From contig NZ_JACHHZ010000003.1 of the NCBI RefSeq assembly GCF_014202975.1, positions 930,001-994,000 on the forward strand: a stretch of DNA of 64,000 nucleotides, in the 5' to 3' direction. This document shows positions 1-64,000 of the stretch, one piece after another; position 1 is the first letter of the stretch; each line of letters starts with the position of its first letter. The translations under genes were made by a program, and so were the position numbers. This stretch comes from Povalibacter uvarum (GTDB lineage Bacteria > Pseudomonadota > Gammaproteobacteria > Steroidobacterales > Steroidobacteraceae). The notes below the pieces were generated by a model. It was given only the letters and a program-made list of their open reading frames with translations. It searched no databases and had not been told where the DNA came from.

Positions 1-377
1 TTGCCGTTGGCGATCCACGAGAGATTCGAGGCGAGCGGAGCAGGGCTGCTCTGCCGGGGCAGATAGCGACGCAATGCATCCACAGCCACGTCGTCGCTCT
101 GACCGGCCTTTTCGGAGGACAGCGTCTCGAGCGCCAGGACGGGACTGCTGCGAAGCACGCGAACGGTCAGCCGTTCGCCGTTGGCGGGCCCGGTCGTGTC
201 ACCGGACGCGATACGCGCGGGATAGCGCAGGTCTCCGATCTGCAACCACAGATCACCCGTCTTGGCGTCGCGCAGGGCCGTGGCCTGCAGGATGGCGCCG
301 ACACGCCAATCCGCAAGCAGGCTGGGGCTCTGGCCCGCATAGCCTGTGCTGCGAATGGTGGCGAGGTCGATGCGCAT
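1..377 (-). CDS. Partial protein, possibly FliK-like (N-terminal part only)
   Basis: A minus-strand reading frame opens with ATG at 377 and runs off the left edge without a stop, so only about 125 N-terminal residues are visible (starting MRIDLATIRSTGYAGQ). The visible part has alternating short hydrophobic stretches such as LWLQIGDLRYPARI and GERLTVRVLRSSPVLALE. These resemble the beta-rich N-terminal part of flagellar hook-length control (FliK-type) proteins. No catalytic motif is seen, and the diagnostic C-terminal hook domain would lie outside the window. It is divergent from the chemotaxis operon, which fits a flagellar role. That role is an inference from context plus weak resemblance; the reading frame itself is convincing. 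Confidence 0.5.
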   Translation of the reverse strand, partial: MRIDLATIRSTGYAGQSPSLLADWRVGAILQATALRDAKTGDLWLQIGDLRYPARIASGDTTGPANGERLTVRVLRSSPVLALETLSSEKAGQSDDVAVDALRRYLPRQSSPAPLASNLSWIANG

Positions 378-509
378 GGGGAACCGGGTGTCTCTGTGAC
401 GTGTGTCTCCTTATTAACGGCGGTATGGGGGAAACCTTTAGTAAAGAGTTCGCGGCGAGCGACGACATAACGGGAGGGAAGGAAAGCCGCGGACTCCCTT
501 CCGGTTGGG

Positions 510-611
510 GTCCGACTTTCCCCCAGGGGATTCCCGTTGGTCACAGTCGGACGTCATGCGAAGCATCCCCTCGGGATCACGTCCGGCTAAAGCCGGACCC
601 ACAGCAAGAGG
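510..611. repeat. Two-hairpin REP/MITE-like element, interrupted copy
   Basis: The left hairpin arms GTCCGACTTT and AGTCGGACGTCATGCGAAGC are separated by an unrelated stretch of about 23 bases (around 520-545). The right hairpin, GTCCGGCTAAAGCCGGAC, is intact and ends in CCACAGCAAGAGG. The full form of the family is at 15067-15162 and a half copy is at 27633-27682. Confidence 0.7.
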
Positions 612-684
612 CTCCCTTCGGGCCGGCACCCGAGGCCTCCTCTGCGACTCACCTCACAAATCCTCTGGTCAGAGTCCGCCTGAC

Positions 685-711
685 TAAAGCCGCCCCCGGA
701 AATGCCGATAC
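685..711 (+). promoter_or_regulatory. Sigma-28 (FliA) promoter of the chemotaxis operon
   Basis: TAAAGCCG (685-692), an 11-base spacer and GCCGATAC (704-711) match the FliA consensus TAAAGTTT-N11-GCCGATAA closely, with exact spacing. Transcription would start near 718, about 30 bases before the STAS start codon. A flagellar sigma factor driving chemotaxis genes is the normal arrangement. The -35 hexamer lies in a degenerate copy of the neighbouring REP-like motif CTAAAGCC. Confidence 0.75.
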
Positions 712-748
712 GACAGGCAGTTTTAGTGAAATCAGGCCCGGCTTCCCG

Positions 749-1195
749 ATGAAAACCACGACGCGTTCCACCGCGAAAGGCCAGAAGCGCAAGCGCTCTG
801 CAGCCGATGCATCCGCACCGGTCGACGCCGAGTCCGTGGTTGCCGTTGCCGCCGTGACCGCGGAGGAACCTGTGCAGGAAGCCGCGACGGTCAAAGCGGG
901 CGGGGCTGCGTCGGTGACGCTCGCCGCCAACTGCTCCATCAAGGAAGTCGCCGCACTGCGTGAGTCGCTGTGCGCGGTCCTCGATTCGCAGGAACCTGTT
1001 TCCATCGATGCGAGTGCGGTCGAACGGATCGACACCGCGACGTTGCAACTGCTGTACGCCTTCGTCCGTGACCGCTTCGCCGCGGATCGGGAAGTGGTGT
1101 GGCAAGGCGTGACGGGCCAGCTCTCGGAAGCGGCGCGCCTGCTGGGCGTACGTGACCTGCTGAACCTGCCTGCCGTTTCCGAACTCGCTGCTTGA
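749..1195 (+). CDS. STAS-domain protein, first gene of the chemotaxis operon
   Basis: The protein has 148 residues. Residues 1-65 are a low-complexity tail, basic at first (MKTTTRSTAKGQKRKRS) and then Ala/Val/Glu-rich. From about residue 70 a STAS/MlaB-like fold is recognisable: hydrophobic VTLAANCSIKEVAALRESL, then VSIDASAVERIDTATLQLLYAF, where the Asp-Ala-Ser-x-V-x-x-I-D segment is the usual STAS switch region. STAS proteins act as phospho-switchable binding partners; in chemotaxis operons their exact role is mostly unknown. ATG 749 was chosen because it lies about 30 bases after the sigma-28 promoter and longer versions would read through repeats; no clear ribosome site is seen. It ends 19 bases before cheA, so the two are probably co-transcribed. 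Confidence 0.75.
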   Translation: MKTTTRSTAKGQKRKRSAADASAPVDAESVVAVAAVTAEEPVQEAATVKAGGAASVTLAANCSIKEVAALRESLCAVLDSQEPVSIDASAVERIDTATLQLLYAFVRDRFAADREVVWQGVTGQLSEAARLLGVRDLLNLPAVSELAA

Positions 1196-1214
1196 ATCGC
1201 CTGCTGAGGTAGTC

Positions 1215-3284
1215 ATGGCGCTCGATCTGGCCCAATTCCACGACGCGTTCTTCGATGAGAGCTTCGAAGCGCTCGACACCATGGAGGCTTCGCTGCTGAA
1301 GCTCACCGTCGGCGCGCCCGAGCCCGAGTTGATCGGCACGATCTTCCGCGTCGCCCACTCGATCAAGGGTGGTTCCGCCACGTTCGGGTTCTCCGAAGTC
1401 GCATCCTTCACGCACACCTGCGAAACGCTGCTCGATGAGCTGCGTGCCAATCGCATGAACGTGTCGCGCCCGATCACGGACCTGTTGCTGCGCTCGGTTG
1501 ACGTGATGCGCGACATGCTCCGCGCCGTCCAGCACAAATCGCCGATCGATGCCCAGCGCGTTGCCGATCTGCAGTTCGATCTCGAGCTCGCGATCCTGCA
1601 GAAGAACAATGCACCGGCCGCGCCCGAGCCTGCTCCTGTTGCGACACCTCCTGCTGCCGCTGCTGCGGCGTCCAAGTCTGCTTACAGCTGGCGAATCCAT
1701 TTCCGTCCTTACTCGCAGCTCCTGATCCACGGCAATGACCCGCTGCGCATGCTGCGCGAGCTCGGCGATCTCGGCGATCTGACTGTCAATGTCGATGCGA
1801 GCAACGTGCCTTCGTTGCAGCAGCTCGATCCGGAATCGTGCTTCCTGATCTGGGACCTGCGCCTGAACACCGATGTGACCCGCGAAGTCGTCGAACAGAT
1901 CTTCGATTGGGCCGAGGGCGATTGCGAACTGCGCATCTCTGAAGAATCCGCGGCACCAGCTGCCGCTGCAGCCTCCGCTCCGGCGGTTGCAGAGCCGGCT
2001 GCTCCCGTGGCGAAAGCCGAGAAGGCTGCCGAGCCGGCACGTCCCGCGCTCTCGGTCGTGCCGACGCATGATGCCGCCGAAGCACCGAAACAGCAGGGCC
2101 TTGGCGAAGGCGGCTCGATCCGTGTCAGCACGGAGAAGATCGACGAGCTCATGAACACAGTGGGCGAGCTGGTCATCACGCAGTCGATGCTCACGCAGCT
2201 CGGCACGAAGCTCGAAGGCGGCGTCGCCGAACAGCTGCGCGCCGGGCTCGCACAGCTCGAACGCAACGTGCGCGAGCTGCAGGAAAGCGTCATGCGCGTG
2301 CGCATGTTGCCGATCAGCTTCGTATTCAGCCGCTTCCCGCGCATGGTGCGCGACCTGAGCGGCCGCCTGGGCAAGAACGTCGAACTGAAGGTCACGGGCG
2401 ACCAGACCGAGCTCGACAAGACGGTGCTCGAGAAGATCGGCGATCCGCTGGTCCACCTGGTCCGCAACAGCGTCGATCACGGTATCGAAATGCCGAACGT
2501 CCGCACGGCCGCCGGCAAGTCCGCGACCGGCACGGTGTTCCTCGAGGCGTATCACAAGGGAGGCAACATCACCGTCGAAGTGGGCGACGACGGCGGCGGC
2601 CTCAACAAGGATCGCATCCTCGAGAAGGCGCGTTCGCGCGGCCTGGTCGGGGCAACCGAGACGATTACGGACGATCAGGTCTACGAACTCATTTTCATGG
2701 CGGGATTCTCGACTGCCGAGCAGACGACGGACATTTCCGGTCGCGGCGTCGGCATGGACGTCGTCCGCCGGAACATCAAGGAACTCGGCGGCACGATCGA
2801 AGTGCGCTCCGAGCTCGGCAAGGGCTCACGGTTCATCATCACGCTGCCGCTCACGCTCGCGATCGTCGACGGCCAGTCGGTTTCCGTCGGCACCGAGAGC
2901 TACATCGTGCCGCTGATCACGATCATCGAGTCGCTGCAGCTCAAGGCGGGCATGGTCAATCGCGTCGCGGGTCAGGGCGAAGTGTTCTGGTTCCGCGATC
3001 GCTACCTGCCGGTGCTGCGTCTGCACGAGATCTTCGGCGTCAAGCCGCGGACGACGCAGCTGCATGAAGGCCTGATCATGGTCGTGGAAGGCGACGGCCG
3101 CCGCGTCGGTCTGTTCGTCGACGATCTGCTCGGTCAGCAGCAGGTGGTCATCAAATCGCTGGAAACCAACTTCCGGCGCGTCGATGGGATTTCGGGGGCG
3201 ACGATTCTGGGTGACGGCTCGGTGGCCCTCATCCTGGATGTCGCGGGACTCGTCCGCGTGGCTCAGCAGCGCGCGGCTGCCTGA
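1215..3284 (+). CDS. cheA: Chemotaxis histidine kinase CheA
   Basis: CheA autophosphorylates on a histidine and passes phosphate to CheY and CheB in response to receptor arrays. Domains along 689 residues: P1/Hpt at about 1-105 with His48 in AHSIKGG; a linker rich in Ala/Pro; a globular segment at about 155-235 ([10 protein letters not shown]...) at the place of a regulator-binding domain; a second Ala/Pro linker; P3 dimerisation near 305-365 ([16 protein letters not shown]); the ATPase at about 365-545 with N-box [11 protein letters not shown] and G-boxes GDDGGG and GRGVGMDVV; and a CheW-like P5 at 550-685. ATG 1215 follows a GAGG ribosome site. It lies between the STAS gene and an MCP. All kinase motifs are intact. 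Confidence 0.97.
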
Positions 3285-3340
3285 TCGCGAACGGCGGTCG
3301 GCGGACGAACTGTCATTCATCACAAGAAAAGGGAAGCGAT

Positions 3341-5050
3341 ATGTCGATGTTCAACCTGAGCGTGAAGGCAAAGCTCTACGCTACGCTGGCACTGAGCGCG
3401 GTGATCCTCATCGCGGTCGGCGTCGTCGGCCTCACGGGCACGCGATCCAGCAACGGCGATCTCGATGCGATCTTCTCGAATCGATTCATGCCGACCGGCT
3501 GGGTGGGCACGATCGAGTCGTATGACCGCGAAGTGCTGACGACCGCGGAAGACCTGGTCATCCGCCAGGACGCGGGCGCGATCAGGGCGGCGCTCGACAA
3601 GCTCAAGCAGCGCGAAGTCGAAGTGCGCGACCTGCTGGGCAAGCTGCAGGCGACCGAGCTCACGAGCAAGGAGCGCCAGATCGCCGACAACTTCGGCCGT
3701 CATAGCTCCGAAGTCGTCGCTTTCGTGCAGGAAGCGCTGCTCGCAGCCCAGGCCGGAACATTCGACAAGGCCGAAAGCGCGCTGATCGAAAAGGCTCGCC
3801 CGACCTACGACAAGATGACGGAAGCCAGCGAAGCGCTGCTCAAGGCGCAGATCGAAGTGGCGCAGGAGATGCGCACCGAAGCGAACACGACGTTCAAGCG
3901 CAACACCGCCGTCATCATCGGCGCGATCGTCGTCGGCATCGGCGCCGCGGCGCTGTTGGGCTTCCTGCTCGTGCAGTCGATCGTGTCGACGTTGAACACG
4001 GCCGTGGGTATTGCCGATCGCATTGCGAGCGGCGAGCTGGGCAACGACGTTCGCGTCCAGACCAGCGATGAACTGGGCCGACTGCTCGAATCGCTGAAGC
4101 GGATGGACTCCAAGCTCGTGGATATCGTGAGCGGCGTGCGCGGCAGCGCGGACGCAGTCGGTTCGGCTGCCCGTCAGCTTTCTCATGGCAACGACGATCT
4201 CTCGCAGCGCACGCAGCAGCAGGCCGCCGCGCTCGAAGAGACAGCTTCCAGCATGGAAGAGATGACCGCGACGGTGAAGCAGAACGCGGACAACGCCCGC
4301 CAGGCCAATCAGCTCGCTGTCGGCGCGCGTGAGCAGGCCGAGAAGGGCGGTGCGGTGGTGCATCGCGCGATTGGCGCGATGGGCGAGATCAACACTTCGA
4401 GCCGCAAGATCGCCGACATCATCAGCGTCATCGACGAAATCGCCTTCCAGACGAACCTGCTGGCGTTGAACGCCGCGGTCGAAGCCGCACGTGCCGGCGA
4501 ACAGGGCCGCGGCTTCGCGGTCGTCGCGACCGAAGTGCGCAACCTCGCGCAGCGCAGCGCGAGCGCCGCGAAGGAGATCAAGGACCTGATCAACGACTCT
4601 GTCGACAAGGTGAAGGTCGGCTCCGAGCTCGTCGACGAGTCGGGCAAGACCCTCTCCGAGATCATGGAGAGCGTGAAGAAGGTGACGGACATCGTCGCCG
4701 AGATCGCCGCCGCGAGCGAAGAACAGTCGGCCGGCATCGAGCAGGTCAACAACGCCGTGACGCAGATGGACAGCGTCACGCAGCAGAACGCGGCGCTCGT
4801 CGAAGAGGCGTCGGCTGCCAGCAAGTCGATGGAGCAGCAGTCCGCACAGCTCGTCGTGCAGATCGGCTACTTCCGGCACGCTGACTCGGTGCCGGTGCGT
4901 CCGGCAGCGGTCGCGGTAGAGAAGGCACGTCCGGTCGTCGTCGCGCGCAAGCCGACGAAGCCTGCAGCGCGTCCTGTTGTGAAGTCGGCTGCGCCAAGTG
5001 CGCCGCTCGCTCGTGCAAGCGGCGACGACACGTCGTGGCAGGAGTTTTGA
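3341..5050 (+). CDS. Methyl-accepting chemotaxis protein with CheR/CheB docking tail
   Basis: This is a 569-residue transmembrane receptor. A membrane helix lies at about 11-31, followed by a periplasmic four-helix-bundle type ligand domain, a second helix at about 187-212 ([20 protein letters not shown]), a HAMP segment to about 265, and a cytoplasmic signalling hairpin. The hairpin tip reads [20 protein letters not shown]. The C-terminus ends DDTSWQEF, which fits the xWxxF pentapeptide that tethers CheR and CheB in E. coli Tar/Tsr. ATG 3341 follows GGGAAG. The ligand is unknown. It sits between cheA and cheW and is probably part of the same transcript. The two other MCPs in the window share nearly the same signalling domain and tail. 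Confidence 0.93.
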
Positions 5051-5057
5051 GCAGAGG

Positions 5058-5085
5058 GCTGCTGGTGACTGGCCGCTGGCCAGAG
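5058..5085. repeat. Heptad tandem tract (xxxxCTG type)
   Basis: Four 7-base units: GCTGCTG, GTGACTG, GCCGCTG, GCCAGAG. They start just after the MCP stop codon. The same units recur after cheB (8457-8477). Confidence 0.6.
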
Positions 5086-5209
5086 TCGTTCAGGGGCCTG
5101 ATCGATAGCGGAAGTCGGAGTGGCGATAGAGCGAATGCCTTACTCCGGTCCGGGCGGATCAGGCCGATAAAGTGTTGGTGAGTTTTCGTAATTCTAAAGG
5201 GCGATAACT

Positions 5210-5722
5210 ATGCAGGCTGCAGAGACCCGTAACGGGGCTGTCGAAACCGGTTCGCACCAGGTGCTGACCTTCACGCTCGGTGAAGAGACGTACGGTGTGG
5301 ACATCCTGCGCGTGCAGGAAATCCGTGGCTATTCCACGGTGACGCGCATCCCGCAGTCGCCCCCGCACATCCTCGGTGTGCTCAACCTGCGCGGCTCGAT
5401 CGTGCCGGTCGTCGATCTGCGCATGCGATTCAACCTCGAGCGTGCCGAATACACGCCGCTCACCGTGATCATCGTCCTGTCGGTCGAGTCGGCTGTCGGC
5501 CGTCGTGACTTCGGCGTCGTCGTCGACGGCGTGTCGGACGTGATCGACGTTGCTTCGAACGACGTGAAGCCTGCGCCGGAGCTCGGCGAACAGGTCAGCA
5601 CGGAGTTCATCGAAGGCCTCGCGGCCGTTTCTGGCCGGATGGTCATGCTCCTCGACATCGATACGCTGATTGGCGGCGATGTCGCGGGTCTGGCTGCTGC
5701 GCCGGCGGCTACCGCGGCCTGA
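5210..5722 (+). CDS. cheW: Chemotaxis coupling protein CheW
   Basis: CheW links receptors to CheA in the signalling array. The 170-residue protein has one CheW/SH3-like domain: residues 17-50 (QVLTFTLGEETYGVDILRVQ) open the first beta sheet. The conserved ILGVLNLRGSIVPVVDLR segment and FGVVVDGVSDVIDV follow. The Ala/Thr-rich C-terminal tail after about 160 is not part of the fold. ATG 5210 has AAAGG upstream. A GCCGATAA box at 5162-5169 resembles a sigma-28 -10 element but lacks a good -35, so independent transcription is only possible. A 9-bp perfect hairpin follows the gene. Confidence 0.95.
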   Translation: MQAAETRNGAVETGSHQVLTFTLGEETYGVDILRVQEIRGYSTVTRIPQSPPHILGVLNLRGSIVPVVDLRMRFNLERAEYTPLTVIIVLSVESAVGRRDFGVVVDGVSDVIDVASNDVKPAPELGEQVSTEFIEGLAAVSGRMVMLLDIDTLIGGDVAGLAAAPAATAA

Positions 5723-5734
5723 TGTGATTGAAGC

Positions 5735-5758
5735 GGCGGCGCCTGCGAAGGCGCCGCC
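5735..5758 (+). terminator. Strong GC hairpin between cheW and cheR
   Basis: GGCGGCGCC (5735-5743), loop TGCGAA and GGCGCCGCC (5750-5758) form a perfect 9-bp stem. No U-run follows, so it may be an attenuator or an mRNA-stabilising hairpin rather than a full intrinsic terminator. Confidence 0.5.
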
Positions 5759-5797
5759 ATCCCCGCCTACTGTCTTTCGCTTTCGATCCGTACCGTC

Positions 5798-6694
5798 ATG
5801 CCGACTTCAGCCTTCCACGCCGATGTGCACGCCCCCGCAGGCGACAATGCGCAGTTCGGGCCGGTGCTCGGCGATGCGGAGTTCGAGTTCATCCGGCACG
5901 TCATTGCCGAGAACGCGGGCATCATCCTCGGACCGAACAAGCGCCAGCTCGTGCAGGGACGGCTCGCCCGCCGACTGCGCGAACTCGGCTTGCCGAGCTA
6001 CGAGTCCTACTGCGCGCACGTCCGCGACTCGGGTCCCGAGGAGCTCGTCGGTCTCATCAACGCGCTGACCACCAACGTCACGTCGTTCTTCCGCGAGAAC
6101 CATCATTTCGAGGCGCTCTCGTCGTACATGATCCCGGAAGCGCTGAAGCGCAATCAGACCTCGCGTCGTCTGCGTATATGGTCAGCGGGCTGCTCGACCG
6201 GCGAGGAGCCTTACTGCATCGCGATGGTCCTGTCGGAGTGTTTGCCGTCGGGCATCCGCTGGGACGCGAAGATTCTCGCCACGGACATCGACAGCGAAGT
6301 GATCAACACGGCGCAGCAGGGCATCTATCCCTCTGACCGTCTGTCGGCTGTTACCGAAGCCCGGCTGCGCCGCTGCTTCCGCAAGGGAGTCGGTGCGCAC
6401 TCCGGCCAGGCGATGATCCAGCCCGATGTTGCCCGGCTCATCACCTTCCGCACGCTGAACCTGCAGCACAACTGGCCGATGCAGGGACCGTTCGACGTCA
6501 TCTTCTGCCGCAACGTCATGATCTATTTCGATCAGCCGACGCGCGAGAAGCTGGTGACGCGATTCGCTGGACTGCTCGCGCCCGGCGGCTATCTGTGCCT
6601 CGGGCACTCGGAGTCGATCCACGCTGGCACCGCGCCGTTCCGGCTGGTCGGCAAGACGATTTACCGCAAGCACGGTGATGGCAATGGCGCTTGA
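5798..6694 (+). CDS. cheR: Chemoreceptor glutamate methyltransferase CheR
   Basis: CheR uses S-adenosylmethionine to methylate receptor glutamates for adaptation. The 298-residue protein has the usual N-terminal helical domain (about 30-95, including LVGLINALTTNVTSFFRE). The methyltransferase domain carries the SAM-binding motif RIWSAGCSTGEEPY near residues 125-140, LATDIDSEVI, and the CRNVMIYFD motif. The first 25 residues are not conserved-looking, so a later start is possible, and no strong ribosome site precedes ATG 5798. Its 3' end overlaps cheD. All three MCPs in this window end in a motif expected to bind CheR. Confidence 0.96.
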   Translation: MPTSAFHADVHAPAGDNAQFGPVLGDAEFEFIRHVIAENAGIILGPNKRQLVQGRLARRLRELGLPSYESYCAHVRDSGPEELVGLINALTTNVTSFFRENHHFEALSSYMIPEALKRNQTSRRLRIWSAGCSTGEEPYCIAMVLSECLPSGIRWDAKILATDIDSEVINTAQQGIYPSDRLSAVTEARLRRCFRKGVGAHSGQAMIQPDVARLITFRTLNLQHNWPMQGPFDVIFCRNVMIYFDQPTREKLVTRFAGLLAPGGYLCLGHSESIHAGTAPFRLVGKTIYRKHGDGNGA

Positions 6695-7331
6695 ACGTCA
6701 CGGAAGCGCGGCGGCGGATCTGCCGCGGGTCATGGCGGGATTCGAAACGATCCGGCGCTACCGCAACTCGACCGGCCAGATCATCGCGAAACTGCTCCCG
6801 GGCGATTTCTACGTCACGAGCAGCGATGAAGTCCTCGACACCGTGCTCGGCTCGTGTGTTTCGGCCTGCATTCGCGACCCGCGCCGCGGCGTCGGCGGCA
6901 TGAACCATTTCATGCTGCCGCGACCGAGCGGTAACGGCAACGATACCTGGGACAACGTCGCCGGCCGCGCAACGCGCTATGGCTCGGCGTCGATGGAACA
7001 GCTGATCAACCGTATCCTCAAGGCCGGCGGCGAGCGCAGCCAGCTCGAAGTGAAGATCTTCGGCGGCGGCCGCGTGCTGTCGAGCCTGACCGACGTCGGC
7101 AACCACAACGTCATCTTCGTCCGCGACTTCCTCAAACAGGAAGGTTTGCGCGTAGTGTCGGAGGATGTCGGCGAAACCTGTCCGCGTCACGTGCAGTACT
7201 TCCCGCTGACCGGACGCGTGCGGGTGCGGCACCTGAACTCGCGTCATTCGGGCGACGTCGTATCGCACGAACAGAAGTACCTCACGGGCATCGAACAGAC
7301 GCCGGTGGCGGGTGAGATCGATCTGTTCTGA
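6678..7331 (+). CDS. cheD: Chemoreceptor glutamine deamidase CheD
   Basis: CheD deamidates specific receptor glutamines and so helps adaptation. The catalytic cysteine lies in [12 protein letters not shown], followed by the family histidine in GGMNHFMLP and the segment [12 protein letters not shown]. The C-terminal region, [14 protein letters not shown], also fits. At 217 residues it is near the usual family length of 160-230. Start choice is uncertain: GTG 6675, ATG 6678 and ATG 6684 all overlap the end of cheR, and ATG 6732 lies just before the conserved part. The overlap suggests translational coupling with cheR. It lies 19 bases before cheB. Confidence 0.92.
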
Positions 7332-7350
7332 ACATCATGCGATAGCCATC

Positions 7351-8451
7351 ATGCCCATCAGACTCCTCATCGTCGACGACTCGGCCCTGGTCCGCAAACT
7401 GCTGACCGAGATGCTGGGCAAGGATCGCGACATCGAAATCGTGGGCACCGCCGCGGACCCGTTCGCTGCACGCGAACGCATCAAGCAGCTCAACCCGGAC
7501 GTGATCACGCTCGACGTGGAAATGCCGCGCATGGACGGCATCACGTTCCTCGAGAACCTGATGCGGTTGCGGCCGATGCCGGTCGTGATGGTGTCGTCGC
7601 TGACCCAGCACGGCGCGGATATCACGCTGCGTGCGCTGGAGCTCGGTGCGATCGATTTCGTTCCGAAGCCGAAGGTCGACGTCGCGGGCAGCCTCACGAA
7701 CTACGCTGAAGAGCTGATCGCAAAAGTGAAGATGGCTGCGGGTGCGCGGGTGAATCCCCGTGCGACTGCGCCACGCCCGGTGGCAATGCAGGTCGACGAG
7801 CGTCGTTCCGCGGATGCAGTGCTTCCGGCAGTCAGCGGTCGCCGCGTGCTGCGCACAACGGATCGAATCATCGCGATCGGCGCATCGACCGGCGGCACCG
7901 AAGCCATTCGAGAGGTGCTCGACGCATTGCCCGCCGACGCACCGGCCATTGTGATCTCCCAGCACATCCCGGCCGCCTTCAGCAAGCCGTTCGCCGAGCG
8001 CGTGAATCGCTCGTCGCAGATGTCGGTCTGCGAAGCGCAGGACGGTCAGTACATTCTTCCGGGCCACGTCTACATCGCCCCCGGCGATCGCCACCTGATC
8101 GTCGAGCGTGACGGCGCCCGCTACCGTTGCCGCCTGAGCGATGGCCCGCATGTGAATCGCCACCGCCCGAGCGTCGACGTGATGTTCCGCTCCGTCGCCC
8201 AGAACGTCGGCCCGAACGCCGTCGGCGTGATCCTTACCGGCATGGGCGATGACGGCGCCCGCGGCCTGAAGGAAATGCTCGAGGCCGGCGCCGGCACGAT
8301 CGCACAGGACGAAGCGAGCAGCGTCGTGTGGGGAATGCCGGGAGCGGCACACAAACTCGGCGCGGCTCAGCACGTGATGCCGTTGCATCGGATTCCCGCC
8401 CAGATTCTCGCGCTGTCGAATGAGGCGGGGGCGAGCAGGGCGGTCGGCTAG
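7351..8451 (+). CDS. cheB: Chemotaxis methylesterase/response regulator CheB
   Basis: CheB removes methyl groups from receptors when phosphorylated by CheA. The N-terminal receiver (1-120) has acidic residues D9/D10 and phospho-acceptor Asp55 in [11 protein letters not shown] linker of about 35 residues leads to the esterase domain. That domain's triad is Ser179 in GASTGG, His205 in SQHIPAAFS and Asp301 in GMGDDGARG. The start at 7351 was chosen because the receiver begins immediately ([11 protein letters not shown]); a longer frame from 7312 would overlap cheD. It is the only full CheA phosphate acceptor encoded in this operon. Confidence 0.96.
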
Positions 8452-8456
8452 CGCCG

Positions 8457-8530
8457 GCTGCTGGCCACTGGCCAGAGGGACTGAGGGGTTTTGTCCGCTT
8501 TCTGGCCAACGGCCAGTAGCCATCAGCCAG
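8457..8530. repeat. Inverted pair of heptad tracts after cheB
   Basis: The left tract is GCTGCTG, GCCACTG, GCCAGAG (8457-8477). The right tract is CTGGCCA, ACGGCCA, GTAGCCA, TCAGCCA (8502-8529). The arms are nearly complementary (CTGGCCACTGGCCAGAG against TCTGGCCAACGGCCAG), so the transcript could fold into a hairpin. They flank a 24-base non-repeat centre. Confidence 0.65.
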
Positions 8531-8627
8531 TCGCCTCCTTCACCAAACCCCGACCGGTTAACAGACCGCAGCGCCTCACATCTGCAATAGTCCTGCCGAT
8601 TGAGGCCCGCGTCTCATTCGCCTCATC

Positions 8628-8655
8628 TAAAGTCCGACGACTTGTTTGCCGATAC
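8628..8655 (+). promoter_or_regulatory. Sigma-28 type promoter of the HDOD gene
   Basis: TAAAGTCC (8628-8635), a 12-base spacer and GCCGATAC (8648-8655) resemble the FliA consensus, with a spacer one base longer than ideal. The -10 box ends only 7 bases before ATG 8663, so the message would have almost no leader. Confidence 0.55.
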
Positions 8656-8662
8656 CGCGCTT

Positions 8663-9562
8663 ATGACAACCAACAATCTCGCGACTGCCGCCGCCGATGA
8701 AGTCACTCAGCCTTCGGGCTCGTCGGGTGCCTTCCAGTTCGTGGCGGAACTGGCCGAGGAGGTTTCGAAGGGCAAGGTGGAGCTGCCTTCGTTCCCGGAC
8801 GTCGCTGTCCGCGTGCGCAAGGTCCTGGCCGATGAGGGCGTTTCCACGGAACAGATTGCGCGAGTGGTGGGATCGGATGCCGGCCTGGCCGCCCGTGTGC
8901 TCACGCTGGCGAACTCGGTCGCGCTCAACCGCAGCGGCAAGACGATTGCCGAGATCAAGACGGCGGTGAATCGCATCGGACACAACAACGTTCGCACGGC
9001 TGCTGTGTCGTTCGCGATCGCCCAGTTGCGTCGCGCCGCGGAGCTGCGCCACATCGCGAAGGAACTCGAAGGCCTGTGGCAGGAAGCGACCATGGTCGCA
9101 GCTCATGCCTACGCCATCGCTTCGCGTGCCACGAAGATCAACGCGGACGAGTGCATGCTCGCCGGCCTGCTGCACAACGTCGGCAAGATCTACATCCTTG
9201 CCCGCGCGAACCGTCATGGCAGCCTGTTCCGCGATCCTGCGACGCTCGCGCACGTCATCCGCGACTGGCACTCGAACGTCGGCAAGGCAATCATCGAGAA
9301 CTGGGGCTTCCCGGAACACATCTCCGACGCCGTCGCGGACCACGAGAACATCGATCGCACGGCCGGCCATCCGGACGTCACGGACGTGCTCACCGTGGCC
9401 GTGATGATGTCCGGCTTCGTCGGGCACGAAGCGGATCTCGAACTGAACATGCAGGGCGTGAAGGCCTTCTGGCGCCTCGGCCTCGACAACGAAAAATGCG
9501 TTCACATCGTGAATGACTGCAAGGACGAAATCGCAGCGCTGCGCACCGCGCTCGGCGACTGA
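8663..9562 (+). CDS. HDOD-domain signalling protein
   Basis: HDOD proteins are HD-GYP-like regulators without a required catalytic HD pair; they are often linked to chemotaxis, motility or cyclic-di-GMP. Over 299 residues, a short Ala/Thr-rich N-terminus precedes the HDOD fold (about 35-240): ELPSFPDVAVRVRKVLADEG, VVGSDAGLAARVLTLANS, then MLAGLLHNVGKIYILAR and ENWGFPEHISDAVADHE. ATG 8663 was preferred to an upstream TTG at 8600 because the longer version would translate the sigma-28 promoter and has no ribosome site. The gene stands between cheB and a second MCP, so a motility role is a reasonable inference; its output is unknown. Confidence 0.85.
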   Translation: MTTNNLATAAADEVTQPSGSSGAFQFVAELAEEVSKGKVELPSFPDVAVRVRKVLADEGVSTEQIARVVGSDAGLAARVLTLANSVALNRSGKTIAEIKTAVNRIGHNNVRTAAVSFAIAQLRRAAELRHIAKELEGLWQEATMVAAHAYAIASRATKINADECMLAGLLHNVGKIYILARANRHGSLFRDPATLAHVIRDWHSNVGKAIIENWGFPEHISDAVADHENIDRTAGHPDVTDVLTVAVMMSGFVGHEADLELNMQGVKAFWRLGLDNEKCVHIVNDCKDEIAALRTALGD

Positions 9563-9569
9563 TTCTTCC

Positions 9570-9636
9570 GTCACTCCCGCGTACGCGGGAGTCATCTTCG
9601 TCTCAAGACATGGATTCCCGCTTGGGCGGGAATGAC
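9570..9636. repeat. REP pair (GTCACTCCCGCG/GGGAATGAC)
   Basis: Two inverted palindromic units, one with core CTCCCGCGTACGCGGGAG and one with core TTCCCGCTTGGGCGGGAA, are separated by about 20 bases, as in bacterial interspersed mosaic elements. Other copies are at 11639, 16109, 24492, 27686 and 33331. Confidence 0.8.
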
Positions 9637-9798
9637 GAGGGCGTGTCGGTTCATCTCCGACCCCGATTCCTTCCTCATCAGTTCCCTGCGCAGCCGCATG
9701 TACGCCCGACCCTGATTCAGGGCCGTCTGTCATTGAGCCTGATTCAGTTCGGCCGATAAGCCTGACTGAATTTCCAGTTTTCCTTAATGGCACCGCAC

Positions 9799-11517
9799 AT
9801 GAACTTCTCTTCCCTCAGTATCAAGACCCGGATTACAGCCACGCTCGCCTTGCTGGCGTTGTCGATGATCGTCGTCGGCGTGCTCGGCCTGAACGGCATG
9901 GGCGGCATCGTGGATGACCTGAGCGATATGTACGAACGTCGCGTGCGCGTCGTCGGCACGCTCGGTGACCTGCAGGCGGCCGAGCTCGACCGCCAGGCAC
10001 TGATCAGCCTGCACGTGCTCGCCGATGATGCGGAGAAGATGAAGGCCATCAAGGCAGAGCGCATGGAGACGAAGTCGCGCGCCGCGGCCCTGCTGAAGGA
10101 GTACGCCGACAAGCAGAGCTCCGAAGAAGGGCATCAGTCCGCTCGCAATATTGCCGACGCAGAGCGTGCATACCAGATTGTTCTCGATGAAGTCGATGTT
10201 GCCATTGCAGCGAACGACGACGATGTCGCCAGCAAACTGATCGTGGACAAGCTCGACCCGGCCTTTGACGGGTTGCACAACGCTCTCCAGGACGCGTCGA
10301 AGTTCCAGTTCAAGCGGGCGGAGCAGGCCCTCGCCGCGGCCCAGGGTGAGTACAGCACCAATCGCACCGTCGTGATCGGCGCCATGGTCATCGCGGCGAT
10401 TGCGGCGGCTGCCTTCGCCATCATGTTGCTGCGCTCCATCATGTCCGCGCTCGGTGTGGCCGTGAACGTTGCCGACAAGATCGCCAACGGCGAACTGGGT
10501 CATGACATCCCGGCCGATCGCGGCGATGAGTTCGGTGCGCTGCTGGGTTCGCTCAAGCGCATGGACGGCAAGCTGCATGACATCGTGAACGGCGTGCGTG
10601 GTGCGTCGGAAGCAGTCGGCGGCGCTGCCGGTCAGCTGTCGAAGGGCAACGATGACCTGTCGCAGCGTACGCAGGAACAGGCGTCGGCGCTCGAAGAGAC
10701 CGCGTCGAGCATGGAAGAGATGACGGCGACGGTGAAGCAGAACGCGGACAACGCCCGCCAGGCCAATCAGCTGGCGACGAGTGCCCGCGGCCAGGCGGAG
10801 CGCGGCGGTTCCGTCGTGCAGCGCGCTGTTTCCGCGATGACCGAGATCAACGGCTCGAGCCGCAAGATCGCCGACATCATCAGCGTCATCGACGAGATCG
10901 CCTTCCAGACCAATCTGCTCGCGCTCAACGCAGCCGTCGAAGCGGCGCGTGCGGGTGAACAGGGCCGTGGCTTCGCGGTCGTGGCGAGCGAAGTTCGCAG
11001 CCTCGCGCAGCGCAGCGCGACCGCGGCGAAGGAGATCAAGGACCTCATCAACGACTCCGTCGAGAAGGTGAGCGTGGGTTCGAGTCTCGTCGACGAGTCG
11101 GGCAAGGTGCTGTCCGAGATCATGGACAGCGTCAAGAAGGTCAGCGACATCGTCGCCGAGATCGCGGCTGCCAGCGAGGAGCAGGCGTCGGGCATCGAGC
11201 AGGTCAACAACGCCGTCACGCAGATGGACGACACGACCCAGCAGAATGCAGCGCTGGTCGAAGAAGCCGCTTCCGCCGCGAAGTCGATGGAACAGCAGGC
11301 CCAGCGCCTGATCTCGGAAATCGGATTCTTCCGGGCCGCATCGCAGGCCCGCTTCGAGCGCTCGCAGCAGCCGGTCGTCGAAACCGCTGCGCCGACCGCG
11401 ACGATCAAGCAATTGCGCCGGCCGGCAAGCCGTCCGGTTCGTGCGGCCGCCAAGCCGGTTTCCCGTCCGGCCCCGATGGCGAAGGCGAGCGGGGACGATA
11501 CTTGGCAGGAGTTCTAG
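9799..11517 (+). CDS. Methyl-accepting chemotaxis protein (second)
   Basis: This is a 572-residue receptor: membrane helix at about 9-29, periplasmic helical-bundle sensor, second helix at about 188-213 ([20 protein letters not shown]), HAMP, and a signalling hairpin with the invariant tip [20 protein letters not shown]. It ends DDTWQEF, again fitting the xWxxF docking motif. ATG 9799 ([11 protein letters not shown]) was chosen because it aligns with the first MCP ([11 protein letters not shown]); ATG 9787 adds four residues, and neither has a clear ribosome site. A GCCGATAA box lies at 9752-9759. An intrinsic terminator follows at 11563. The sensor differs from the first MCP, so the ligand is probably different. 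Confidence 0.92.
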
Positions 11518-11562
11518 GAGGAGCGGTTGGCGGTTGGCGGTTGGCGGTTAGTTGAGAAGAAG

Positions 11563-11590
11563 AGGGGGCCATCTGGCCCCCTTTTCCTTT
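11563..11590 (+). terminator. Intrinsic terminator after the second MCP
   Basis: AGGGGGCC, loop ATCT and GGCCCCCT form an 8-bp GC-rich stem followed by a T-rich tract TTTCCTTTT. It lies 46 bases after the MCP stop codon and separates the chemotaxis block from leuS. Confidence 0.85.
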
Positions 11591-11638
11591 TGCGTGGCTG
11601 GTGAGGGCAAGGGGGTAGCGGACGAGTACAGGGCGACG

Positions 11639-11664
11639 GTCATTCCCGCGCAAGCGGGAATCCA
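11639..11664. repeat. Single REP unit
   Basis: GTCATTCCCGCG, CAA and GCGGGAATCCA; same family as 9570-9636, here as one unit only. Confidence 0.75.
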
Positions 11665-11734
11665 CTCTCGGTTCCCACTAACCGCTAACCGCCAACCGCT
11701 AACCGCTTCTCCCTGCTATCCTTCAAATCCCTGA

Positions 11735-14359
<2,625 letters not shown>

Positions 14360-14372
14360 GAAGAAGCGAGCC

Positions 14373-14400
14373 AGCTACGAGCGATGAGCTGGTAGCCAGA
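14373..14400. repeat. Heptad tract between leuS and the HAD gene
   Basis: AGC recurs every 7 bases at 14373, 14380, 14387 and 14394 (AGCTACG, AGCGATG, AGCTGGT, AGCCAGA). The unit type matches tracts at 45361 and 54263. Confidence 0.55.
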
Positions 14401-14418
14401 AACTAGAGAGAAGAGCAG

Positions 14419-15036
14419 ATGCCGGAGGGGGCGAGCGTCAGGGTTGTCTTGTTCGATCTCGGCGGTGTGCTCGTCGAATTGAACGGCGTGGCGCCGATGC
14501 TCCGGTGGCTGGGATACCGGATGCCGACCGAAGATCTCTGGCGCAAGTGGCTGCATTCGCCGAGTGTGCGCAGCTTCGAAACGGGGCGGATCGAGGGGCC
14601 GGAGTTCGCGCGGCAGCTCATCGAGGAGTTCGACATCCGCGTCGATGAGCATGAGTTTCTGAAGGCGTTCACGAGCTGGCCGACGGGTCTGTTTCCCGGG
14701 GCACTCGAGCTGGTTGCGCAGATCCCGCGCCGCTATGTGCGTGCCGTTCTGTCGAACACGAATGAGCTGCACTGGCCGCGCGTCCGCGACGAGATGGAAA
14801 TCGGCGGCGCCTTCGATCACTACTTCGTTTCCCACCTGACCGGCCGCATCAAGCCCGATGCCGCGGCGTTCGAGCATGTCGTCGAGTCGCTGCAATGCCA
14901 ACCCGCGGAAGTCCTGTTCCTCGACGACAACCTGCTCAACGTGGAGGCCGCCCGGAAAGTCGGGATGGAGGCCCTGGTCGTCAGGGGTGCGCAGGAGGCG
15001 GAACGGGCGCTGCGGGATGCCCGAGTGCTGGGGTGA
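14419..15036 (+). CDS. HAD-superfamily hydrolase (YihX-like phosphatase)
   Basis: This is a small cytoplasmic phosphatase of 205 residues. Motif I is VVLFDLGGVLVELNG near residues 9-23, with the nucleophile Asp followed by LGG, as in the YihX-type subgroup. Motif II is VLSNTNELHW, motif III Lys is in GRIKPDAAAFEHV, and motif IV is LFLDDNLLNVEAARKVGM. Together these define an intact HAD hydrolase with a helical cap (about 20-95). Substrate is unknown; sugar phosphates are typical of the subgroup. ATG 14419 follows AGAAGAG. It lies 59 bases after leuS with a repeat tract between, and is followed by a MITE-like element. Confidence 0.85.
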   Translation: MPEGASVRVVLFDLGGVLVELNGVAPMLRWLGYRMPTEDLWRKWLHSPSVRSFETGRIEGPEFARQLIEEFDIRVDEHEFLKAFTSWPTGLFPGALELVAQIPRRYVRAVLSNTNELHWPRVRDEMEIGGAFDHYFVSHLTGRIKPDAAAFEHVVESLQCQPAEVLFLDDNLLNVEAARKVGMEALVVRGAQEAERALRDARVLG

Positions 15037-15066
15037 AACTCCCCGGAAAACAAGTCTGGAGCAGGG

Positions 15067-15162
15067 CTCTTGTTGTGGGTCCGACTTTAGTCGGACGTCA
15101 TCGCGCTAGCGATCCGGGACCTTCGGCCTGACGTCCGGCTAAAGCCGGATTCACAACAAGAG
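15067..15162. repeat. 96-bp MITE-like element with terminal inverted repeats (complete copy)
   Basis: The ends CTCTTGTTGTG (15067-15077) and CACAACAAGAG (15152-15162) are inverted repeats of each other, with one mismatch. Inside are two hairpins, GTCCGACTTTAGTCGGAC and GTCCGGCTAAAGCCGGAT, flanked by GTCA and TGAC. No transposase is nearby. It is the complete member of the family with copies at 510 and 27633. Confidence 0.75.
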
Positions 15163-15314
15163 GAGGCTCAACGAAGGGGGCGCTGCCCGGCCTTTTCATT
15201 TCCCGACAGCAGTTGCCGCTCCCGCCCGCTTGTCCGGCCCCGCCATCGGCGCTAGGTTAGTGTTTCGAAAGTCCGGTTTCGGACCGTCTAGCGATTTCAT
15301 GCCCGGGGGTTCCC

Positions 15315-16091
15315 ATGCAAATGCGCGTCGTCGACAACACGGTTTCCAACATCCGCGACAAAGTGTCCGCCGAAGAATGGGCGGTTCGCGTCGACCTGGC
15401 GGCCTGCTACCGGCTCGTCGGTTACTACGGCTGGGATGACCTCGTGTTCACGCACATCTCGGCGCGCGTGCCGGGGACGCACGACTTCCTGATCAATCCC
15501 TACGGATTGATGTTCGACGAAATGACTGCGTCGAACCTCGTGCGCGTCGACCTGAGCGGCAAGAAGACGCTGGACAGCCCCTACGAGATCAATCCGGCCG
15601 GCTACACGATCCACAGCGCCATTCACGAGGCGCGCGAGGATGCCGGTTGCGTCCTGCATCTCCACACGATGGAGGGCGTCGCCGTGTCCTGCCAGAAGGC
15701 GGGTGTGCTGCCGATCTCGCAACAGGCGAGCATCGTCGTGCAGTCGCTGTCGTATCACGACTACGAAGGTATCGCGCTCAACCCGGAAGAGAAGGTGCGC
15801 CTCCAGGCGAACCTCGGCGATACCCGTCATCTCATGCTGCGCAACCACGGCCTGCTGACCGTCGGCCGGACCGTCCCCGACGCCTTCCTGGCCATGTTCA
15901 CCTTCCAGCGCGCATGTGAGATCCAGGTGCTGGCCCAGGGTCATGGCGCAGAGCTGATCCAGATCCCTCAGTCGGTGCTCGATACCGTTCCTGGTTACAC
16001 CAAGGCCGTCATGCGCGGTGCAGGGAGTGCGCTGACGTGGCCCGCTCTGCTGCGCCGGATGGACAAGGTGGACCCGGGCTATCGCAACTGA
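15315..16091 (+). CDS. Class II aldolase/adducin family protein
   Basis: The family includes ribulose-5-phosphate 4-epimerase, fuculose-1-phosphate aldolase and related zinc enzymes acting on phosphorylated sugars. The 258-residue protein shows the family signatures: WDDLVFTHISARVPG with LINPYGLMFDEMTASNLV (phosphate-binding region), the zinc-ligand segment CVLHLHTMEGVAVS and the second histidine region LMLRNHGLLTVG. Such stand-alone proteins are common in Proteobacteria and their substrate is usually unknown. ATG 15315 follows a G-rich stretch (GGGGG). It sits between the HAD phosphatase and lptE, on the same strand, but gaps of 278 and 104 bases containing repeats argue against one tight operon. 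Confidence 0.88.
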   Translation: MQMRVVDNTVSNIRDKVSAEEWAVRVDLAACYRLVGYYGWDDLVFTHISARVPGTHDFLINPYGLMFDEMTASNLVRVDLSGKKTLDSPYEINPAGYTIHSAIHEAREDAGCVLHLHTMEGVAVSCQKAGVLPISQQASIVVQSLSYHDYEGIALNPEEKVRLQANLGDTRHLMLRNHGLLTVGRTVPDAFLAMFTFQRACEIQVLAQGHGAELIQIPQSVLDTVPGYTKAVMRGAGSALTWPALLRRMDKVDPGYRN

Positions 16092-16108
16092 CGATCGCGG
16101 TCGCGATC

Positions 16109-16147
16109 GTCATCCCCGCGAAAGCGGGGATCCCTCCGGCGGAGGGA
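16109..16147. repeat. REP unit followed by a perfect 7-bp hairpin
   Basis: GTCATCCCCGCGAAAGCGGGGATCC (16109-16133) is a REP unit. TCCCTCC, GGC, GGAGGGA (16131-16147) follows immediately and could act as a transcription stop after the aldolase gene. Confidence 0.7.
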
Positions 16148-16195
16148 CGTGTATCCCCTATACTCCCTCGTGATACCTCACGAGGACTGCCCCTG

Positions 16196-16687
16196 ATGTC
16201 GCTTTCCCGGCGCGCCCTGGCGCTTGCTGCCGTCTTCTGCTTGCTGGCCACCGGTTGCGGCTGGCGCATGCAAGGCACCGCCCGCCTGCCCGAAGTCATG
16301 TCCGCGACGTACGTCGAGACCACTGACCGGTACACGGATTTCAACCGCATGCTGCGCGAAAGCCTCGAAGCCTCGGGCGCGCGGGTCGTGAACGACCGTG
16401 TCCAGGCGAGCGCGATCGTCCGCATCCGCAAGGACAACAGCGGCCAGCGCGTACTCTCGGTTTCGGCGCGCAACACGCCCGAGGAATACGAAGTCTTCTA
16501 CGCCATCGAGTACTCCGTCGAGAGCCCAACGGGCGAGTTGCTGGCTCCCCAGCAGCTCGAGCTCACCCGGGACTACAGCTACGACACGACGGCCGTCCTG
16601 GCGAAGCAGCGTGAGCAATCGATGCTCAGGGAAGCGCTGGCGCGGGATCTGGCGGGGCTGGTGGTGAGGCGACTGGCGTCGTTGTGA
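16196..16687 (+). CDS. lptE: LPS-assembly lipoprotein LptE
   Basis: LptE is the outer-membrane lipoprotein that plugs LptD and helps insert lipopolysaccharide into the outer leaflet. The 163-residue protein starts with a lipoprotein signal (MSLSRRALALAAVFCLLATGC, lipid-modified Cys21), followed by GWRMQG, a typical LptE opening. The mature part has the expected alternating strands and a C-terminal helix with RDLAGLVVRRL. ATG 16196 is preceded by GAGGA at a good distance; longer frames would translate the REP. Its TGA overlaps the start of the next gene. It is displaced from its usual neighbour holA. Confidence 0.9.
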   Translation: MSLSRRALALAAVFCLLATGCGWRMQGTARLPEVMSATYVETTDRYTDFNRMLRESLEASGARVVNDRVQASAIVRIRKDNSGQRVLSVSARNTPEEYEVFYAIEYSVESPTGELLAPQQLELTRDYSYDTTAVLAKQREQSMLREALARDLAGLVVRRLASL

Positions 16688-17166
16688 TCCTCCTACAGGA
16701 CCGCAACCTGTCCGACATCACGCTCGTCCTCGATCGCTACGGCCTTGAATTAGTCCAGCTCGCATCCGCCACCGAGATTCCTGGTTCCTACTGGGGTGAG
16801 AGCGAAGCGGGGCTGATCGGCAACAGGCTCTATGTTCGACTCGACACGCCGCTGCATTCATTGCTGCATGAAGCGTGTCACTTCATCTGCATGGACGAGG
16901 CGCGACGGACCGGGTTGAACAAGGACGCGGGCGGAGACTACGACGAAGAGAATGCCGTCTGCTATCTGCAGATCGTGCTGGCCGACTATCTGCCGCGGTT
17001 TGACAGGAAGCAGATGTGGGCCGACATGGACGCCTGGGGTTACACGTTTCGCCTCGGTTCTGCGCGCGCATGGTTCGAAGGCGATGCGCAGGACACGCAC
17101 GAATGGCTGATGGCGCACGGCCTCATCGATCGAGAGGGTCGACCGACCTGGCGATGCCGGTACTGA
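16684..17166 (+). CDS. Unrecognised protein with an HExxH motif, coupled to lptE
   Basis: I do not recognise the family with certainty. The 160-residue protein carries HEACH at residues 62-66 in a helix-like context (LHSLLHEACHFICMDEARR), the classical zinc-metallopeptidase motif, followed by acidic DYDEEN near 85-90 that could supply a third ligand. No signal peptide or membrane helix is seen, so it should be cytoplasmic. The start is GTG 16684, whose GTGA overlaps the lptE stop, so translation is probably coupled. A metalloprotease or metal-dependent hydroxylase-like role is possible but unproven; the HExxH could also be structural. The fold resembles neither LptD-processing proteases with membrane anchors nor M48 peptidases. 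Confidence 0.75.
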   Translation: MILLQDRNLSDITLVLDRYGLELVQLASATEIPGSYWGESEAGLIGNRLYVRLDTPLHSLLHEACHFICMDEARRTGLNKDAGGDYDEENAVCYLQIVLADYLPRFDRKQMWADMDAWGYTFRLGSARAWFEGDAQDTHEWLMAHGLIDREGRPTWRCRY

Positions 17167-17296
17167 GCGGTATCGGGATTTCCTAAGCCCTTTGCATCGT
17201 CAACGTCCATTGCGTAGAGCCGCTATATTCCCAGGCCTTCCGCGCTAGTGTAATCCGGCACATACTGGATAGAAGTCCTCCGCCAATGAAGAGGGC

Positions 17297-19552
17297 ATGA
17301 TGGGCATTCGCGGAACGAGCGGAACGAATGATCCCGAACGACCGGAAGGGCGCCACGCCATCGACGTCGGCCATGCGGGCGTGCGCAAGATCATCGACAC
17401 GACGTGCGATGGCGTGTGGGTGTTCGATACGAAGGGACGCACGACCTATGTGAGCCGGCGAATGGCCGAGATGCTCGGCTCCACGCCCGATGAGTTGATC
17501 GGGGCGAAGCTGCAGGAGTTCCTGGATCCGGAGGATCGGGCGGCCGCGGAGAGAGATCTGCACGGCTGGCTTACGAAGCAGGCCGGCGCCAACTACCAGC
17601 ATCTGCTACGCCGCGACGGCAAGGATCTGTGGACGCGCGTCGCGTCCAATCCCATCGAGAACGAGTACCACTCGATCGTCGGGCTGCTCGGGATGTTCAC
17701 GGACATCACCGAAAGGCGCAGCATGGAGCAGGCGCTGCAACGCGCGGAAACGGAATTCCGCATCGTGTTCGATGCATCCGCGGTCGGCATCGTCGTGGTC
17801 GACCGGCAGGGCTACGCCGTCATGGCGAATGCGGCGCTGCTCAACATGCTCGGCTACCGGCGTGAAGAGATCACGAACGTTTCGTTCGAGCACGTCACGC
17901 ATCCGGACGACCTTGGGGAAGATCGACGCCTCTACACCGCATTGATGCGAGGAGAGATCGACAGCTTCCGCCGCGAGAAGCGTTACGTGACCCGCAGCGG
18001 CAAGGTGCTCTGGGTGCACGTCAATGCTTCGCTCGTGCGCAGCACCGATGGCATCCCGCAGTACGCGATCAGCATGATCGAGGACGTCACCGAGCGGGTG
18101 AAAGCGGAGCGCGCCCTGCATCACAGCGAGACCCAGTTGCGGCTCGCGCTCGACGCGGCCCGGATGGTGATCTGGAGCTGGGACGTGCCGACGCACCGGC
18201 TCGAATGGTCCGACAACCTGCACCGCGTGTTCGACCTGCCATTCGAACGCACGCCGACGACGCTGCAGGAGGTAATCGACACCGTGGCGCCCGAAGACCG
18301 CGAGCGCGTGCGGAAAGAAATGAATGCGGCAGTCGAGAATGCCGATTTCGAGTTCGTGTCGGAATATCGCGTGATCATGGATAACGGCGAGACGCGCTGG
18401 TTCGAAGCGCGCGGCGAAGTGGAGCGCGATGGTGCCGGCAAGGCGCTCTGCATGCGAGGCACGGCAGTCGACGTCACTGCGAGAAAGTCCGCGGAAGTGG
18501 CGCTGCGAGCGAGCGAGGAACGCTTTCGCACGCTGGCCGATGCAGCCTTCGAAGGCATCGCGATCAGCGACGAAGGCAAGCTCGTGGATCTGAACAACCG
18601 GATGCTGTCGCTGCTGGACGTGCAGCGCGACGATGTGATCGGCCGCAACATAGCTCCGTGGTTCGCGAACGAATCGACTTCCGAAGTCCAGCGTCGGATT
18701 CGCGAGGGCGACACCGGGATGTACGAAGCGACGCTGCTTCGTCGCGATGGCCGACCGGTCCAGGTCGAGATCCAGGCACGCTACTTCCAGGCCGATCAAG
18801 GACGGACATTGCGAGTGGCCGCGGTGCGTGACGTGTCGGCTCGCCGGCTGGCGGCTGAGTTGTTGCAGCAGTCGCAGGAGCGGGAGTTGCGTGCGAGGGA
18901 GGATTTCTCCCGGCATCTGCTCAATGCCCAGGAGCAGGAACGCCAGCGGCTGGCGGGCGAGTTGCACGACGGGCTGGGCCAGAACCTGTCGTTGATTCGC
19001 AATCGCATGCATCTCGCGCTCGAGACCGCGAATCTCGATCCAGAGGTGGCGGAACACCTGCAGGCAGTCGCACAGATCGCGTCGGATTGTGTGGCGGAGG
19101 TGCGCAGCCTCGCGCAGAATCTGCGCCCTGTGCAGATCGAGCAGCTCGGCCTGACCGAATCGCTGAGCAGCCTGGTCGAGCGGGTGCGCGATTCGAGCAC
19201 GACCGAGATCGAATGCCGGATCGAGGATGTGGACGACACGCTGCCGCCCGATGCGGCGACGCACCTGTATCGGATCTGCCAGGAGGCGCTGAACAATGTC
19301 CTGCGACACGCGAATGCCCAGCACTCGAGTCTCACGCTCGTGCGCGACGTCGGTATCCTGCATCTCGATGTCAGGGATGACGGTGTCGGTTTCGACGTCC
19401 GGACAGCCAGCGGCGCCGGCGGACTGGGGCTCACCAGCATTCGCGAACGCGCCCAGATCCTCGGCGGCAACCTCGAAGTGCACAGCCTGCCCGGCAAGGG
19501 CACGCACCTGCAGGTCCGCATTCCCTTCACAGAGCCCGCGGAGCGCCATTGA
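17297..19552 (+). CDS. Four-PAS cytoplasmic histidine kinase (NarL/HisKA_3 type)
   Basis: This 751-residue soluble sensor kinase has no membrane helix. Four PAS-like modules lie at about 25-145 (IIDTTCDGVWVFDTKG), 150-275 (IVFDASAVGIVVVDRQG), 280-400 (ALDAARMVIWSWDV) and 405-525 (LADAAFEGIAISDEG). A coiled linker leads to the HisKA_3 domain with the phospho-acceptor His557 in LAGELHDGLGQNLSLIRNR, then a HATPase with N-box RICQEALNNVLRHA and DDGVGFD. It therefore senses an internal signal, possibly redox or small molecules; no heme or flavin residue pattern is obvious. Two ATGs (17297, 17300) follow GAAGAGG. Its stop overlaps the TTG of the next gene, its evident partner regulator. Confidence 0.93.
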   Translation: MMGIRGTSGTNDPERPEGRHAIDVGHAGVRKIIDTTCDGVWVFDTKGRTTYVSRRMAEMLGSTPDELIGAKLQEFLDPEDRAAAERDLHGWLTKQAGANYQHLLRRDGKDLWTRVASNPIENEYHSIVGLLGMFTDITERRSMEQALQRAETEFRIVFDASAVGIVVVDRQGYAVMANAALLNMLGYRREEITNVSFEHVTHPDDLGEDRRLYTALMRGEIDSFRREKRYVTRSGKVLWVHVNASLVRSTDGIPQYAISMIEDVTERVKAERALHHSETQLRLALDAARMVIWSWDVPTHRLEWSDNLHRVFDLPFERTPTTLQEVIDTVAPEDRERVRKEMNAAVENADFEFVSEYRVIMDNGETRWFEARGEVERDGAGKALCMRGTAVDVTARKSAEVALRASEERFRTLADAAFEGIAISDEGKLVDLNNRMLSLLDVQRDDVIGRNIAPWFANESTSEVQRRIREGDTGMYEATLLRRDGRPVQVEIQARYFQADQGRTLRVAAVRDVSARRLAAELLQQSQERELRAREDFSRHLLNAQEQERQRLAGELHDGLGQNLSLIRNRMHLALETANLDPEVAEHLQAVAQIASDCVAEVRSLAQNLRPVQIEQLGLTESLSSLVERVRDSSTTEIECRIEDVDDTLPPDAATHLYRICQEALNNVLRHANAQHSSLTLVRDVGILHLDVRDDGVGFDVRTASGAGGLGLTSIRERAQILGGNLEVHSLPGKGTHLQVRIPFTEPAERH

Positions 19553-20229
19553 AAGACCGCAATCACTCATCGCCCACCCGCGTCGTCATCGTCGACGACC
19601 ATCCGCTCTTCCGGCAGGGACTGCGACAGGTGATTCAGTCGGATGACAGATTCGAATTGCTCGGGGAGGCCGACAACGGCGCAGCGGCTGAGAAACTGAT
19701 CACGCAACTGCGTCCCGACCTGGCGGTGCTGGATGTGAACCTGCCCGACACGACCGGGCTGGATATCGCTGAGACCCTGCGCAAGGAAGGCATCGCCACG
19801 CGCTTCGTCATCCTCACGATGCTCAAGGATGAACAGGCCTTCAATCGCGCGATGAACATCGGCGTCGACGGCTATGTGCTCAAGGAAAACGCGGGCTCGG
19901 AGATCGTCAACTGCCTCGTCTCGGTCGCGAGCGGGCAGGCGTATGTCAGTCCTTCACTGACAGGATTTCTTCTTCGCCGGCGCGGAAGGGCCGACGCACT
20001 CGCATCACACCGCCCAGGCCTTGCGGATCTGACGACAGCAGAGAAACGCATTCTCAAGCGCATCGCGGAAAAGAAGACCTCGCGGGAAATCGCCCTGGAA
20101 CTCAAGGTAAGCCCGCGCACCGTCGAGACCCACCGCACCAACATCTGCACGAAGCTTTCTCTCAAAGGCAGTAACTCGCTACTGCAATTCGCGCTGGAGA
20201 ATCGCGAAGCGCTCAGCTCGCTGGCATAA
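19549..20229 (+). CDS. LuxR/NarL-family response regulator
   Basis: A DNA-binding partner for the preceding kinase. The 226-residue protein has a receiver (about 10-125) with Asp62 in LAVLDVNLPDTTG, a conserved Thr in FVILTMLKDE and Lys in GYVLKENA. A linker and a C-terminal LuxR helix-turn-helix (about 160-220) follow: LTTAEKRILKRIAEKKTSRE and LKVSPRTVETHRTNICTKL. The start is TTG at 19549, overlapping the kinase stop by 4 bases (TTGA), which implies coupled translation; no upstream ATG or GTG gives a sensible alternative. Targets are unknown. Confidence 0.93.
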   Translation: MKDRNHSSPTRVVIVDDHPLFRQGLRQVIQSDDRFELLGEADNGAAAEKLITQLRPDLAVLDVNLPDTTGLDIAETLRKEGIATRFVILTMLKDEQAFNRAMNIGVDGYVLKENAGSEIVNCLVSVASGQAYVSPSLTGFLLRRRGRADALASHRPGLADLTTAEKRILKRIAEKKTSREIALELKVSPRTVETHRTNICTKLSLKGSNSLLQFALENREALSSLA

Positions 20230-20251
20230 ATGAGCTGCCTTCCTCTTTTCT

Positions 20252-20272
20252 CGCCAACCGCCAACCGCTTGC
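20252..20272. repeat. Short heptad tract CGCCAAC
   Basis: CGCCAAC twice and CGCTTGC, 22 bases after the response-regulator stop codon. The same unit forms longer tracts at 11681 and 58163. Confidence 0.55.
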
Positions 20273-20434
20273 CTCCGTCTACGTAGTCCTACGCATCGCA
20301 GCTACGCATCCCTTCTTACTGAAGATTGCGTGTCCTTCGTTATTTATCCGCGAGCCGCTTTGCTTGAAAGTACGCGTCACATGGCGGCTGCCCGTTCGGG
20401 CGGTCTTCTCTGGCACGACAACCAAGCTGGGCCG

Positions 20435-20806
20435 ATGAAAGTACTGATCATCGACGATCACGCGCCGACACGTGCGCTCATTTCGACTTGGATCCGCAGT
20501 CTCGCCACCGAGGTGCGCGAGATTTCCAACGGTCGCGATGGTCTGTCGGTCTGCGCGACGTTCAAGCCGGACATCGTCACGCTCGATCTGCGCATGCGCC
20601 TCATGGACGGCTTCGACACGCTGCAGGCGTTGCGTGCTCAGTACCCCGACCTGCACGTCGTCATCGTCACACAAGCGGACTTCCCGGACCTGCGCCGTAA
20701 AGCCGCCGAGCTGGGCGCTGCGTTCTTCATCCCGAAGGATGAGCTGCGGATGCTGCGCTGGTATCTCGAGCGTGAGCTTCAACGCCGGAGTGCGAGCGTT
20801 GGATAA
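20435..20806 (+). CDS. Stand-alone CheY-like receiver protein
   Basis: A single receiver domain of 123 residues with acidic D7/D8, phospho-acceptor Asp51 in VTLDLRMRLMDG, Thr in VIVTQADF and Lys in FFIPKDE. There is no output domain. It lies directly before a membrane histidine kinase, its likely phosphate donor. It could in principle serve the CheA of this window, which has no cheY beside it, but location argues for the adjacent kinase. ATG 20435 was chosen because the receiver begins there (MKVLIIDDH); a longer frame from 20330 lacks conserved residues. Its stop overlaps possible GTG/TTG starts of the following gene. Confidence 0.85.
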   Translation: MKVLIIDDHAPTRALISTWIRSLATEVREISNGRDGLSVCATFKPDIVTLDLRMRLMDGFDTLQALRAQYPDLHVVIVTQADFPDLRRKAAELGAAFFIPKDELRMLRWYLERELQRRSASVG

Positions 20807-20846
20807 CCCGACGCTCTCGTCGACGGTGCAGCACGATGCGAAGGCG

Positions 20847-22283
20847 ATGCCGCGACGGCGTCGCTGGCGCAATGCGTCGCCTCGCAGCTTCAGTGACACC
20901 GGTGCCCACACCGCGGCCGAATTGCGGATGAACACCGAAGTCAGCCTGGAGGCTGTGCGTCGCGACATCCTTCTGCGCACGTTCGGCTGTCTCGTGCTCG
21001 TGTTCTCGCTTTTGCTACCGGTGGCGTTCGTGCGCGACCTCAGCACGAACCCGTGGATGGCCGTCCCGCACGTGGTGCTGTATGCGATCGTCGCGTCGGC
21101 CTGGTTGAAGCGACACCAGCTTCGATCGATTACAGTCGCGGGGCTTTTGCTGGCGACGCTCTACTGCGTGGGGACGATCGCCCTGCTGCGCATGGGGATC
21201 GCGGGAATCAACTTCCTTTCGTATGCGCTCGTCGTGATCGCGGCTTCCATGATGTTTGGCCTGCGCGCGGGTGCCATGGCGGCAGTGATTTGCACCGGCA
21301 CATACGCACTGATCGCCATGGCTGCGAACACCGGACTCATCGAGTTCCGCGTCAATGTCGTCGAGTACACGACGAGCCTCAACAACTGGATCCACACCGG
21401 CGTTGCATTTGCGGGATTCACGATCATCACGATCGTCATCTCCGGGTCCATGCACACGAAGATCGACAACCTGGTGCGCAGCGAAGTGGCTCGCAGCCAG
21501 ATGCTGAAGACCAGCAACATCCGGCTCGAAGAAGCGAACAAGCGCCTGCAGGAGCTCAACGAGCAGCTCGAAAGCCGCATCGCCGAACGCACGCGTCGAC
21601 TGGAAGAGGCGAACCGCGAGCTCGAGAGTTTCTCGTACACGGTGTCGCACGATCTGCGATCGCCGCTGCAGGTCGTCGAAGGGTTCAGCGCGCTGGCATT
21701 GCAGGAAGACGGTCCCGCCATGTCAGCCAAAGCGCGCGACTACATGCATCGCATCCAGACGGGCGTGCGTCGCATGCACGACATGATCAATCAGCTGCTC
21801 AAATTCTCGCAGCTCGGCAGCGTCGTGACGCATGCCAGCGAGGTGAACCTGAGCCAGATCGCAGAAACGGTGCTGCACGACCTGCGCGTTACGGACCCGA
21901 CCCGAGTCGTCCATGCCGAAGTCGATTCTTCGATGATCGATGCCGCCGATCCGGAGCTGATCCACAACGTGATCTACAACCTGATGGCAAATGCATGGAA
22001 GTTCACCGCGCATAGCGGCGAGGCGCGGATCCGGTTCTTCCGGTACCAGGAGAACGGCCGCTTCGTCTACGCCGTCCGCGACAATGGCGCCGGCTTCGAC
22101 GCCAATTCTTCGCAGCGCCTGTTCCAGCCTTTCGTCCGGCTGCACGACAAGCGCCTGTTCCAGGGAAGCGGCATTGGTCTCGCCACCGCACGGCGCATCA
22201 TCGAGCGCCACGGCGGGCGCATCTGGGCGGAGAGCAAGACGGGGCAGGGGGCGACGTTCTTTTTCACGCTCACTTCCCCCTGA
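20847..22283 (+). CDS. Membrane sensor histidine kinase with six-helix N-terminal domain
   Basis: This protein of about 478 residues has six hydrophobic helices between residues 45 and 205 (for example LVLVFSLLLPVAFV, VVLYAIVASAWL, ITVAGLLLATLYCVGTIALL, AGFTIITIVISG), then a coiled coil (LEEANKRLQELNEQLESRIA). HisKA follows with His268 in FSYTVSHDLRSPLQ. The HATPase has N-box NVIYNLMANAWKFT, DNGAGFD and a GSGIGLA G-box. The membrane part has almost no loops, so it may sense membrane state or a hydrophobic signal. Start is uncertain: GTG 20790 or TTG 20799 would overlap the receiver gene, ATG 20847 follows GAAGG, and ATG 20928 lies closer to the first helix. Its 3' end overlaps the convergent pip gene by 14 bases. 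Confidence 0.85.
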   Translation: MPRRRRWRNASPRSFSDTGAHTAAELRMNTEVSLEAVRRDILLRTFGCLVLVFSLLLPVAFVRDLSTNPWMAVPHVVLYAIVASAWLKRHQLRSITVAGLLLATLYCVGTIALLRMGIAGINFLSYALVVIAASMMFGLRAGAMAAVICTGTYALIAMAANTGLIEFRVNVVEYTTSLNNWIHTGVAFAGFTIITIVISGSMHTKIDNLVRSEVARSQMLKTSNIRLEEANKRLQELNEQLESRIAERTRRLEEANRELESFSYTVSHDLRSPLQVVEGFSALALQEDGPAMSAKARDYMHRIQTGVRRMHDMINQLLKFSQLGSVVTHASEVNLSQIAETVLHDLRVTDPTRVVHAEVDSSMIDAADPELIHNVIYNLMANAWKFTAHSGEARIRFFRYQENGRFVYAVRDNGAGFDANSSQRLFQPFVRLHDKRLFQGSGIGLATARRIIERHGGRIWAESKTGQGATFFFTLTSP

Positions 22284-23340
22284 ACCCATCCGTCGCCTTC
22301 ACGAGCGCATCGGTGTTCCCGGCCTCGAACGCCGAGTGCCCCGAATCCACTGAGATATGGAACTGCGCCTCCGGCCAGGCGCGATGCAGGGCCCACGCCG
22401 TCTGCATCGGACAGACGACGTCGTAGCGGCCCTGCACGATGACAGCAGGGATGTGACGGATCTTCTCGACGTTGCGCAGCAGCTGGTCTTCCGTTTCGAG
22501 GAAACCGCGATTCACGAAGTAGTGGCATTCGATCCGGGCCACTGAGATCGCGAAGTCTTCTTCGTTCCACTTGTTCACGTTCTCTTCGTTCACGTGCAGG
22601 TAGCTCGTGGCTGCTTCCCACACGGACCAGGCTCGCGCGGCGTTCACGCGAACCTGGCGATCTTCGCTGAGCAATCGCTTGTAGAAGGCCTGGATCAGGT
22701 CACCGCGTTCCGCCGGCGGGATCGCGTTGATGTAGTTCTCCCAGCGATCCGGGAAGAGGGCGCTGGCGCCTTCCTGGTAGAACCAGCGCAACTCGAACTG
22801 CGTCAGCATGAAGATGCCACGGAGCACGAGCTCAGTGACGCGCTCCGGGTGCGCCTGCGCATACGCCAGGCCGAGCGTTGAGCCCCACGAGCCGCCGAAG
22901 ACCAGCCAGCGCTCGATGCCGAGCTTCTCGCGCAACGCTTCCATGTCGGAGACGAGATGCCACGTCGTGTTGTCGACGAGGCTCGCGCGAGGTTTGCTGC
23001 GACCGCAGCCGCGCTGGTCGAACAGGATGATTCGATAGGCCTCGGGATCGAAGAAGCTGCGTGCGCGCTTGTCGCAGCCGGCGCCCGGCCCGCCGTGCAC
23101 GAAGATCGCGGGTTTACCCTTCGGGTTGCCGCACTCTTCGTAGTAGATCTCGTGCACGTCCGAAACGCGCAGATAGCCCGTCTTGTACGGTTCGATCGCG
23201 GGATACAGTCCGCGTCGTCCCGCAGGCGCTCGCGCCGGGCGCTTCCGCTTCGTCAGCACCGCGTTACGCGCGTGACTACGCTGTTTGCTGGTACCGGTCT
23301 TGCGAACCGTGCGGCGGGAGGCTTTGCGTTTCGAGGGCAT
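22270..23340 (-). CDS. pip: Prolyl aminopeptidase with a basic N-terminal tail
   Basis: It releases N-terminal proline from peptides in the cytoplasm. The alpha/beta-hydrolase core (from about residue 44, RGLYPAIEPYKTGYLRV) has the oxyanion motif HGGPGAGC, DQRGCGRS, nucleophile Ser151 in FGGSWGSTL, and late Asp and His in GRYDVVCP and DSGHSAFE. At 356 residues it is about 40 longer than usual because residues 1-43 form a Lys/Arg-rich tail (MPSKRKASRRTVRKTG...) not present in the family. No internal ATG or convincing alternative start is seen after the tail. RsfS in this window carries a similar tail. The gene is convergent with, and overlaps, the membrane kinase. Confidence 0.92.
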   Translation of the reverse strand: MPSKRKASRRTVRKTGTSKQRSHARNAVLTKRKRPARAPAGRRGLYPAIEPYKTGYLRVSDVHEIYYEECGNPKGKPAIFVHGGPGAGCDKRARSFFDPEAYRIILFDQRGCGRSKPRASLVDNTTWHLVSDMEALREKLGIERWLVFGGSWGSTLGLAYAQAHPERVTELVLRGIFMLTQFELRWFYQEGASALFPDRWENYINAIPPAERGDLIQAFYKRLLSEDRQVRVNAARAWSVWEAATSYLHVNEENVNKWNEEDFAISVARIECHYFVNRGFLETEDQLLRNVEKIRHIPAVIVQGRYDVVCPMQTAWALHRAWPEAQFHISVDSGHSAFEAGNTDALVKATDGFRGK

Positions 23341-23417
23341 GCACGAGAACCTTCAGCGGGATGTGCGCCGATTCTTCACGGCTTCGGCGACCGTACGCAA
23401 GTCCCGCAGCGGGGTGA

Positions 23418-23813
23418 TCAATGCCACAACCCCAGGACCAGTCCGAACAGCAGGAACTGGACGGTGTGATAGCCGCCGTCGATCAGCCAGAGCTGGAAGC
23501 TGCGGTTTGCGAACTGATAGTTGATACCGAAACTGGCTGCGACGAGGCAGGCGCCGGCGAGCAAGCCATGCTTCAGCGCGTGGGGCAGCGGCGGATTTGG
23601 GCCCAGCCAGTAGGCGAAGGCCGTCGCCGCAATGAGCGAGAACAGGAAGCTGACGCCGAACACGCGGGCTGGGTGCCCGTCACCCTTCGGCCGCGAATCG
23701 TTCGCCAGCCGGTTCCAGGCGTTGCCGAATAGTGCAGGCGAATACCAGAGGCCGCCGAGCATGAACGATGTGATGGCCGCCACGAGAATGGCCCAGAGAT
23801 TGAGATCGCCCAT
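23418..23813 (-). CDS. DUF1761 family membrane protein
   Basis: This 131-residue protein has four predicted membrane helices: LWAILVAAITSFMLGGLWYS, VFGVSFLFSLIAATAFAYWL, GLLAGACLVAASFGINYQFA and TVQFLLFGLVLGLWH. The GGLWYSPALFGNAW sequence after the first helix is the DUF1761 signature. Function is unknown for the family. It is on the minus strand, 77 bases before pip and 33 bases after the PTH2-like gene, so the three may be one operon. Confidence 0.85.
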   Translation of the reverse strand: MGDLNLWAILVAAITSFMLGGLWYSPALFGNAWNRLANDSRPKGDGHPARVFGVSFLFSLIAATAFAYWLGPNPPLPHALKHGLLAGACLVAASFGINYQFANRSFQLWLIDGGYHTVQFLLFGLVLGLWH

Positions 23814-23846
23814 CGATGTCTCCCGATGTTGTGCTTTTTCGATCCG

Positions 23847-24188
23847 TTACTTGACCAGCTTCAAGGCGCCCGTCACCCCATCGATCAGCGTCCTTTCGGC
23901 CGGGCCGATTCCCAGGCACGTGAGCGTGCCGGGGGCGACGACAGTGTGACCGCCATCGGCGATCAGCGCCACAGGCAGGCCCGCTTCGAGGGCGATACGT
24001 TCCAGTTCGATCAATGCCGCGTCCGAGTCGCCGTGGAGCACGATCTTGGGCATGCCATCGTGCAACCACTGCTCCTGGGACTGGGCGGGTGCACGAATGA
24101 ACGCATCGACGGATGCGTGAGCGACCTGCGCCGCGAGCTTTCCCCGGGGCAGTCGCAGGCTCTCGTTGACGACGATGACTTGTTTCAT
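23847..24188 (-). CDS. PTH2-family peptidyl-tRNA hydrolase-like protein
   Basis: PTH2 enzymes recycle peptidyl-tRNA in archaea and eukaryotes; bacteria normally rely on the unrelated Pth1, and bacterial PTH2 homologues are mostly uncharacterised. The 113-residue protein opens MKQVIVVNESLRLPRGKLAA, then QVAHASVDAF, matching the PTH2 start (Lys and the AAQVAHA helix). It continues with KIVLHGDSDAALIELERIA, ALIADGGHTVVAPGTLT and CLGIGPAERT, all in family order. The start at 24188 was chosen because the fold begins there; a longer frame from 24230 has no family residues. It is divergent from the amphi-Trp gene. Confidence 0.85.
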   Translation of the reverse strand: MKQVIVVNESLRLPRGKLAAQVAHASVDAFIRAPAQSQEQWLHDGMPKIVLHGDSDAALIELERIALEAGLPVALIADGGHTVVAPGTLTCLGIGPAERTLIDGVTGALKLVK

Positions 24189-24264
24189 GAGACTCGCTGC
24201 GCATTGAAACCGGCGCGCATCTTCGCGCATTCCGTATCGCCCGCACTACATCGAGAGCAGTTCC

Positions 24265-24483
24265 ATGGCCCGACCCAGAGACATCGAGAAGATTTACTCC
24301 AACGCCGAGTTCGTTGCCAAGCTGCGGCGGCTTGCCGACGCGATCGAGCAGGGCGATCGGTTCGAGATCCAGATCGCGGGTGAGCGTATTTACGTTCCTG
24401 CCAAGGCGTCCTTCAGCGTCGAGCACGAGCGGTCGGAGGGTGAGGAAGAGATCGAGTTTCAGATCAAGTGGAGCAACGGCTGA
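24265..24483 (+). CDS. Small amphi-Trp domain protein
   Basis: This 72-residue protein matches the amphi-Trp family: IYSNAEFVAKLRRLADAIEQ, then RFEIQIAGERIYVPAKASFS, and an acidic VEHERSEGEEEIEFQIKW end containing the near-terminal Trp. Function is unknown. ATG 24265 is preceded by a weak GAGAG. It is divergent from the PTH2-like gene and followed by a REP pair. Confidence 0.8.
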   Translation: MARPRDIEKIYSNAEFVAKLRRLADAIEQGDRFEIQIAGERIYVPAKASFSVEHERSEGEEEIEFQIKWSNG

Positions 24484-24491
24484 GCTAGTCC

Positions 24492-24557
24492 GTCACTCCC
24501 GCGCAAGCGGGAGTCCATGCCTTGATGCAGATGGACTCCCGCCTGCGCGGGAGTGAC
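24492..24557. repeat. REP pair between convergent genes
   Basis: GTCACTCCCGCGCAAGCGGGAG (24492 on) and CTCCCGCCTGCGCGGGAGTGAC (ending 24557) are inverted units around ATGCCTTGATGCAGA. They lie between the ends of the amphi-Trp and copB genes, where they could stop transcription from both sides. Confidence 0.8.
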
Positions 24558-24573
24558 TGAACTGGGGTGCGGC

Positions 24574-25404
24574 TCAGAACCAGACCTTCAATCCCGCCAC
24601 GAACTGCACCTCACTGTCGTCGCGATCCTGCGCTTCGGCAATATCCGCCGTCCCGCCAAACAGCCCTGACCAGTGCACGCCAATGAATGGCGCGAACTCG
24701 CGTCGGATCTCATAGCGCAAGCGCAGCGCTGCCTGAACATCGGACAGACCTGAGCCCAGTCCCCGTTCCGGATCGTCCTTCCCGTAGAAGTTGATCTCGA
24801 ACTGCGGTTGCAGGATCAGGCGCTGCGTGAAGCGCAGATCGTAGCTGCCTTCGGCACGCAACGCAGTCCGGCCTTCCTCGCCGACGTAGGCAGTCGCTTC
24901 CAGCTCGATCCAGTATGGCGCGAGTCCTTCGACGCCGAGCGCCGCCCAGGTCCGGGACGGGCCTTCGCCTGAATCGTGGCGCAAGCCAGCCTGCATGTGC
25001 CACCAGCGGCTGATCGCGCGATCCCACAGCAATTCCGTCCGCAGATGATCCGCGCCATCCGCGGACTCGCCTTCGGACTTGAGCATCAGCTTGTTGTAGT
25101 CACCGCCGTACCACGCCGAGCCTTCCCAGGCGATCGCGTCGCTGCGTTCACGCCATTCGAGCCGGTCGAGTGCGATCGAGCCGAAGGGAGCCGCGTCGTC
25201 CATCGCCATGATTTGCGCCATCTCGGCATTCGACATGGGCCCCATGACATGCGACGGCGGATCGGGCGGAACGTGGTCCGACGAAGCTGACGCAGCGGGT
25301 TCTCTGGGCGCCGGCTCATGATGCTCATGGTGAGCATGTTCATCCTGCGCCAAAGCCGAACCGAGCGGCAGCAGCGCAAGGGCAAGCAGAGTGTGCCGCT
25401 TCAT
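24574..25404 (-). CDS. copB: Outer-membrane copper resistance protein CopB
   Basis: The 276-residue protein has a signal peptide (MKRHTLLALALLPLGSALAQ) and a His-rich segment directly after it (DEHAHHEHHEPAPREP), likely copper-binding. The remainder is a beta-barrel pattern with short amphipathic strands ending in an aromatic residue (VAGLKVWF), the usual outer-membrane end. The family motif WEGSAWYGGDYNKLMLKSEG near 90-110 is present. CopB binds or exports excess copper at the outer membrane. Its ATG overlaps the copA stop by 4 bases, so it is translated with copA. Confidence 0.93.
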   Translation of the reverse strand: MKRHTLLALALLPLGSALAQDEHAHHEHHEPAPREPAASASSDHVPPDPPSHVMGPMSNAEMAQIMAMDDAAPFGSIALDRLEWRERSDAIAWEGSAWYGGDYNKLMLKSEGESADGADHLRTELLWDRAISRWWHMQAGLRHDSGEGPSRTWAALGVEGLAPYWIELEATAYVGEEGRTALRAEGSYDLRFTQRLILQPQFEINFYGKDDPERGLGSGLSDVQAALRLRYEIRREFAPFIGVHWSGLFGGTADIAEAQDRDDSEVQFVAGLKVWF

Positions 25405-27092
25405 GCCGCACCTCCGTGCTCGACCACGACTTCCCGGAACATGCCGGCTTCCATGTGATAGAGCAGGTGGCAGTGATATGCCCAGCGTCCCAGCGCATCG
25501 GCGGTGACCCGATAGCTGACACGCTGCGCCGGTTGCACTGTGACGGTGTGCTTGCGAACCTGGAATTCACCCTGCGGCGATTCGACCTCGCTCCACATCC
25601 CATGGAGATGAATCGGATGGTTCATCATCGTGTCGTTGATCAGCACGATGCGCAGGCGCTCGCCGTGACGGAATCGCAGCGGTTCGGCTTCCGAGAACTT
25701 CTGGCCGTTGAACGACCACAGGAAGCGCTCCATGTGTCCGGTCAGATGCAGCTCGATCTCGCGTCCCGCTGGGCGCGAATCGATCGGGCCGCCGATCGTG
25801 TGCAGATCCGCGTACGTCAGTACGCGCCGTCCGTTGTTGCGCAGGCCAATGCCCGGATCATCGAGGCGGTTGATCGGTGCATCGACGAGCATGTCGACGG
25901 CGGGTCCGTACTCAGTGGCCGAGTGCTTCGGCGCACCTGGCATGTCGTGACCAGCATGCGAGCTGTGATCCATCGCACCGCCGGCGCCGTGTCCCATGCC
26001 CATGTCCGACATCGCAAGCGGAGAGGGCGCGTCAAGCGTGGGAACTTCTGCGGTCATTCCAGGGCGTGGGGTCAGTGTGCCGCGCGCGTAGCCGGTGCGG
26101 TCGAGTGCCTGTGCAAAGATCGTGTAGGCGCGATCGTCGCTCGGTGTGACGATGACGTCGTACGTTTCAGCGGGGCTGATGCGGAATTCGTCGACAGTGA
26201 CAGGCTCGATGTCCTGACCATCGGCCGCGACGACCTGCATCGAGAGTCCTGGAATGCGCAGATCGAAGAACGTCATCGACGATCCATTGATGACACGCAG
26301 CTTCAGGTGCTCACCGCGCTGGAAGGAAGCTGTCCAGTTGGTCGCTGGCGTCGCGCCATTCATCAGGTAGGTGTATGCGTAGCTCGTGACATCGGAAAGA
26401 TCCGTGGGGTCCATGCGCATCTCGCCCCACATCGCGCGCTCAGCGAGCGTGGACTTCCATCCTTGCCGTCGCGCATCCGCTGCAAGATCGGCCGTCGTGC
26501 GTTTGTTGTAGTTGAAGTAGCCGGCGTGCACCTTGAGTTTGCGATAGATGTCTTCCGGATCATGGTCCGTCCAGTCGGACAGCAGCAGGACGTGTTCGCG
26601 ATCCGCGGCATGGCGCTGCGGATTGCGTGGCTCGACGACGATCGAGCCGTAGAGGCCGAGTTGTTCCTGGAAGCGCGAGTGCGCGTGGTACCAGTACGTG
26701 CCGGACTGGTTCACACGAAAGCGATACGTGAACGTCTCGCCCGGCGCGATGCCGTGAAAGCTGATGCCAGGCACGCCATCCATGTCGGCGGGCACGATGA
26801 GTCCGTGCCAGTGAATGGAAGTGCGTTCGGCCAGCCGGTTGGTCACGCGGATCGTGACTTCATCCCCTTCGCGCCAGCGCAGTTGCGGCGCCGGCAATTG
26901 CCCGTTCACGACAGTCGCGATGCGGCGTTTCCCGGTGAAGTTCGCCGGCAGCTCGCCGATCTCGAGATTGAACTCGGTGCCTGAAAGGACCGCCGGAGCA
27001 GAGGCGAGCGCCCTCATGGCGGAAGGAAGGGCAAGGAGCGCGGAACCAGCCGCAATCCCCTGCACGAATCGTCGTCGGGAATGAAAGGTCAT
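25401..27092 (-). CDS. copA: Copper-resistance multicopper oxidase CopA
   Basis: A periplasmic enzyme that oxidises Cu(I) and sequesters copper. The 563-residue protein has a Tat signal (SRRRFVQGIAAGSALLALP, twin Arg at 6-8). Copper ligands appear as HWHGLIVP, WYHAHSRFQEQ, HPIHLHGMW and HCHLLYHMEAGMF, giving complete type 1, 2 and 3 sites. A Met/His-rich stretch near residues 350-385 (MSDMGMGHGAGGAMDHSSH) is the expected CopA copper-storage region. It is the middle gene of a copL-copA-copB order seen in Xanthomonas-type copper operons. No CopR/CopS regulators are adjacent. Confidence 0.95.
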   Translation of the reverse strand: MTFHSRRRFVQGIAAGSALLALPSAMRALASAPAVLSGTEFNLEIGELPANFTGKRRIATVVNGQLPAPQLRWREGDEVTIRVTNRLAERTSIHWHGLIVPADMDGVPGISFHGIAPGETFTYRFRVNQSGTYWYHAHSRFQEQLGLYGSIVVEPRNPQRHAADREHVLLLSDWTDHDPEDIYRKLKVHAGYFNYNKRTTADLAADARRQGWKSTLAERAMWGEMRMDPTDLSDVTSYAYTYLMNGATPATNWTASFQRGEHLKLRVINGSSMTFFDLRIPGLSMQVVAADGQDIEPVTVDEFRISPAETYDVIVTPSDDRAYTIFAQALDRTGYARGTLTPRPGMTAEVPTLDAPSPLAMSDMGMGHGAGGAMDHSSHAGHDMPGAPKHSATEYGPAVDMLVDAPINRLDDPGIGLRNNGRRVLTYADLHTIGGPIDSRPAGREIELHLTGHMERFLWSFNGQKFSEAEPLRFRHGERLRIVLINDTMMNHPIHLHGMWSEVESPQGEFQVRKHTVTVQPAQRVSYRVTADALGRWAYHCHLLYHMEAGMFREVVVEHGGAA

Positions 27093-27204
27093 TGATCAAC
27101 TGCCATCGTTGCAACACAAGTGGTGCTGATGCCCAGGCCCTGCCTGCACGGAGTCAGCACGTGTGATTGCGATTCGCGTGCATGCGCGAGATCGCTGGTC
27201 GATG

Positions 27205-27552
27205 TCAGACGATCGGAGGAGGGGTCGGCGGAATGTCGAACCGGCTCAGCAACGCAGGCGGCTGCGCAGTGACTCGTTCAGCACAGTGTTTGCTCGAGAA
27301 CACCCACGTCGCCGGGGCGAGACCAACTGCCACGGAGCAGTAGCTGTTGCAGTCGTGACCAGCACCAGCGCCGTCGCAATGCGGGCATTTCTGCACCTTG
27401 GGTGCCTCGTGCTTCGTGCTGTCGCCATGCATGCCGCCCTCGTCGCAATGCGACGCGACGTCGGCAGGCTGTGCTGCTTCGGCGGGCAGGGACAGCAATG
27501 ACTGCAGCCCCACGACCAGCATCAGCACGAATGCGATGAGACGGGAATTCAT
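27205..27552 (-). CDS. copL: CopL-like Cys/His-rich exported protein
   Basis: This 115-residue protein has an N-terminal signal sequence (MNSRLIAFVLMLVVGLQSLL, cleavage near AEAAQ). The mature part is rich in metal-binding residues: SHCDEGGMHGDSTKHEAP, KCPHCDGAGAGHDCNSYCS. Its place upstream of copA and copB fits CopL of Xanthomonas, a small protein needed for copper-induced expression of copAB, but sequence similarity to CopL is only partial and DUF2946-type proteins look alike. Start at 27552 gives the signal peptide; an upstream ATG at 27579 adds nine residues. Confidence 0.6.
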   Translation of the reverse strand: MNSRLIAFVLMLVVGLQSLLSLPAEAAQPADVASHCDEGGMHGDSTKHEAPKVQKCPHCDGAGAGHDCNSYCSVAVGLAPATWVFSSKHCAERVTAQPPALLSRFDIPPTPPPIV

Positions 27553-27632
27553 GACGCCGGCATCGTACGTCGGAACCACGGTGCGGGGCTAGAGTGGATC
27601 TGCTGAGTGGGTAGGTGGGTCACCGCTGAGGA

Positions 27633-27682
27633 GAGGCTTGTTCTGCTGTGGGTCCGGCTTTAGCCGGACGTCATGCGAAGCC
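27633..27682. repeat. Half copy of the MITE-like element
   Basis: GTCCGGCTTTAGCCGGAC followed by GTCATGCGAAGCC, preceded by CTTGTTCTGCTGTGG. Only the left half is present; a REP pair begins 4 bases later, where the right half would be. Confidence 0.7.
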
Positions 27683-27685
27683 TCC

Positions 27686-27752
27686 GTCATTCCCGCGTGC
27701 GCGGGAATCCATGCCTTTTAGCAAGATGGATTCCCGCTTTCGCGGGAATGAC
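27686..27752. repeat. REP pair downstream of the amidohydrolase
   Basis: GTCATTCCCGCGTGCGCGGGAATCC and GGATTCCCGCTTTCGCGGGAATGAC lie in inverted orientation, separated by a short ATGCCTTTTAGCAAGAT spacer. They lie just beyond the stop codon of the amidohydrolase gene. Confidence 0.8.
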
Positions 27753-27772
27753 AGAGGCAGCTGGCTTTGCAG

Positions 27773-29428
27773 TCAGCGCGTCACCTTCGTCCCCGCCACG
27801 TACGTCGCTTCCACCTTGATGTCATCGATCTCACTCTCCGGCACCTTGAAATAGTCGCGGTCGAGGATGATGAAATCGGCCCACTTGCCGGGCTCGAGCG
27901 AGCCCACGGATTTCTCCATGAAGGCGGCGTAGGCGGCGTCGATCGTGAACAGGCGCAATGCTTCGGCCCGCGTGAGTTTCTGGTTGCCGTACCAGCCGCC
28001 GGGCGGGTGTCCGTCACGATCCTGGCGGGTGACCGCCGCATGGAGACCGAAGAACGGATTCGGCAATTCGACCGGGAAGTCGCTGCCGCCCGCGAGTCTT
28101 GCGCCTGCGTCGAGCAACGAACGCCAGGCATACGCACCCTTGATTCGCCGCGGGCCGACGCGATCCTCTGCCATGTTCATGTCCGACGTCGCATGGGTCG
28201 GTTGAATCGATGCGATTACATTCAGCTTCGCGAAGCGCGGAATGTCCTCGAGCGTGATGACCTGAGCGTGCTCGATGCGTGGCCGCAGGGACTGGCGCTG
28301 AGCAGCTGTCAGCCGCTGCTCGAAGGTATCGAGCGTGAGTCGATTGCCTGCGTCGCCAATCGCGTGAATGTTGAGTTGCCAGCCGTGCTTCGCGGTCAGC
28401 GATGCGAGCTCACCGATCTGCGCAGGCGTGTAAAGCGCGAGGCCGCGATGCTGCGGCTCGTCGCTGTAGTCCTGGATCATCGTCGCACCGCGGCTGCCGA
28501 GTGCGCCGTCGACCCAGGCCTTCACCGAGCGCATCTGCAGGCGATCCTCGAACTGCGCGGGCTGGATACCTTTGGCGATGGTCGCACGCGCCGCTTCGCT
28601 GTCGGCCAGCATCGCGTAGATGCGAATCGACAGTTGCTGCTTCTTGCCGAGTGACTGGTACGCCGCGTACTGCCGGGTATCGATGCCCGCGTCGTGAACG
28701 CCGGTCAGACCCAATGCGGCCACGCTCTTCATCGCGGCGCCCAGCGTTCGCTCGATCTCCTGATCCGTCGGCGCGGGGACATGCTTCTCGATCAATGCGG
28801 ACGCTGCGTCGACGAACACGCCAGTGGGTTCGCCGGAGGCATCCCGAACGATCTGGCCGCCGGGCGGGTCCTGCGTGGCTCGAGTGATGCCCGCGATCTT
28901 CAACGCTTCGCGATTCACCCAGATTGCGTGGCCGTCCACCCGCGAGAGCATCGCGGGCCGGCCGCTCGTGGCGCCTTCGAGATCCGCGGCGGTGGGGAAC
29001 TGTTTGCTGGTCCACAGCACCTGGTTCCAACCGTTGCCGATGATCCAGCGATCGTTGGGATTCGCCTTCGCAAACGTGAGTACCCGGTCGACTGCTTCCT
29101 TCGTGCTGCTGCTGCCACGCAGGTCGACCTGCAGCTGCAACTGGCCCAGTCCGAGCATGTGTCCATGGGCATCGATCAGCCCGGGCAGGAGGGTCCGACC
29201 CCTGGCGTCGACGCTCGTAATGCCCGATCCGGCGGGAACGGCCGTTCCTGCTTCCAGGAGTTTCCGCACCTTGCCATGCTCGATGACGATGCCCGCGTAC
29301 TCACGGATGCCGTCGGCTTGCGGCGTGTAGACCTTCGCATTGTGCACAACGACGGTCTGCGCATTCGCGGTTGCCAGTGCGGCCAGCAAAAGTGCGAAGG
29401 GGAGGAGAGACCGGGGTAGAGATCGCAT
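27773..29428 (-). CDS. Exported amidohydrolase (YtcJ-like, Amidohydro_3)
   Basis: A 551-residue metal-dependent hydrolase with a signal peptide (MRSLPRSLLPFALLLAALATANAQ), so it is periplasmic or secreted. Metal-ligand motif GLIDAHGHMLGLG lies at about 83-95. Later family motifs are IHAIGDAGNRLTLDTFE, RIEHAQVITLEDIPRF and the Asp in LAGGSDFPVELPNPFFGLHA, followed by the usual C-terminal LEPGKWADFIILDRDYF. YtcJ-type proteins hydrolyse formamides or other amides; the substrate here is unknown. It is divergent from an EamA transporter whose start lies 73 bases away, so shared regulation is possible. Confidence 0.9.
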   Translation of the reverse strand: MRSLPRSLLPFALLLAALATANAQTVVVHNAKVYTPQADGIREYAGIVIEHGKVRKLLEAGTAVPAGSGITSVDARGRTLLPGLIDAHGHMLGLGQLQLQVDLRGSSSTKEAVDRVLTFAKANPNDRWIIGNGWNQVLWTSKQFPTAADLEGATSGRPAMLSRVDGHAIWVNREALKIAGITRATQDPPGGQIVRDASGEPTGVFVDAASALIEKHVPAPTDQEIERTLGAAMKSVAALGLTGVHDAGIDTRQYAAYQSLGKKQQLSIRIYAMLADSEAARATIAKGIQPAQFEDRLQMRSVKAWVDGALGSRGATMIQDYSDEPQHRGLALYTPAQIGELASLTAKHGWQLNIHAIGDAGNRLTLDTFEQRLTAAQRQSLRPRIEHAQVITLEDIPRFAKLNVIASIQPTHATSDMNMAEDRVGPRRIKGAYAWRSLLDAGARLAGGSDFPVELPNPFFGLHAAVTRQDRDGHPPGGWYGNQKLTRAEALRLFTIDAAYAAFMEKSVGSLEPGKWADFIILDRDYFKVPESEIDDIKVEATYVAGTKVTR

Positions 29429-29501
29429 GTCGGTGGCACGCCTCTATCTAAAGTGGCTGTCTTGTTGTCGTCGCCTGATACAGAATATCGGCCCCGCGAT
29501 T

Positions 29502-30473
29502 ATGCCTGCAGCTGTGACACAAGAATCCACAACCAACCGGCGCTGGCGGTCGATCGTCATGCTGATCGCCGTAATGAGTCTCTGGGGCGGCGTTTTCGTG
29601 GCGACGAAAGACGTCATCGACGCGGTGCCGCCGTTCACGCTCGCGTTCATGCGCGTGGCGATCGGGTTCGCCGTCCTGCTGCCGATCGCCTGGATTCGCT
29701 ATCGGCGCCTCCCGGCCGAGCGGGCCAGGCTGCCGTGGAAAGCGATGTTCGCGATGGGATTCATCGGCGTGGCGTTCTATTACGCCGTCTTCAATCTCGG
29801 CCTGGTATACACGTCCGCATCCCAGGGTGCGCTGGTTCAGAGCTCGATTCCGGCGATGACGGCACTGATCGCCATCCTCTGGCTCGGCGAGCCCGCCTCA
29901 AGAGTGCGTATCGGCGGCATCACCCTGTCGCTTGCCGGCGTGCTGCTCGTCTTCTCCGGGAGCGACGTACTGGATGCGACAGCATCGTCGCCGGTCCTGG
30001 GCAACATGCTCGTATTCGTCAGCGTGATCGCGTGGGGACTCTACACAGCGCTGGCCCGGCGGTATGCGAACACGGATGCGGTGGTGATGACAGCTGGTGT
30101 GATCGGCATCGGTGCGCTGCTGCTGCTGCCGGCCGCGGCAATCGAGCTGCAGGGACATCCGCTGCCGACACTATCGCTCAAGGAAGGACTCGAGGTGCTG
30201 TTGCTCGGTGCGGGAGCCTCCGGGCTCGCCTACCTCTTCTACAACGTCGCGCTTCAGGATATCGATGCGAGCCAGGCGGGCGTGTTCGCGAATCTCATCC
30301 CGGTCGTCGGCGTGATCAGCGGTGTTCTCGTTCTCAATGAACCGCTTTCGTCGCGCGCCATCATCGGCGGAATCATCGTGATGGCCGGCGTCTGGATCAC
30401 CGGATCGGATCGATCGCGCGCCGGTGGGGCCGTGCCGATGACGCGGCAACCGACCGCCGACAGTGGGCGGTAA
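29502..30473 (+). CDS. EamA/DMT-family transporter
   Basis: This 323-residue inner-membrane protein has ten hydrophobic helices in two EamA repeats (for example VMLIAVMSLWGGVFVATKDV, FTLAFMRVAIGFAVLLPIAW, and in the second half MLVFVSVIAWGLYTALARRY, FANLIPVVGVISGVLVLNEP). Motifs such as SSIPAMTALIAILWLGEPA and the LNEPLSSRAIIGGIIVMAGV end are typical of drug/metabolite exporters. Substrate unknown; amino-acid or metabolite efflux is usual. ATG 29502 gives a normal short N-terminus before helix 1. A LysR regulator gene converges on it. Confidence 0.9.
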   Translation: MPAAVTQESTTNRRWRSIVMLIAVMSLWGGVFVATKDVIDAVPPFTLAFMRVAIGFAVLLPIAWIRYRRLPAERARLPWKAMFAMGFIGVAFYYAVFNLGLVYTSASQGALVQSSIPAMTALIAILWLGEPASRVRIGGITLSLAGVLLVFSGSDVLDATASSPVLGNMLVFVSVIAWGLYTALARRYANTDAVVMTAGVIGIGALLLLPAAAIELQGHPLPTLSLKEGLEVLLLGAGASGLAYLFYNVALQDIDASQAGVFANLIPVVGVISGVLVLNEPLSSRAIIGGIIVMAGVWITGSDRSRAGGAVPMTRQPTADSGR

Positions 30474-30505
30474 GCAGTCCGTGTGAAACTCTTCTCCGCT
30501 TCCGA

Positions 30506-31402
30506 TCAGGAGCGCTGTTCCGTCCCCGAAGTCAGGTGCCGCACCAGTTCCTGCGCGTACGTCGGCAGGTCCTGCAGTTTGCGGACGCAGATCATCAGGC
30601 GCCGGATGGCCCATTCATCGGTGAGGTCGATGCGGCGCAATTGCGTCGCCTTGTTGCGTTCGACCGTCGTTTCGGGAACGACGCCGATGCCGACATTGCA
30701 TTCGACCAGCCGGCAGACAGCATCGAAGCTGCGCAACTGGACGCGAAGCTTCAGCCGCCGGCCGATGCGATCCGCCTTGTCGGAAAGGAATCGCTGCAAC
30801 GAGCTCGAGCGATCGAGTCCCACGAAGTCGTAATCGAGTGCGTCGGCGAACGCGATGCTCTTCTCGTTCGCGAGCGGATGCGACAGCGGGGTCACCAGGA
30901 CGAAGCGATCGGAGCGGAAAGCGAACACTTCGAGACCGGTGACGTCTTCGGTGCCGGCCACGATGCCGATGTCGGCCTTGCCGTCGGCGACTGCCGCGAC
31001 GATCTCGTCGCTCAGCCGCTCTTCGAGATCGATGTTCACCTGCGGATGGGCCGCGAGAAAATTGCTCAGCGGCTCGGGCAGGAATTCGATGAGCGCGTTG
31101 GTGTTCGACAGCAGCCTGATGTGTCCTTTGAGGCCGCCGGCGTATTCGGCGAGATCACCTCGCATCCTCTCTGCCTGCTGCAGGAGCAGTCGTGCGTGAT
31201 GGATCAGCGTGCGGCCGGCCGGGGTGGGGTGTACGCCTTGGCGTTCGCGATTGAGCAGGGCTGTGCCCAGCTCCAGCTCCATGTTCCGGATGCGGGTGCT
31301 CGCGGCCGCGACGGCCAGGTGCATCCGCTCCGCGCCCGCGGTGATGCTGCCGGCTTCGACGACATGCAGGAAAAGCTTCAGGTCGGTCAGGTCGAATCGC
31401 AT
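30506..31402 (-). CDS. LysR-family transcriptional regulator
   Basis: A 298-residue DNA-binding regulator. The winged helix is at residues 1-62 (DLTDLKLFLHVVEAGSITAG, AAASTRIRNMELELGTALLN), followed by a linker helix and a periplasmic-binding-like effector domain (about 90-290) with IRLLSNTNALIEFLPEPLSN and ADIGIVAGTEDVTGLEVFAF. The start MRFDLTDLKLF matches the family. The inducer and targets are unknown. It is convergent with the EamA gene and divergent from the third MCP (208 bases), so neither is clearly its target. Confidence 0.93.
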   Translation of the reverse strand: MRFDLTDLKLFLHVVEAGSITAGAERMHLAVAAASTRIRNMELELGTALLNRERQGVHPTPAGRTLIHHARLLLQQAERMRGDLAEYAGGLKGHIRLLSNTNALIEFLPEPLSNFLAAHPQVNIDLEERLSDEIVAAVADGKADIGIVAGTEDVTGLEVFAFRSDRFVLVTPLSHPLANEKSIAFADALDYDFVGLDRSSSLQRFLSDKADRIGRRLKLRVQLRSFDAVCRLVECNVGIGVVPETTVERNKATQLRRIDLTDEWAIRRLMICVRKLQDLPTYAQELVRHLTSGTEQRS

Positions 31403-31610
31403 GTGCGGTGCAACGTACGCGAAATTCCGTCAGGGGCCAACCGGCGAGCCCACCGGGCACAGCCCCTCAATGCCCCAATGCAGCGCTGGATGATGCCGCA
31501 AGCCCGCGGCTGCCTAGGGTGTTCCCTGAAAAAGTTACGTGAAGGTTTCAGAGGGTGGTCGCTGCGCCGATAGCGGTCTGGAAGACCCTTGAATTGCGTT
31601 GGAAAAGCTC

Positions 31611-33326
31611 ATGACCGGACTCAGCATCAAAGCCCGTCTGTACCTCAATCTCGCGATCCTGGCGGTAGCCCTGATCGTCGTGCTCGGGGTCGGGCTGAAA
31701 GCATTTAACAATGCCTCGAACCGGATGGAGACGCTGTACTCCGACAACCTCGTTCCGATCGCAAGCTTCGGCGAGATCTTCCAGCGCTCCCTGCAGAGCC
31801 AGCAGTACCGTCTCGAAGCGTACGTGCACAAGGACACTCAGTTCACGCAGGCGAACTACGACGCCATCAAGGAGAACCGCGGACGCATCAACTCGCTGAT
31901 GGAAGAGTTCGACAAGGTCGCGCTGTCGCCTGAAGAGCGCAAGCTGTCCAGTGAGATCAAGGAACAGCGTGCGTCGATCGTGAGCTCCGGCAAGCAGGAA
32001 ATCGAAGCGTTGCTCGCGCAGGACTACGACTCGGCGACGAAGGTCCGTATCGGCAGCATCGAGCCGGTCATCGACCGGATGGACGACACGACGCAGAAGC
32101 TCATCGAGATGCGCATTGCCGCTGCCGGCAAGGTGATCGAAGGGGCGCGCGCGGAAGTTGCCGCTGACCGTCGCGTCATGATGATCAGCTTCGTGCTCGC
32201 TCTGGCGATCGCTGTGTGGTCAGCCTGGCTGCTGGCCCGCCACGTGTCGCTCGGCCTCGGTCGTGCGGAGGATCTCGCTGAGCGCGTGAGTCGCGGCGAG
32301 CTCGGCCATCGTCTCGATGTCGTCGGCAACGACGAAATCAGCCGCCTGTTGCGCGCGCTGAAGGGCATGGACGACAAGCTGGTCGACACGGTGAGCCAGG
32401 TGCGCGAGAGCGCGGCTACTGTCGATCGCGCCGCAAGCCAGCTCTCGCAGGGCAGCGATGATCTGAGCGAGCGTACGCAGGAACAGGCGGCCGCGCTCGA
32501 AGAGACCGCGGCCAGCATGGAAGAGATGACGGCCACGGTGAAGCAGAATGCCGACAATGCGCAGCAGGCGAACCAGATCGCCAGTAGCACTCGCGGCCAG
32601 GCGGACCAGGGCGGCCAGGTCGTGCGTCGCGCCGTCGACGCGATGAATGAGATCACCTCGGCCAGCAAGCGCATCGAAGACATCATCAGCGTGATCGACG
32701 AGATCGCGTTCCAGACGAACCTGCTGGCATTGAACGCCGCTGTCGAAGCAGCGCGCGCAGGCGAGCAGGGTCGCGGCTTCGCGGTCGTCGCATCCGAAGT
32801 GCGCAACCTCGCGCAGCGCAGCGCGAGCGCGGCGAAAGAGATCAAGGGCCTCATCGGCGACTCGGTACAGAAGGTTGCGGTCGGCGCAGGGCTCGTGGGC
32901 GAGTCCGGAGACACGCTGAACAGCATCGTGACAGGCGTGAAGAAGGTGACGGACATAGTCGCTGAAATGACCGCTGCGACTTCGGAGCAGTCGTCGGGCA
33001 TCGATCAGATCAATCACGCCATCACGAACATGGATCACGCGACGCAGCAGAACGCGGCGCTCGTCGAGGAATCCGCTGCGGCAGCGAAGACGATGCAGCA
33101 GCAGGCGCAGGAACTGATGAAGCTCGTTGCGTTCTTCCGTATCGACGGTGCGGCACCGATTGCTGCCGCGGCGGTTGTCGAGGCTCCCGCTGCTGCCAAG
33201 GCGACTGTGGCGCCGATGAAGCGTCCCGCACAGCGTCCGGTGGCGCGCAAGGCTGCAGCTCCGGCACCGGCAGCAATGCCGCGGGCGCGGGCGAGCGGCG
33301 ACGAGTCGGTGTGGCAGGAGTTCTGA
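31611..33326 (+). CDS. Methyl-accepting chemotaxis protein (third, away from the che operon)
   Basis: A 571-residue receptor with membrane helices at about 10-30 and 188-208 ([19 protein letters not shown]), a periplasmic helical-bundle sensor, HAMP, and the invariant tip [20 protein letters not shown]. The C-terminus ends SVWQEF, the same docking motif as the two operon MCPs. Its signalling domain closely matches theirs, so it probably feeds the CheA at 1215. ATG 31611 was chosen because GGAAAAG lies just upstream; a TTG at 31599 adds four residues. A GCCGATAG box lies at 31566. It stands between a LysR gene and a convergent glutamine-synthetase-like gene. Confidence 0.92.
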
Positions 33327-33330
33327 TTCC

Positions 33331-33372
33331 GTCATCCCCGCGTGTGCGGGGATGACCGCTCTTCGAGCGGTC
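33331..33372. repeat. REP unit plus second hairpin between convergent genes
   Basis: GTCATCCCCGC, GTGT, GCGGGGATGAC (33331-33356) is a perfect REP hairpin. GACCGCTC, TTC, GAGCGGTC (33354-33372) is an overlapping second perfect hairpin that reaches the stop codon of the glutamine-synthetase-like gene. Together they probably stop transcription from both sides. Confidence 0.75.
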
Positions 33373-34732
33373 AGCTCTCCAGGTACCAGTCGTAATCGAC
33401 TGAGCTCACTCTCGCGTTGAACTTGTCGCATTCCTGGCGCTTGATGGCCAGAAAGGCCTGCATGAACTGCTCGCCGAGGGCATCACGCAGGAATTGCGAT
33501 TGCCCGGCTGCGCGGATCGCGCTGTGCCAATCCCTCGCCAGTGTTCCTTCCACTGTGGCTTCGTAGCCGTTGCCTGTGACCGGCGATCCCGGATCCAACT
33601 CGCCCTCGATCCCCTTGTGGATTCCTGCGAGCACTGTCGCGGCGACGAGGTAGGGATTGGCATCCGCACCGCTGACGCGGTGTTCGACGTGGCGGCTCGG
33701 CGCGGCGCCCGCGGGGATTCTCAAGCTCACCGAACGATTGTTGATTCCCCAGGTCGGCGCGACGGGCGCGTAGCTCATGCGGCGGAAGCGGCGATAGGAG
33801 TTCGCGTTCGGCGCGAAGATGAGCATCGATTCGGCCATCGTCGCCTGCAAGCCGCCGATCGCGTGGCGAAGCAGGGGAGTGCCGACCGGGTCGTCGCTCG
33901 CAAACACATTCACACCGTTCCCATCCTGCAAGCTCGCGTGGAGGTGCATGCCGCTGCCGGCGTGCTCTTCGAACGGCTTGGCCATGAAGCAAGCCAGCAG
34001 TCCGTGACGAAGCGCGACGCCACGGATCAGGCGCTTGAAAGCGACCGCCTCGTCGATCGCGCGCAACGCATCGTCGCGATGCAAGAGGGTGATCTCGAAT
34101 TGTCCGGGTGCGTACTCCGACATCAGCGTTCGAAGCGGCAGCCCCTGTGCTTTCGCAGCGGCGTAGATGTCGTCGAACACCGGCGACATGTCGTCCAGCT
34201 TGCCGAGACCGTACGAATCGAAACGGGCTTGCTTGCGGCCCGACAGCAATCCCGCCGCCGGCACGAGTGATCCGTCGTCAGCGCGCTTGAGCAGATAGAA
34301 TTCGATCTCCGCGGCGACCACCGGACGCAGGGGTAACAGACGCTCGATGGAGCGTGCGAGCGCGTGGCGGGGATCGGCATAGGTGGGCGCGCCGTCCATG
34401 TCGTACATCGTGAGCAGCACTTGCGCGCCGGATCGACGCGTCCAGGGCGTACGCTTCAGAGTGCCCGGGACTGGCCGGCACAGGCGGTCTGCGTCCCCGA
34501 CCGACCACACGAGGCCTGTGTCCTCGACGTCTTCACCGGTGATGTCCAGTCCGAGAATGGAGCCGGCGACGCAGCGTCCATCGGTGTAGATCGACAGCAG
34601 TTCTTCGCGAGCGACGATCTTGCCGCGGGCGACGCCGCTCGGATCCGTGATCAGCAACTCGATCGCCTCGACGTCCGGATGGGAGGCGAGGAAGTCGCGT
34701 GCTTCGGAAACGTCCGCTGTGGGTGTCGTCAA
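33371..34732 (-). CDS. Glutamine-synthetase family ligase (PuuA-like)
   Basis: This 453-residue protein has the glutamine-synthetase fold. The N-terminal beta-grasp part includes IELLITDPSGVARGKIV and ILGLDITGEDVEDTG; the catalytic part has AAEIEFYLL, EYAPGQFEITLLHRD, MAKPFEEHAGSGMHLHASL and the late RRMSYAPVAPTWGINNRSVSLR. The SGMHLHASL form and lack of an adenylylation loop point to gamma-glutamylpolyamine or related amine ligases rather than GlnA. The start is TTG 34732, overlapping the stop of the upstream aminotransferase (TTGA), so the two are coupled. Together they suggest amine or polyamine catabolism, but puuB-D-like genes are not present. It could also act on another amine. Confidence 0.85.
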   Translation of the reverse strand: MTTPTADVSEARDFLASHPDVEAIELLITDPSGVARGKIVAREELLSIYTDGRCVAGSILGLDITGEDVEDTGLVWSVGDADRLCRPVPGTLKRTPWTRRSGAQVLLTMYDMDGAPTYADPRHALARSIERLLPLRPVVAAEIEFYLLKRADDGSLVPAAGLLSGRKQARFDSYGLGKLDDMSPVFDDIYAAAKAQGLPLRTLMSEYAPGQFEITLLHRDDALRAIDEAVAFKRLIRGVALRHGLLACFMAKPFEEHAGSGMHLHASLQDGNGVNVFASDDPVGTPLLRHAIGGLQATMAESMLIFAPNANSYRRFRRMSYAPVAPTWGINNRSVSLRIPAGAAPSRHVEHRVSGADANPYLVAATVLAGIHKGIEGELDPGSPVTGNGYEATVEGTLARDWHSAIRAAGQSQFLRDALGEQFMQAFLAIKRQECDKFNARVSSVDYDWYLES

Positions 34733-36099
34733 GGAAGCAGCTCCGAGAGAAAGGACTCGATGCCCGAGAGAAGCGCATCGACCTGTGCGGCGGTCGTCGC
34801 CGGGCTGATCAGCATCATGTTGTGGAAGGGCGTGATGAGCACGCCGCGATTCAGAAGGAACAAGTGCAGCGCTCGCTCGAGCGCGGGTGCATTTGCATCG
34901 AGCGACTCCCTTGCGGTCCGAACCGGCGTCGCTGAGAAGCACAGCTCGCTGCGTGCGCCCACGTTCACGACATGCCAGGGCAGTCGATGCTTTGCGATGA
35001 GCTGGCGCAGACCGCCCGTGAGTCGTCCGGACAGTGTATTCATGTGTTCGTACGCGGCAGGAGTCATGACCTTCTCGAGGCATGCCGTCAGTGCGCTGGT
35101 GGCGAGTGCGTTCGCAGCGAGCGTCGTGCCCATGCCGGAGTGCCCCGACGGCTTGTTCGCGAGGAAAGTGGTCATGCGGTCCGACAGTTCGGCCGTGAAC
35201 CCATAAACTGCGCAGGGGACACCGCCCGCGATGGCTTTGCCAGCGATGAAGAAGTCGCAGCGCAATCCAAGTGCCCGTGCGTGACCACCGGGACCGCTGC
35301 TGAGTGTGTGCGTTTCGTCGATCGCCAGCAGCGTGCCGTGACGATCGCAAAGCGCGCGTGCGGCCGACCAGAAGCTTTCCGTCGGCAGCACCATGCCCGC
35401 ATTCGTCATCACTGGTTCGGCGAGTACGCATGCGACGTCGCCATGAGCGAGTTCGCGTTCGAGTGCTGCAATGTCGTTGAACTCGACGACTCGTGCGTGA
35501 GACGCGAAGTCAGCGACCTGGCCGACCTGGCCGGGGCGCGTCACGACGCGGCCAGATTCCAGGCGAACTAGCGTGTCCTCGAGCGTGCCGTGGTAGCAGC
35601 CGTCGAAAACGAGGATCTTGTTGCGGTCCGTCAATGCGCGGGCCCATCGAACGACAGCGCGATTGGCATCGGTCGCCGTTTGGGTCATCTGCCAGAACGG
35701 GAGTCCAAATCGTGCTGCAAGCAATTCTCCGGCGCGCGCTGTTGCATGAGACGGCAACATGCACGTGAAGCCGTGCGCAGCCTGTTCGCGGACGACATCC
35801 GCGACTGCCGGTGGCGAGTGGCCGAACATCGCGCCGGTATCGCCGAGGCAGAAGTCCGCGTAGCTGTGCTGATCGATATCCTGTAGCACAGCGCCTTGCG
35901 CGGACTGCACTACAACTGGTACCGGAAGCGACCAGTCCGTCATCCAGTGCATCGGGACGCCATTCAGCCAGTGAGCGGCCGATCGGCGGGCTTCCGCGAC
36001 GCACGACGGATGCGCCTGCAGAAAGCGAGCGCGCTCACGTTCCAGAAGCCGCGCCACGACCACCTGGTCAACACCCGCAATCGACTCGGAAGACATCAT
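34729..36099 (-). CDS. Class III aminotransferase (glutamate-1-semialdehyde aminomutase-like)
   Basis: A PLP enzyme of 456 residues. The cofactor lysine is Lys288 in FFIAGKAIAGGVPCAVYGF, preceded by the cofactor-binding Asp in LLAIDETHTLSSGPGGH (about 261). The N-terminal part has VLQDIDQHSYADFCLGDTGA, FGHSPPAV and ATDANRAVVRWARALT, the class III substrate/cofactor region. Overall it resembles HemL-type enzymes, but it is unlikely to be HemL itself because motifs and context differ. Amino donor and acceptor are unknown. ATG 36099 (next ATG 36096) was chosen over a longer start at 36120. Its end overlaps the TTG of the glutamine-synthetase-like gene. Confidence 0.85.
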   Translation of the reverse strand: MMSSESIAGVDQVVVARLLERERARFLQAHPSCVAEARRSAAHWLNGVPMHWMTDWSLPVPVVVQSAQGAVLQDIDQHSYADFCLGDTGAMFGHSPPAVADVVREQAAHGFTCMLPSHATARAGELLAARFGLPFWQMTQTATDANRAVVRWARALTDRNKILVFDGCYHGTLEDTLVRLESGRVVTRPGQVGQVADFASHARVVEFNDIAALERELAHGDVACVLAEPVMTNAGMVLPTESFWSAARALCDRHGTLLAIDETHTLSSGPGGHARALGLRCDFFIAGKAIAGGVPCAVYGFTAELSDRMTTFLANKPSGHSGMGTTLAANALATSALTACLEKVMTPAAYEHMNTLSGRLTGGLRQLIAKHRLPWHVVNVGARSELCFSATPVRTARESLDANAPALERALHLFLLNRGVLITPFHNMMLISPATTAAQVDALLSGIESFLSELLP

Positions 36100-36141
36100 G
36101 CGGCCACTATGACGCGGCACGCGTTGGAAGTGAACACGCGA

Positions 36142-36879
36142 TCAGCGCGCGTCGTGGAAGATGATTCCGGCCGTGTGACGGTTGCCCGACAGGATGCGGC
36201 TGACCCCGTGCCGCAGGTTCACACGATAGAAACCTCGCGAACCGCGAACGGGCCGGTGATGAACGGCGAAGATCACGCCATCGCCCTGGCGCAGCGGCAC
36301 GACGCTGGCTCGCGACTGCATTCGCGGACGCTGTTCGGTGATCACGAACTCGCCACCCGTGAAATCGCGCTGTGGTTCGCAGAGCAGGATCGCTATCTGC
36401 AGCGGGAATACGTGCTCACCGTAGAGGTCCTGGTGCAGGCAGTTGTAGTCGTCCGGGCCGTATTGCAGCAGCAGCGCAGTGGGGCGCGTTTGCCCCGCGT
36501 CATGGCATCGCTGGATGAATTCGGCATGAGTCGCCGGAAAGCGCGTTTCGATGCCCATCGTCTCGTGCCAGCGATTCGCGATGCGCGTCAACGGCGGATA
36601 GAACGTTTCGCGCAGCGACGCAATGAGCGAAGGCAGCGGGTAAGCGAAGTATTTGTACTCACCACGACCGAATCCGTGCCGGGCCATGACGACCCTGCTG
36701 CGAAACGCGGAGTCGTCCTGGTAGCTGCCGGCCAGCGACTCGCACTGCGCCGGCGAGAGGAGTCGCTCGAGGACGGCGAATCCGTCCGCATCGAGTCGCC
36801 GCTCGGTCGCGTCCCAGTCCGGTGTGGGAGAAGCGAAGGCAGGAGATGCCATCGCCTGCCTCGAAACCTTCGCGTGCAT
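36142..36879 (-). CDS. 2OG-Fe(II) oxygenase of the Oxygenase-NA type
   Basis: This 245-residue protein matches the family of 2-oxoglutarate/Fe(II) oxygenases proposed to act on damaged DNA (Oxygenase-NA). The iron-binding HxD is in YNCLHQDLYGEHVFPLQIA, the distal His in VNLRHGVSRI, and a 2OG-binding Arg is likely in the same segment. The N-terminal part has RRLDADGFAVLERLLSPAQC and YKYFAYPLP. Its ATG overlaps the ada stop by one base (TGATG), which directly couples it to an alkylation-repair gene. By analogy with ada-alkB operons, oxidative dealkylation of bases is the likely job; activity of this family is inferred. Confidence 0.8.
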   Translation of the reverse strand: MHAKVSRQAMASPAFASPTPDWDATERRLDADGFAVLERLLSPAQCESLAGSYQDDSAFRSRVVMARHGFGRGEYKYFAYPLPSLIASLRETFYPPLTRIANRWHETMGIETRFPATHAEFIQRCHDAGQTRPTALLLQYGPDDYNCLHQDLYGEHVFPLQIAILLCEPQRDFTGGEFVITEQRPRMQSRASVVPLRQGDGVIFAVHHRPVRGSRGFYRVNLRHGVSRILSGNRHTAGIIFHDAR

Positions 36880-37988
36880 CAGGCCGCCTTCTCGCGTTCG
36901 AGCAGGGTGCGCTTGCGTTCGATGCCCCAGCGATAGCCCGACAGGTTGCCGTCAGTGCGAACGACGCGGTGGCAGGGAATCGCAATGGCAATCGCGTTCG
37001 CCGCACACGCCTGCGCGACCGCGCGAACCGCCTTGGGCGCTCCGATCCGCTTCGCCATGTCGGCGTAGCTCACGGTCGACCCGGCGGGAATCTTGCGCAG
37101 CGCCTGCCAGACTCTTTGCTGGAACGCCGTGCCGCGAATATCGAGTGGCAGGTCGAGACCGATCGACGGTGCTTCGACGAAGCCCACGACCTTCGCGACC
37201 ATCTGCTCGAATTGCGCGTCCCCGCCAATCAGCTGGGCCCGTTCGAACCGATCCTGCAGGTCGCGCACGAGCGCTTCGGGATCGTCGCCGAGAAGGATCG
37301 AGCAGACGCCCTTGTCAGTGGCTGCCACCAGGAGCGCACCGAGTGAGCATTGCGCGACTGCGAATCGAATGACTGCGTTCTTGCCACCAGCGCGAAACTC
37401 CCCCGGCTTCATGCCGAGGAGCGCGTCGGCTTTCGAATAGAAGGGCGCGTTGGAGTTGAAGCCGGCTTCGTAGATCGCGTCGGTGACGCTGCCGCGACGA
37501 GCCAACCCTGTCTGCGTCCGTTCCGTGCGATGTGCCGACGCATACGCCTTGGGTGTCACGCCCGTCACGGCCTTGAAGACACGATGGAAGTGATACGCGC
37601 TCAGTCCCGCGGCCTTGGCCAGCGTGGCCAGTGAGGGTGCCGATTCGCTGGTCTCGATCAGGCGGCATGCCTTCGCGATCCGGGCGGCGTACTGTTCATC
37701 GAGCGAGGGCTGCTCGGGCTTGCAGCGCCGGCAGGGGCGGAACCCGGCCTTCTCCGCGGCCGCCTGGGTTGTATGGAATGCGACGTTTTCGCGGCGGGCG
37801 CGACGGGAGGCGCAGGAAGGGCGGCAATACACTCCGGTCGTGCGCACGGAGTAATAGAACTGCCCATCCGCTGCACGATCGCGGCGGACAACGGCATCCC
37901 AGCGTGCTTCATCGCTGTGGAAAACAGGGGGCGTTGGCGCAGTCGCCTTCATGAGGCCCGGCTCGGTTCTGGATACAAGTTGCATCAT
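36879..37988 (-). CDS. ada: Ada: bifunctional DNA alkylation repair protein and activator
   Basis: Ada removes methyl groups from phosphotriesters and O6-methylguanine and activates repair genes once methylated. In 369 residues: the N-terminal zinc/methyl-acceptor domain has Cys55, Cys59, Cys86 and Cys89, the same spacing as E. coli Cys38/42/69/72. The AraC-type helix-turn-helix lies at about 100-185 (LATLAKAAGLSAYHFHRVFK). The methyltransferase domain has acceptor Cys in AIPCHRVVRTDG. Both acceptor sites are intact. ATG 37988 follows GGGAGAT; ATG 37952 is a possible shorter start. It heads a minus-strand run that includes an oxygenase, an aminotransferase and a ligase. Confidence 0.96.
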   Translation of the reverse strand: MMQLVSRTEPGLMKATAPTPPVFHSDEARWDAVVRRDRAADGQFYYSVRTTGVYCRPSCASRRARRENVAFHTTQAAAEKAGFRPCRRCKPEQPSLDEQYAARIAKACRLIETSESAPSLATLAKAAGLSAYHFHRVFKAVTGVTPKAYASAHRTERTQTGLARRGSVTDAIYEAGFNSNAPFYSKADALLGMKPGEFRAGGKNAVIRFAVAQCSLGALLVAATDKGVCSILLGDDPEALVRDLQDRFERAQLIGGDAQFEQMVAKVVGFVEAPSIGLDLPLDIRGTAFQQRVWQALRKIPAGSTVSYADMAKRIGAPKAVRAVAQACAANAIAIAIPCHRVVRTDGNLSGYRWGIERKRTLLEREKAA

Positions 37989-38151
37989 GGCTCGATCTCC
38001 CGGTCTGGCATAGCTCTTCAGTGGGGCCAGAATGCGTCGGGCAGGTATTCCCTGACACTCGGGTTCTTGCTTTCAAATCCCGCAACCTACTGATTTATAC
38101 TCGCGCGCCTGCATTTCAACGCGCGCCCCGCGCCCGCTCATCCATCGTTCC

Positions 38152-39084
38152 ATGATCGCCGCCGCGTTCTACAAGTTTGTCTCGCTGCCGGACTACACGG
38201 CCCTGAAGCCGTCGTTGCTGGCGTTCTGCGAGCAACGCGGCGTGAAGGGCACGATCCTGCTTGCAGCCGAGGGCATCAACGGGACGATCGCCGGCGAAGC
38301 CGCGAGCGTGCGTGAAGTGCTTGCCTACCTGCGCAGTGATCCCCGGCTCGCCGATCTGGAGCACAAGGAGTCGGGTGCGACACGCAAGCCGTTCTATCGC
38401 ATGAAGGTGCGCCTCAAGCGCGAGATCGTCACGATGGGTGTGCCCACGGTCGATCCGACGAAGCTGGTCGGCACCTATGTGAAGCCCGAGGACTGGAACA
38501 CGCTCATCACTGATCCGGATGTCCTCGTCGTCGACGTGCGCAACGACTATGAAGTCGCGCTGGGTACCTTCGAAGGCGCCATCAACCCGAAGACGCGCAG
38601 CTTCAGCGAATTTCCCGCGTGGATTCGCGAGCAGGCCGCGTTGCGGGACAAGCCGAGGGTGGCGATGTTCTGCACGGGCGGCATCCGCTGCGAAAAATCC
38701 ACAGCCTTCCTGCGAGCCGAAGGGTTCGACCAGGTCTTCCACTTGCAGGGCGGCATTCTCAAATACCTGGAAGTCGTGCCCGAGCGCGACAGCCGGTGGC
38801 AGGGTGAGTGCTTCGTTTTCGACGAGCGCGTCGCGATCGGTCACGGATTGAAGGCTGGCGAGCACGAGCTGTGCCGTTCGTGTCGGCAGCCGATCAGTGC
38901 GGCGGACAAGTTGTCGGAGCGATTCGAAGAAGGGGTGAGCTGTCCCGGTTGCTACGATTCGATCACGCCTACGAAGCGGGCGGGCTTGCGCGAGCGGCAA
39001 CGCCAGGTGGAACTCGCGAAGCGGCGTGGCGCCGAGCACATCGGTGCGAAGCTCGTCGTGGAAAGCGGCGAAGAGTCCGAATAG
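38152..39084 (+). CDS. trhO: tRNA uridine(34) hydroxylase TrhO (rhodanese family)
   Basis: TrhO hydroxylates U34 of certain tRNAs in an oxygen-dependent reaction. The 310-residue protein has an N-terminal acylphosphatase-like domain (AAFYKFVSLPDYTALKPSLL, GTILLAAEGINGTIAG). A rhodanese domain follows, with VLVVDVRNDYEVALGTFEGA and the active-site loop MFCTGGIRCEKST. The C-terminal segment has cysteine pairs CRSCRQP and CPGCYD. All family hallmarks are present. A TATACT box lies at 38096-38101 but without a well-spaced -35. It is followed by a LysE gene after 20 bases, although a functional link is not obvious. Confidence 0.93.
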   Translation: MIAAAFYKFVSLPDYTALKPSLLAFCEQRGVKGTILLAAEGINGTIAGEAASVREVLAYLRSDPRLADLEHKESGATRKPFYRMKVRLKREIVTMGVPTVDPTKLVGTYVKPEDWNTLITDPDVLVVDVRNDYEVALGTFEGAINPKTRSFSEFPAWIREQAALRDKPRVAMFCTGGIRCEKSTAFLRAEGFDQVFHLQGGILKYLEVVPERDSRWQGECFVFDERVAIGHGLKAGEHELCRSCRQPISAADKLSERFEEGVSCPGCYDSITPTKRAGLRERQRQVELAKRRGAEHIGAKLVVESGEESE

Positions 39085-39104
39085 ATCTGGCGACAGGTGC
39101 AATC

Positions 39105-39719
39105 ATGTCCTTATACGGTCTGTTGATATTCGCTGCGGTGTACGCGCTGGCGGTGGCTTCGCCGGGACCGGGCGTCGCGGCAATCGTGGCTCGATCCCTC
39201 GCTCGTGGAATGCAGGGCAGCGTCGCGTTCATCGGCGGGTTCCTCGTCGGCGACCTGATCTGGTTTGCATTCGCAGCGACAGGTCTCGCGGCGCTTGCGC
39301 AGACGGCCTACACACTGTTCGTTGCGATCAAGTACATCGGCGCCGCGTATCTGCTTTACCTGGCCTACCGGTTGTGGACGACACCCGCACAGGCGGTCGA
39401 CGAGCAGGCCGTCGACAGCGGCGGTCGCCCGACGCAGCTGTTCCTCGGCAGCCTTGCGCTCACGATGGCGAATCCGAAGACAATGATCTTCTTCCTCGCG
39501 CTGCTGCCGACCGTCGTGAATCTTCAGACATTGACGCTGGCGGGCTTCCTCGAGATCGCACTGGTGATCAGCATCGTGCTGCCTCTCGTGCTCGCCGCTT
39601 ACGCATTCGCGGCGACCCATGCGCGCCGTTTGTTCAAGAGTCCGCGAGCCGTACGTAACCTGAATCGGGGAACTGGCGTCGCCATGGCAGGAGCGGCAGT
39701 CGCCGTTGCAACACGATGA
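39105..39719 (+). CDS. LysE/RhtB-family amino-acid exporter
   Basis: This 204-residue inner-membrane protein has about six helices: YGLLIFAAVYALAVASPGPG, GSVAFIGGFLVGDLIWFAFA, AIKYIGAAYLLYLAYRLWT, GSLALTMANPKTMIFFLALL and others. ASPGPG and the ANPK motif before the fourth helix are hallmarks of LysE/RhtB exporters of amino acids or related compounds. ATG 39105 fits the first helix. Its stop overlaps the ATG of the TPP enzyme by 4 bases (ATGA), so exporter and enzyme are translated together. Confidence 0.9.
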   Translation: MSLYGLLIFAAVYALAVASPGPGVAAIVARSLARGMQGSVAFIGGFLVGDLIWFAFAATGLAALAQTAYTLFVAIKYIGAAYLLYLAYRLWTTPAQAVDEQAVDSGGRPTQLFLGSLALTMANPKTMIFFLALLPTVVNLQTLTLAGFLEIALVISIVLPLVLAAYAFAATHARRLFKSPRAVRNLNRGTGVAMAGAAVAVATR

Positions 39720-41362
39720 GCACTACAGTCACGGCCGCACGTCGGCTGGTCGAAACCCTGGTCGCGAATGGCGTTACGCATGTCTTCTGCGTGCCCGGCG
39801 AGAGCTATCTCGCCGTTCTCGATGCGCTGGTCGATTTCCAGGATCGCATCCAGGTCATCACGTGCCGGCATGAGGCGGGCGCATCGAACATGGCGGTCGC
39901 GTACGCCAAGCTGACTCGTCGTCCCGGTGTCTGCTTCGTCACGCGCGGCCCTGGCGCAACGCACGCAAGCATTGGCATTCACACGGCTTCGCAGGACTCG
40001 GCGCCGGTGATCATGTTCGTCGGGCAGGTGGCACGCGCCGATCGAGGTCGCGAAGGATTCCAGGAGCTCGACTATCCGGCGGTCTTCGGCACGATGACCA
40101 AGCTCGCGGTCGAAGTGAGCGATCCGACCCGTATGGTCGAGATCGTGACCCGTGCATTTGCGACCGCGGCACAAGGCCGGCACGGCCCGGTCGTAGTCTC
40201 GCTGCCCGAAGACATGCTGACGGAAGATGCGGGCCCGCGTGTGCCGAGCGCAGTGCAGGCTGCACCAGCCGGCCTCGCCGAGGCGGCATTGCATGCGATT
40301 CACGCCCGACTCGAGAAATCAGAGCGCCCACTGATGATTCTCGGCGGCACGGGCTGGAGCGACGACGCGCTGCAGCGCCTCGCGGACTGGGCGAAGCAGA
40401 TCGATCTGCCGATCGCGTTGTCGTGGCGCCGCAAGGACCTGCTGAACAACGATCATCCCTGCTACGTCGGCGACCTGAGCATTCGCCCGAGCCCCGGTCT
40501 CAACGAGCGCATCAAGCAGGCTGATCTGCTGATCGCGATCGGATCGCGCATGGGTGACATTCCGACGACCGGCTACCAGCTGCTGTCGGCGCAGGATGCG
40601 GCCGAAAAGCTCATCCACGTGCATCCTTCCGCCGAAGACATCAATCGCGTCTGGCAGGCCTCGCTCTCTGCAATTGCGAATGAAGCCGTCGCCGCGATCT
40701 CACTGAGCGGATTGAAGGTGCAGCGCAAGTGGTCGCAGTGGCGCGCTGCTGCCCGCGGCGACTACGAGAAATCAATCGAACCAGTCACGACAGTGGGTGC
40801 GGTCAATCTTTCGCAGGTCTTCACGCACATGGCGCGTGTTCTGCCGCCTGATGCGATTCTCTGCAACGGCGCCGGAAACTACGCCGCGTGGCCGAATCGC
40901 TTCTATCGCTATCGCAAGCCTTGCACGCAGCTCGCGCCGACCAGCGGTGCAATGGGCTTCGGTTTTCCCGCTGGCATTGCAGCGAAGCTGGTGCATCCGG
41001 ATCGCGACGTGATTGCGATCGCAGGCGACGGCTGCTTCCTCATGACCGGCCAGGAGCTGGCGACGGCCGTGCAGCATGACGTGCGTCTCGTGACGATGGT
41101 GATCGACAACGGTTCCTACGGCACGATCCGCATGTACCAGGAGCGCGAGTATCCAAAGCGCGTGATGGCTACCCGCCTGCGCAATCCCGATTTCACTGCT
41201 TATGCCCGTTCGTTCGGCGCCTGGGCCGCGACCGTCGAGCGCACCGAAGATTTCCCGGCGGCCTTCGAAGCCGCGCGCAAGTGCGACGTCCCGTCGCTGA
41301 TTCATATCAGGACGAGCGTCGAGGATATTCTGCCGGGGCAGAGGCTGCCGAACGCGCCGTAG
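39716..41362 (+). CDS. Thiamine-pyrophosphate-dependent enzyme (acetolactate synthase-like)
   Basis: A 548-residue enzyme with the three-domain TPP fold. The N-terminal Pyr domain has the catalytic glutamate Glu53 in CRHEAGASNMAVAYAK. The middle domain runs from about 190 to 320. The C-terminal PP domain has the TPP/Mg motif AGDGCFLMTGQELATAVQHD with VIDNGSYGTIRM after it. It resembles the large subunit of acetolactate synthase and related decarboxylases, but there is no ilvN-like gene nearby and biosynthetic IlvB is normally in another context. A broad-substrate synthase or decarboxylase is more likely. Translation is coupled to the LysE exporter, which may export its product or a precursor. 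Confidence 0.88.
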   Translation: MSTTVTAARRLVETLVANGVTHVFCVPGESYLAVLDALVDFQDRIQVITCRHEAGASNMAVAYAKLTRRPGVCFVTRGPGATHASIGIHTASQDSAPVIMFVGQVARADRGREGFQELDYPAVFGTMTKLAVEVSDPTRMVEIVTRAFATAAQGRHGPVVVSLPEDMLTEDAGPRVPSAVQAAPAGLAEAALHAIHARLEKSERPLMILGGTGWSDDALQRLADWAKQIDLPIALSWRRKDLLNNDHPCYVGDLSIRPSPGLNERIKQADLLIAIGSRMGDIPTTGYQLLSAQDAAEKLIHVHPSAEDINRVWQASLSAIANEAVAAISLSGLKVQRKWSQWRAAARGDYEKSIEPVTTVGAVNLSQVFTHMARVLPPDAILCNGAGNYAAWPNRFYRYRKPCTQLAPTSGAMGFGFPAGIAAKLVHPDRDVIAIAGDGCFLMTGQELATAVQHDVRLVTMVIDNGSYGTIRMYQEREYPKRVMATRLRNPDFTAYARSFGAWAATVERTEDFPAAFEAARKCDVPSLIHIRTSVEDILPGQRLPNAP

Positions 41363-41363
41363 G

Positions 41364-41786
41364 CTACTTCGGCATATCCGGACATACATACGGCACGGAC
41401 GCCGACACGTACGTCTTCGCGCGTTCCTGGCCGATGATGTGCAGCGAGAGCTCTTCCGCGGAGGGGAGGCTGACGCTGGCTTCGATGGGAATCGAATCTT
41501 CGAGCCAGCGGATGTTGGTGCCGGCAACGCCCCAGCCGGAAATCCGGTAGGTCTCGAAGCACGAATCCATCAGCAGGCTGCGGTCGGGCAGGAAGACCAG
41601 CATCTCACCGAGGGCGTGCCCCGAAGTCGTCGCGATCCAGACTTTGCCGATGAACGCGCCGTCGGCCGGCAGTGCGTCTGTATCGCCTGTAGTGGCTGCA
41701 GCAGATGCTTGAGGTGTGGGTGGGGGGCTTTTGCCTCCACAAGCGATCAGGCTGAGAGCAAGAAGAAGAGCAGCAATTGCTTTCAT
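41364..41786 (-). CDS. Small lipoprotein of unknown function
   Basis: The 140-residue protein has a lipoprotein signal (MKAIAALLLALSLIACGG, lipid-modified Cys16), a Ser/Pro/Ala linker and a mature domain of about 95 residues, with strands such as AFIGKVWIATTSGHALGEML and LVFLPDRSLLMDSCFETYRI. Two cysteines may form a disulfide. I do not recognise the family. Its end lies 1 base from the convergent TPP gene. Its start codon directly follows a long inverted repeat (41789-41840) that could hide the ribosome site. Confidence 0.75.
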   Translation of the reverse strand: MKAIAALLLALSLIACGGKSPPPTPQASAAATTGDTDALPADGAFIGKVWIATTSGHALGEMLVFLPDRSLLMDSCFETYRISGWGVAGTNIRWLEDSIPIEASVSLPSAEELSLHIIGQERAKTYVSASVPYVCPDMPK

Positions 41787-41788
41787 GG

Positions 41789-41840
41789 GCAGTTCCGGAT
41801 CGCGGCATCGATGCGATGCAGTGTAGCGATCCGGAACTGT
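41789..41840 (-). promoter_or_regulatory. Long hairpin directly upstream of the lipoprotein start
   Basis: CAGTTCCGGATCGC (41790-41803) and its exact reverse complement GCGATCCGGAACTG (41826-41839) enclose a 22-base loop containing the palindrome GCATCGATGC. On the message (minus strand) the stem ends 3 bases before the lipoprotein ATG (41786) and includes the GGAA that would serve as the ribosome site. It may be a terminator of the upstream peptidase, a translation control, or both. Confidence 0.5.
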
Positions 41841-41863
41841 CCGGAGAAGTGATCGCGCTGCGA

Positions 41864-41879
41864 CCCGGCTCGAGCCGGG
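41864..41879 (-). terminator. 16-bp GC palindrome after the subtilase gene
   Basis: CCCGGCTCGAGCCGGG is a perfect palindrome about 17 bases after the S8 peptidase stop codon. There is no U-run, so it would be an atypical terminator. Confidence 0.4.
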
Positions 41880-41895
41880 CCGCAGTGCGCTTTCC

Positions 41896-44800
41896 TTACT
41901 TCGTCACCTCGCCATTCGTACACGCCGTCGCCGCTCCGAAATAAAGCTCGGCCGAACTTGCGCGGGCGCAGTTCTTCCACTTGCCGCGATTCACGCCGCG
42001 AGCGGAATACGTGATGGTCTTGGTTTCACCCGGGAGCAGTTCGCCTGAAGTGACGCGCAGATCCTGCGTCGGCCCTCCCGGCGTGTCGAAGATGTACGCC
42101 TGGCCGCGATTGCCGAAGCGATTCTCCGCACCCACGGTCAGGAAGCCGAGATCGCCGTCGCCTGGCAGGTTGGCAGGGTCGTAAGCAAAGGTGATGTCCT
42201 CTGTCGGCTGAATACCGATCCAGATCTGGAAGGTCTTGAGCTCGCCGAAGAAGTACGTGGGCACCGCTTCGTAGTCGACGACGATCCAGCTGCCGACGCC
42301 ATCCGTCAGGACACCGATGCGGATTGCACCGCCGTCCGCGGGATTGAGGTCGGTCCAGAATGGCGCGAGCACGTTGTTCGGCGGATTCTCGTCCGGGAAG
42401 TCGCTGTTGATGAAATCGACATCCGCCACGGTGCCGCCGCCGACGACGACGTACCCGTTGCTCGTCACGCCGAGTCGCGTATTGCTCTCGCCGCCGAAGC
42501 GGAACGCCGGTGTGGTGAAGTTGACGATCGATTCGTCGCCGAGCCCTGCGATCGGTGCGACACCGAATGCCGCCAGGGGGATATAGCCGAACAAGCTTCC
42601 GGGCGCGACGGAGACCGTCGGCGGCGTAATGCCGTTGACGACGCCAGTGAAAGCGAAGTTGCGCGAGTCGATCTGCGTGGCGCCGTTCACCGATTGCAGA
42701 CGCAGTTGCGAGGGGAGCTGATCGGTCAGTACCACGTTCGCGGGCTCGAACGTCGGATTCGTCAGTGACAGCGTGCAGTTCGTCGTGCCGCCGTTGGGGA
42801 ACGTTGCCGGCGTGCACGTGTGAGTGAACGCGAGTGGTGCTTCCTGGCGGACGATCGTGATCGGGAAGTCCGCGATGAACGCGCCGCTCAGGAACGTGAC
42901 GTTCGCGTGACGCGTCTCGCCGATCGGCACTGCGCTCGCATCGACAGTGATCGTCACTGTCTGATCGCCGCCCGCCGGCAGCAGGAACAGGGCAGGAGAC
43001 ACTGTCACTTTCACATCGTTCGGAGCGAGCGGAGCGGCCAGCCAGATCCGCTTCGAGAACACTTCGCTGCGCAGCGTGCGTTCGACGCTCACGATGCCTG
43101 GATTCGAGGGCACGTACAGGCTCGGATAGTTGGCGAGCGACAGGTTCGCCTGGTTGTCGATGAAGTCCTGGCCACTCGCGCTGATGCTGATGCCGGGATT
43201 GTCCGCGTCATCGACGCGAATGCGGCCCGAGCCCCGATCGAACGGAGTGGTGAACGTTTCGCCATCCTCCTTCGCGACGAACTTCCATGCGGTCAGCATC
43301 AACGCCGACTTGATCTGGCCCGGCGACCAATCCGGGTGCAGTCCCTTCAGGGCAGCCGCGGCGCCGGCGACGTGCGGGCTCGACATCGAAGTGCCGTTGA
43401 TCGCCTGGAACAACTGACCCTGCGGACCGCCGAGCGGCGTTGCCGGCAGCGGTGTATTGCCTGCGAGCACTTGCACGCCGGGTGCAGTCACGTCCGGCTT
43501 GCTGATGCCGAGCACCTGTCCCGGCCCGCCGCGCGAGCTGAACGACGCCATGACGTCGGGTTGTCCGGGCGCGACGCGGCCAGTGGTGAACGAAGCTGTC
43601 TCGCCCGCGTGAGCGGTCAGGAAGGCAAGCAGTGCTGTTCCGTCCGTGTCTTCGAGATGAACGGTCGGAACGAAGTGATTGTCCGTCACCGTGCCCAGCG
43701 GCGTTGCGTTGTAGAGGATCATTCCGACGCCGCCGCGCTGCTGCACATTGAAGCTCTTCTCGACGCGAGCGTTCACGCCGCGCTGGCAGAGCACGACCGC
43801 GCCTGCGAAGGCGTTGTCAGCTGTGCCGTTCTGACAGAGTGGATCGTTGAAGGGCGCTGCAGCGGCGTCGACGATCGTCGTTGCCGTGCTGATTCCCTTG
43901 GTGATGCTCGCGCCGCTGGCGCGGAACGTGTCGCCATTGCTTGCACGAACGGTCAGGTCACTGAGGAACTGACGGGCTTCCGTGCTCGCGGCGACTGTTG
44001 TCACCCAGGGCTCGACGTGACTGACAGTGTCCGGGCCGGGGCCGGAGTTGCCGGCGGATGCCGCGACAAAGACGCCGGCGTTGTACGCATCGAGGAATGC
44101 CAGCGAAACGGGATCCGCATAGGGCTCCTCGCCGCCGCCGATCGAGAAGTTGATGACGTTGACGCCATCGACGATCGCTTGCTGCACAGCGGCCGCGGAG
44201 TCGGACACGAAACAGCCGAGATCGCCGCAGACCTTGTAGACGGCGAGATGCGCTCGCGGGGCGATACCAGAGACTTTGCCGCGCGGCACACTGAATACGG
44301 ACGCGCTGACGTTGTTGTTGCCGATGGAAGTCGATGCCGTATGGGTGCCGTGACCGTTGTCATCGCGGGCGCTGGGAAATTCAGAGGGCAGCAGGCCGAC
44401 GATGAGGTCGTACGTATCCATGAATCGGCGTGCGCCGATCAGCTTGTTGTTGCAGGCGAAGGGTGCGTCGCCCGCCACCGCGCTGCCGAATTCACAGGCC
44501 GTGCCGGTCCAGGTTGCCGGAGGTTCGGGGAAGGGCTTGCCGTTCGGATCGGGATCCGAGAAGGAGGGATGTTCCGGCCAGGCACCGCTGTCGAGAATGC
44601 CGACGACGACACCCTGGCCGCGGCCTTCGGGGCCGTTCGCCCAGAGCTCATCGACACCGATGAACTTCGGCGTCGTATCGGTTTGCGGTCGCAGCAGGCG
44701 ATCGCGATAGACGCGCTGCACACCAGGAAGGCGGCGCAGTGCTTCGACTTCATTCTCCGGAACGACCACGGATACACCGCCGAGAACGACGCTGAGATCG

Positions 44801-45177
44801 TGTACGACACGAGCTCGCGGCACGGATCGGGCGGCTGCGGTCGTGAACGCGGCGCGCTTGCTGGCCAGCAGGTTCAATTGCCGACCCGACGCAGCGGATC
44901 GCATGTCCAGTTGTCGCGTGGTCGAAGCAGCACCCGCCGCCGATGCGACCGGCTCACTGGCCGCGGCCGCTACGGAATCGGCATCGAACTTCACGATCAC
45001 GCTCACGAGCTTGGGCTCGCGACGCGATTGCTTCACGGCGTTCTGCACCGCGCTCGACGGTTCGAGGGAGGTGGCACGCATCTGTCGAGGCGCTTCGGCG
45101 GCAGTGCCGCAGAGCGATACCGTGCTCAGTGCGACGAACAGTGACGGCAGGAATCTTCTCGGAGGTCTCATCCACAT
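41896..45177 (-). CDS. Secreted S8-family serine peptidase (subtilase)
   Basis: A 1093-residue exported protease. Signal peptide (RRFLPSLFVALSTVSLCG); inhibitor I9-like propeptide (about 50-155, KLVSVIVKFDADSV). The catalytic domain carries Asp196 in VVVGILDSGAWPEHPSF, His276 in DDNGHGTHTAST and Ser597 in AINGTSMSSPHVAGAAAAL. A protease-associated (PA) domain is inserted between His and Ser (CQRGVNARVEKSF, VGMILYN). Then follow a fibronectin-like domain and about 280 residues of beta-sandwich sequence that includes CTPATFPNGGTTNCTLSL. The end has paired Cys (NCARAS, TACTNG). ATG 45177 follows AGGGAGAGA. It probably degrades extracellular protein. The triad is complete. Confidence 0.95.
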   Translation of the reverse strand: MWMRPPRRFLPSLFVALSTVSLCGTAAEAPRQMRATSLEPSSAVQNAVKQSRREPKLVSVIVKFDADSVAAAASEPVASAAGAASTTRQLDMRSAASGRQLNLLASKRAAFTTAAARSVPRARVVHDLSVVLGGVSVVVPENEVEALRRLPGVQRVYRDRLLRPQTDTTPKFIGVDELWANGPEGRGQGVVVGILDSGAWPEHPSFSDPDPNGKPFPEPPATWTGTACEFGSAVAGDAPFACNNKLIGARRFMDTYDLIVGLLPSEFPSARDDNGHGTHTASTSIGNNNVSASVFSVPRGKVSGIAPRAHLAVYKVCGDLGCFVSDSAAAVQQAIVDGVNVINFSIGGGEEPYADPVSLAFLDAYNAGVFVAASAGNSGPGPDTVSHVEPWVTTVAASTEARQFLSDLTVRASNGDTFRASGASITKGISTATTIVDAAAAPFNDPLCQNGTADNAFAGAVVLCQRGVNARVEKSFNVQQRGGVGMILYNATPLGTVTDNHFVPTVHLEDTDGTALLAFLTAHAGETASFTTGRVAPGQPDVMASFSSRGGPGQVLGISKPDVTAPGVQVLAGNTPLPATPLGGPQGQLFQAINGTSMSSPHVAGAAAALKGLHPDWSPGQIKSALMLTAWKFVAKEDGETFTTPFDRGSGRIRVDDADNPGISISASGQDFIDNQANLSLANYPSLYVPSNPGIVSVERTLRSEVFSKRIWLAAPLAPNDVKVTVSPALFLLPAGGDQTVTITVDASAVPIGETRHANVTFLSGAFIADFPITIVRQEAPLAFTHTCTPATFPNGGTTNCTLSLTNPTFEPANVVLTDQLPSQLRLQSVNGATQIDSRNFAFTGVVNGITPPTVSVAPGSLFGYIPLAAFGVAPIAGLGDESIVNFTTPAFRFGGESNTRLGVTSNGYVVVGGGTVADVDFINSDFPDENPPNNVLAPFWTDLNPADGGAIRIGVLTDGVGSWIVVDYEAVPTYFFGELKTFQIWIGIQPTEDITFAYDPANLPGDGDLGFLTVGAENRFGNRGQAYIFDTPGGPTQDLRVTSGELLPGETKTITYSARGVNRGKWKNCARASSAELYFGAATACTNGEVTK

Positions 45178-45355
45178 GACGCATCTCTCCCTAATGAACG
45201 AGTGGAAAACGGCAGCAACACGCATCCGACGGACGCGCGCTGTCGAGGCGGGGTCACGACGATCGCAAACAGGAATGTGGCCAGGATTGCTCGAAGGGAG
45301 AGACGTTTTAGTTGTCGCGCCGATGAGAAGTCAATAGTGGAGGACGCAGAAGAGG

Positions 45356-45441
45356 CGGCGAGCTGCGAGCGATGAGCGGTGAGCCAGAGAAGAGTGGTTC
45401 GTAGTGGTATCTGGCTCGTCGCTCATTGCTCGCCGCTCACC
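45356..45441. repeat. Inverted heptad pair, AGC/GCT every 7 bases
   Basis: AGC recurs at 45361, 45368, 45375 and 45382 (units GGCGAGC, TGCGAGC, GATGAGC, GGTGAGC). GCT recurs at 45414, 45421, 45428 and 45435 (GCTCGTC, GCTCATT, GCTCGCC, GCTCACC). The two arms are approximate reverse complements. Confidence 0.7.
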
Positions 45442-45552
45442 GCCTCTTGTCACGCGCGAGTCACCTTGAGCCGCGAGCAATCTATACGAGCCACAAGTCA
45501 TGACCAGATGAGACCGAGCCGCCGAGCCGCAGCCAATGAGCTTCCGATTCTG

Positions 45553-45587
45553 GCTCGCGGCTCACAGCTCGCAGCTCACAGCTCCTC
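45553..45587. repeat. Heptad tract GCTCRCR
   Basis: GCT recurs at 45553, 45560, 45567, 45574 and 45581 in GCTCGCG, GCTCACA, GCTCGCA, GCTCACA, GCTCCTC. A degenerate inverse arm (GAGC-rich) lies just upstream at about 45510-45541. Confidence 0.6.
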
Positions 45588-45618
45588 CAACAAACCCCGT
45601 GCGCGAACGCTCATTTCC

Positions 45619-45766
45619 CGCTAGCATCCGGAGCATGGCTTGTGGCCGATTCTTCGTAAGGCGAAGAGGCCTCAGGTCCCACCAGTCGGCGCTGCGGCGC
45701 CCAAGGAAGCCTCCTAGCGCGGAATCCCTTACCAAACCGCTCCACGAAGCCGGCGTGCACTCCGGC
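45619..45766 (+). ncRNA. Candidate structured leader RNA of the mrp operon
   Basis: CGCTAG (45619-45624) pairs with CTAGCG (45714-45719), enclosing two hairpins. One is GGCC, TCTTCG, loop TAAGG, CGAAGA, GGCC (45644-45671). The other is GGCGC, loop TGCG, GCGCC (45688-45701). This makes a possible three-way junction. A third hairpin, GCCGG/CCGGC (45749-45766), follows. About 70 bases later comes the mrpA start. I could not match it to a known riboswitch class; cation-sensing leaders before such antiporters are known, so a regulatory role is an inference. The chance-pairing background in GC-rich DNA is high. Confidence 0.35.
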
Positions 45767-45835
45767 GTGCCCCTTATTGAACCCGAGTGATATGACAAAG
45801 AGGCAGGATAGAAAAAGTTACTGGAGCGGTCGGTC

Positions 45836-48775
45836 ATGCGGCTGGTACTGATCGTTCTGCTGCCGTTCCTGGGCAGCTTGTGCGCCGGCTTCCTGCCGTC
45901 CAACGCGCGCAATGCCGAAGCCTGGCTTTCCGGGTTCGTCGCCGTCGCCTGTTTCGCACTGACGCTGAGCCTCTACCCTCTGGTCGAGGATGGCGGCGTC
46001 GTGCGCATGATCGTGCCGTGGCTGCCGCAGTACGGGCTCGAGTTCTATCTCCGCGTCGACGGCTATTCCTGGCTGTTCGCGACTCTGGTCGCGTTCATGG
46101 GCGCGCTTGTCGTGCTCTACGCGCGTTATTACATGTCGGCCGCCGATCCGGTCCCGCGCTTCTTCTCGTTTCTCCTTGCGTTCATGGGAGCGATGCTCGG
46201 CATGGTGCTGTCGGGCAACCTGATCCAGCTCGTGCTGTTCTGGGAGCTCACGAGCCTCACGTCCTTCATGCTGATCGCATACTGGTATCACCTCGACGAT
46301 GCGCGGCGTGGTGCACGCATGGCCTCGACGGTGACTGGCGCAGGCGGCCTGTGCTTGCTCGCTGGCGTCATCGTCATTGGAGAGATCGTCGGCAGCTACG
46401 ACCTGGACCGCGTTCTGGCGTCGGGCGATCTGATCCGCGGCAATGAGTGGTATCCGGCGATACTGGTGCTGGTAGCGCTCGGTGCACTGACGAAGAGCGC
46501 GCAGTTCCCATTCCAGTTCTGGCTGCCGAACGCGATGGCGGCGCCGACACCCGTCTCCGCGTATCTGCATTCCGCAACGATGGTGAAGGCGGGCGTATTC
46601 CTGCTCGCGCGGCTCTGGCCCGTGCTTTCAGGCACCGATCTTTGGTTCGCGATCATCGGTGGGGCAGGACTGTGCTCGCTGCTGCTCGGAGCCTTCGCTG
46701 CGATCTTTCAGCGCGACATGAAAGGCGTGCTCGCGTATTCGACGATCAGCCACCTGGGCCTCATCACGCTGCTGCTGGGCATGAACAGTCCGCTGGCGCT
46801 CGTGGCCGCGATCTTCCACATGATGAATCACGCGACGTTCAAGGCGTCGCTGTTCATGGCGGCCGGAATCGTCGATCACGAAACCGGGACTCGCGATCTG
46901 CAGCTTCTGAGCGGTCTGTCGCGGGCGATGCCCATTACCGCGACGCTCGCCGTGGTGGCGGCGGCCTCGATGGCAGGCGTGCCGCTGCTCAATGGATTCA
47001 TCTCGAAGGAGATGTTCTTCGCTGAAACGATCTTCGCCGCGCACGATCCGGTACTTCGTATCGGGTTGCCGGCGGCCGCGACGATCGCCGGCATGTTCAG
47101 CGTCGCGTACTCGCTGCGTTTCATTCATCAGGTCTTCTTTGGGCCGGTGGCGCGTGATCTGCCGCGCACGCCGCATGAACCGACTCGCTGGATGCTCGTG
47201 CCGAGCGCGTTGCTGGTCTCGGCTTGTCTGCTCGTGGGCAGCATGCCGGGAACGACGGTGGGCCCGGTGCTCGGCACGGCTGCCGAGGCGGTGCTTGGTG
47301 CGAGCGCGATGCCGGAGTTCAGCCTGGCGCTCTGGCATGGATTCAACATGCCGTTCGTCATGAGCTTGCTCGCTCTGTTCGGCGGTGTGGGCCTGTACAT
47401 CGCGCTCTATTTCCACCGGCGTCAGGCACACGGGGCAGCGCCCTTCATCGATCGCTTCGATGGTCGTCGCGCTTTCGATGTGACGATGGTGACGCTGATC
47501 CGTGCAGCCGATCGACTCACGCGCTGGTTGTATTCGCGACGGCTGCAGACGCAGCTCGTGCTCATCGTATGTATCGCGCTCGTCGCAGCCTGGGTTGCGC
47601 TCGATGAGAGTTCGAGCTTCTGGGGGCCAGAGCCGGTTTCGCGAATCGATCCGGGATTCGCTCTGATGTGGCTCGTAGGCGCGGCCTGCGCCATCGGTGC
47701 GGCCTTGCAGGCGAAGTATCACCGGCTGGCGGCGCTGATCATGGTCGGCGGTACTGGGCTCGTGACCTGCCTGACGTTCGCGTGGTTCTCGGCGCCGGAT
47801 CTCGCGCTGACCCAGATCGCAGTCGAAGTCGTGACGCTCGTGCTGATCCTGCTGGGCCTGCGGTGGCTGCCGCGGCGAATCGAGATGGACGATCCGGATC
47901 GGCGTACCGTTCGTGCTCGTGCACGCCGGGCGCGCGACCTCGTCCTTGCGGTCATCGTCGGTGCCGGCATGGCCAGCCTTGCGCTTGCGATGATGCTGCG
48001 GCCCCGGGCACTGGGGCTGGCTGAGTTCTTCATCGATCGCTCGTTGCCGGAAGGAGGAGGGCGCAACGTCGTCAACGTGATCCTCGTCGATTTCCGCGGC
48101 TTCGACACACTCGGCGAGATCACCGTCGTCGGCATCGTGGCGCTGACGGTGTACGCGCTGTTGCGACGTTTCCGTCCCGCGCCCGAGACGATGAGCGTGC
48201 CGCGCGCGCAGCGATTGGACGGGCCTCGCTCGCTGCATGCTCTGCCCGACCCGGATGAGAAACTGCCCGAGGGGTACCTCAAGATTCCGGCGGTGATCGT
48301 CCGGCTTCTCATGCCCATGGCGGTGATCGTGTCGATCTTCTTCCTGCTGCGAGGTCACAACTCGCCGGGCGGCGGATTCGTCGGTGGTCTCGTCATGGCG
48401 ACGACAGTGATCGCGCAGTACATGATTTCCGGCACGATGTGGGTCGAGTCGCGCTCGCGACTGAATCCGCAGTACTGGCTAGCGACGGGGCTCATCGCCG
48501 CGGCTGTGGCTGGCATGGGCTCATGGCTGACCGCCCGAACATTCCTCACCGCGATGTCGTGGGATTTCCACCTGCCGGTCATCGGTGAGCTGCATGTTTC
48601 GAGCGTGCTGCTCTTCGACCTTGGCGTTTACATGCTGGTCATCGGCGCCACTGTGCTGATGCTGGTTGCCATCGCGCACCAGTCGCTGCGCAGTCATCGC
48701 AAGCCGCACGCCGTTGCGGATGCCACGGAAGTCCGCGTCGAAGCGGCGGCTCAGTCGACAGGAGCGCCGACCTGA
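45836..48775 (+). CDS. mrpA: Mrp Na+/H+ antiporter subunit A fused to B (PhaAB type)
   Basis: The largest subunit of a multi-subunit monovalent cation/proton antiporter in the inner membrane. The 979-residue protein has some 20 or more helices. Its N-terminal ND5-like region carries key charged residues in [12 protein letters not shown] and [15 protein letters not shown] with [18 protein letters not shown]. The region from about 818 to 945 ([33 protein letters not shown]) is an MrpB domain, so A and B are fused as in PhaA of Sinorhizobium and several Proteobacteria. It starts at ATG 45836 and its stop overlaps mrpC by one base (TGATG). It heads an operon of six mrp genes. Confidence 0.95.
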
Positions 48776-49119
48776 TGGAGATCGTGTTCGCCCTCGCCAT
48801 CGGCGTACTGAGCGGATCCGGCGTCTGGCTGCTGCTGCGGCCCCGCACATTCCAGGTCATCATGGGGCTCGCATTGCTGTCGTATGCGATCAACCTTTTC
48901 ATCTTCTGCATGGGAAGGCTGAAGGTCGGTAGTCCGCCGATCATTCACGCCGATCTCGAGAGCAATCCCGCGCTCTACGCGGATCCGGTGCCGCAGGCAC
49001 TCGTGCTGACGGCGATTGTCATCAGCTTCGCGACAACCGCACTCTTCCTGGTCGTGCTGCTCGCGGCTCGCGGACTGACCGGCACTGATCACGTCGACGG
49101 TCGGGAGCGCGATACGTGA
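48775..49119 (+). CDS. mrpC: Mrp antiporter subunit C
   Basis: The 114-residue protein is NuoK-like with three helices: IVFALAIGVLSGSGVWLLLR, VIMGLALLSYAINLFIFCMG and VLTAIVISFATTALFLVVLL. The segment DPVPQALVLTAIVISFATTA is the conserved MrpC third helix. It overlaps mrpA (1 base) and mrpD (4 bases), so it is translated as part of the block. Confidence 0.95.
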   Translation: MEIVFALAIGVLSGSGVWLLLRPRTFQVIMGLALLSYAINLFIFCMGRLKVGSPPIIHADLESNPALYADPVPQALVLTAIVISFATTALFLVVLLAARGLTGTDHVDGRERDT

Positions 49120-50765
49120 GTCCGTGGCTGCAGCATCTGCCGGTTCTGCCGATCGTCGTCCCGCTGGTGACCGGGGCCGTGCTGCTGCTGTTCGCTGAGT
49201 CGCAGCGGCGGCTGCGCGAGTCGATCGCGCTGCTCGCAACATTGGCGCAGCTCGTCATTGGCGCCACGCTTCTCTATCTGACGACGGACGCAGTGCCCGA
49301 GATCTGGCACAAAGGCATCGGCGTGTATTCGATCAGTGCGTGGCCGGCACCGTACGGCATAGTGCTGATCGTCGATCGTCTGTCCGCACTGATGCTGACG
49401 CTTGCGGCTGCGCTCGCCTTGCCGGCGCTCACCTACTCCATCGCGCGCTGGGAGCGCGTCGGCGTGCACTACCTGCCGCTGCTGCAGTTCCTGCTGATGG
49501 GCTTGAACGGGGCGTTTCTGACGGGCGATCTGTTCAATCTCTTTGTTTTCTTCGAAGTGCTGCTGGCAGCGTCGTACGGGCTCATTCTCCACGGCTCGGG
49601 CGCTGCGCGAGTCAAAGCGGGATTGCATTACATCGCCGTCAATCTCGTCGCGTCGCTGCTGTTCCTCATCGGTGTCGCGCTGATCTATGGCGTCGCGGGC
49701 ACGCTCAACATGGCGGAGCTCGGCATTCGCTGGAGCACGATCGCTGCCGAGGATCGCGGTTTGTTCGATGCCGGCGTCGCAATCCTGGGACTCGCGTTCC
49801 TGATCAAGGCTGGCAGCTGGCCGCTGAATTTCTGGCTGGCCCCGGCGTACGTGGCAGCCGGAGCACCGGTGGCGGCCATGTTCTCGATCATGACGAAGGT
49901 CGGCATCTACGCCGTGTTGCGAATGAGCGTCCTGCTCGGTGACGCGGCGGCGCCGGCTCCACTCGGCGGTGCGTGGCTGTTCTACGGCGGAATCGCGACG
50001 ATGGCCTTCGGCATCATCGGCATGCTCGGCGCCCAGCAGCTCGGACGATTGATCGCGTTCGCAGTGATCGTGTCGTCGGGGACGTTGCTGGCATCGGTAG
50101 GGTCAGGCGTGGAGAGCCTCACGGCGCCGGCGCTCTTTTACATGGTCAGCTCCGTGCTGGCCACTGGCGCGTTCTTCATGCTCACCGGCATGACCGAACG
50201 CACACGCACGACTCAAGTGTCCGAAGTGGCTGACGTCGCGCCGCTGCCGCCAGTGACCTACCAGGCATTCGGTGCGGATGAGCCCGAGCCGCGTGCGCAT
50301 GACGAAGAGGTCGGCATTGCAATCCCGGCAGTGATGGCATTCCTTGGCCTCGCGTTCGTTTGCTGCGTGCTGCTCGTGACCGGCCTGCCGCCGCTTTCCG
50401 GTTTCATCGGCAAGTTTGCGCTGCTCGCTTCGACGGTCGACGCCATGAATGAGCAGCGCGCTCCGGCATCGGCCTGGTTGCTGATCGCAACGTTGCTGGC
50501 AGCGGGACTCGCCGGACTGATCGCGTTGACGCGCATCGGTGTCCGGTTGTTCTGGACGGTAACGGAGCGCACTACGCCGCGCCTGCGTGTGATCGAAGCT
50601 GGGCCCGTGGCGTTCCTTCTCCTGCTCACAATGGGAATGACTGTGGCCGCCGGTCCCGTCATGACGTTCCTCGAGTCCGCAGCCGGCACGCTTCACAATC
50701 CGGACATGTACATCGAAGCAGTGCTGTCGCCGCAGCCGCCGGCGACAGCGGAGGCGAGGCCATGA
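49116..50765 (+). CDS. mrpD: Mrp antiporter subunit D
   Basis: A 549-residue ND2/ND4/ND5-like proton-translocating subunit with about 14 helices. Conserved parts are LFVFFEVLLAASYGLILHG (the functional Glu), FLIKAGSWPLNFWLAPAY, PVAAMFSIMTKVGIYAVLRM and GLPPLSGFIGKFALL. An unusual hydrophilic loop near 365-395 (TERTRTTQVSEVADVAPLPP...) separates late helices. The start is GTG 49116, in a GTGA overlap with the mrpC stop. It ends in an ATGA overlap with mrpE. Confidence 0.95.
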   Translation: MSPWLQHLPVLPIVVPLVTGAVLLLFAESQRRLRESIALLATLAQLVIGATLLYLTTDAVPEIWHKGIGVYSISAWPAPYGIVLIVDRLSALMLTLAAALALPALTYSIARWERVGVHYLPLLQFLLMGLNGAFLTGDLFNLFVFFEVLLAASYGLILHGSGAARVKAGLHYIAVNLVASLLFLIGVALIYGVAGTLNMAELGIRWSTIAAEDRGLFDAGVAILGLAFLIKAGSWPLNFWLAPAYVAAGAPVAAMFSIMTKVGIYAVLRMSVLLGDAAAPAPLGGAWLFYGGIATMAFGIIGMLGAQQLGRLIAFAVIVSSGTLLASVGSGVESLTAPALFYMVSSVLATGAFFMLTGMTERTRTTQVSEVADVAPLPPVTYQAFGADEPEPRAHDEEVGIAIPAVMAFLGLAFVCCVLLVTGLPPLSGFIGKFALLASTVDAMNEQRAPASAWLLIATLLAAGLAGLIALTRIGVRLFWTVTERTTPRLRVIEAGPVAFLLLLTMGMTVAAGPVMTFLESAAGTLHNPDMYIEAVLSPQPPATAEARP

Positions 50766-51247
50766 ATCGCTTCCCGATCCTGCTCGCGATCCTGCTGTTC
50801 ATCATGTGGCTGCTGCTCAACAACTCGGTGGCGCCGGGACACGTGGTGCTCGGCGCAGTGCTCGCGTTCTTCGTTGCACGCGCCAGTCACCGGATGCGGC
50901 CGTTGCAACCGCGAGTGCGCCGCTTGCAGCGTGCGGTTCCGCTCGCTGGCGCTGTGCTCATCGATATCGTCCGCTCGAACGTCGCAGTCGCCCGCGTCGT
51001 GCTCGGATTGACGGGAGGACGCAAGCCGACACCGGGCTTCATTAGCCTGCCGCTGGACCTGCGAGATCCTCACGGGCTCGCGATCCTCGCGATGATCCTC
51101 ACGGCTACGCCGGGAACCGTATGGGTGGATCTCAGCGCGGACAGCAGCAAGCTGACCCTGCACGTGCTGGACCTGCAGGATGAGATGCAGTGGGTGCATA
51201 CGATCAAGCAGCGCTACGAACGTCCGCTGATGGAGATTTTCGAATGA
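50762..51247 (+). CDS. mrpE: Mrp antiporter subunit E
   Basis: The 161-residue protein has two or three N-terminal helices (ILLAILLFIMWLLLNNSVAP, VVLGAVLAFFVARASHRM) and the typical MrpE C-terminal half TPGFISLPLDLRDPHGLAIL, ILTATPGTVWVDLSADSSKL with LHVLDLQDEMQW. It overlaps both neighbours by 4 bases. MrpE is needed for full antiporter activity in other bacteria. Confidence 0.93.
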   Translation: MNRFPILLAILLFIMWLLLNNSVAPGHVVLGAVLAFFVARASHRMRPLQPRVRRLQRAVPLAGAVLIDIVRSNVAVARVVLGLTGGRKPTPGFISLPLDLRDPHGLAILAMILTATPGTVWVDLSADSSKLTLHVLDLQDEMQWVHTIKQRYERPLMEIFE

Positions 51248-51531
51248 GCGTGCAGGTCATCTTCGAAAGCGCCGCCTGGTACGCGCAGATGTGTTTCGTG
51301 CTGGCGATGGTCTTCGCGGCAGTTCGCCTGGTTCGCGGCCCGGGCGCGCAGGATCGTGTGCTCGCGCTCGACGCGCTTTACGTGAACGGCATGCTGACGC
51401 TGCTCATGCTCGGAGTGCGCTCGACTTCGACGGTTTACTTCGACATGGCGCTGCTGATCGCGCTGTTCGCATTCGTGGGATCGATGGCGCTGACCAAATT
51501 CCTGTTGCGCGGAGAGGTGATCGAGCCATGA
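51244..51531 (+). CDS. mrpF: Mrp antiporter subunit F
   Basis: The 95-residue membrane protein has three helices: AQMCFVLAMVFAAVRLVRGP, YVNGMLTLLMLGVRSTSTVY and MALLIALFAFVGSMALTKFL. VRGPGAQDRVLALDALYVNG is the MrpF signature. ATG 51244 overlaps the mrpE stop; a longer frame from 51190 would lie inside mrpE. Confidence 0.93.
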   Translation: MSVQVIFESAAWYAQMCFVLAMVFAAVRLVRGPGAQDRVLALDALYVNGMLTLLMLGVRSTSTVYFDMALLIALFAFVGSMALTKFLLRGEVIEP

Positions 51532-51878
51532 GCACCATCGACCTGCCTGCCTGGGCCGCCATTCCGGCGTCGATCCTGCTGATCATCGGCGGATCGCTGG
51601 CGCTGATCGGATCGATCGGACTGCTGAAGCTGCCGAGCTTCTACATGCGCATGCATAGCCCTTCGATGGGCAACACGCTCGGGGCTGGCTGTGTCCTCGT
51701 CGCGTCGATGCTGGTCTCGTCGGCGCTCCTGCACCGGCCGGTGTTCCATGAAGTGCTCATCACCCTGTTCATGGTCATGACGGCCCCGGTGTCTGCAACG
51801 CTCATCATGCGCGGCGCGATCTATCGCACGCGGGTGAACGCCGAGCGGCAACGTCGTCACACGGATGTCGAGTCATGA
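51528..51878 (+). CDS. mrpG: Mrp antiporter subunit G
   Basis: The 116-residue protein has three helices: ASILLIIGGSLALIGSIGLL, AGCVLVASMLVSSALLHRPV and VLITLFMVMTAPVSATLIMR. LKLPSFYMRMHSPSMGNTLG and FMVMTAPVSATLIMRGA are the MrpG hallmarks. ATG 51528 overlaps the mrpF stop; its own stop overlaps the cupin start. This completes a full mrp set. Confidence 0.94.
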   Translation: MSTIDLPAWAAIPASILLIIGGSLALIGSIGLLKLPSFYMRMHSPSMGNTLGAGCVLVASMLVSSALLHRPVFHEVLITLFMVMTAPVSATLIMRGAIYRTRVNAERQRRHTDVES

Positions 51879-52261
51879 CGTCACGCGTCCAGGTGGAGAA
51901 GCTGCGGCGGGCGACGGATGCGAGAGGGCAGGTGTTCGAGCCGCTCGATGCGGCCGGGCTGGCCGATCAACGCAATATTCACGTGGTGCTGACGGGGCCG
52001 GGGCACATTCGCGGCAATCACTTTCACACGCGGGGCACGGAAGTGACCGCGGTCGCAGGTCCGGCACACGTCCGATATCGCGAGTCAGGGGAGACGGTCC
52101 ACCTCGATATCCCGGCGGATGAAGTCTGGCGCTTCACGTTTCCGCCCGGGATCGTCCATGCCTTCCAGAATACCGGCACTGCGGATCTGGTCATCGTGTC
52201 GTTCAATTCCATCGCGCACGATCCGCAGGATCCCGATACGACGCGAGAGGTCATTCTCTGA
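51875..52261 (+). CDS. Cupin-domain protein ending the mrp operon
   Basis: The 128-residue single-domain cupin has metal-ligand motif 1 in GPGHIRGNHFHTRGTEVTAV and motif 2 near FTFPPGIVHAFQNTGTADLV. It resembles the cupin part of CapF and WxcM-like sugar-nucleotide enzymes. Function here is unknown: an epimerase, an isomerase or a small-molecule sensor is possible. Its ATG overlaps the mrpG stop by 4 bases (ATGA), so it is translated as part of the mrp operon. That is unusual, since mrp operons normally end at G. Confidence 0.8.
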   Translation: MTSRVQVEKLRRATDARGQVFEPLDAAGLADQRNIHVVLTGPGHIRGNHFHTRGTEVTAVAGPAHVRYRESGETVHLDIPADEVWRFTFPPGIVHAFQNTGTADLVIVSFNSIAHDPQDPDTTREVIL

Positions 52262-52367
52262 GCGTCGATCGCGGGATTGTATACGCGTGAAATCTCGCTC
52301 ATCCGCGTGAGAAAGCGATCGCGCCGAACTACACTGCCGCCTCGTCATCCGATGAGGCTTTGCGTTC

Positions 52368-54251
52368 ATGAACGCCATTCGTTCCCGTTGTCAGGCAGGT
52401 CTGCTCCTGCTGTTCCTGGCCGCTGCCGCGCAGTCGGCGCAGACCGGCACTGAAGACCCCCACTCGTTTGCGAACACCCGCGATTTCCGTGCGACGCACG
52501 TCGCGCTGGATCTGGAAGCGGATTTCACGCGCAAGCGGCTGGTCGGCCACGCGGATCTGACGCTGCATCGCGCGAACGCGGCGGCTCGTGAAGTCGTCCT
52601 CGACACGCGCGAGCTGAAAGTGTCCAAGGTCGAGCTGCGGACGGCCACGCCAGTTCAACTGAAGTTCCGGCTCGGAGAGGCCAAGCCGATCCTCGGCGCG
52701 CCGTTGCACATTCAGCTGCCGGAGAAACTGGCTGCACAGGACATCGTCGTCCGCGTCTCGTACGAGACCTCGCCCCAAGCAAGCGGCCTGCAGTGGCTCG
52801 AGCCTTCACAGACGGCAGGAAGGAAGTATCCCTACCTGTATTCGCAGTCGCAGGCGATTCATGCGCGCAGCTGGATTCCGCTGCAGGACACGCCGCTGGT
52901 CCGGCTCACCTACGAGGCGCGGATTACCACGCCGCCGCAGCTTCGCGCGGTGATGAGCGCCGAGAATGATCCCAATGCCGCCCGCACTGGCCGTTACGAC
53001 TTCAAGATGCCTCAGGCGATTCCTTCCTATCTGATCGCGCTCGGTGTCGGCGACCTGGTTTTCAAGCCGATTGGTGCGCGCACGGGCGTCTATGCCGAGC
53101 CCAACGTCGTGGATTCGGCGGCGCATGAATTCGCGGACGTGCAGTCGATGCTCGAGACCTGCGAGAAGCTGTTCGGGCCCTATCGCTGGGGACGCTATGA
53201 CCTGCTGATCCTCCCGCCGAGCTTCATGTGGGGCGGCATGGAGAATCCGCGGCTGACCTTCCTGACACCAACCGCCATCGCCGGCGATCGCAGCCTTGTC
53301 GCATTGATTGCGCATGAGCTGGCGCATTCGTGGTCCGGCAATCTCGTGACGAACGCGAACTGGGAGAGCCTGTGGCTGAACGAAGGCTTCACCGTCTATC
53401 TCGAGCGTCGCATCGTCGAGGTGCTGTATGGGGTGCAGCGTCGTGAGATGGAGGATGTCCTGGGTCTGCAGTCGTTGCGTCGTGATATCGCGAGCCTGGA
53501 GAAGGCGGGCGACGGAGAGCTCACGCAGCTGTCGGTCGACCTGAGCGGACGCGATCCGGACGATGCTTTCACAGATGTCCCTTATGAAAAGGGCCGGCTG
53601 TTCCTCGGCTTCCTCGAGTCGCGTCTCGGGCGGGAGAAGCTCGATGCGTTCCTCCGCGGCTACTTCGACAAGTTCGCGTTCAAGAGCGTGACGACGCAGG
53701 ATTTCGTGGATCAGCTGAAGTCCCAGGTGCTGAACCGACCTGGCGTCAAGCTGACGCTCGCAGAGGTGCAGGCGTGGATCGAAACGCCCGGCATTCCGGC
53801 CAACGCAGTTCTGCCGCACTCGGATGTCTTCGTCCGAGTGGACGCGCAGCGTGATGCGTGGCTTCAGGGCAAGCGCACCGCGAAGCAACTCGAGACCGCG
53901 AAGTGGACGACGCAGGAGTGGCTGCACTTCCTCGACAATATGCCCGCAACGCTATCGGCCGATCGCCTTCGCGAGCTCGATCAGGCATTCAATCTCACGG
54001 CTTCGACGAACGCCGAGATCGCGCACAGCTGGCTGAAGGATTCGATCCGCGCGAACTACGCGCCTGCATGGCCGCGCCTCGAGCAGTACCTGACGAGCAT
54101 CGGCCGACGCAAACTCGTGAAGCCGCTCTACGATGAGCTGCTCAAGACGCCGGAAGGGACGCGCCGCGCGCAGCAGATCTACGCCAAGGCGCGTCCGTTG
54201 TATCAGATTCCGTTGGCGCAGCAGCTGGACGAGTTGATTCCGAAGAGCTGA
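52368..54251 (+). CDS. Exported M1-family aminopeptidase (LTA4H-like)
   Basis: This zinc aminopeptidase of 627 residues has a signal peptide (CQAGLLLLFLAAAAQSAQ), so it is periplasmic or secreted. The N-terminal beta domain runs to about 220. The catalytic domain has GGMEN at 289-293 (exopeptidase motif), the zinc motif HELAHSW near 315-321 and the downstream Glu in WLNEGFTVYLE. The C-terminal helical domain has ETPGIPANAV near 478, which is characteristic of leukotriene-A4-hydrolase-like members. All catalytic residues are present. It probably trims peptides outside the cytoplasm; the LTA4H-like class also includes aminopeptidases of Proteobacteria. Confidence 0.94.
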   Translation: MNAIRSRCQAGLLLLFLAAAAQSAQTGTEDPHSFANTRDFRATHVALDLEADFTRKRLVGHADLTLHRANAAAREVVLDTRELKVSKVELRTATPVQLKFRLGEAKPILGAPLHIQLPEKLAAQDIVVRVSYETSPQASGLQWLEPSQTAGRKYPYLYSQSQAIHARSWIPLQDTPLVRLTYEARITTPPQLRAVMSAENDPNAARTGRYDFKMPQAIPSYLIALGVGDLVFKPIGARTGVYAEPNVVDSAAHEFADVQSMLETCEKLFGPYRWGRYDLLILPPSFMWGGMENPRLTFLTPTAIAGDRSLVALIAHELAHSWSGNLVTNANWESLWLNEGFTVYLERRIVEVLYGVQRREMEDVLGLQSLRRDIASLEKAGDGELTQLSVDLSGRDPDDAFTDVPYEKGRLFLGFLESRLGREKLDAFLRGYFDKFAFKSVTTQDFVDQLKSQVLNRPGVKLTLAEVQAWIETPGIPANAVLPHSDVFVRVDAQRDAWLQGKRTAKQLETAKWTTQEWLHFLDNMPATLSADRLRELDQAFNLTASTNAEIAHSWLKDSIRANYAPAWPRLEQYLTSIGRRKLVKPLYDELLKTPEGTRRAQQIYAKARPLYQIPLAQQLDELIPKS

Positions 54252-54262
54252 AGCAGGCTGCG

Positions 54263-54320
54263 AGCAGTGAGCGACGAGCGATGAGCCAGAGCCCGATTCC
54301 CCTCTGGCTCACAGCTCGCC
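54263..54320. repeat. Inverted heptad pair between M1 peptidase and TonB receptor
   Basis: AGC recurs at 54263, 54270, 54277 and 54284 (AGCAGTG, AGCGACG, AGCGATG, AGCCAGA); GCT recurs at 54307 and 54314 (GCTCACA, GCTCGCC). It lies between converging genes. Confidence 0.6.
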
Positions 54321-54332
54321 CTCATCCCCCTT

Positions 54333-56342
54333 CTAAAACTCCGCTCGCACTCCCAGATTCAACGACCGCCCCGGCAGCGGCGCGATGTCCTTCAGCGGCG
54401 ATGTCGCGAGACGCATGTCCTCATCCAGCAGGTTGGTGCCGCGAGCGAACAGCAGCAGATGCTTGTCGCGTAGCGGCATGCGGTAGCTGATGTCGAGATC
54501 GAGCTGCGTGAAGCTGTCCGTCGGCAGCTCGTTTTCGATCACGTCGTCCTGCTTCGTGTTGTAGAACGCTTCCAGTCCCGCGTGCCACGGGCCCACGTCG
54601 TAATGAATGGAGGCGCCGAACCGCAACGGCGGGATCTGCGGCAGGTTGCTGCCATCGTCGAGCTTGCCGCGAACGTAGTCCGATGCGAGGCGGAGTTCCA
54701 GTGAAGGTTCGCCCTGCGAGAGCAGAGGGAAGTTGACTTCGGCTTCGTAGCCGTAGAGCTTCGCGCCGCTCTGAAGATATTCGTAGATCGGCAGCACGTC
54801 CTCTTCGCCGGCGTCGAATTCGCCGGTGGGTCGCAGGTAGATGTAATCGTCGTAGTCGTTGTAGAACGCGTTCACCGTCCAGCGAATGCCATCGCCGGCT
54901 TTGCGCAGCGACAAGTCCGCGGTAAGGGCGGTTTCCTTTTCGAGGAACGGATCGCCGACTTCCACACGGCCGGCCGCGATGTGCGGACCATCGGCGTAAA
55001 GCTCCGCTGGTTGCGGATGACGCTCGGTTCTCGTCAGGTTCAGGGCGAGCGAACGATCTTCCGCGATTTTGAAGACGAGTCCCGACGACAGATTGATCGC
55101 GGTCTCGTCATAGTCGGGCAGCCCGGCCGCCGCTTCGGGATCGATAGTCTGATTTTCCGCGCGCGCTCCGAGTTCGAGCGTCCAGCGATCGAAATGACGT
55201 TCTTCGAACACGAAAATGCTCGCTGCGCGCGTGACCGACGCCGGTACGAACGCTTCCTCACCGATGGCTTCGAAATCGATATCGACGAATTGCGCGCCCA
55301 CCGTGCCGCGCCAGCCGTCACCCCAGTGATGGTCCGCAGCAGCGCGCACTTCGTATGAGTCCTGGTTGAACACGGTGCCAGGTTCGCCTGGCGCTTCGAA
55401 TTCCGTGTGCGTGTAGTCGCTGTACGCCGCGCTCACGTGCAAGGTGTCGAGCCAGTCCCCGTTCGCGAGCCATTCACCGCGGGCATCGAAGCGGTCCTGC
55501 TGCATGTCGATGAATGCTTCTTCCTCGGCGGGAATCCCGTAAACGGATTCGTACCGGCTCCACGAGAGCCCGCCGAAACCAGCATCACCGACGAGCGAAG
55601 CGCCGATGGCGCCGCCGCGACTGTCGCTTGCCGAGTTGGGCAGTCGACCGCGCACGTCGTCCGGTGTTTCGCCGGCTTCGATGATCTCGCGACGCAGCGC
55701 GTCGGACTGCGCGTAGCCGGGGATCTCGACGTCGTCCGTCTCGCGATCGAAGTAGTCGGCATGCAGTGCGAGCGCACCGGCGTTGCCGTCGAAGCTCACG
55801 GCACCAGTGCGTTCCTTTGTGGCGCTGTCAGCGCGCAGTTCGGCCGCGCCGGAGAAGGGCGTCCCCGTGATCTCATCAGGAATTCGCGTGGTCACCACAT
55901 TCACCAACCCGCCTGCCGCGCCGCTTCCGTAGAGCAGCGACGCCGGTCCCTTGATGACTTCGATCTGCTGCGAGACCACCGATTCGATGGCAACGGCGTG
56001 ATCCTGGCTGAGGCTGGAGACATCGAGCGCGGCCGCGCCATCCTGAAGGACCTGCACCCGATAGCCGCCTAGTCCGCGGATGACAGGCTGGCTGGCGCTG
56101 GGACCGAAGTACGTCGAGCTCACGCCGAGCTCGCCGGAGAGAGTTTCGCCGATGCTCGCCGCAATCTGGCGCCGCAGATCGTCGCCAGCCATCACGCTGG
56201 TGGGCTGGGCGACATCGAGCGGGTTCTCGTGCAGAGCCGTCGAGGTCACGACGACCTGTTCGACGGTGGATTCCTGGGCGTGGGCGGCGGAAACGGAAAG
56301 CATCGCGACTACGGCGATGCGCAGGGAATGACTGGGACGCAT
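54333..56342 (-). CDS. TonB-dependent receptor, ZnuD-like (zinc uptake)
   Basis: A 669-residue outer-membrane receptor. Signal peptide (MRPSHSLRIAVVAMLSVSAAHAQ), a TonB-box-like region (EQVVVTSTAL), a plug with SASIGETLSGELGVSSTYF-like sequence (ASIGETLSGELGVSSTYF), QPVIRGLGGYRVQVLQDG and SSLSQDHAVAIESVVSQQIE. These match ZnuD-type zinc receptors more than siderophore receptors. The 22-strand barrel ends NLGVRAEF. It lacks the His-rich loop of Neisseria ZnuD, so copper or another substrate cannot be excluded. Start at 56342 gives a normal signal peptide and has AGGAAT upstream; 56363 is an alternative. The neighbouring DUF2946 gene often accompanies metal receptors. Confidence 0.88.
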   Translation of the reverse strand: MRPSHSLRIAVVAMLSVSAAHAQESTVEQVVVTSTALHENPLDVAQPTSVMAGDDLRRQIAASIGETLSGELGVSSTYFGPSASQPVIRGLGGYRVQVLQDGAAALDVSSLSQDHAVAIESVVSQQIEVIKGPASLLYGSGAAGGLVNVVTTRIPDEITGTPFSGAAELRADSATKERTGAVSFDGNAGALALHADYFDRETDDVEIPGYAQSDALRREIIEAGETPDDVRGRLPNSASDSRGGAIGASLVGDAGFGGLSWSRYESVYGIPAEEEAFIDMQQDRFDARGEWLANGDWLDTLHVSAAYSDYTHTEFEAPGEPGTVFNQDSYEVRAAADHHWGDGWRGTVGAQFVDIDFEAIGEEAFVPASVTRAASIFVFEERHFDRWTLELGARAENQTIDPEAAAGLPDYDETAINLSSGLVFKIAEDRSLALNLTRTERHPQPAELYADGPHIAAGRVEVGDPFLEKETALTADLSLRKAGDGIRWTVNAFYNDYDDYIYLRPTGEFDAGEEDVLPIYEYLQSGAKLYGYEAEVNFPLLSQGEPSLELRLASDYVRGKLDDGSNLPQIPPLRFGASIHYDVGPWHAGLEAFYNTKQDDVIENELPTDSFTQLDLDISYRMPLRDKHLLLFARGTNLLDEDMRLATSPLKDIAPLPGRSLNLGVRAEF

Positions 56343-56420
56343 GTGAATCGATTCCTGAAACAAATGACACGGCGCGACGCACGGGCGTCGCAGGGCTGTT
56401 GCCGCTCGAAGCGGCGACGG

Positions 56421-56747
56421 TCAGGCTTGCTTAAGGAAACGAGGGGGTGCGCGGGCTTGCGCGACCGAGACGAGGCGTTGCGAAACGAATTCCGCGTCAC
56501 GGTCGACGATGCCGATCTGGACGCAGGACGGGGTGGGGAGCGCATGAGCATGAACTGGCGGCGCGTCCGCGGCACCGAAGGTGACGCAATAACCGCAGGC
56601 CGTGCTGTGAAGCGCGGTGGTCGCGGAACCCTGCTCGTGGGTGTGTGCCGCATGCGCGATCGAATTCAGCGCGAACGCCAGCATCAGCGCCGCGAGCGTT
56701 ACTCGCAGCCACTGTGGAGGTTTTCGGGCCAGTTCGAAGACGGACAT
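56421..56747 (-). CDS. DUF2946-type small exported protein
   Basis: The 108-residue protein has an N-terminal hydrophobic segment (LRVTLAALMLAFALNSIAHA) and a Cys motif ACGYCVTFGAADAPP followed by histidines, which is the DUF2946 pattern of short proteins found next to copper or zinc TonB receptors. The domain's role is unknown; metal binding is likely. It lies 78 bases upstream of the ZnuD-like receptor and in the same direction, so the two form a probable operon. Confidence 0.75.
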   Translation of the reverse strand: MSVFELARKPPQWLRVTLAALMLAFALNSIAHAAHTHEQGSATTALHSTACGYCVTFGAADAPPVHAHALPTPSCVQIGIVDRDAEFVSQRLVSVAQARAPPRFLKQA

Positions 56748-57055
56748 GGGTGCAGGGATACCGACGACTCGCCGAGGCTACCGGTCCGGCGAGGGTCATG
56801 TAAAGGCTCGGCGACCGGCGAAGCGGCGCGTGTTGCGCAAAACCGGGCCTGAACCCGAGGCCGGATTGCCGGTTCCCCCCAAGCTTTCGTCGATTCCGCC
56901 ATTGGTTCATAATCGGTCGCACCTATAGCGGCCGCATCGCGCCATTGCTGCATCCACCTCAGTGCCTACGACCCGACCTTCCCCGTTCAATGGCTGCCAG
57001 CATGTTTTCACGCCGTTTTCCGGCATTCCGCTGACCGTGGCACTGGTTTCCCGAA
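56748..57055. other. Intergenic region before holA
   Basis: This 308-base gap lies between divergent genes. I see a CATAAT box at about 56907-56912 with a poor -35 and no repeats of the heptad or REP families. No gene or lptE remnant is visible. Confidence 0.5.
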
Positions 57056-58084
57056 GTGAAAATCTCCGGCGATAACCTCGCGGCCACGCTGTCGCGCGGT
57101 TTGGGCCCGATCTACCTGGTCTCGGGCGATGAGCCGCTGCTCGTGAACGAAGCGGCCGATGCCATCCGCGCCCGTGCGCGCAAGGAAGGCTTCACCGAGC
57201 GCGATCTCCACATCGTCGAACGCGGTTTCGACTGGAACGCACTGCTCGCGGACAGTCGCGCAATGTCGCTGTTCGCCCAGCGCAAGATCGTCGAGATCAG
57301 GTTGCCTACGGCGGCGCCGGGCGATCAGGGCGCAAGCGCGATCATCGAGCTGGCCGGGCAGCCTTCGCCCGACAACGTCGTGCTGATCATCACCGGGAAG
57401 ATGGACGGCCGCGTACAGAACTCGAAGTGGGTGAGCGCCGTCGAGAAGAGCGGTGCGGTCATCCAGATCTGGCCCATCGATCTGCCGCGGTTGCCGGCCT
57501 GGATCCGTGAGCGCCTGGGCAAGCATGGCCTGCAGGCAGATCAGGATGCAGCACTAGAACTCTCCGAGCGCGTCGAGGGCAATCTGCTCGCAGCGCACCA
57601 GGAAATAGAAAAGCTTGCGCTGCTGTTGCCGCCCGGCCCCGTGACCCTGCAGACCGTTCTGGATTCCGTCGCGGACAGTGCCCGCTACGATGTGCTGCAA
57701 CTCGGCGAGGCCGCGATGCGCGGCAAAACGTCCAGGGCGCTGCGAGTCCTCGAAGGGCTGCGCGGCGAAGGCATCGACCCCGTCCTCGTCCTGTGGGCCG
57801 TGAACAAGGATCTGCAGTGGATTGCCCGCGCCCAGCATCTGATGCGCAACGGCCAGAGCGCCGACAGCGCCATGAATGCGATTTACGTCTGGCGACCCCG
57901 GCAGACCGCGATGCGCGACGCGCTCAACCGACTCAAACCCTCAGCGGTCCGCGGCCTGCTGCAGGATGCCTCGCGCGTCGATCGCGCGATCAAAGGCGTA
58001 CTGCGCACCGATCCGTGGGTCGAGATGGAAGGCCTCGTCGCGCGCTTCTCCGGCGTACCCCTGTCGCGCTCGAAGGCCGCATGA
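57056..58084 (+). CDS. holA: DNA polymerase III delta subunit HolA
   Basis: Delta opens the sliding clamp as part of the clamp loader. The 342-residue protein has the typical start (MKISGDNLAATL), the ATPase-like fold with YLVSGDEPLLVNEAADAI, DNVVLIITGKMD and SVEKSGAVIQIWPI-type segments, then a lid and collar (EGNLLAAHQEIEKLALLLPP, LGEAAMRGKTSRALRVLEGL). The start is GTG 57056 with no strong ribosome site. Housekeeping order continues to nadD, rsfS and rlmH. In many relatives lptE lies just upstream; here it is 40 kb away. Confidence 0.95.
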   Translation: MKISGDNLAATLSRGLGPIYLVSGDEPLLVNEAADAIRARARKEGFTERDLHIVERGFDWNALLADSRAMSLFAQRKIVEIRLPTAAPGDQGASAIIELAGQPSPDNVVLIITGKMDGRVQNSKWVSAVEKSGAVIQIWPIDLPRLPAWIRERLGKHGLQADQDAALELSERVEGNLLAAHQEIEKLALLLPPGPVTLQTVLDSVADSARYDVLQLGEAAMRGKTSRALRVLEGLRGEGIDPVLVLWAVNKDLQWIARAQHLMRNGQSADSAMNAIYVWRPRQTAMRDALNRLKPSAVRGLLQDASRVDRAIKGVLRTDPWVEMEGLVARFSGVPLSRSKAA

Positions 58085-58087
58085 AAA

Positions 58088-58197
58088 CTGCGAATGGCGA
58101 ATGGTTGCGGGCAGTCGAAGCGGGTGATCAGCGCGCTTCTGCCTCCCCAATTCTTACTAACCGCCAACCGCCAACCGCCAACCGCCAACCGCTTCTC
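58088..58197. repeat. Heptad tract GCCAACC between holA and nadD
   Basis: GCCAACC occurs four times at 58163-58190 and continues GCTTCTC; ATGGCGA-type units at 58088-58108 form a degenerate inverse arm (GCGAATG GCGAATG GTTGCGG). The tract ends 3 bases before the nadD start codon, so it occupies its ribosome-site region. Confidence 0.7.
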
Positions 58198-58200
58198 CTA

Positions 58201-58842
58201 ATGAATCCCATCGGCATCTTCGGCGGCACGTTCGACCCGATTCATTTCGGACACCTGCGCACGGCGTTCGAGCTTCTGCAGGCGTTGCGTCTGACGGAAA
58301 TGCGTTTTATGCCGGCCGGCAATCCGCCACACCGGGAAATGACGGTCGCTTCCTCGGAGGAGCGGCTCGCGATGGTGCGCGCGGCGACCGAAGGCCAGGC
58401 GGGTTTCGTCGTCGACGATCGCGAGATCCGTCGCGAAGGACTGTCGTATTCCGTCGATACGATGCGGACGCTGCGCGCGGATTTTCCGGAACGCTCGCTC
58501 TGCCTGATCGTCGGTATGGATGCGTTCCTCGGGCTGCCGAAGTGGCATCAGTGGCGTGAGTTGCTGGAACTCGCGCACCTGGTGGTTGCGCATCGGCCGG
58601 GCTGGCGTGCGCCGAGCATGGGGCCGCTGGGCGAGTTGCTCGTCGATCGCGGCACGGGAAGGATCAACGATCTGCACGAGTCGAAGGCGGGCTGCATCTA
58701 CATCCACGCGGTGACGCAGCTGGAAATTTCTTCGACCGAAGTCCGCAAGTCGATTGCGGCGGGGCGCGATCCCCGCTATCTGATGCCCGACGCAGTGCGG
58801 GCGTATATTGGGCAAACCGGGTGTTATCGACCCAAGAGGTGA
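58201..58842 (+). CDS. nadD: Nicotinate-nucleotide adenylyltransferase NadD
   Basis: NadD makes nicotinate adenine dinucleotide in NAD synthesis. The 213-residue protein has the nucleotidyltransferase motif GIFGGTFDPIHFGHL at residues 5-19, MPAGNPPHREM, the LIVGMDAFLGLPKWHQW segment and the ISSTEVRKSI motif, all in order. ATG 58201 follows the repeat tract GCTTCTCCTA and has no clear ribosome site. The stop lies 2 bases before the rsfS start, so both are probably coupled. Confidence 0.95.
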   Translation: MNPIGIFGGTFDPIHFGHLRTAFELLQALRLTEMRFMPAGNPPHREMTVASSEERLAMVRAATEGQAGFVVDDREIRREGLSYSVDTMRTLRADFPERSLCLIVGMDAFLGLPKWHQWRELLELAHLVVAHRPGWRAPSMGPLGELLVDRGTGRINDLHESKAGCIYIHAVTQLEISSTEVRKSIAAGRDPRYLMPDAVRAYIGQTGCYRPKR

Positions 58843-58844
58843 GC

Positions 58845-59426
58845 ATGGCCGAAAAGCGCGCAAGCACTTCACGTCGTCCAGGAGTTTCGAAGTCCGCATC
58901 CGCGGGCAAGTCCGCCGGCAAGCACGCAACGAAGCGGCCGAAAGCGGGCGTGGCAGTCAAAGCCTCCGTGAAGAAGAAGGCGCCGATCCGCGCGGTCAGG
59001 GACACGGGCGCAAAGCGTCCTGCGGCCAAGGCGGCCCCGGCGAAATCGCCTGCGAAGTCCCCGAAACCGACCTTTGCCGCCGCTCCGGTGGTGAAAGTCA
59101 TCGAGGCTGCTCTCGATGACATGAAGGCGGTGCAGGTGAAGGTCCTGGATGTCCGCAAGCTGACCGATATCGCCGATACGCTCGTCATTGCGTCCGGCAC
59201 TTCGGATCGTCACGTCCGTTCGATCGCCGATCGCGTCATCGAGTACGCGAAGAAAGCCGGCTTTCGTCCGATGGGTGTCGAAGGCCAGCGCGACGGCGAG
59301 TGGGTGCTGGTCGATCTCCAGGATGTGATCGTCCACATCATGCTGCCTCGCGTACGCGAGCTGTATCGATTGGAGAACCTGTGGGATGTGAGCGCGGCGC
59401 GTCGCGACGCGGCGGTGGGCGAGTAA
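58845..59426 (+). CDS. rsfS: Ribosome silencing factor RsfS with a long basic N-terminal tail
   Basis: RsfS binds ribosomal protein L14 and blocks subunit joining in starved cells. The conserved domain is residues 82-185: VVKVIEAALDDMKAVQVKVL, DIADTLVIASGTSDRHVRSI and GEWVLVDLQDVIVHIMLPRV. The protein is 193 residues, about 75-80 more than usual, because residues 1-80 are Lys/Ala/Pro/Ser-rich (MAEKRASTSRRPGVSKS..., KKKAPIRAV, AKAAPAKSPAKSPKP) like a histone-H1 tail. ATG 58845 has a strong AAGAGGTGA site, so the tail is translated. The next gene is rlmH, as is usual. Confidence 0.93.
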   Translation: MAEKRASTSRRPGVSKSASAGKSAGKHATKRPKAGVAVKASVKKKAPIRAVRDTGAKRPAAKAAPAKSPAKSPKPTFAAAPVVKVIEAALDDMKAVQVKVLDVRKLTDIADTLVIASGTSDRHVRSIADRVIEYAKKAGFRPMGVEGQRDGEWVLVDLQDVIVHIMLPRVRELYRLENLWDVSAARRDAAVGE

Positions 59427-59432
59427 GAGAGG

Positions 59433-59507
59433 GTGACGAGTGCGAGTGACGGGTGACGGGCACACCGTCATTTTCACGCTCGTCACGCGTCATCGGTCAC
59501 TCGTTAC
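59433..59507. repeat. Inverted heptad pair between rsfS and rlmH
   Basis: GTGAC-type units at 59433, 59440, 59446 and 59453 (one 6-base step) face GTCAC-type units at 59482, 59489, 59496 and 59503 (exact 7-base steps). The right arm ends just before the rlmH start. Confidence 0.6.
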
Positions 59508-59513
59508 CATCCA

Positions 59514-59981
59514 ATGCTCCTCCGCCTCATCGCCGCCGGGACGAAGCTCCCGGGCTGGGTCAACGAAGGGTTCGCCGATTACGCGGGCCGGTTCACGTCC
59601 GACTATCGGCTCGAGCTGAAGGAAATCCCGCTCGGGCAGCGCAGCGGCGGCAATCCGGTGCAAGCCATCGCGAAGGAAGGTGAGCGGATGCGCGCAGCAT
59701 TGCCACCGCGCGCCTACATAGTCGCGCTGCAAGTCACCGGCAAGTCCATGACGAGCGAACAGCTCGCGAAATTCCTGCAAGCCCGCGCCCAGGACGGCCG
59801 GGACGTTGCATTTCTGATCGGTGGCCCGGACGGCATTGCACCCGAGCTCGACGCTGATGCGGATTTCCGCTGGTCGTTATCTGCACTGACACTTCCGCAT
59901 GCGCTCGCAAGAGTGATGGTGGCGGAAGCGTTGTACAGGGCGGTGATGATCGTGAAGGGGCATCCGTATCATCGCGCGTAG
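59514..59981 (+). CDS. rlmH: 23S rRNA pseudouridine-1915 N3-methyltransferase RlmH
   Basis: RlmH methylates pseudouridine 1915 of 23S rRNA in the ribosome. The 155-residue SPOUT protein has the family start (MLLRLIAAGTKLPGWVNEGF), FLIGGPDGIAPEL (SAM-binding knot), SLSALTLPHALARVMVAEAL and ends HPYHRA as expected. ATG 59514 matches homologue starts; the repeat tract ends just upstream and the ribosome site is weak. Confidence 0.95.
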   Translation: MLLRLIAAGTKLPGWVNEGFADYAGRFTSDYRLELKEIPLGQRSGGNPVQAIAKEGERMRAALPPRAYIVALQVTGKSMTSEQLAKFLQARAQDGRDVAFLIGGPDGIAPELDADADFRWSLSALTLPHALARVMVAEALYRAVMIVKGHPYHRA

Positions 59982-59994
59982 CGCGCAGCCTTCT

Positions 59995-60846
59995 TCACAC
60001 CTTCATCTTCGCCAGCTCCGCCACCGCCGTCGCCACTGACGGGAACCGTTCCGCTGGATTCTTCGCCAGCAATCCGTCGATGAGCGGCTGGAAGCGCGCC
60101 AGTTCGTCCGGCAGGACCGGAATGGGATCGTTGCGGTGCGACTGGATGATCGCGATCACCGTGCTGCCGCGGAAGGGGCGTTTGCCGGTGAGCATTTCGT
60201 AGAAGATCACGCCGAGGCTGTAGAGATCGCTGCGCTGGTCGACGGGTGCGCCTTCGGCTTGTTCGGGACTGATGTAGTAGGGCGAGCCACGGACTTCGCC
60301 GGCGCTCGTGAGCTGGGTAGCTGCCTCGACGTGTTTGGCGAGGCCGAAATCGATCAGCACGATGCGGCCGTCCGGTCGCATCATCACGTTGGCGGGTTTG
60401 AGATCGCGGTGGGCGAGGCCGGCGGCGTGCACCGCAACCAATGCGCCGGCGATCTGCAGGAAAATGTCGACGCTGTCCTTCATCGTCATGAGATTGCGGA
60501 TGCGCAGCTCGAGGCTGCCGCTCGCGAAGTACTCGGTGACGATGTAGCGGAAGTCTTCGCCGTGGCCCCAGTCGTAGATGTCGACGATCGCGGGATGCTT
60601 GATGCGCGTCAGCAGCTCGCGCTCGCGTTCGAAGCGTTCCTCTTCGCCGGCCTCGGCGGAGGAAAGCGGCCCGGTACGCAGAACCTTCACAGCGACGTTG
60701 TGGCCGAGCTCCTCGGACCACGCGACGTGGATCTCGGACTTCAGCGAACGGGCGATCGTCTGCAGGAAGCGGTAACCGGCAATGGCCGGAAAAGAAGGCT
60801 GTGCCTTCACCCGGCCCGACTGGGCGGACTTATCGGTTTCGCGCAT
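59995..60846 (-). CDS. Serine/threonine protein kinase
   Basis: This 283-residue cytoplasmic Hanks-type kinase has the Lys in NVAVKVLRTG, a Glu-containing helix, the catalytic loop LAHRDLKPANVMM, DFGLAKHV, and YYISPEQAEGAPVDQRSDLY (APE-like). No membrane helix or sensor domain follows, so it is a soluble bacterial kinase; targets unknown. The start at 60846 was chosen since MRETDKSAQ begins a plausible leader and longer versions are unsupported. It converges on rlmH with 13 bases between and is divergent from a SpoIIAA-like gene, a possible substrate type. Confidence 0.9.
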   Translation of the reverse strand: MRETDKSAQSGRVKAQPSFPAIAGYRFLQTIARSLKSEIHVAWSEELGHNVAVKVLRTGPLSSAEAGEEERFERERELLTRIKHPAIVDIYDWGHGEDFRYIVTEYFASGSLELRIRNLMTMKDSVDIFLQIAGALVAVHAAGLAHRDLKPANVMMRPDGRIVLIDFGLAKHVEAATQLTSAGEVRGSPYYISPEQAEGAPVDQRSDLYSLGVIFYEMLTGKRPFRGSTVIAIIQSHRNDPIPVLPDELARFQPLIDGLLAKNPAERFPSVATAVAELAKMKV

Positions 60847-61072
60847 CGCTCTGTGACGGCTGGAGTCCCTCTGGACCTTCTTTCTTCCACTTCCCCCAAG
60901 CCCCGACAACGTACGCAGGGCATGCGGGGGGCGCAAGCGGAGTGTGTCACGGATGCACGTGCTGCCCGATGCTTCAGCGGCAGGATTTTCAGGAATTCCC
61001 CCACGATCGCCTGAGCCGGCCGCGAGGTGGTACCGGCTATGATAACGGCGTCACAGCAAGGCGCGGGAGTCT

Positions 61073-61456
61073 ATGGAATCGAGCTATTCGATTCATCCGG
61101 CAGAGAATCTGGTCAAGATGCACGTCTGGGGTGAGCTGACCGTCGACGGTCTCATCGATCTGATCACGCGTGCGGGCAGCGATCCGGCTTTTCGGCCCGG
61201 AATGAATGCGGTGGCGGACCTGCGCGAGTCCCACGGAAACTGGGACTACTCCGAGATCCAGCGATATCGCGATTTCGTCGTGCACGTGGCGGGTTCGAAG
61301 AAGCGGCGCTGGGCTGCCGTCGTGAAGCCGGGAACGCTCGTTGCCGTGGTGCACATCACCATCCTGATCAGCGATGAAGTGCGCGACGTCATCGAGATGG
61401 AGTTGTTCGACGAGCCGGCGAGGGCCGCCCGCTGGGCCACGGGTGAGATCGACTGA
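61073..61456 (+). CDS. SpoIIAA-like (STAS superfamily) protein
   Basis: The 127-residue protein has the SpoIIAA-like pattern: strand VKMHVWGELTVDGLIDLI, RPGMNAVADLRESHG, RDFVVHVAGSKKRRWAAVV and DEPARAARWATG. It lacks the conserved phospho-serine context of true anti-anti-sigma factors, so binding to a partner is likely but unknown. ATG 61073 follows GGGAG. It is 12 bases before the macrodomain gene on the same strand and divergent from a protein kinase. Confidence 0.65.
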   Translation: MESSYSIHPAENLVKMHVWGELTVDGLIDLITRAGSDPAFRPGMNAVADLRESHGNWDYSEIQRYRDFVVHVAGSKKRRWAAVVKPGTLVAVVHITILISDEVRDVIEMELFDEPARAARWATGEID

Positions 61457-61468
61457 CGGGGACCTCTC

Positions 61469-62008
61469 ATGCGCACCGAATTCATGGAAGGCCGCGTCGT
61501 CGTCCAGGTGGGCGACATCACGCAACTGAAAGTGGGTGCGATCGTGAACGCAGCCAATGCCACGCTGCTCGGCGGGGGCGGCGTCGATGGGGCGATTCAT
61601 CGCGCCGGCGGCCCTGCGATCCTGGAGGCTTGCCGGGAGATCCGTCGGCAGCAGTACCCGAAGGGATTGCCCACCGGAGAGGCAGTGGCCACCACTGCGG
61701 GCGAGCTGCCTGCCGACTATGTGATCCATACCGTGGGTCCCATCTGGGAACAGAATCCGCAGCCCGAGCGACTGCTGGCGTCGTGCTACCTGCGGTCAAT
61801 CGAGATTGCCGATTCCCTGGCGCTGCGAAGCATCGCATTCCCTGCAATCTCTACCGGCGCCTACGGATATCCCAAGGACAAGGCGGCCTCGGTCGCTTCG
61901 GTTGCCGTGCGCGAAGCGTTGGCGGCAGCGAGCGCCGTGACGAGCGTGGTTCTCGTTTTTTCGGGCCTGGGAGACGCCCAGATGTTCGCCCGTCATCAGC
62001 AGTTCTGA
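61469..62008 (+). CDS. Macrodomain protein (O-acetyl-ADP-ribose deacetylase-like)
   Basis: The 179-residue macrodomain has the NAD-metabolite binding motifs [18 protein letters not shown] and [14 protein letters not shown], with [13 protein letters not shown] between. These match the MacroD/YmdB type that hydrolyses O-acetyl-ADP-ribose or removes ADP-ribose. ATG 61469 starts [20 protein letters not shown]; the second Met (6) is a possible start. It follows the SpoIIAA-like gene by 12 bases, so the two are probably co-transcribed. Confidence 0.92.
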
Positions 62009-62127
62009 CTGCCCGTCGCCGCTCGGGGCGTTACTTCCGCTCCAGGTTCAGTAGCGATTAATTCCCGGCAGGGAAAAATCCAACAATCGACATTGATCGA
62101 AGGCTTAGGGCCTGTATCCTTCCGCGG

Positions 62128-62748
62128 ATGACAAGCTTGTCCAACCCATTGATCTGGCTGGCCTCCGCCTCGCCACGCCGCAGTGCACTACTGAAGCAGA
62201 TCGGCGTTGCCCACCGCGTTCGGCCGGTGGATATCGACGAGTCCCGGCACGAGGGCGAACTGCCGCTGCCCTACGTCCAGCGACTGGCCATGGCGAAGGC
62301 AGAAACGCTCTGGTCCCGGCTTTCCGAAGGGGAGCGCGCACCGGTGCTGGGTTCCGATACGACAGTGGCCCTTGGCAACGACGTGCTGGGCAAGCCGCGT
62401 GACCGCGAGGACGCGTTGCGCATGCTGCGCCGCCTCTCGGCTCAAACACATCAGGTCTACACGGCGATCGCGGTTCGCGATTCGCTCGGGTGCGAGTCGC
62501 GGGTGAGCGTGAGCGACGTCAGCATGCGCGAACTGCACGATGACGAAATAGCCGCCTACTGGGATACCGGGGAACCGCGGGACAAGGCGGGTGCTTACGG
62601 CATTCAGGGCTTTGCGGCGTTGTTCATCGAGCGCATCTCGGGGAGCTACTCCGGGATCGTGGGATTGCCATTGTTCGAGACGGGAGAACTCTTGCGAACG
62701 AAAGGATGGACGGTGCGCGCCGCCGCACACGAGCAGGTGCGCGCATGA
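62128..62748 (+). CDS. maf: Maf nucleotide pyrophosphatase
   Basis: Maf (YhdE type) hydrolyses dTTP/UTP and modified nucleotides to monophosphates. The 206-residue protein has the family start LIWLASASPRRSALLKQIG, then VLGSDTTVALGNDVLGKPRD, and DKAGAYGIQGFAALFIERIS near residue 150. All catalytic residues are visible. Its stop overlaps the rng ATG by 4 bases (ATGA), a common arrangement (maf-rng). Confidence 0.94.
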   Translation: MTSLSNPLIWLASASPRRSALLKQIGVAHRVRPVDIDESRHEGELPLPYVQRLAMAKAETLWSRLSEGERAPVLGSDTTVALGNDVLGKPRDREDALRMLRRLSAQTHQVYTAIAVRDSLGCESRVSVSDVSMRELHDDEIAAYWDTGEPRDKAGAYGIQGFAALFIERISGSYSGIVGLPLFETGELLRTKGWTVRAAAHEQVRA

Positions 62749-64000
62749 CGGCGGAGATCCTCATCAATGTCAGTCCCCGCGAAGTCCGCGCGGCCCTCGT
62801 CGAAGAGGGCGTGCTGCAGGAAATCTTCATCGAGCGTTCCAATCGCCGCGGGCTCATCAGCAATATCTACAAGGGACGCGTTTCGCGAGTGCTGCCGGGC
62901 ATGCAGGCAGCCTTCATCGACATCGGGCTCGAACGCACTGCGTTTCTCCACGCCTCCGACATCGTCCATCCCGCGGTCGGCGAGAACGGACAGCCGGATG
63001 AACCGGTAGAGCAGGGCGCGACGCAGCAGATCCAGCAACTCGTCACCGAGGGTGGCGAGATCCTCGTGCAGGTGCTGAAGGATCCGCTCGGTACGAAGGG
63101 CGCGCGTCTTACGACCTTCATCACGATTCCCTCGCGCTACCTCGTCTACATGCCGAAGGGCCGCGGCATCGGCATCTCGGCTCGCATCGAAGATGAGGCG
63201 GAGCGTCATCGCCTGCGCGAAGCGGCATCGATGTTCGTGCAGGACAACGAGGCGGGCGGGTACATCGTTCGGACCGCGGCGGAAGGTGCAAGCCCCGAGG
63301 CGCTTCGTGCCGACATGCTGTTCCTGCAGAAGCTGTGGACGGTGCTGTGCGAGAAGGCCGCGATGACGCGTCCCGGCAACCTGGTCCATGAAGATCTGCC
63401 GCTCGCTGTCCGCGTGCTGCGCGACGTCGTTTCGAGCGGTGTCGACAAGGTCAGCGTCGATCACGAGGACACGTTCCAGCGCATGCGTGAGTTCGCGCGT
63501 ACGTTCATGCCCGACATGACCGACCGGATCGAGCTGTACGACGGCGACCGGCCGATCTTCGATCTGTACGGCATCGAGGACGAAATCCGGAAGTCGCTCG
63601 ATCGCAAGGTACCGCTCAAGTCGGGCGGGTACCTGATGTTCGACCAGACCGAGGCGATGACGACGATCGACGTCAACACCGGCGCCTATGTCGGACACCG
63701 CACGCTCGAAGAGACGATTTTCCGCACGAACCTGGAAGCTGCCGTCGCCATCGCGCGTCAGCTGCGGCTGCGCAATCTCGGCGGCATCATCATCGTCGAC
63801 TTCATCGACATGGAAGAAGAGGAGCATCGCCGGCAGGTGCTCCAGGCGCTCGAGAAAGCGTTGGTCGGCGACCACGCGAAGAATCACATCTCGTCGGTGT
63901 CGCCGCTGGGCCTCGTCGAGATGACACGCAAGCGGACCCGCGAAAGCCTGGAACACATGCTGTGTTCGTCGTGTCCTACCTGCGAGGGCCGCGGCTTCGT
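62745..64000 (+). CDS. rng: Ribonuclease G (partial, 3' end outside window)
   Basis: RNase G matures the 5' end of 16S rRNA and degrades mRNA. About 418 of some 490 residues are visible. N-terminal TAEILINVSPREVRAALVEE and an S1-like domain (YKGRVSRVLPGMQAAFIDIG) precede the catalytic region. That region holds TEAMTTIDVNTG (metal-binding Asp), GGIIIVDFIDM (second Asp) and CPTCEGRG (zinc link) at the right edge. ATG 62745 overlaps the maf stop. It has no extended C-terminal scaffold in the visible part, so RNase G is preferred over RNase E, but the missing C-terminus prevents certainty. Confidence 0.93.
   Translation, partial: MTAEILINVSPREVRAALVEEGVLQEIFIERSNRRGLISNIYKGRVSRVLPGMQAAFIDIGLERTAFLHASDIVHPAVGENGQPDEPVEQGATQQIQQLVTEGGEILVQVLKDPLGTKGARLTTFITIPSRYLVYMPKGRGIGISARIEDEAERHRLREAASMFVQDNEAGGYIVRTAAEGASPEALRADMLFLQKLWTVLCEKAAMTRPGNLVHEDLPLAVRVLRDVVSSGVDKVSVDHEDTFQRMREFARTFMPDMTDRIELYDGDRPIFDLYGIEDEIRKSLDRKVPLKSGGYLMFDQTEAMTTIDVNTGAYVGHRTLEETIFRTNLEAAVAIARQLRLRNLGGIIIVDFIDMEEEEHRRQVLQALEKALVGDHAKNHISSVSPLGLVEMTRKRTRESLEHMLCSSCPTCEGRGF

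What the first reader, a model, noticed from the sequence alone, without database searches (positions are those of the whole stretch)
5058..59507. Family of intergenic tandem repeats with constant 7-base period but variable unit sequence
About ten loci (5058, 8457, 11522, 13824, 14373, 20252, 45356, 45553, 54263, 58163, 59433) show units repeated every 7 bases. The unit differs by locus: GGCGGTT/AACCGCC, CTGGCCA, GAGCGAT/GCTCACA, GTGACGG. The period is conserved while the sequence is not, so this is not expansion of a single motif. At most loci a tract and its approximate reverse complement face each other around a non-repeat centre. Heptameric intergenic repeats are known in some bacteria, but this variable-unit, inverted-pair form seems poorly described.
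Basis: seen in the sequence. Interest (0 to 1): 0.75.

Follow-up and report, generated by a model that had tools for sequence, protein, structure and literature searches.

The report
Paired four-heptad arms at gene ends
This bacterium and several relatives carry many short DNA elements squeezed between genes, often as two mirror-image arms of about four 7-letter words; spacing and a short end signature are kept while the words differ between places and species, which simple repeat expansion does not easily explain.

Summary
In 1.664 Mb of the window's own genome period 7 is the standout intergenic repeat period: 72 intergenic and 10 genic tracts; shuffled intergenic DNA gives 0.1. Partners are inverted, not direct (44 against 1 of 82), and share their own locus's unit.

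The unit is not free. Where an inner cap is found (91 of 130 arms) R-G recurs every 7 nt for four units. Arms point away from the nearest ORF end in 71 of 75 cases.

The genus is Steroidobacter. Elements fill operon junctions that are tight in several relatives, and arms lie inside leuS in four species. The same junction often carries different units in different species. G061 gained pairs that G060 lacks.

Sense-strand pairing shows no G.U preference (56 against 67), G-quadruplex motifs are rare (2 of 130), and RAYT genes do not track the elements.

Best reading: DNA-level, REPIN-like spread whose copied unit is the ~36-nt arm; agent unknown. Close precedents are Xanthomonas GGGAATC heptads and paired tandem sites in Geobacter metallireducens. 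New variant of a known kind.

The parts
5050..5085 (+). Imperfect arm, CTGGC-type units, cap GGCCAGAG, starting at the stop of the 3341-5050 gene
   Evidence: arm model score 32.1
8442..8477 (+). Left arm of a CTGGC-type pair
   Evidence: arm model 19.2
8500..8535 (-). Right arm of the same pair
   Evidence: arm model 37.3
11523..11564 (+). Left arm, (GCGGTTG)n, 5 nt after the stop of the 9799-11517 gene
   Evidence: period-7 score 20, distance, arm model 28.5
11672..11707 (-). Right arm, (AACCGCY)n, 45 nt before the leuS start
   Evidence: period-7 score 17, distance, arm model 40.0
13824..13859 (-). Single GGCTGCT-type arm inside the leuS coding sequence, in frame ([10 protein letters not shown])
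   Evidence: the protein alignment shows this loop is variable in length
14366..14401 (+). Imperfect GAGC-type arm after the leuS stop
   Evidence: arm model 28.3
20248..20283 (-). Short GGTT-type arm
   Evidence: period-7 score 10, arm model 21.8
45354..45389 (+). GAGC-type left arm
   Evidence: arm model 40.2
45409..45444 (-). GAGC-type arm facing 45354
   Evidence: arm model 31.9
45548..45584 (-). Further GAGC-type arm in the same intergenic region
   Evidence: period-7 score 14, arm model 41.6
54256..54291 (+). GAGC-type left arm
   Evidence: arm model 38.4
54302..54337 (-). GAGC-type right arm facing 54256
   Evidence: arm model 20.2
58151..58192 (-). GGTT-type arm ending 8 nt before the next start, (AACCGCC)4.9 on the + strand
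   Evidence: period-7 score 27, arm model 45.0
59431..59460 (+). GTGACGG-type imperfect arm; a GTCAC-rich stretch follows to about 59507
   Evidence: TRF only; read by eye; no call tested it as a pair

Best explanation
Each locus is a non-autonomous insertion of a hairpin-forming element. The copied unit is the ~36-nt arm: about four heptads RGNNNNN ending in a cap close to RGYCAGAR. Two arms of the same family are placed inverted around local DNA, hugging the end of one reading frame and the start of the next. The process acts on DNA, not on RNA function. The families (GGTT, GGAT, GAGC, CTGGC, GGCGACA, GTTGAC and others) are alternative lineages of arms; each genome is dominated by those recently active, and favoured junctions are hit or rewritten in different species. 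Shown: insertion relative to relatives, arm anatomy, direction, recent gain in G061 at two loci, unit differences at orthologous junctions, no sense-strand preference for G.U. Inferred: that the arm is the copied unit, that a hairpin or cruciform is what the copying agent recognises, and that spread is neutral or selfish. The agent is not identified.
For: Where only G000 has an element the median junction is 140 bp against 21 in G061, 140 against 13 in G028 and 150 against 13 in G062 (score cut 8). fliP-fliQ overlaps by 4 bp in 6 species and carries 132, 117 and 98 bp with heptad arms in G000, G069 and G044. Inside leuS, in open frames: two pairs in G069, one in G067, one in the partial leuS of G065, a single arm in G000. 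Upstream of ileS G060, G062, G063 and G066 are tight while G061 has a full pair between flanks 95% and 94% identical to G060. Upstream of leuS the same four lack heptads and G061 has a pair. Arms point away from the nearest ORF end in 71 of 75. Inverted partner 44, direct partner 1, of 82. G.U 56 against A.C 67, p 0.37. At motC-motD the elements of G000, G069, G067, G044, G065 and G062, and one arm in G068 at a contig end, have differing units, some only slightly.
Against: Loops are not shared between loci as in a copied whole element: with loops of 20 nt or more and E 0.01, the strong blastn hits are to another dispersed palindrome lying in two loops or to further arms in a loop (the cut rows lie within one query's list), and the new G061 loop upstream of ileS has no second copy in G061 and none in G060 or G063. 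One exception: two neighbouring fli elements of G069 share a loop. No transposase is linked: PF01797 was not found in heptad-bearing G061, G065 (75% complete) and G067. No target-site duplication was established; the G061 gain at leuS replaced flanking sequence. The source of the new loop upstream of ileS is unexplained. At three further loci (L332, L336, L339) only G060 was compared, which does not settle gain against loss. The cap profile is partly built in, since caps were searched with a fixed pattern.
Confidence: 0.37

Rival explanations
1. Simple repeat growth in place: a chance 7-nt seed expands by polymerase slippage and a fold-back (template switch) copies it into the inverted arm, so arms match and units differ by locus.
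For: Explains matched arms with unrelated loops and centres that keep older sequence (leuS and L332 in G061). The G060 ileS junction holds GGTTCGTGAA, which resembles the inner end of the new G061 arm. Period 7 has been linked to polymerase contact size (cited by Rehm 2015). Longer arrays, up to 11 copies, do occur in other Steroidobacter.
Against: Arrays stop at four-to-five units in G000 (score >=12: 3, 24, 43 and 2 tracts of 2, 3, 4 and 5 copies), a recurrent cap ends them, and one genome uses the same few units at many unrelated loci.
Confidence: 0.25
2. Paired arrays are binding sites for a DNA- or RNA-binding protein with a 7-nt repeat footprint, whose preference for the variable bases differs between families and species.
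For: R-G every 7 nt for four units plus a cap; unit set differs by genome. Comparable paired tandem sites in Geobacter metallireducens were proposed by their authors to bind unidentified global regulators or IHF/HU proteins, a proposal without a binding test in the passages seen.
Against: Several unit families coexist in one genome; relatives lack the sites at many of the same genes; arms occur inside leuS. No candidate protein was sought here.
Confidence: 0.14
3. RNA-level regulatory hairpin: transcribed arms pair and act on termination, stability or translation of the neighbouring genes.
For: Codirectional junctions hold most elements (68 of 81 junctions with a tract; 977 of 1410 of all junctions); arms flank stop and start codons; hairpins form by construction.
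Against: Mismatches between arms show no G.U excess on the sense strand, 56 against 67. Relatives lack the elements at many of the same junctions. Arms also occur within leuS.
Confidence: 0.13
4. G-quadruplex elements as proposed for Xanthomonas GGGAATC.
For: Same period, four-unit preference, pairing and placement.
Against: Only 2 of 130 tracts in G000 and 6 of 56 in the other Steroidobacter sample hold a G3+ motif.
Confidence: 0.02

Closest known systems
Xanthomonas GGGNATC heptad repeats, Rehm et al. 2015, PMC4692102 (abstract, part 1 of 3 of the Results, sections 13 and 14 and the Discussion read)
   Different: One G4-capable unit; here many units in one genus, almost none G4-capable, with a shared R-G register and cap, and different units at the same junction in sister species
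Paired tandem-repeat sites of Geobacter metallireducens, PMC2700814, 2009 (passages only)
   Same: Several classes in one genome; sites on opposite strands in pairs at variable distance; fixed repeat numbers (class 1 four octanucleotides, class 2 three repeats, class 3 five heptanucleotides MTYCTGA); a further family of 49 elements with four heptanucleotide repeats, in and between genes
   Different: Classes 1 and 2 are not strictly heptameric, each class is a fixed consensus found by BLAST, and no turnover between species was reported in the passages seen; the authors suggest regulator or IHF/HU binding
TAACTGA direct repeats of Beggiatoaceae, MacGregor 2015, PMC4679880 (abstract and outline read)
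   Same: Intergenic heptamer repeats, two to six copies, close to start codons
   Different: A single fixed heptamer, direct rather than paired ('one indirect repeat')
REP/REPIN elements with RAYT transposases (PMC3116915, PMC3733652; search listing only)
   Same: Short palindromic non-autonomous elements in many copies
   Different: No heptad arrays known to me (recalled); here loops are unrelated and RAYT genes do not track the elements
Rickettsia palindromic elements (recalled; search listing only)
   Same: Palindromic elements inserted in frame in genes (recalled)
   Different: Family-conserved sequence and no heptads (recalled)

Membership tests
Xanthomonas-type heptad repeats | Tandem unit of 7, mostly intergenic | tested here: met
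   72 intergenic of 82 tracts
Xanthomonas-type heptad repeats | Preference for four units | tested here: met
   43 of 72 tracts at score >=12 have 4.x copies, 2 of 72 have more
Xanthomonas-type heptad repeats | Facing inverted pairs; sense after stop, antisense before start | tested here: met
   44 inverted against 1 direct of 82; 71 of 75 point away from the ORF
Xanthomonas-type heptad repeats | Unit GGGNATC, able to form a G-quadruplex | tested here: not met
   2 of 130 tracts with a G3+ motif
Xanthomonas-type heptad repeats | Same cap and R-G register in Xanthomonas itself | not testable with these tools
Geobacter metallireducens paired sites | Tandem sites paired on opposite strands at variable distance, several classes per genome | tested here: met
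   inverted pairs; centre lengths from 12 to 245 nt in 65 pairs; several unit families in G000
Geobacter metallireducens paired sites | Class consensus sequences and binding by a regulator or IHF/HU | not tested
REP/REPIN-RAYT | RAYT (Y1 transposase) in element-bearing genomes | tested here: not met
   PF01797 not found in G061, G065, G067 and found in heptad-poor G028; G065 is only 75% complete
REP/REPIN-RAYT | Copies share one sequence, interior included | tested here: not met
   loops mostly unrelated between loci; new loop unique
Slippage microsatellite | Open-ended length distribution | tested here: inconclusive
   G000 maximum 5.4 copies in 130 tracts, but 5 of 56 tracts in other Steroidobacter have six or more, up to 11
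RNA regulatory hairpin | G.U tolerated over A.C on the sense strand | tested here: not met
   56 against 67, p 0.37
TAACTGA-type repeats | Single fixed heptamer | tested here: not met
   at least four unit families in G000

The most novel reading that the evidence does not exclude
A class of dispersed bacterial element in which what is inherited is a layout (two inverted arms of about four heptads, R-G every 7 nt, a CAGA-type cap, at ORF ends) rather than a sequence: an unknown activity writes or rewrites both arms with the genome's current heptad, so orthologous junctions in sister species carry different words in the same places.
Probability: 0.25. Interest if true: 0.88.

Novelty: new variant of a known kind. 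Interest (0 to 1): 0.57.

Why it matters
It separates the four-unit, paired, gene-end layout from G-quadruplex formation, the published lead for the Xanthomonas case, whose role that paper leaves open. It suggests that scattered reports in Xanthomonas, Geobacter and here may describe one layout. And it offers a closely related pair, G061 and G060, in which gains look recent, so how such arms arise becomes directly testable.

Tried and rejected
RNA-level pairing: rejected as the main driver (55 plus 13 elements had a definable sense strand; 10 of 65 elements at convergent or divergent junctions were left out). G-quadruplexes: rejected. RAYT mobilisation: rejected by presence and absence. Whole-element copy-paste: not supported by loops, with one local exception in G069. 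Shared ancestry alone: G000 and G069 elements coincide at conserved junctions (score cut 8, 108 junctions: both 10, G000 only 11, G069 only 4, neither 83, p 5.9e-6; cuts 9 and 10 give 2.6e-5 and 1.5e-5). On inspection 1 of the 10 shared and 2 of the 4 G069-only cases rest on a GGAGAGG-type low-complexity tract, not an arm. Of the 9 remaining shared junctions the unit family is the same at one (cheY-cheZ). But leuS and ileS were also hit in G061, so favoured sites remain an alternative to shared ancestry. Two junctions over 600 bases were dropped. A first Fisher test used a hand count (11, 11, 1, 87) and is replaced. Xanthomonas comparison: no carrier among 274 sampled genomes. The G060-G061 comparison covers leuS and four further loci chosen because both sides could be fetched. 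One paper search found nothing. All counts in G000 use my own simple gene caller, not a curated annotation.
Full report
What was checked. The window is G000:C3:930001-994000 of a 6.32-Mb genome in 11 contigs. Its genus holds 14 genomes; the contig that carries leuS in G062 has the same length as the Steroidobacter gossypii S1-65 contig found by name, so the genus is Steroidobacter. In the 1.664 Mb of this genome that I read, period 7 gives 72 intergenic and 10 genic tracts at score 11; the next intergenic period that is not a multiple of 7, period 9, gives 19 and 14; shuffled intergenic DNA gives 0.1.

Anatomy. Typical loci read: stop codon, a few bases often like GAAG, about four heptads, a cap, a locus-specific centre, then the mirror image, then a start codon a few bases on. 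Tracts have an inverted partner of their own unit within 300 bp in 44 of 82 cases, a direct partner in 1 of 82, and match the inverted unit of other loci in about 12 of 82. The 65 pairs used next are 42 from G000 and 23 from seven other genomes. Anchored on the cap (91 of 130 arms; shuffled windows 18%; 39 arms had no cap and were dropped from the profile), the arms show R then G at the cap and at 7, 14, 21 and 28 nt before it (G 80 to 85%), and lose it at 35 (G 36%). Related arms of one family weigh on this profile, and the cap itself was searched for by pattern. In G000 130 tracts reach at most 5.4 copies; at score 12, 43 of 72 have four and 2 of 72 have five; in other Steroidobacter 5 of 56 tracts are of six copies or more, up to 11, so the limit is not universal. 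Near ORF ends, 39 of 42 arms by stops and 32 of 33 by starts point away from the frame; 13 tracts were ambiguous and left out, as were tracts more than 30 nt from an end.

Comparison between species. Junctions that carry an element only in G000 have medians of 140 to 150 bp there and 13 to 21 bp in G061, G062 and G028 at score 8; against G060 and G063 (two junctions each) 116 and 21; against G003 116 and 109, so that genome does not show the contrast. At seven junctions read in up to 14 genomes, motC-motD has elements in G000, G069, G067, G044, G065 and G062 and an arm in G068 at a contig end, with differing units; fliQ-fliR has them in G000, G069, G067 and G044, and a weaker one read by eye in G065; prmB-aroC in G000, G069, G044 and G065, the G000 and G044 arms there being of one family. 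cheY-cheZ has the same family in the sisters G000 and G069, and the ileS junction has GTTGAC units in G044 and G065 and decayed in G003, which form one clade, so some elements are inherited with their unit. Inside leuS there are two pairs in G069 (residues ~370-388 and ~719-735), one pair and a weak tract in G067 (~369-385, ~732), one pair in the partial leuS of G065, and a single arm in G000 (~697), all in open frames; the 33-residue insertion of G063 holds no heptads at the score used. LeuS, FliR, the MotC-type motor protein, AroC and an IleS fragment were named by family scan; the other gene names are my reading of the sequences.

Recent gain. G061 has 70 matches to the GGTT/GGAT pattern and its close relative G060 none. 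Upstream of ileS G060, G062, G063 and G066 are tight and G061 has a full pair inside otherwise about 94 to 95% identical DNA. Upstream of leuS a stretch conserved in the relatives remains in the centre of the new pair, and at L332 a CTTTCGCGCGATAAT stretch does. All 11 G061 loci that I printed, of about 23 places, have two arms.

Mechanism. If transcripts had to pair, sense-strand mismatches should be G.U rather than A.C; they are 56 and 67 over 68 elements. That argues for a DNA-level process. The copied unit is inferred to be the arm, because caps and length are fairly constant while centres are unrelated. Two neighbouring fli elements of G069 do share a centre. PF01797 transposases are found in 6 of 14 genomes, among them heptad-poor G028, and not in heptad-bearing G061, G065 and G067. 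I found no agent.

Wider spread. Among 80 named leuS loci (1.49 Mb), period 7 gives 19 tracts at score 12, but periods 6, 12 and 9 give 18, 18 and 12, so period 7 does not stand out over the whole set; 17 of the 19 lie in five bins (L066, L076, L078, L084, L085), some as facing pairs, and 12 of 19 have four copies; their caps differ by eye. GCGGWTRGCGGWTRGCGG occurs in 3 of 60 genomes sampled from the family.

Literature. No paper on such repeats in Steroidobacter was listed; subscription papers are not held, so this is not proof of absence.

Noticed in passing
window 11637-11664, and many places in G000: A second dispersed palindrome, GTCATTCCCGCGCAAGCGGGAATCC-like, sits in the centre of the leuS-upstream pair and has many other copies in the genome.
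   Followed up: partly
G069:C5 near 116207 (upstream of leuS): G069 carries another palindrome (GGCCGGCTTCAGCCGGCC-type) where G000 has heptad arms upstream of leuS.
   Followed up: no
L159, G063 leuS: A 33-residue in-frame insertion in leuS at the same loop as the heptad insertions of G069 and G067, but without heptads at the score used.
   Followed up: no
L066, L078, L084, L085: Bins labelled Bordetella parapertussis (L066) or Betaproteobacteria with heptad tracts of other units (GAGGGGC, CATTCCG, CCTCACG, GAAGGCA), several of them facing pairs.
   Followed up: partly
L210 about 15165-15241 (G003): Long CTGGAGR heptad array of 11 copies, unlike the four-unit rule of G000.
   Followed up: no
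L002, G000:C7:253914-254063: A stretch 75% identical to window 5246-5395, inside the gene that follows the 5050 arm; probably a paralogous gene.
   Followed up: no
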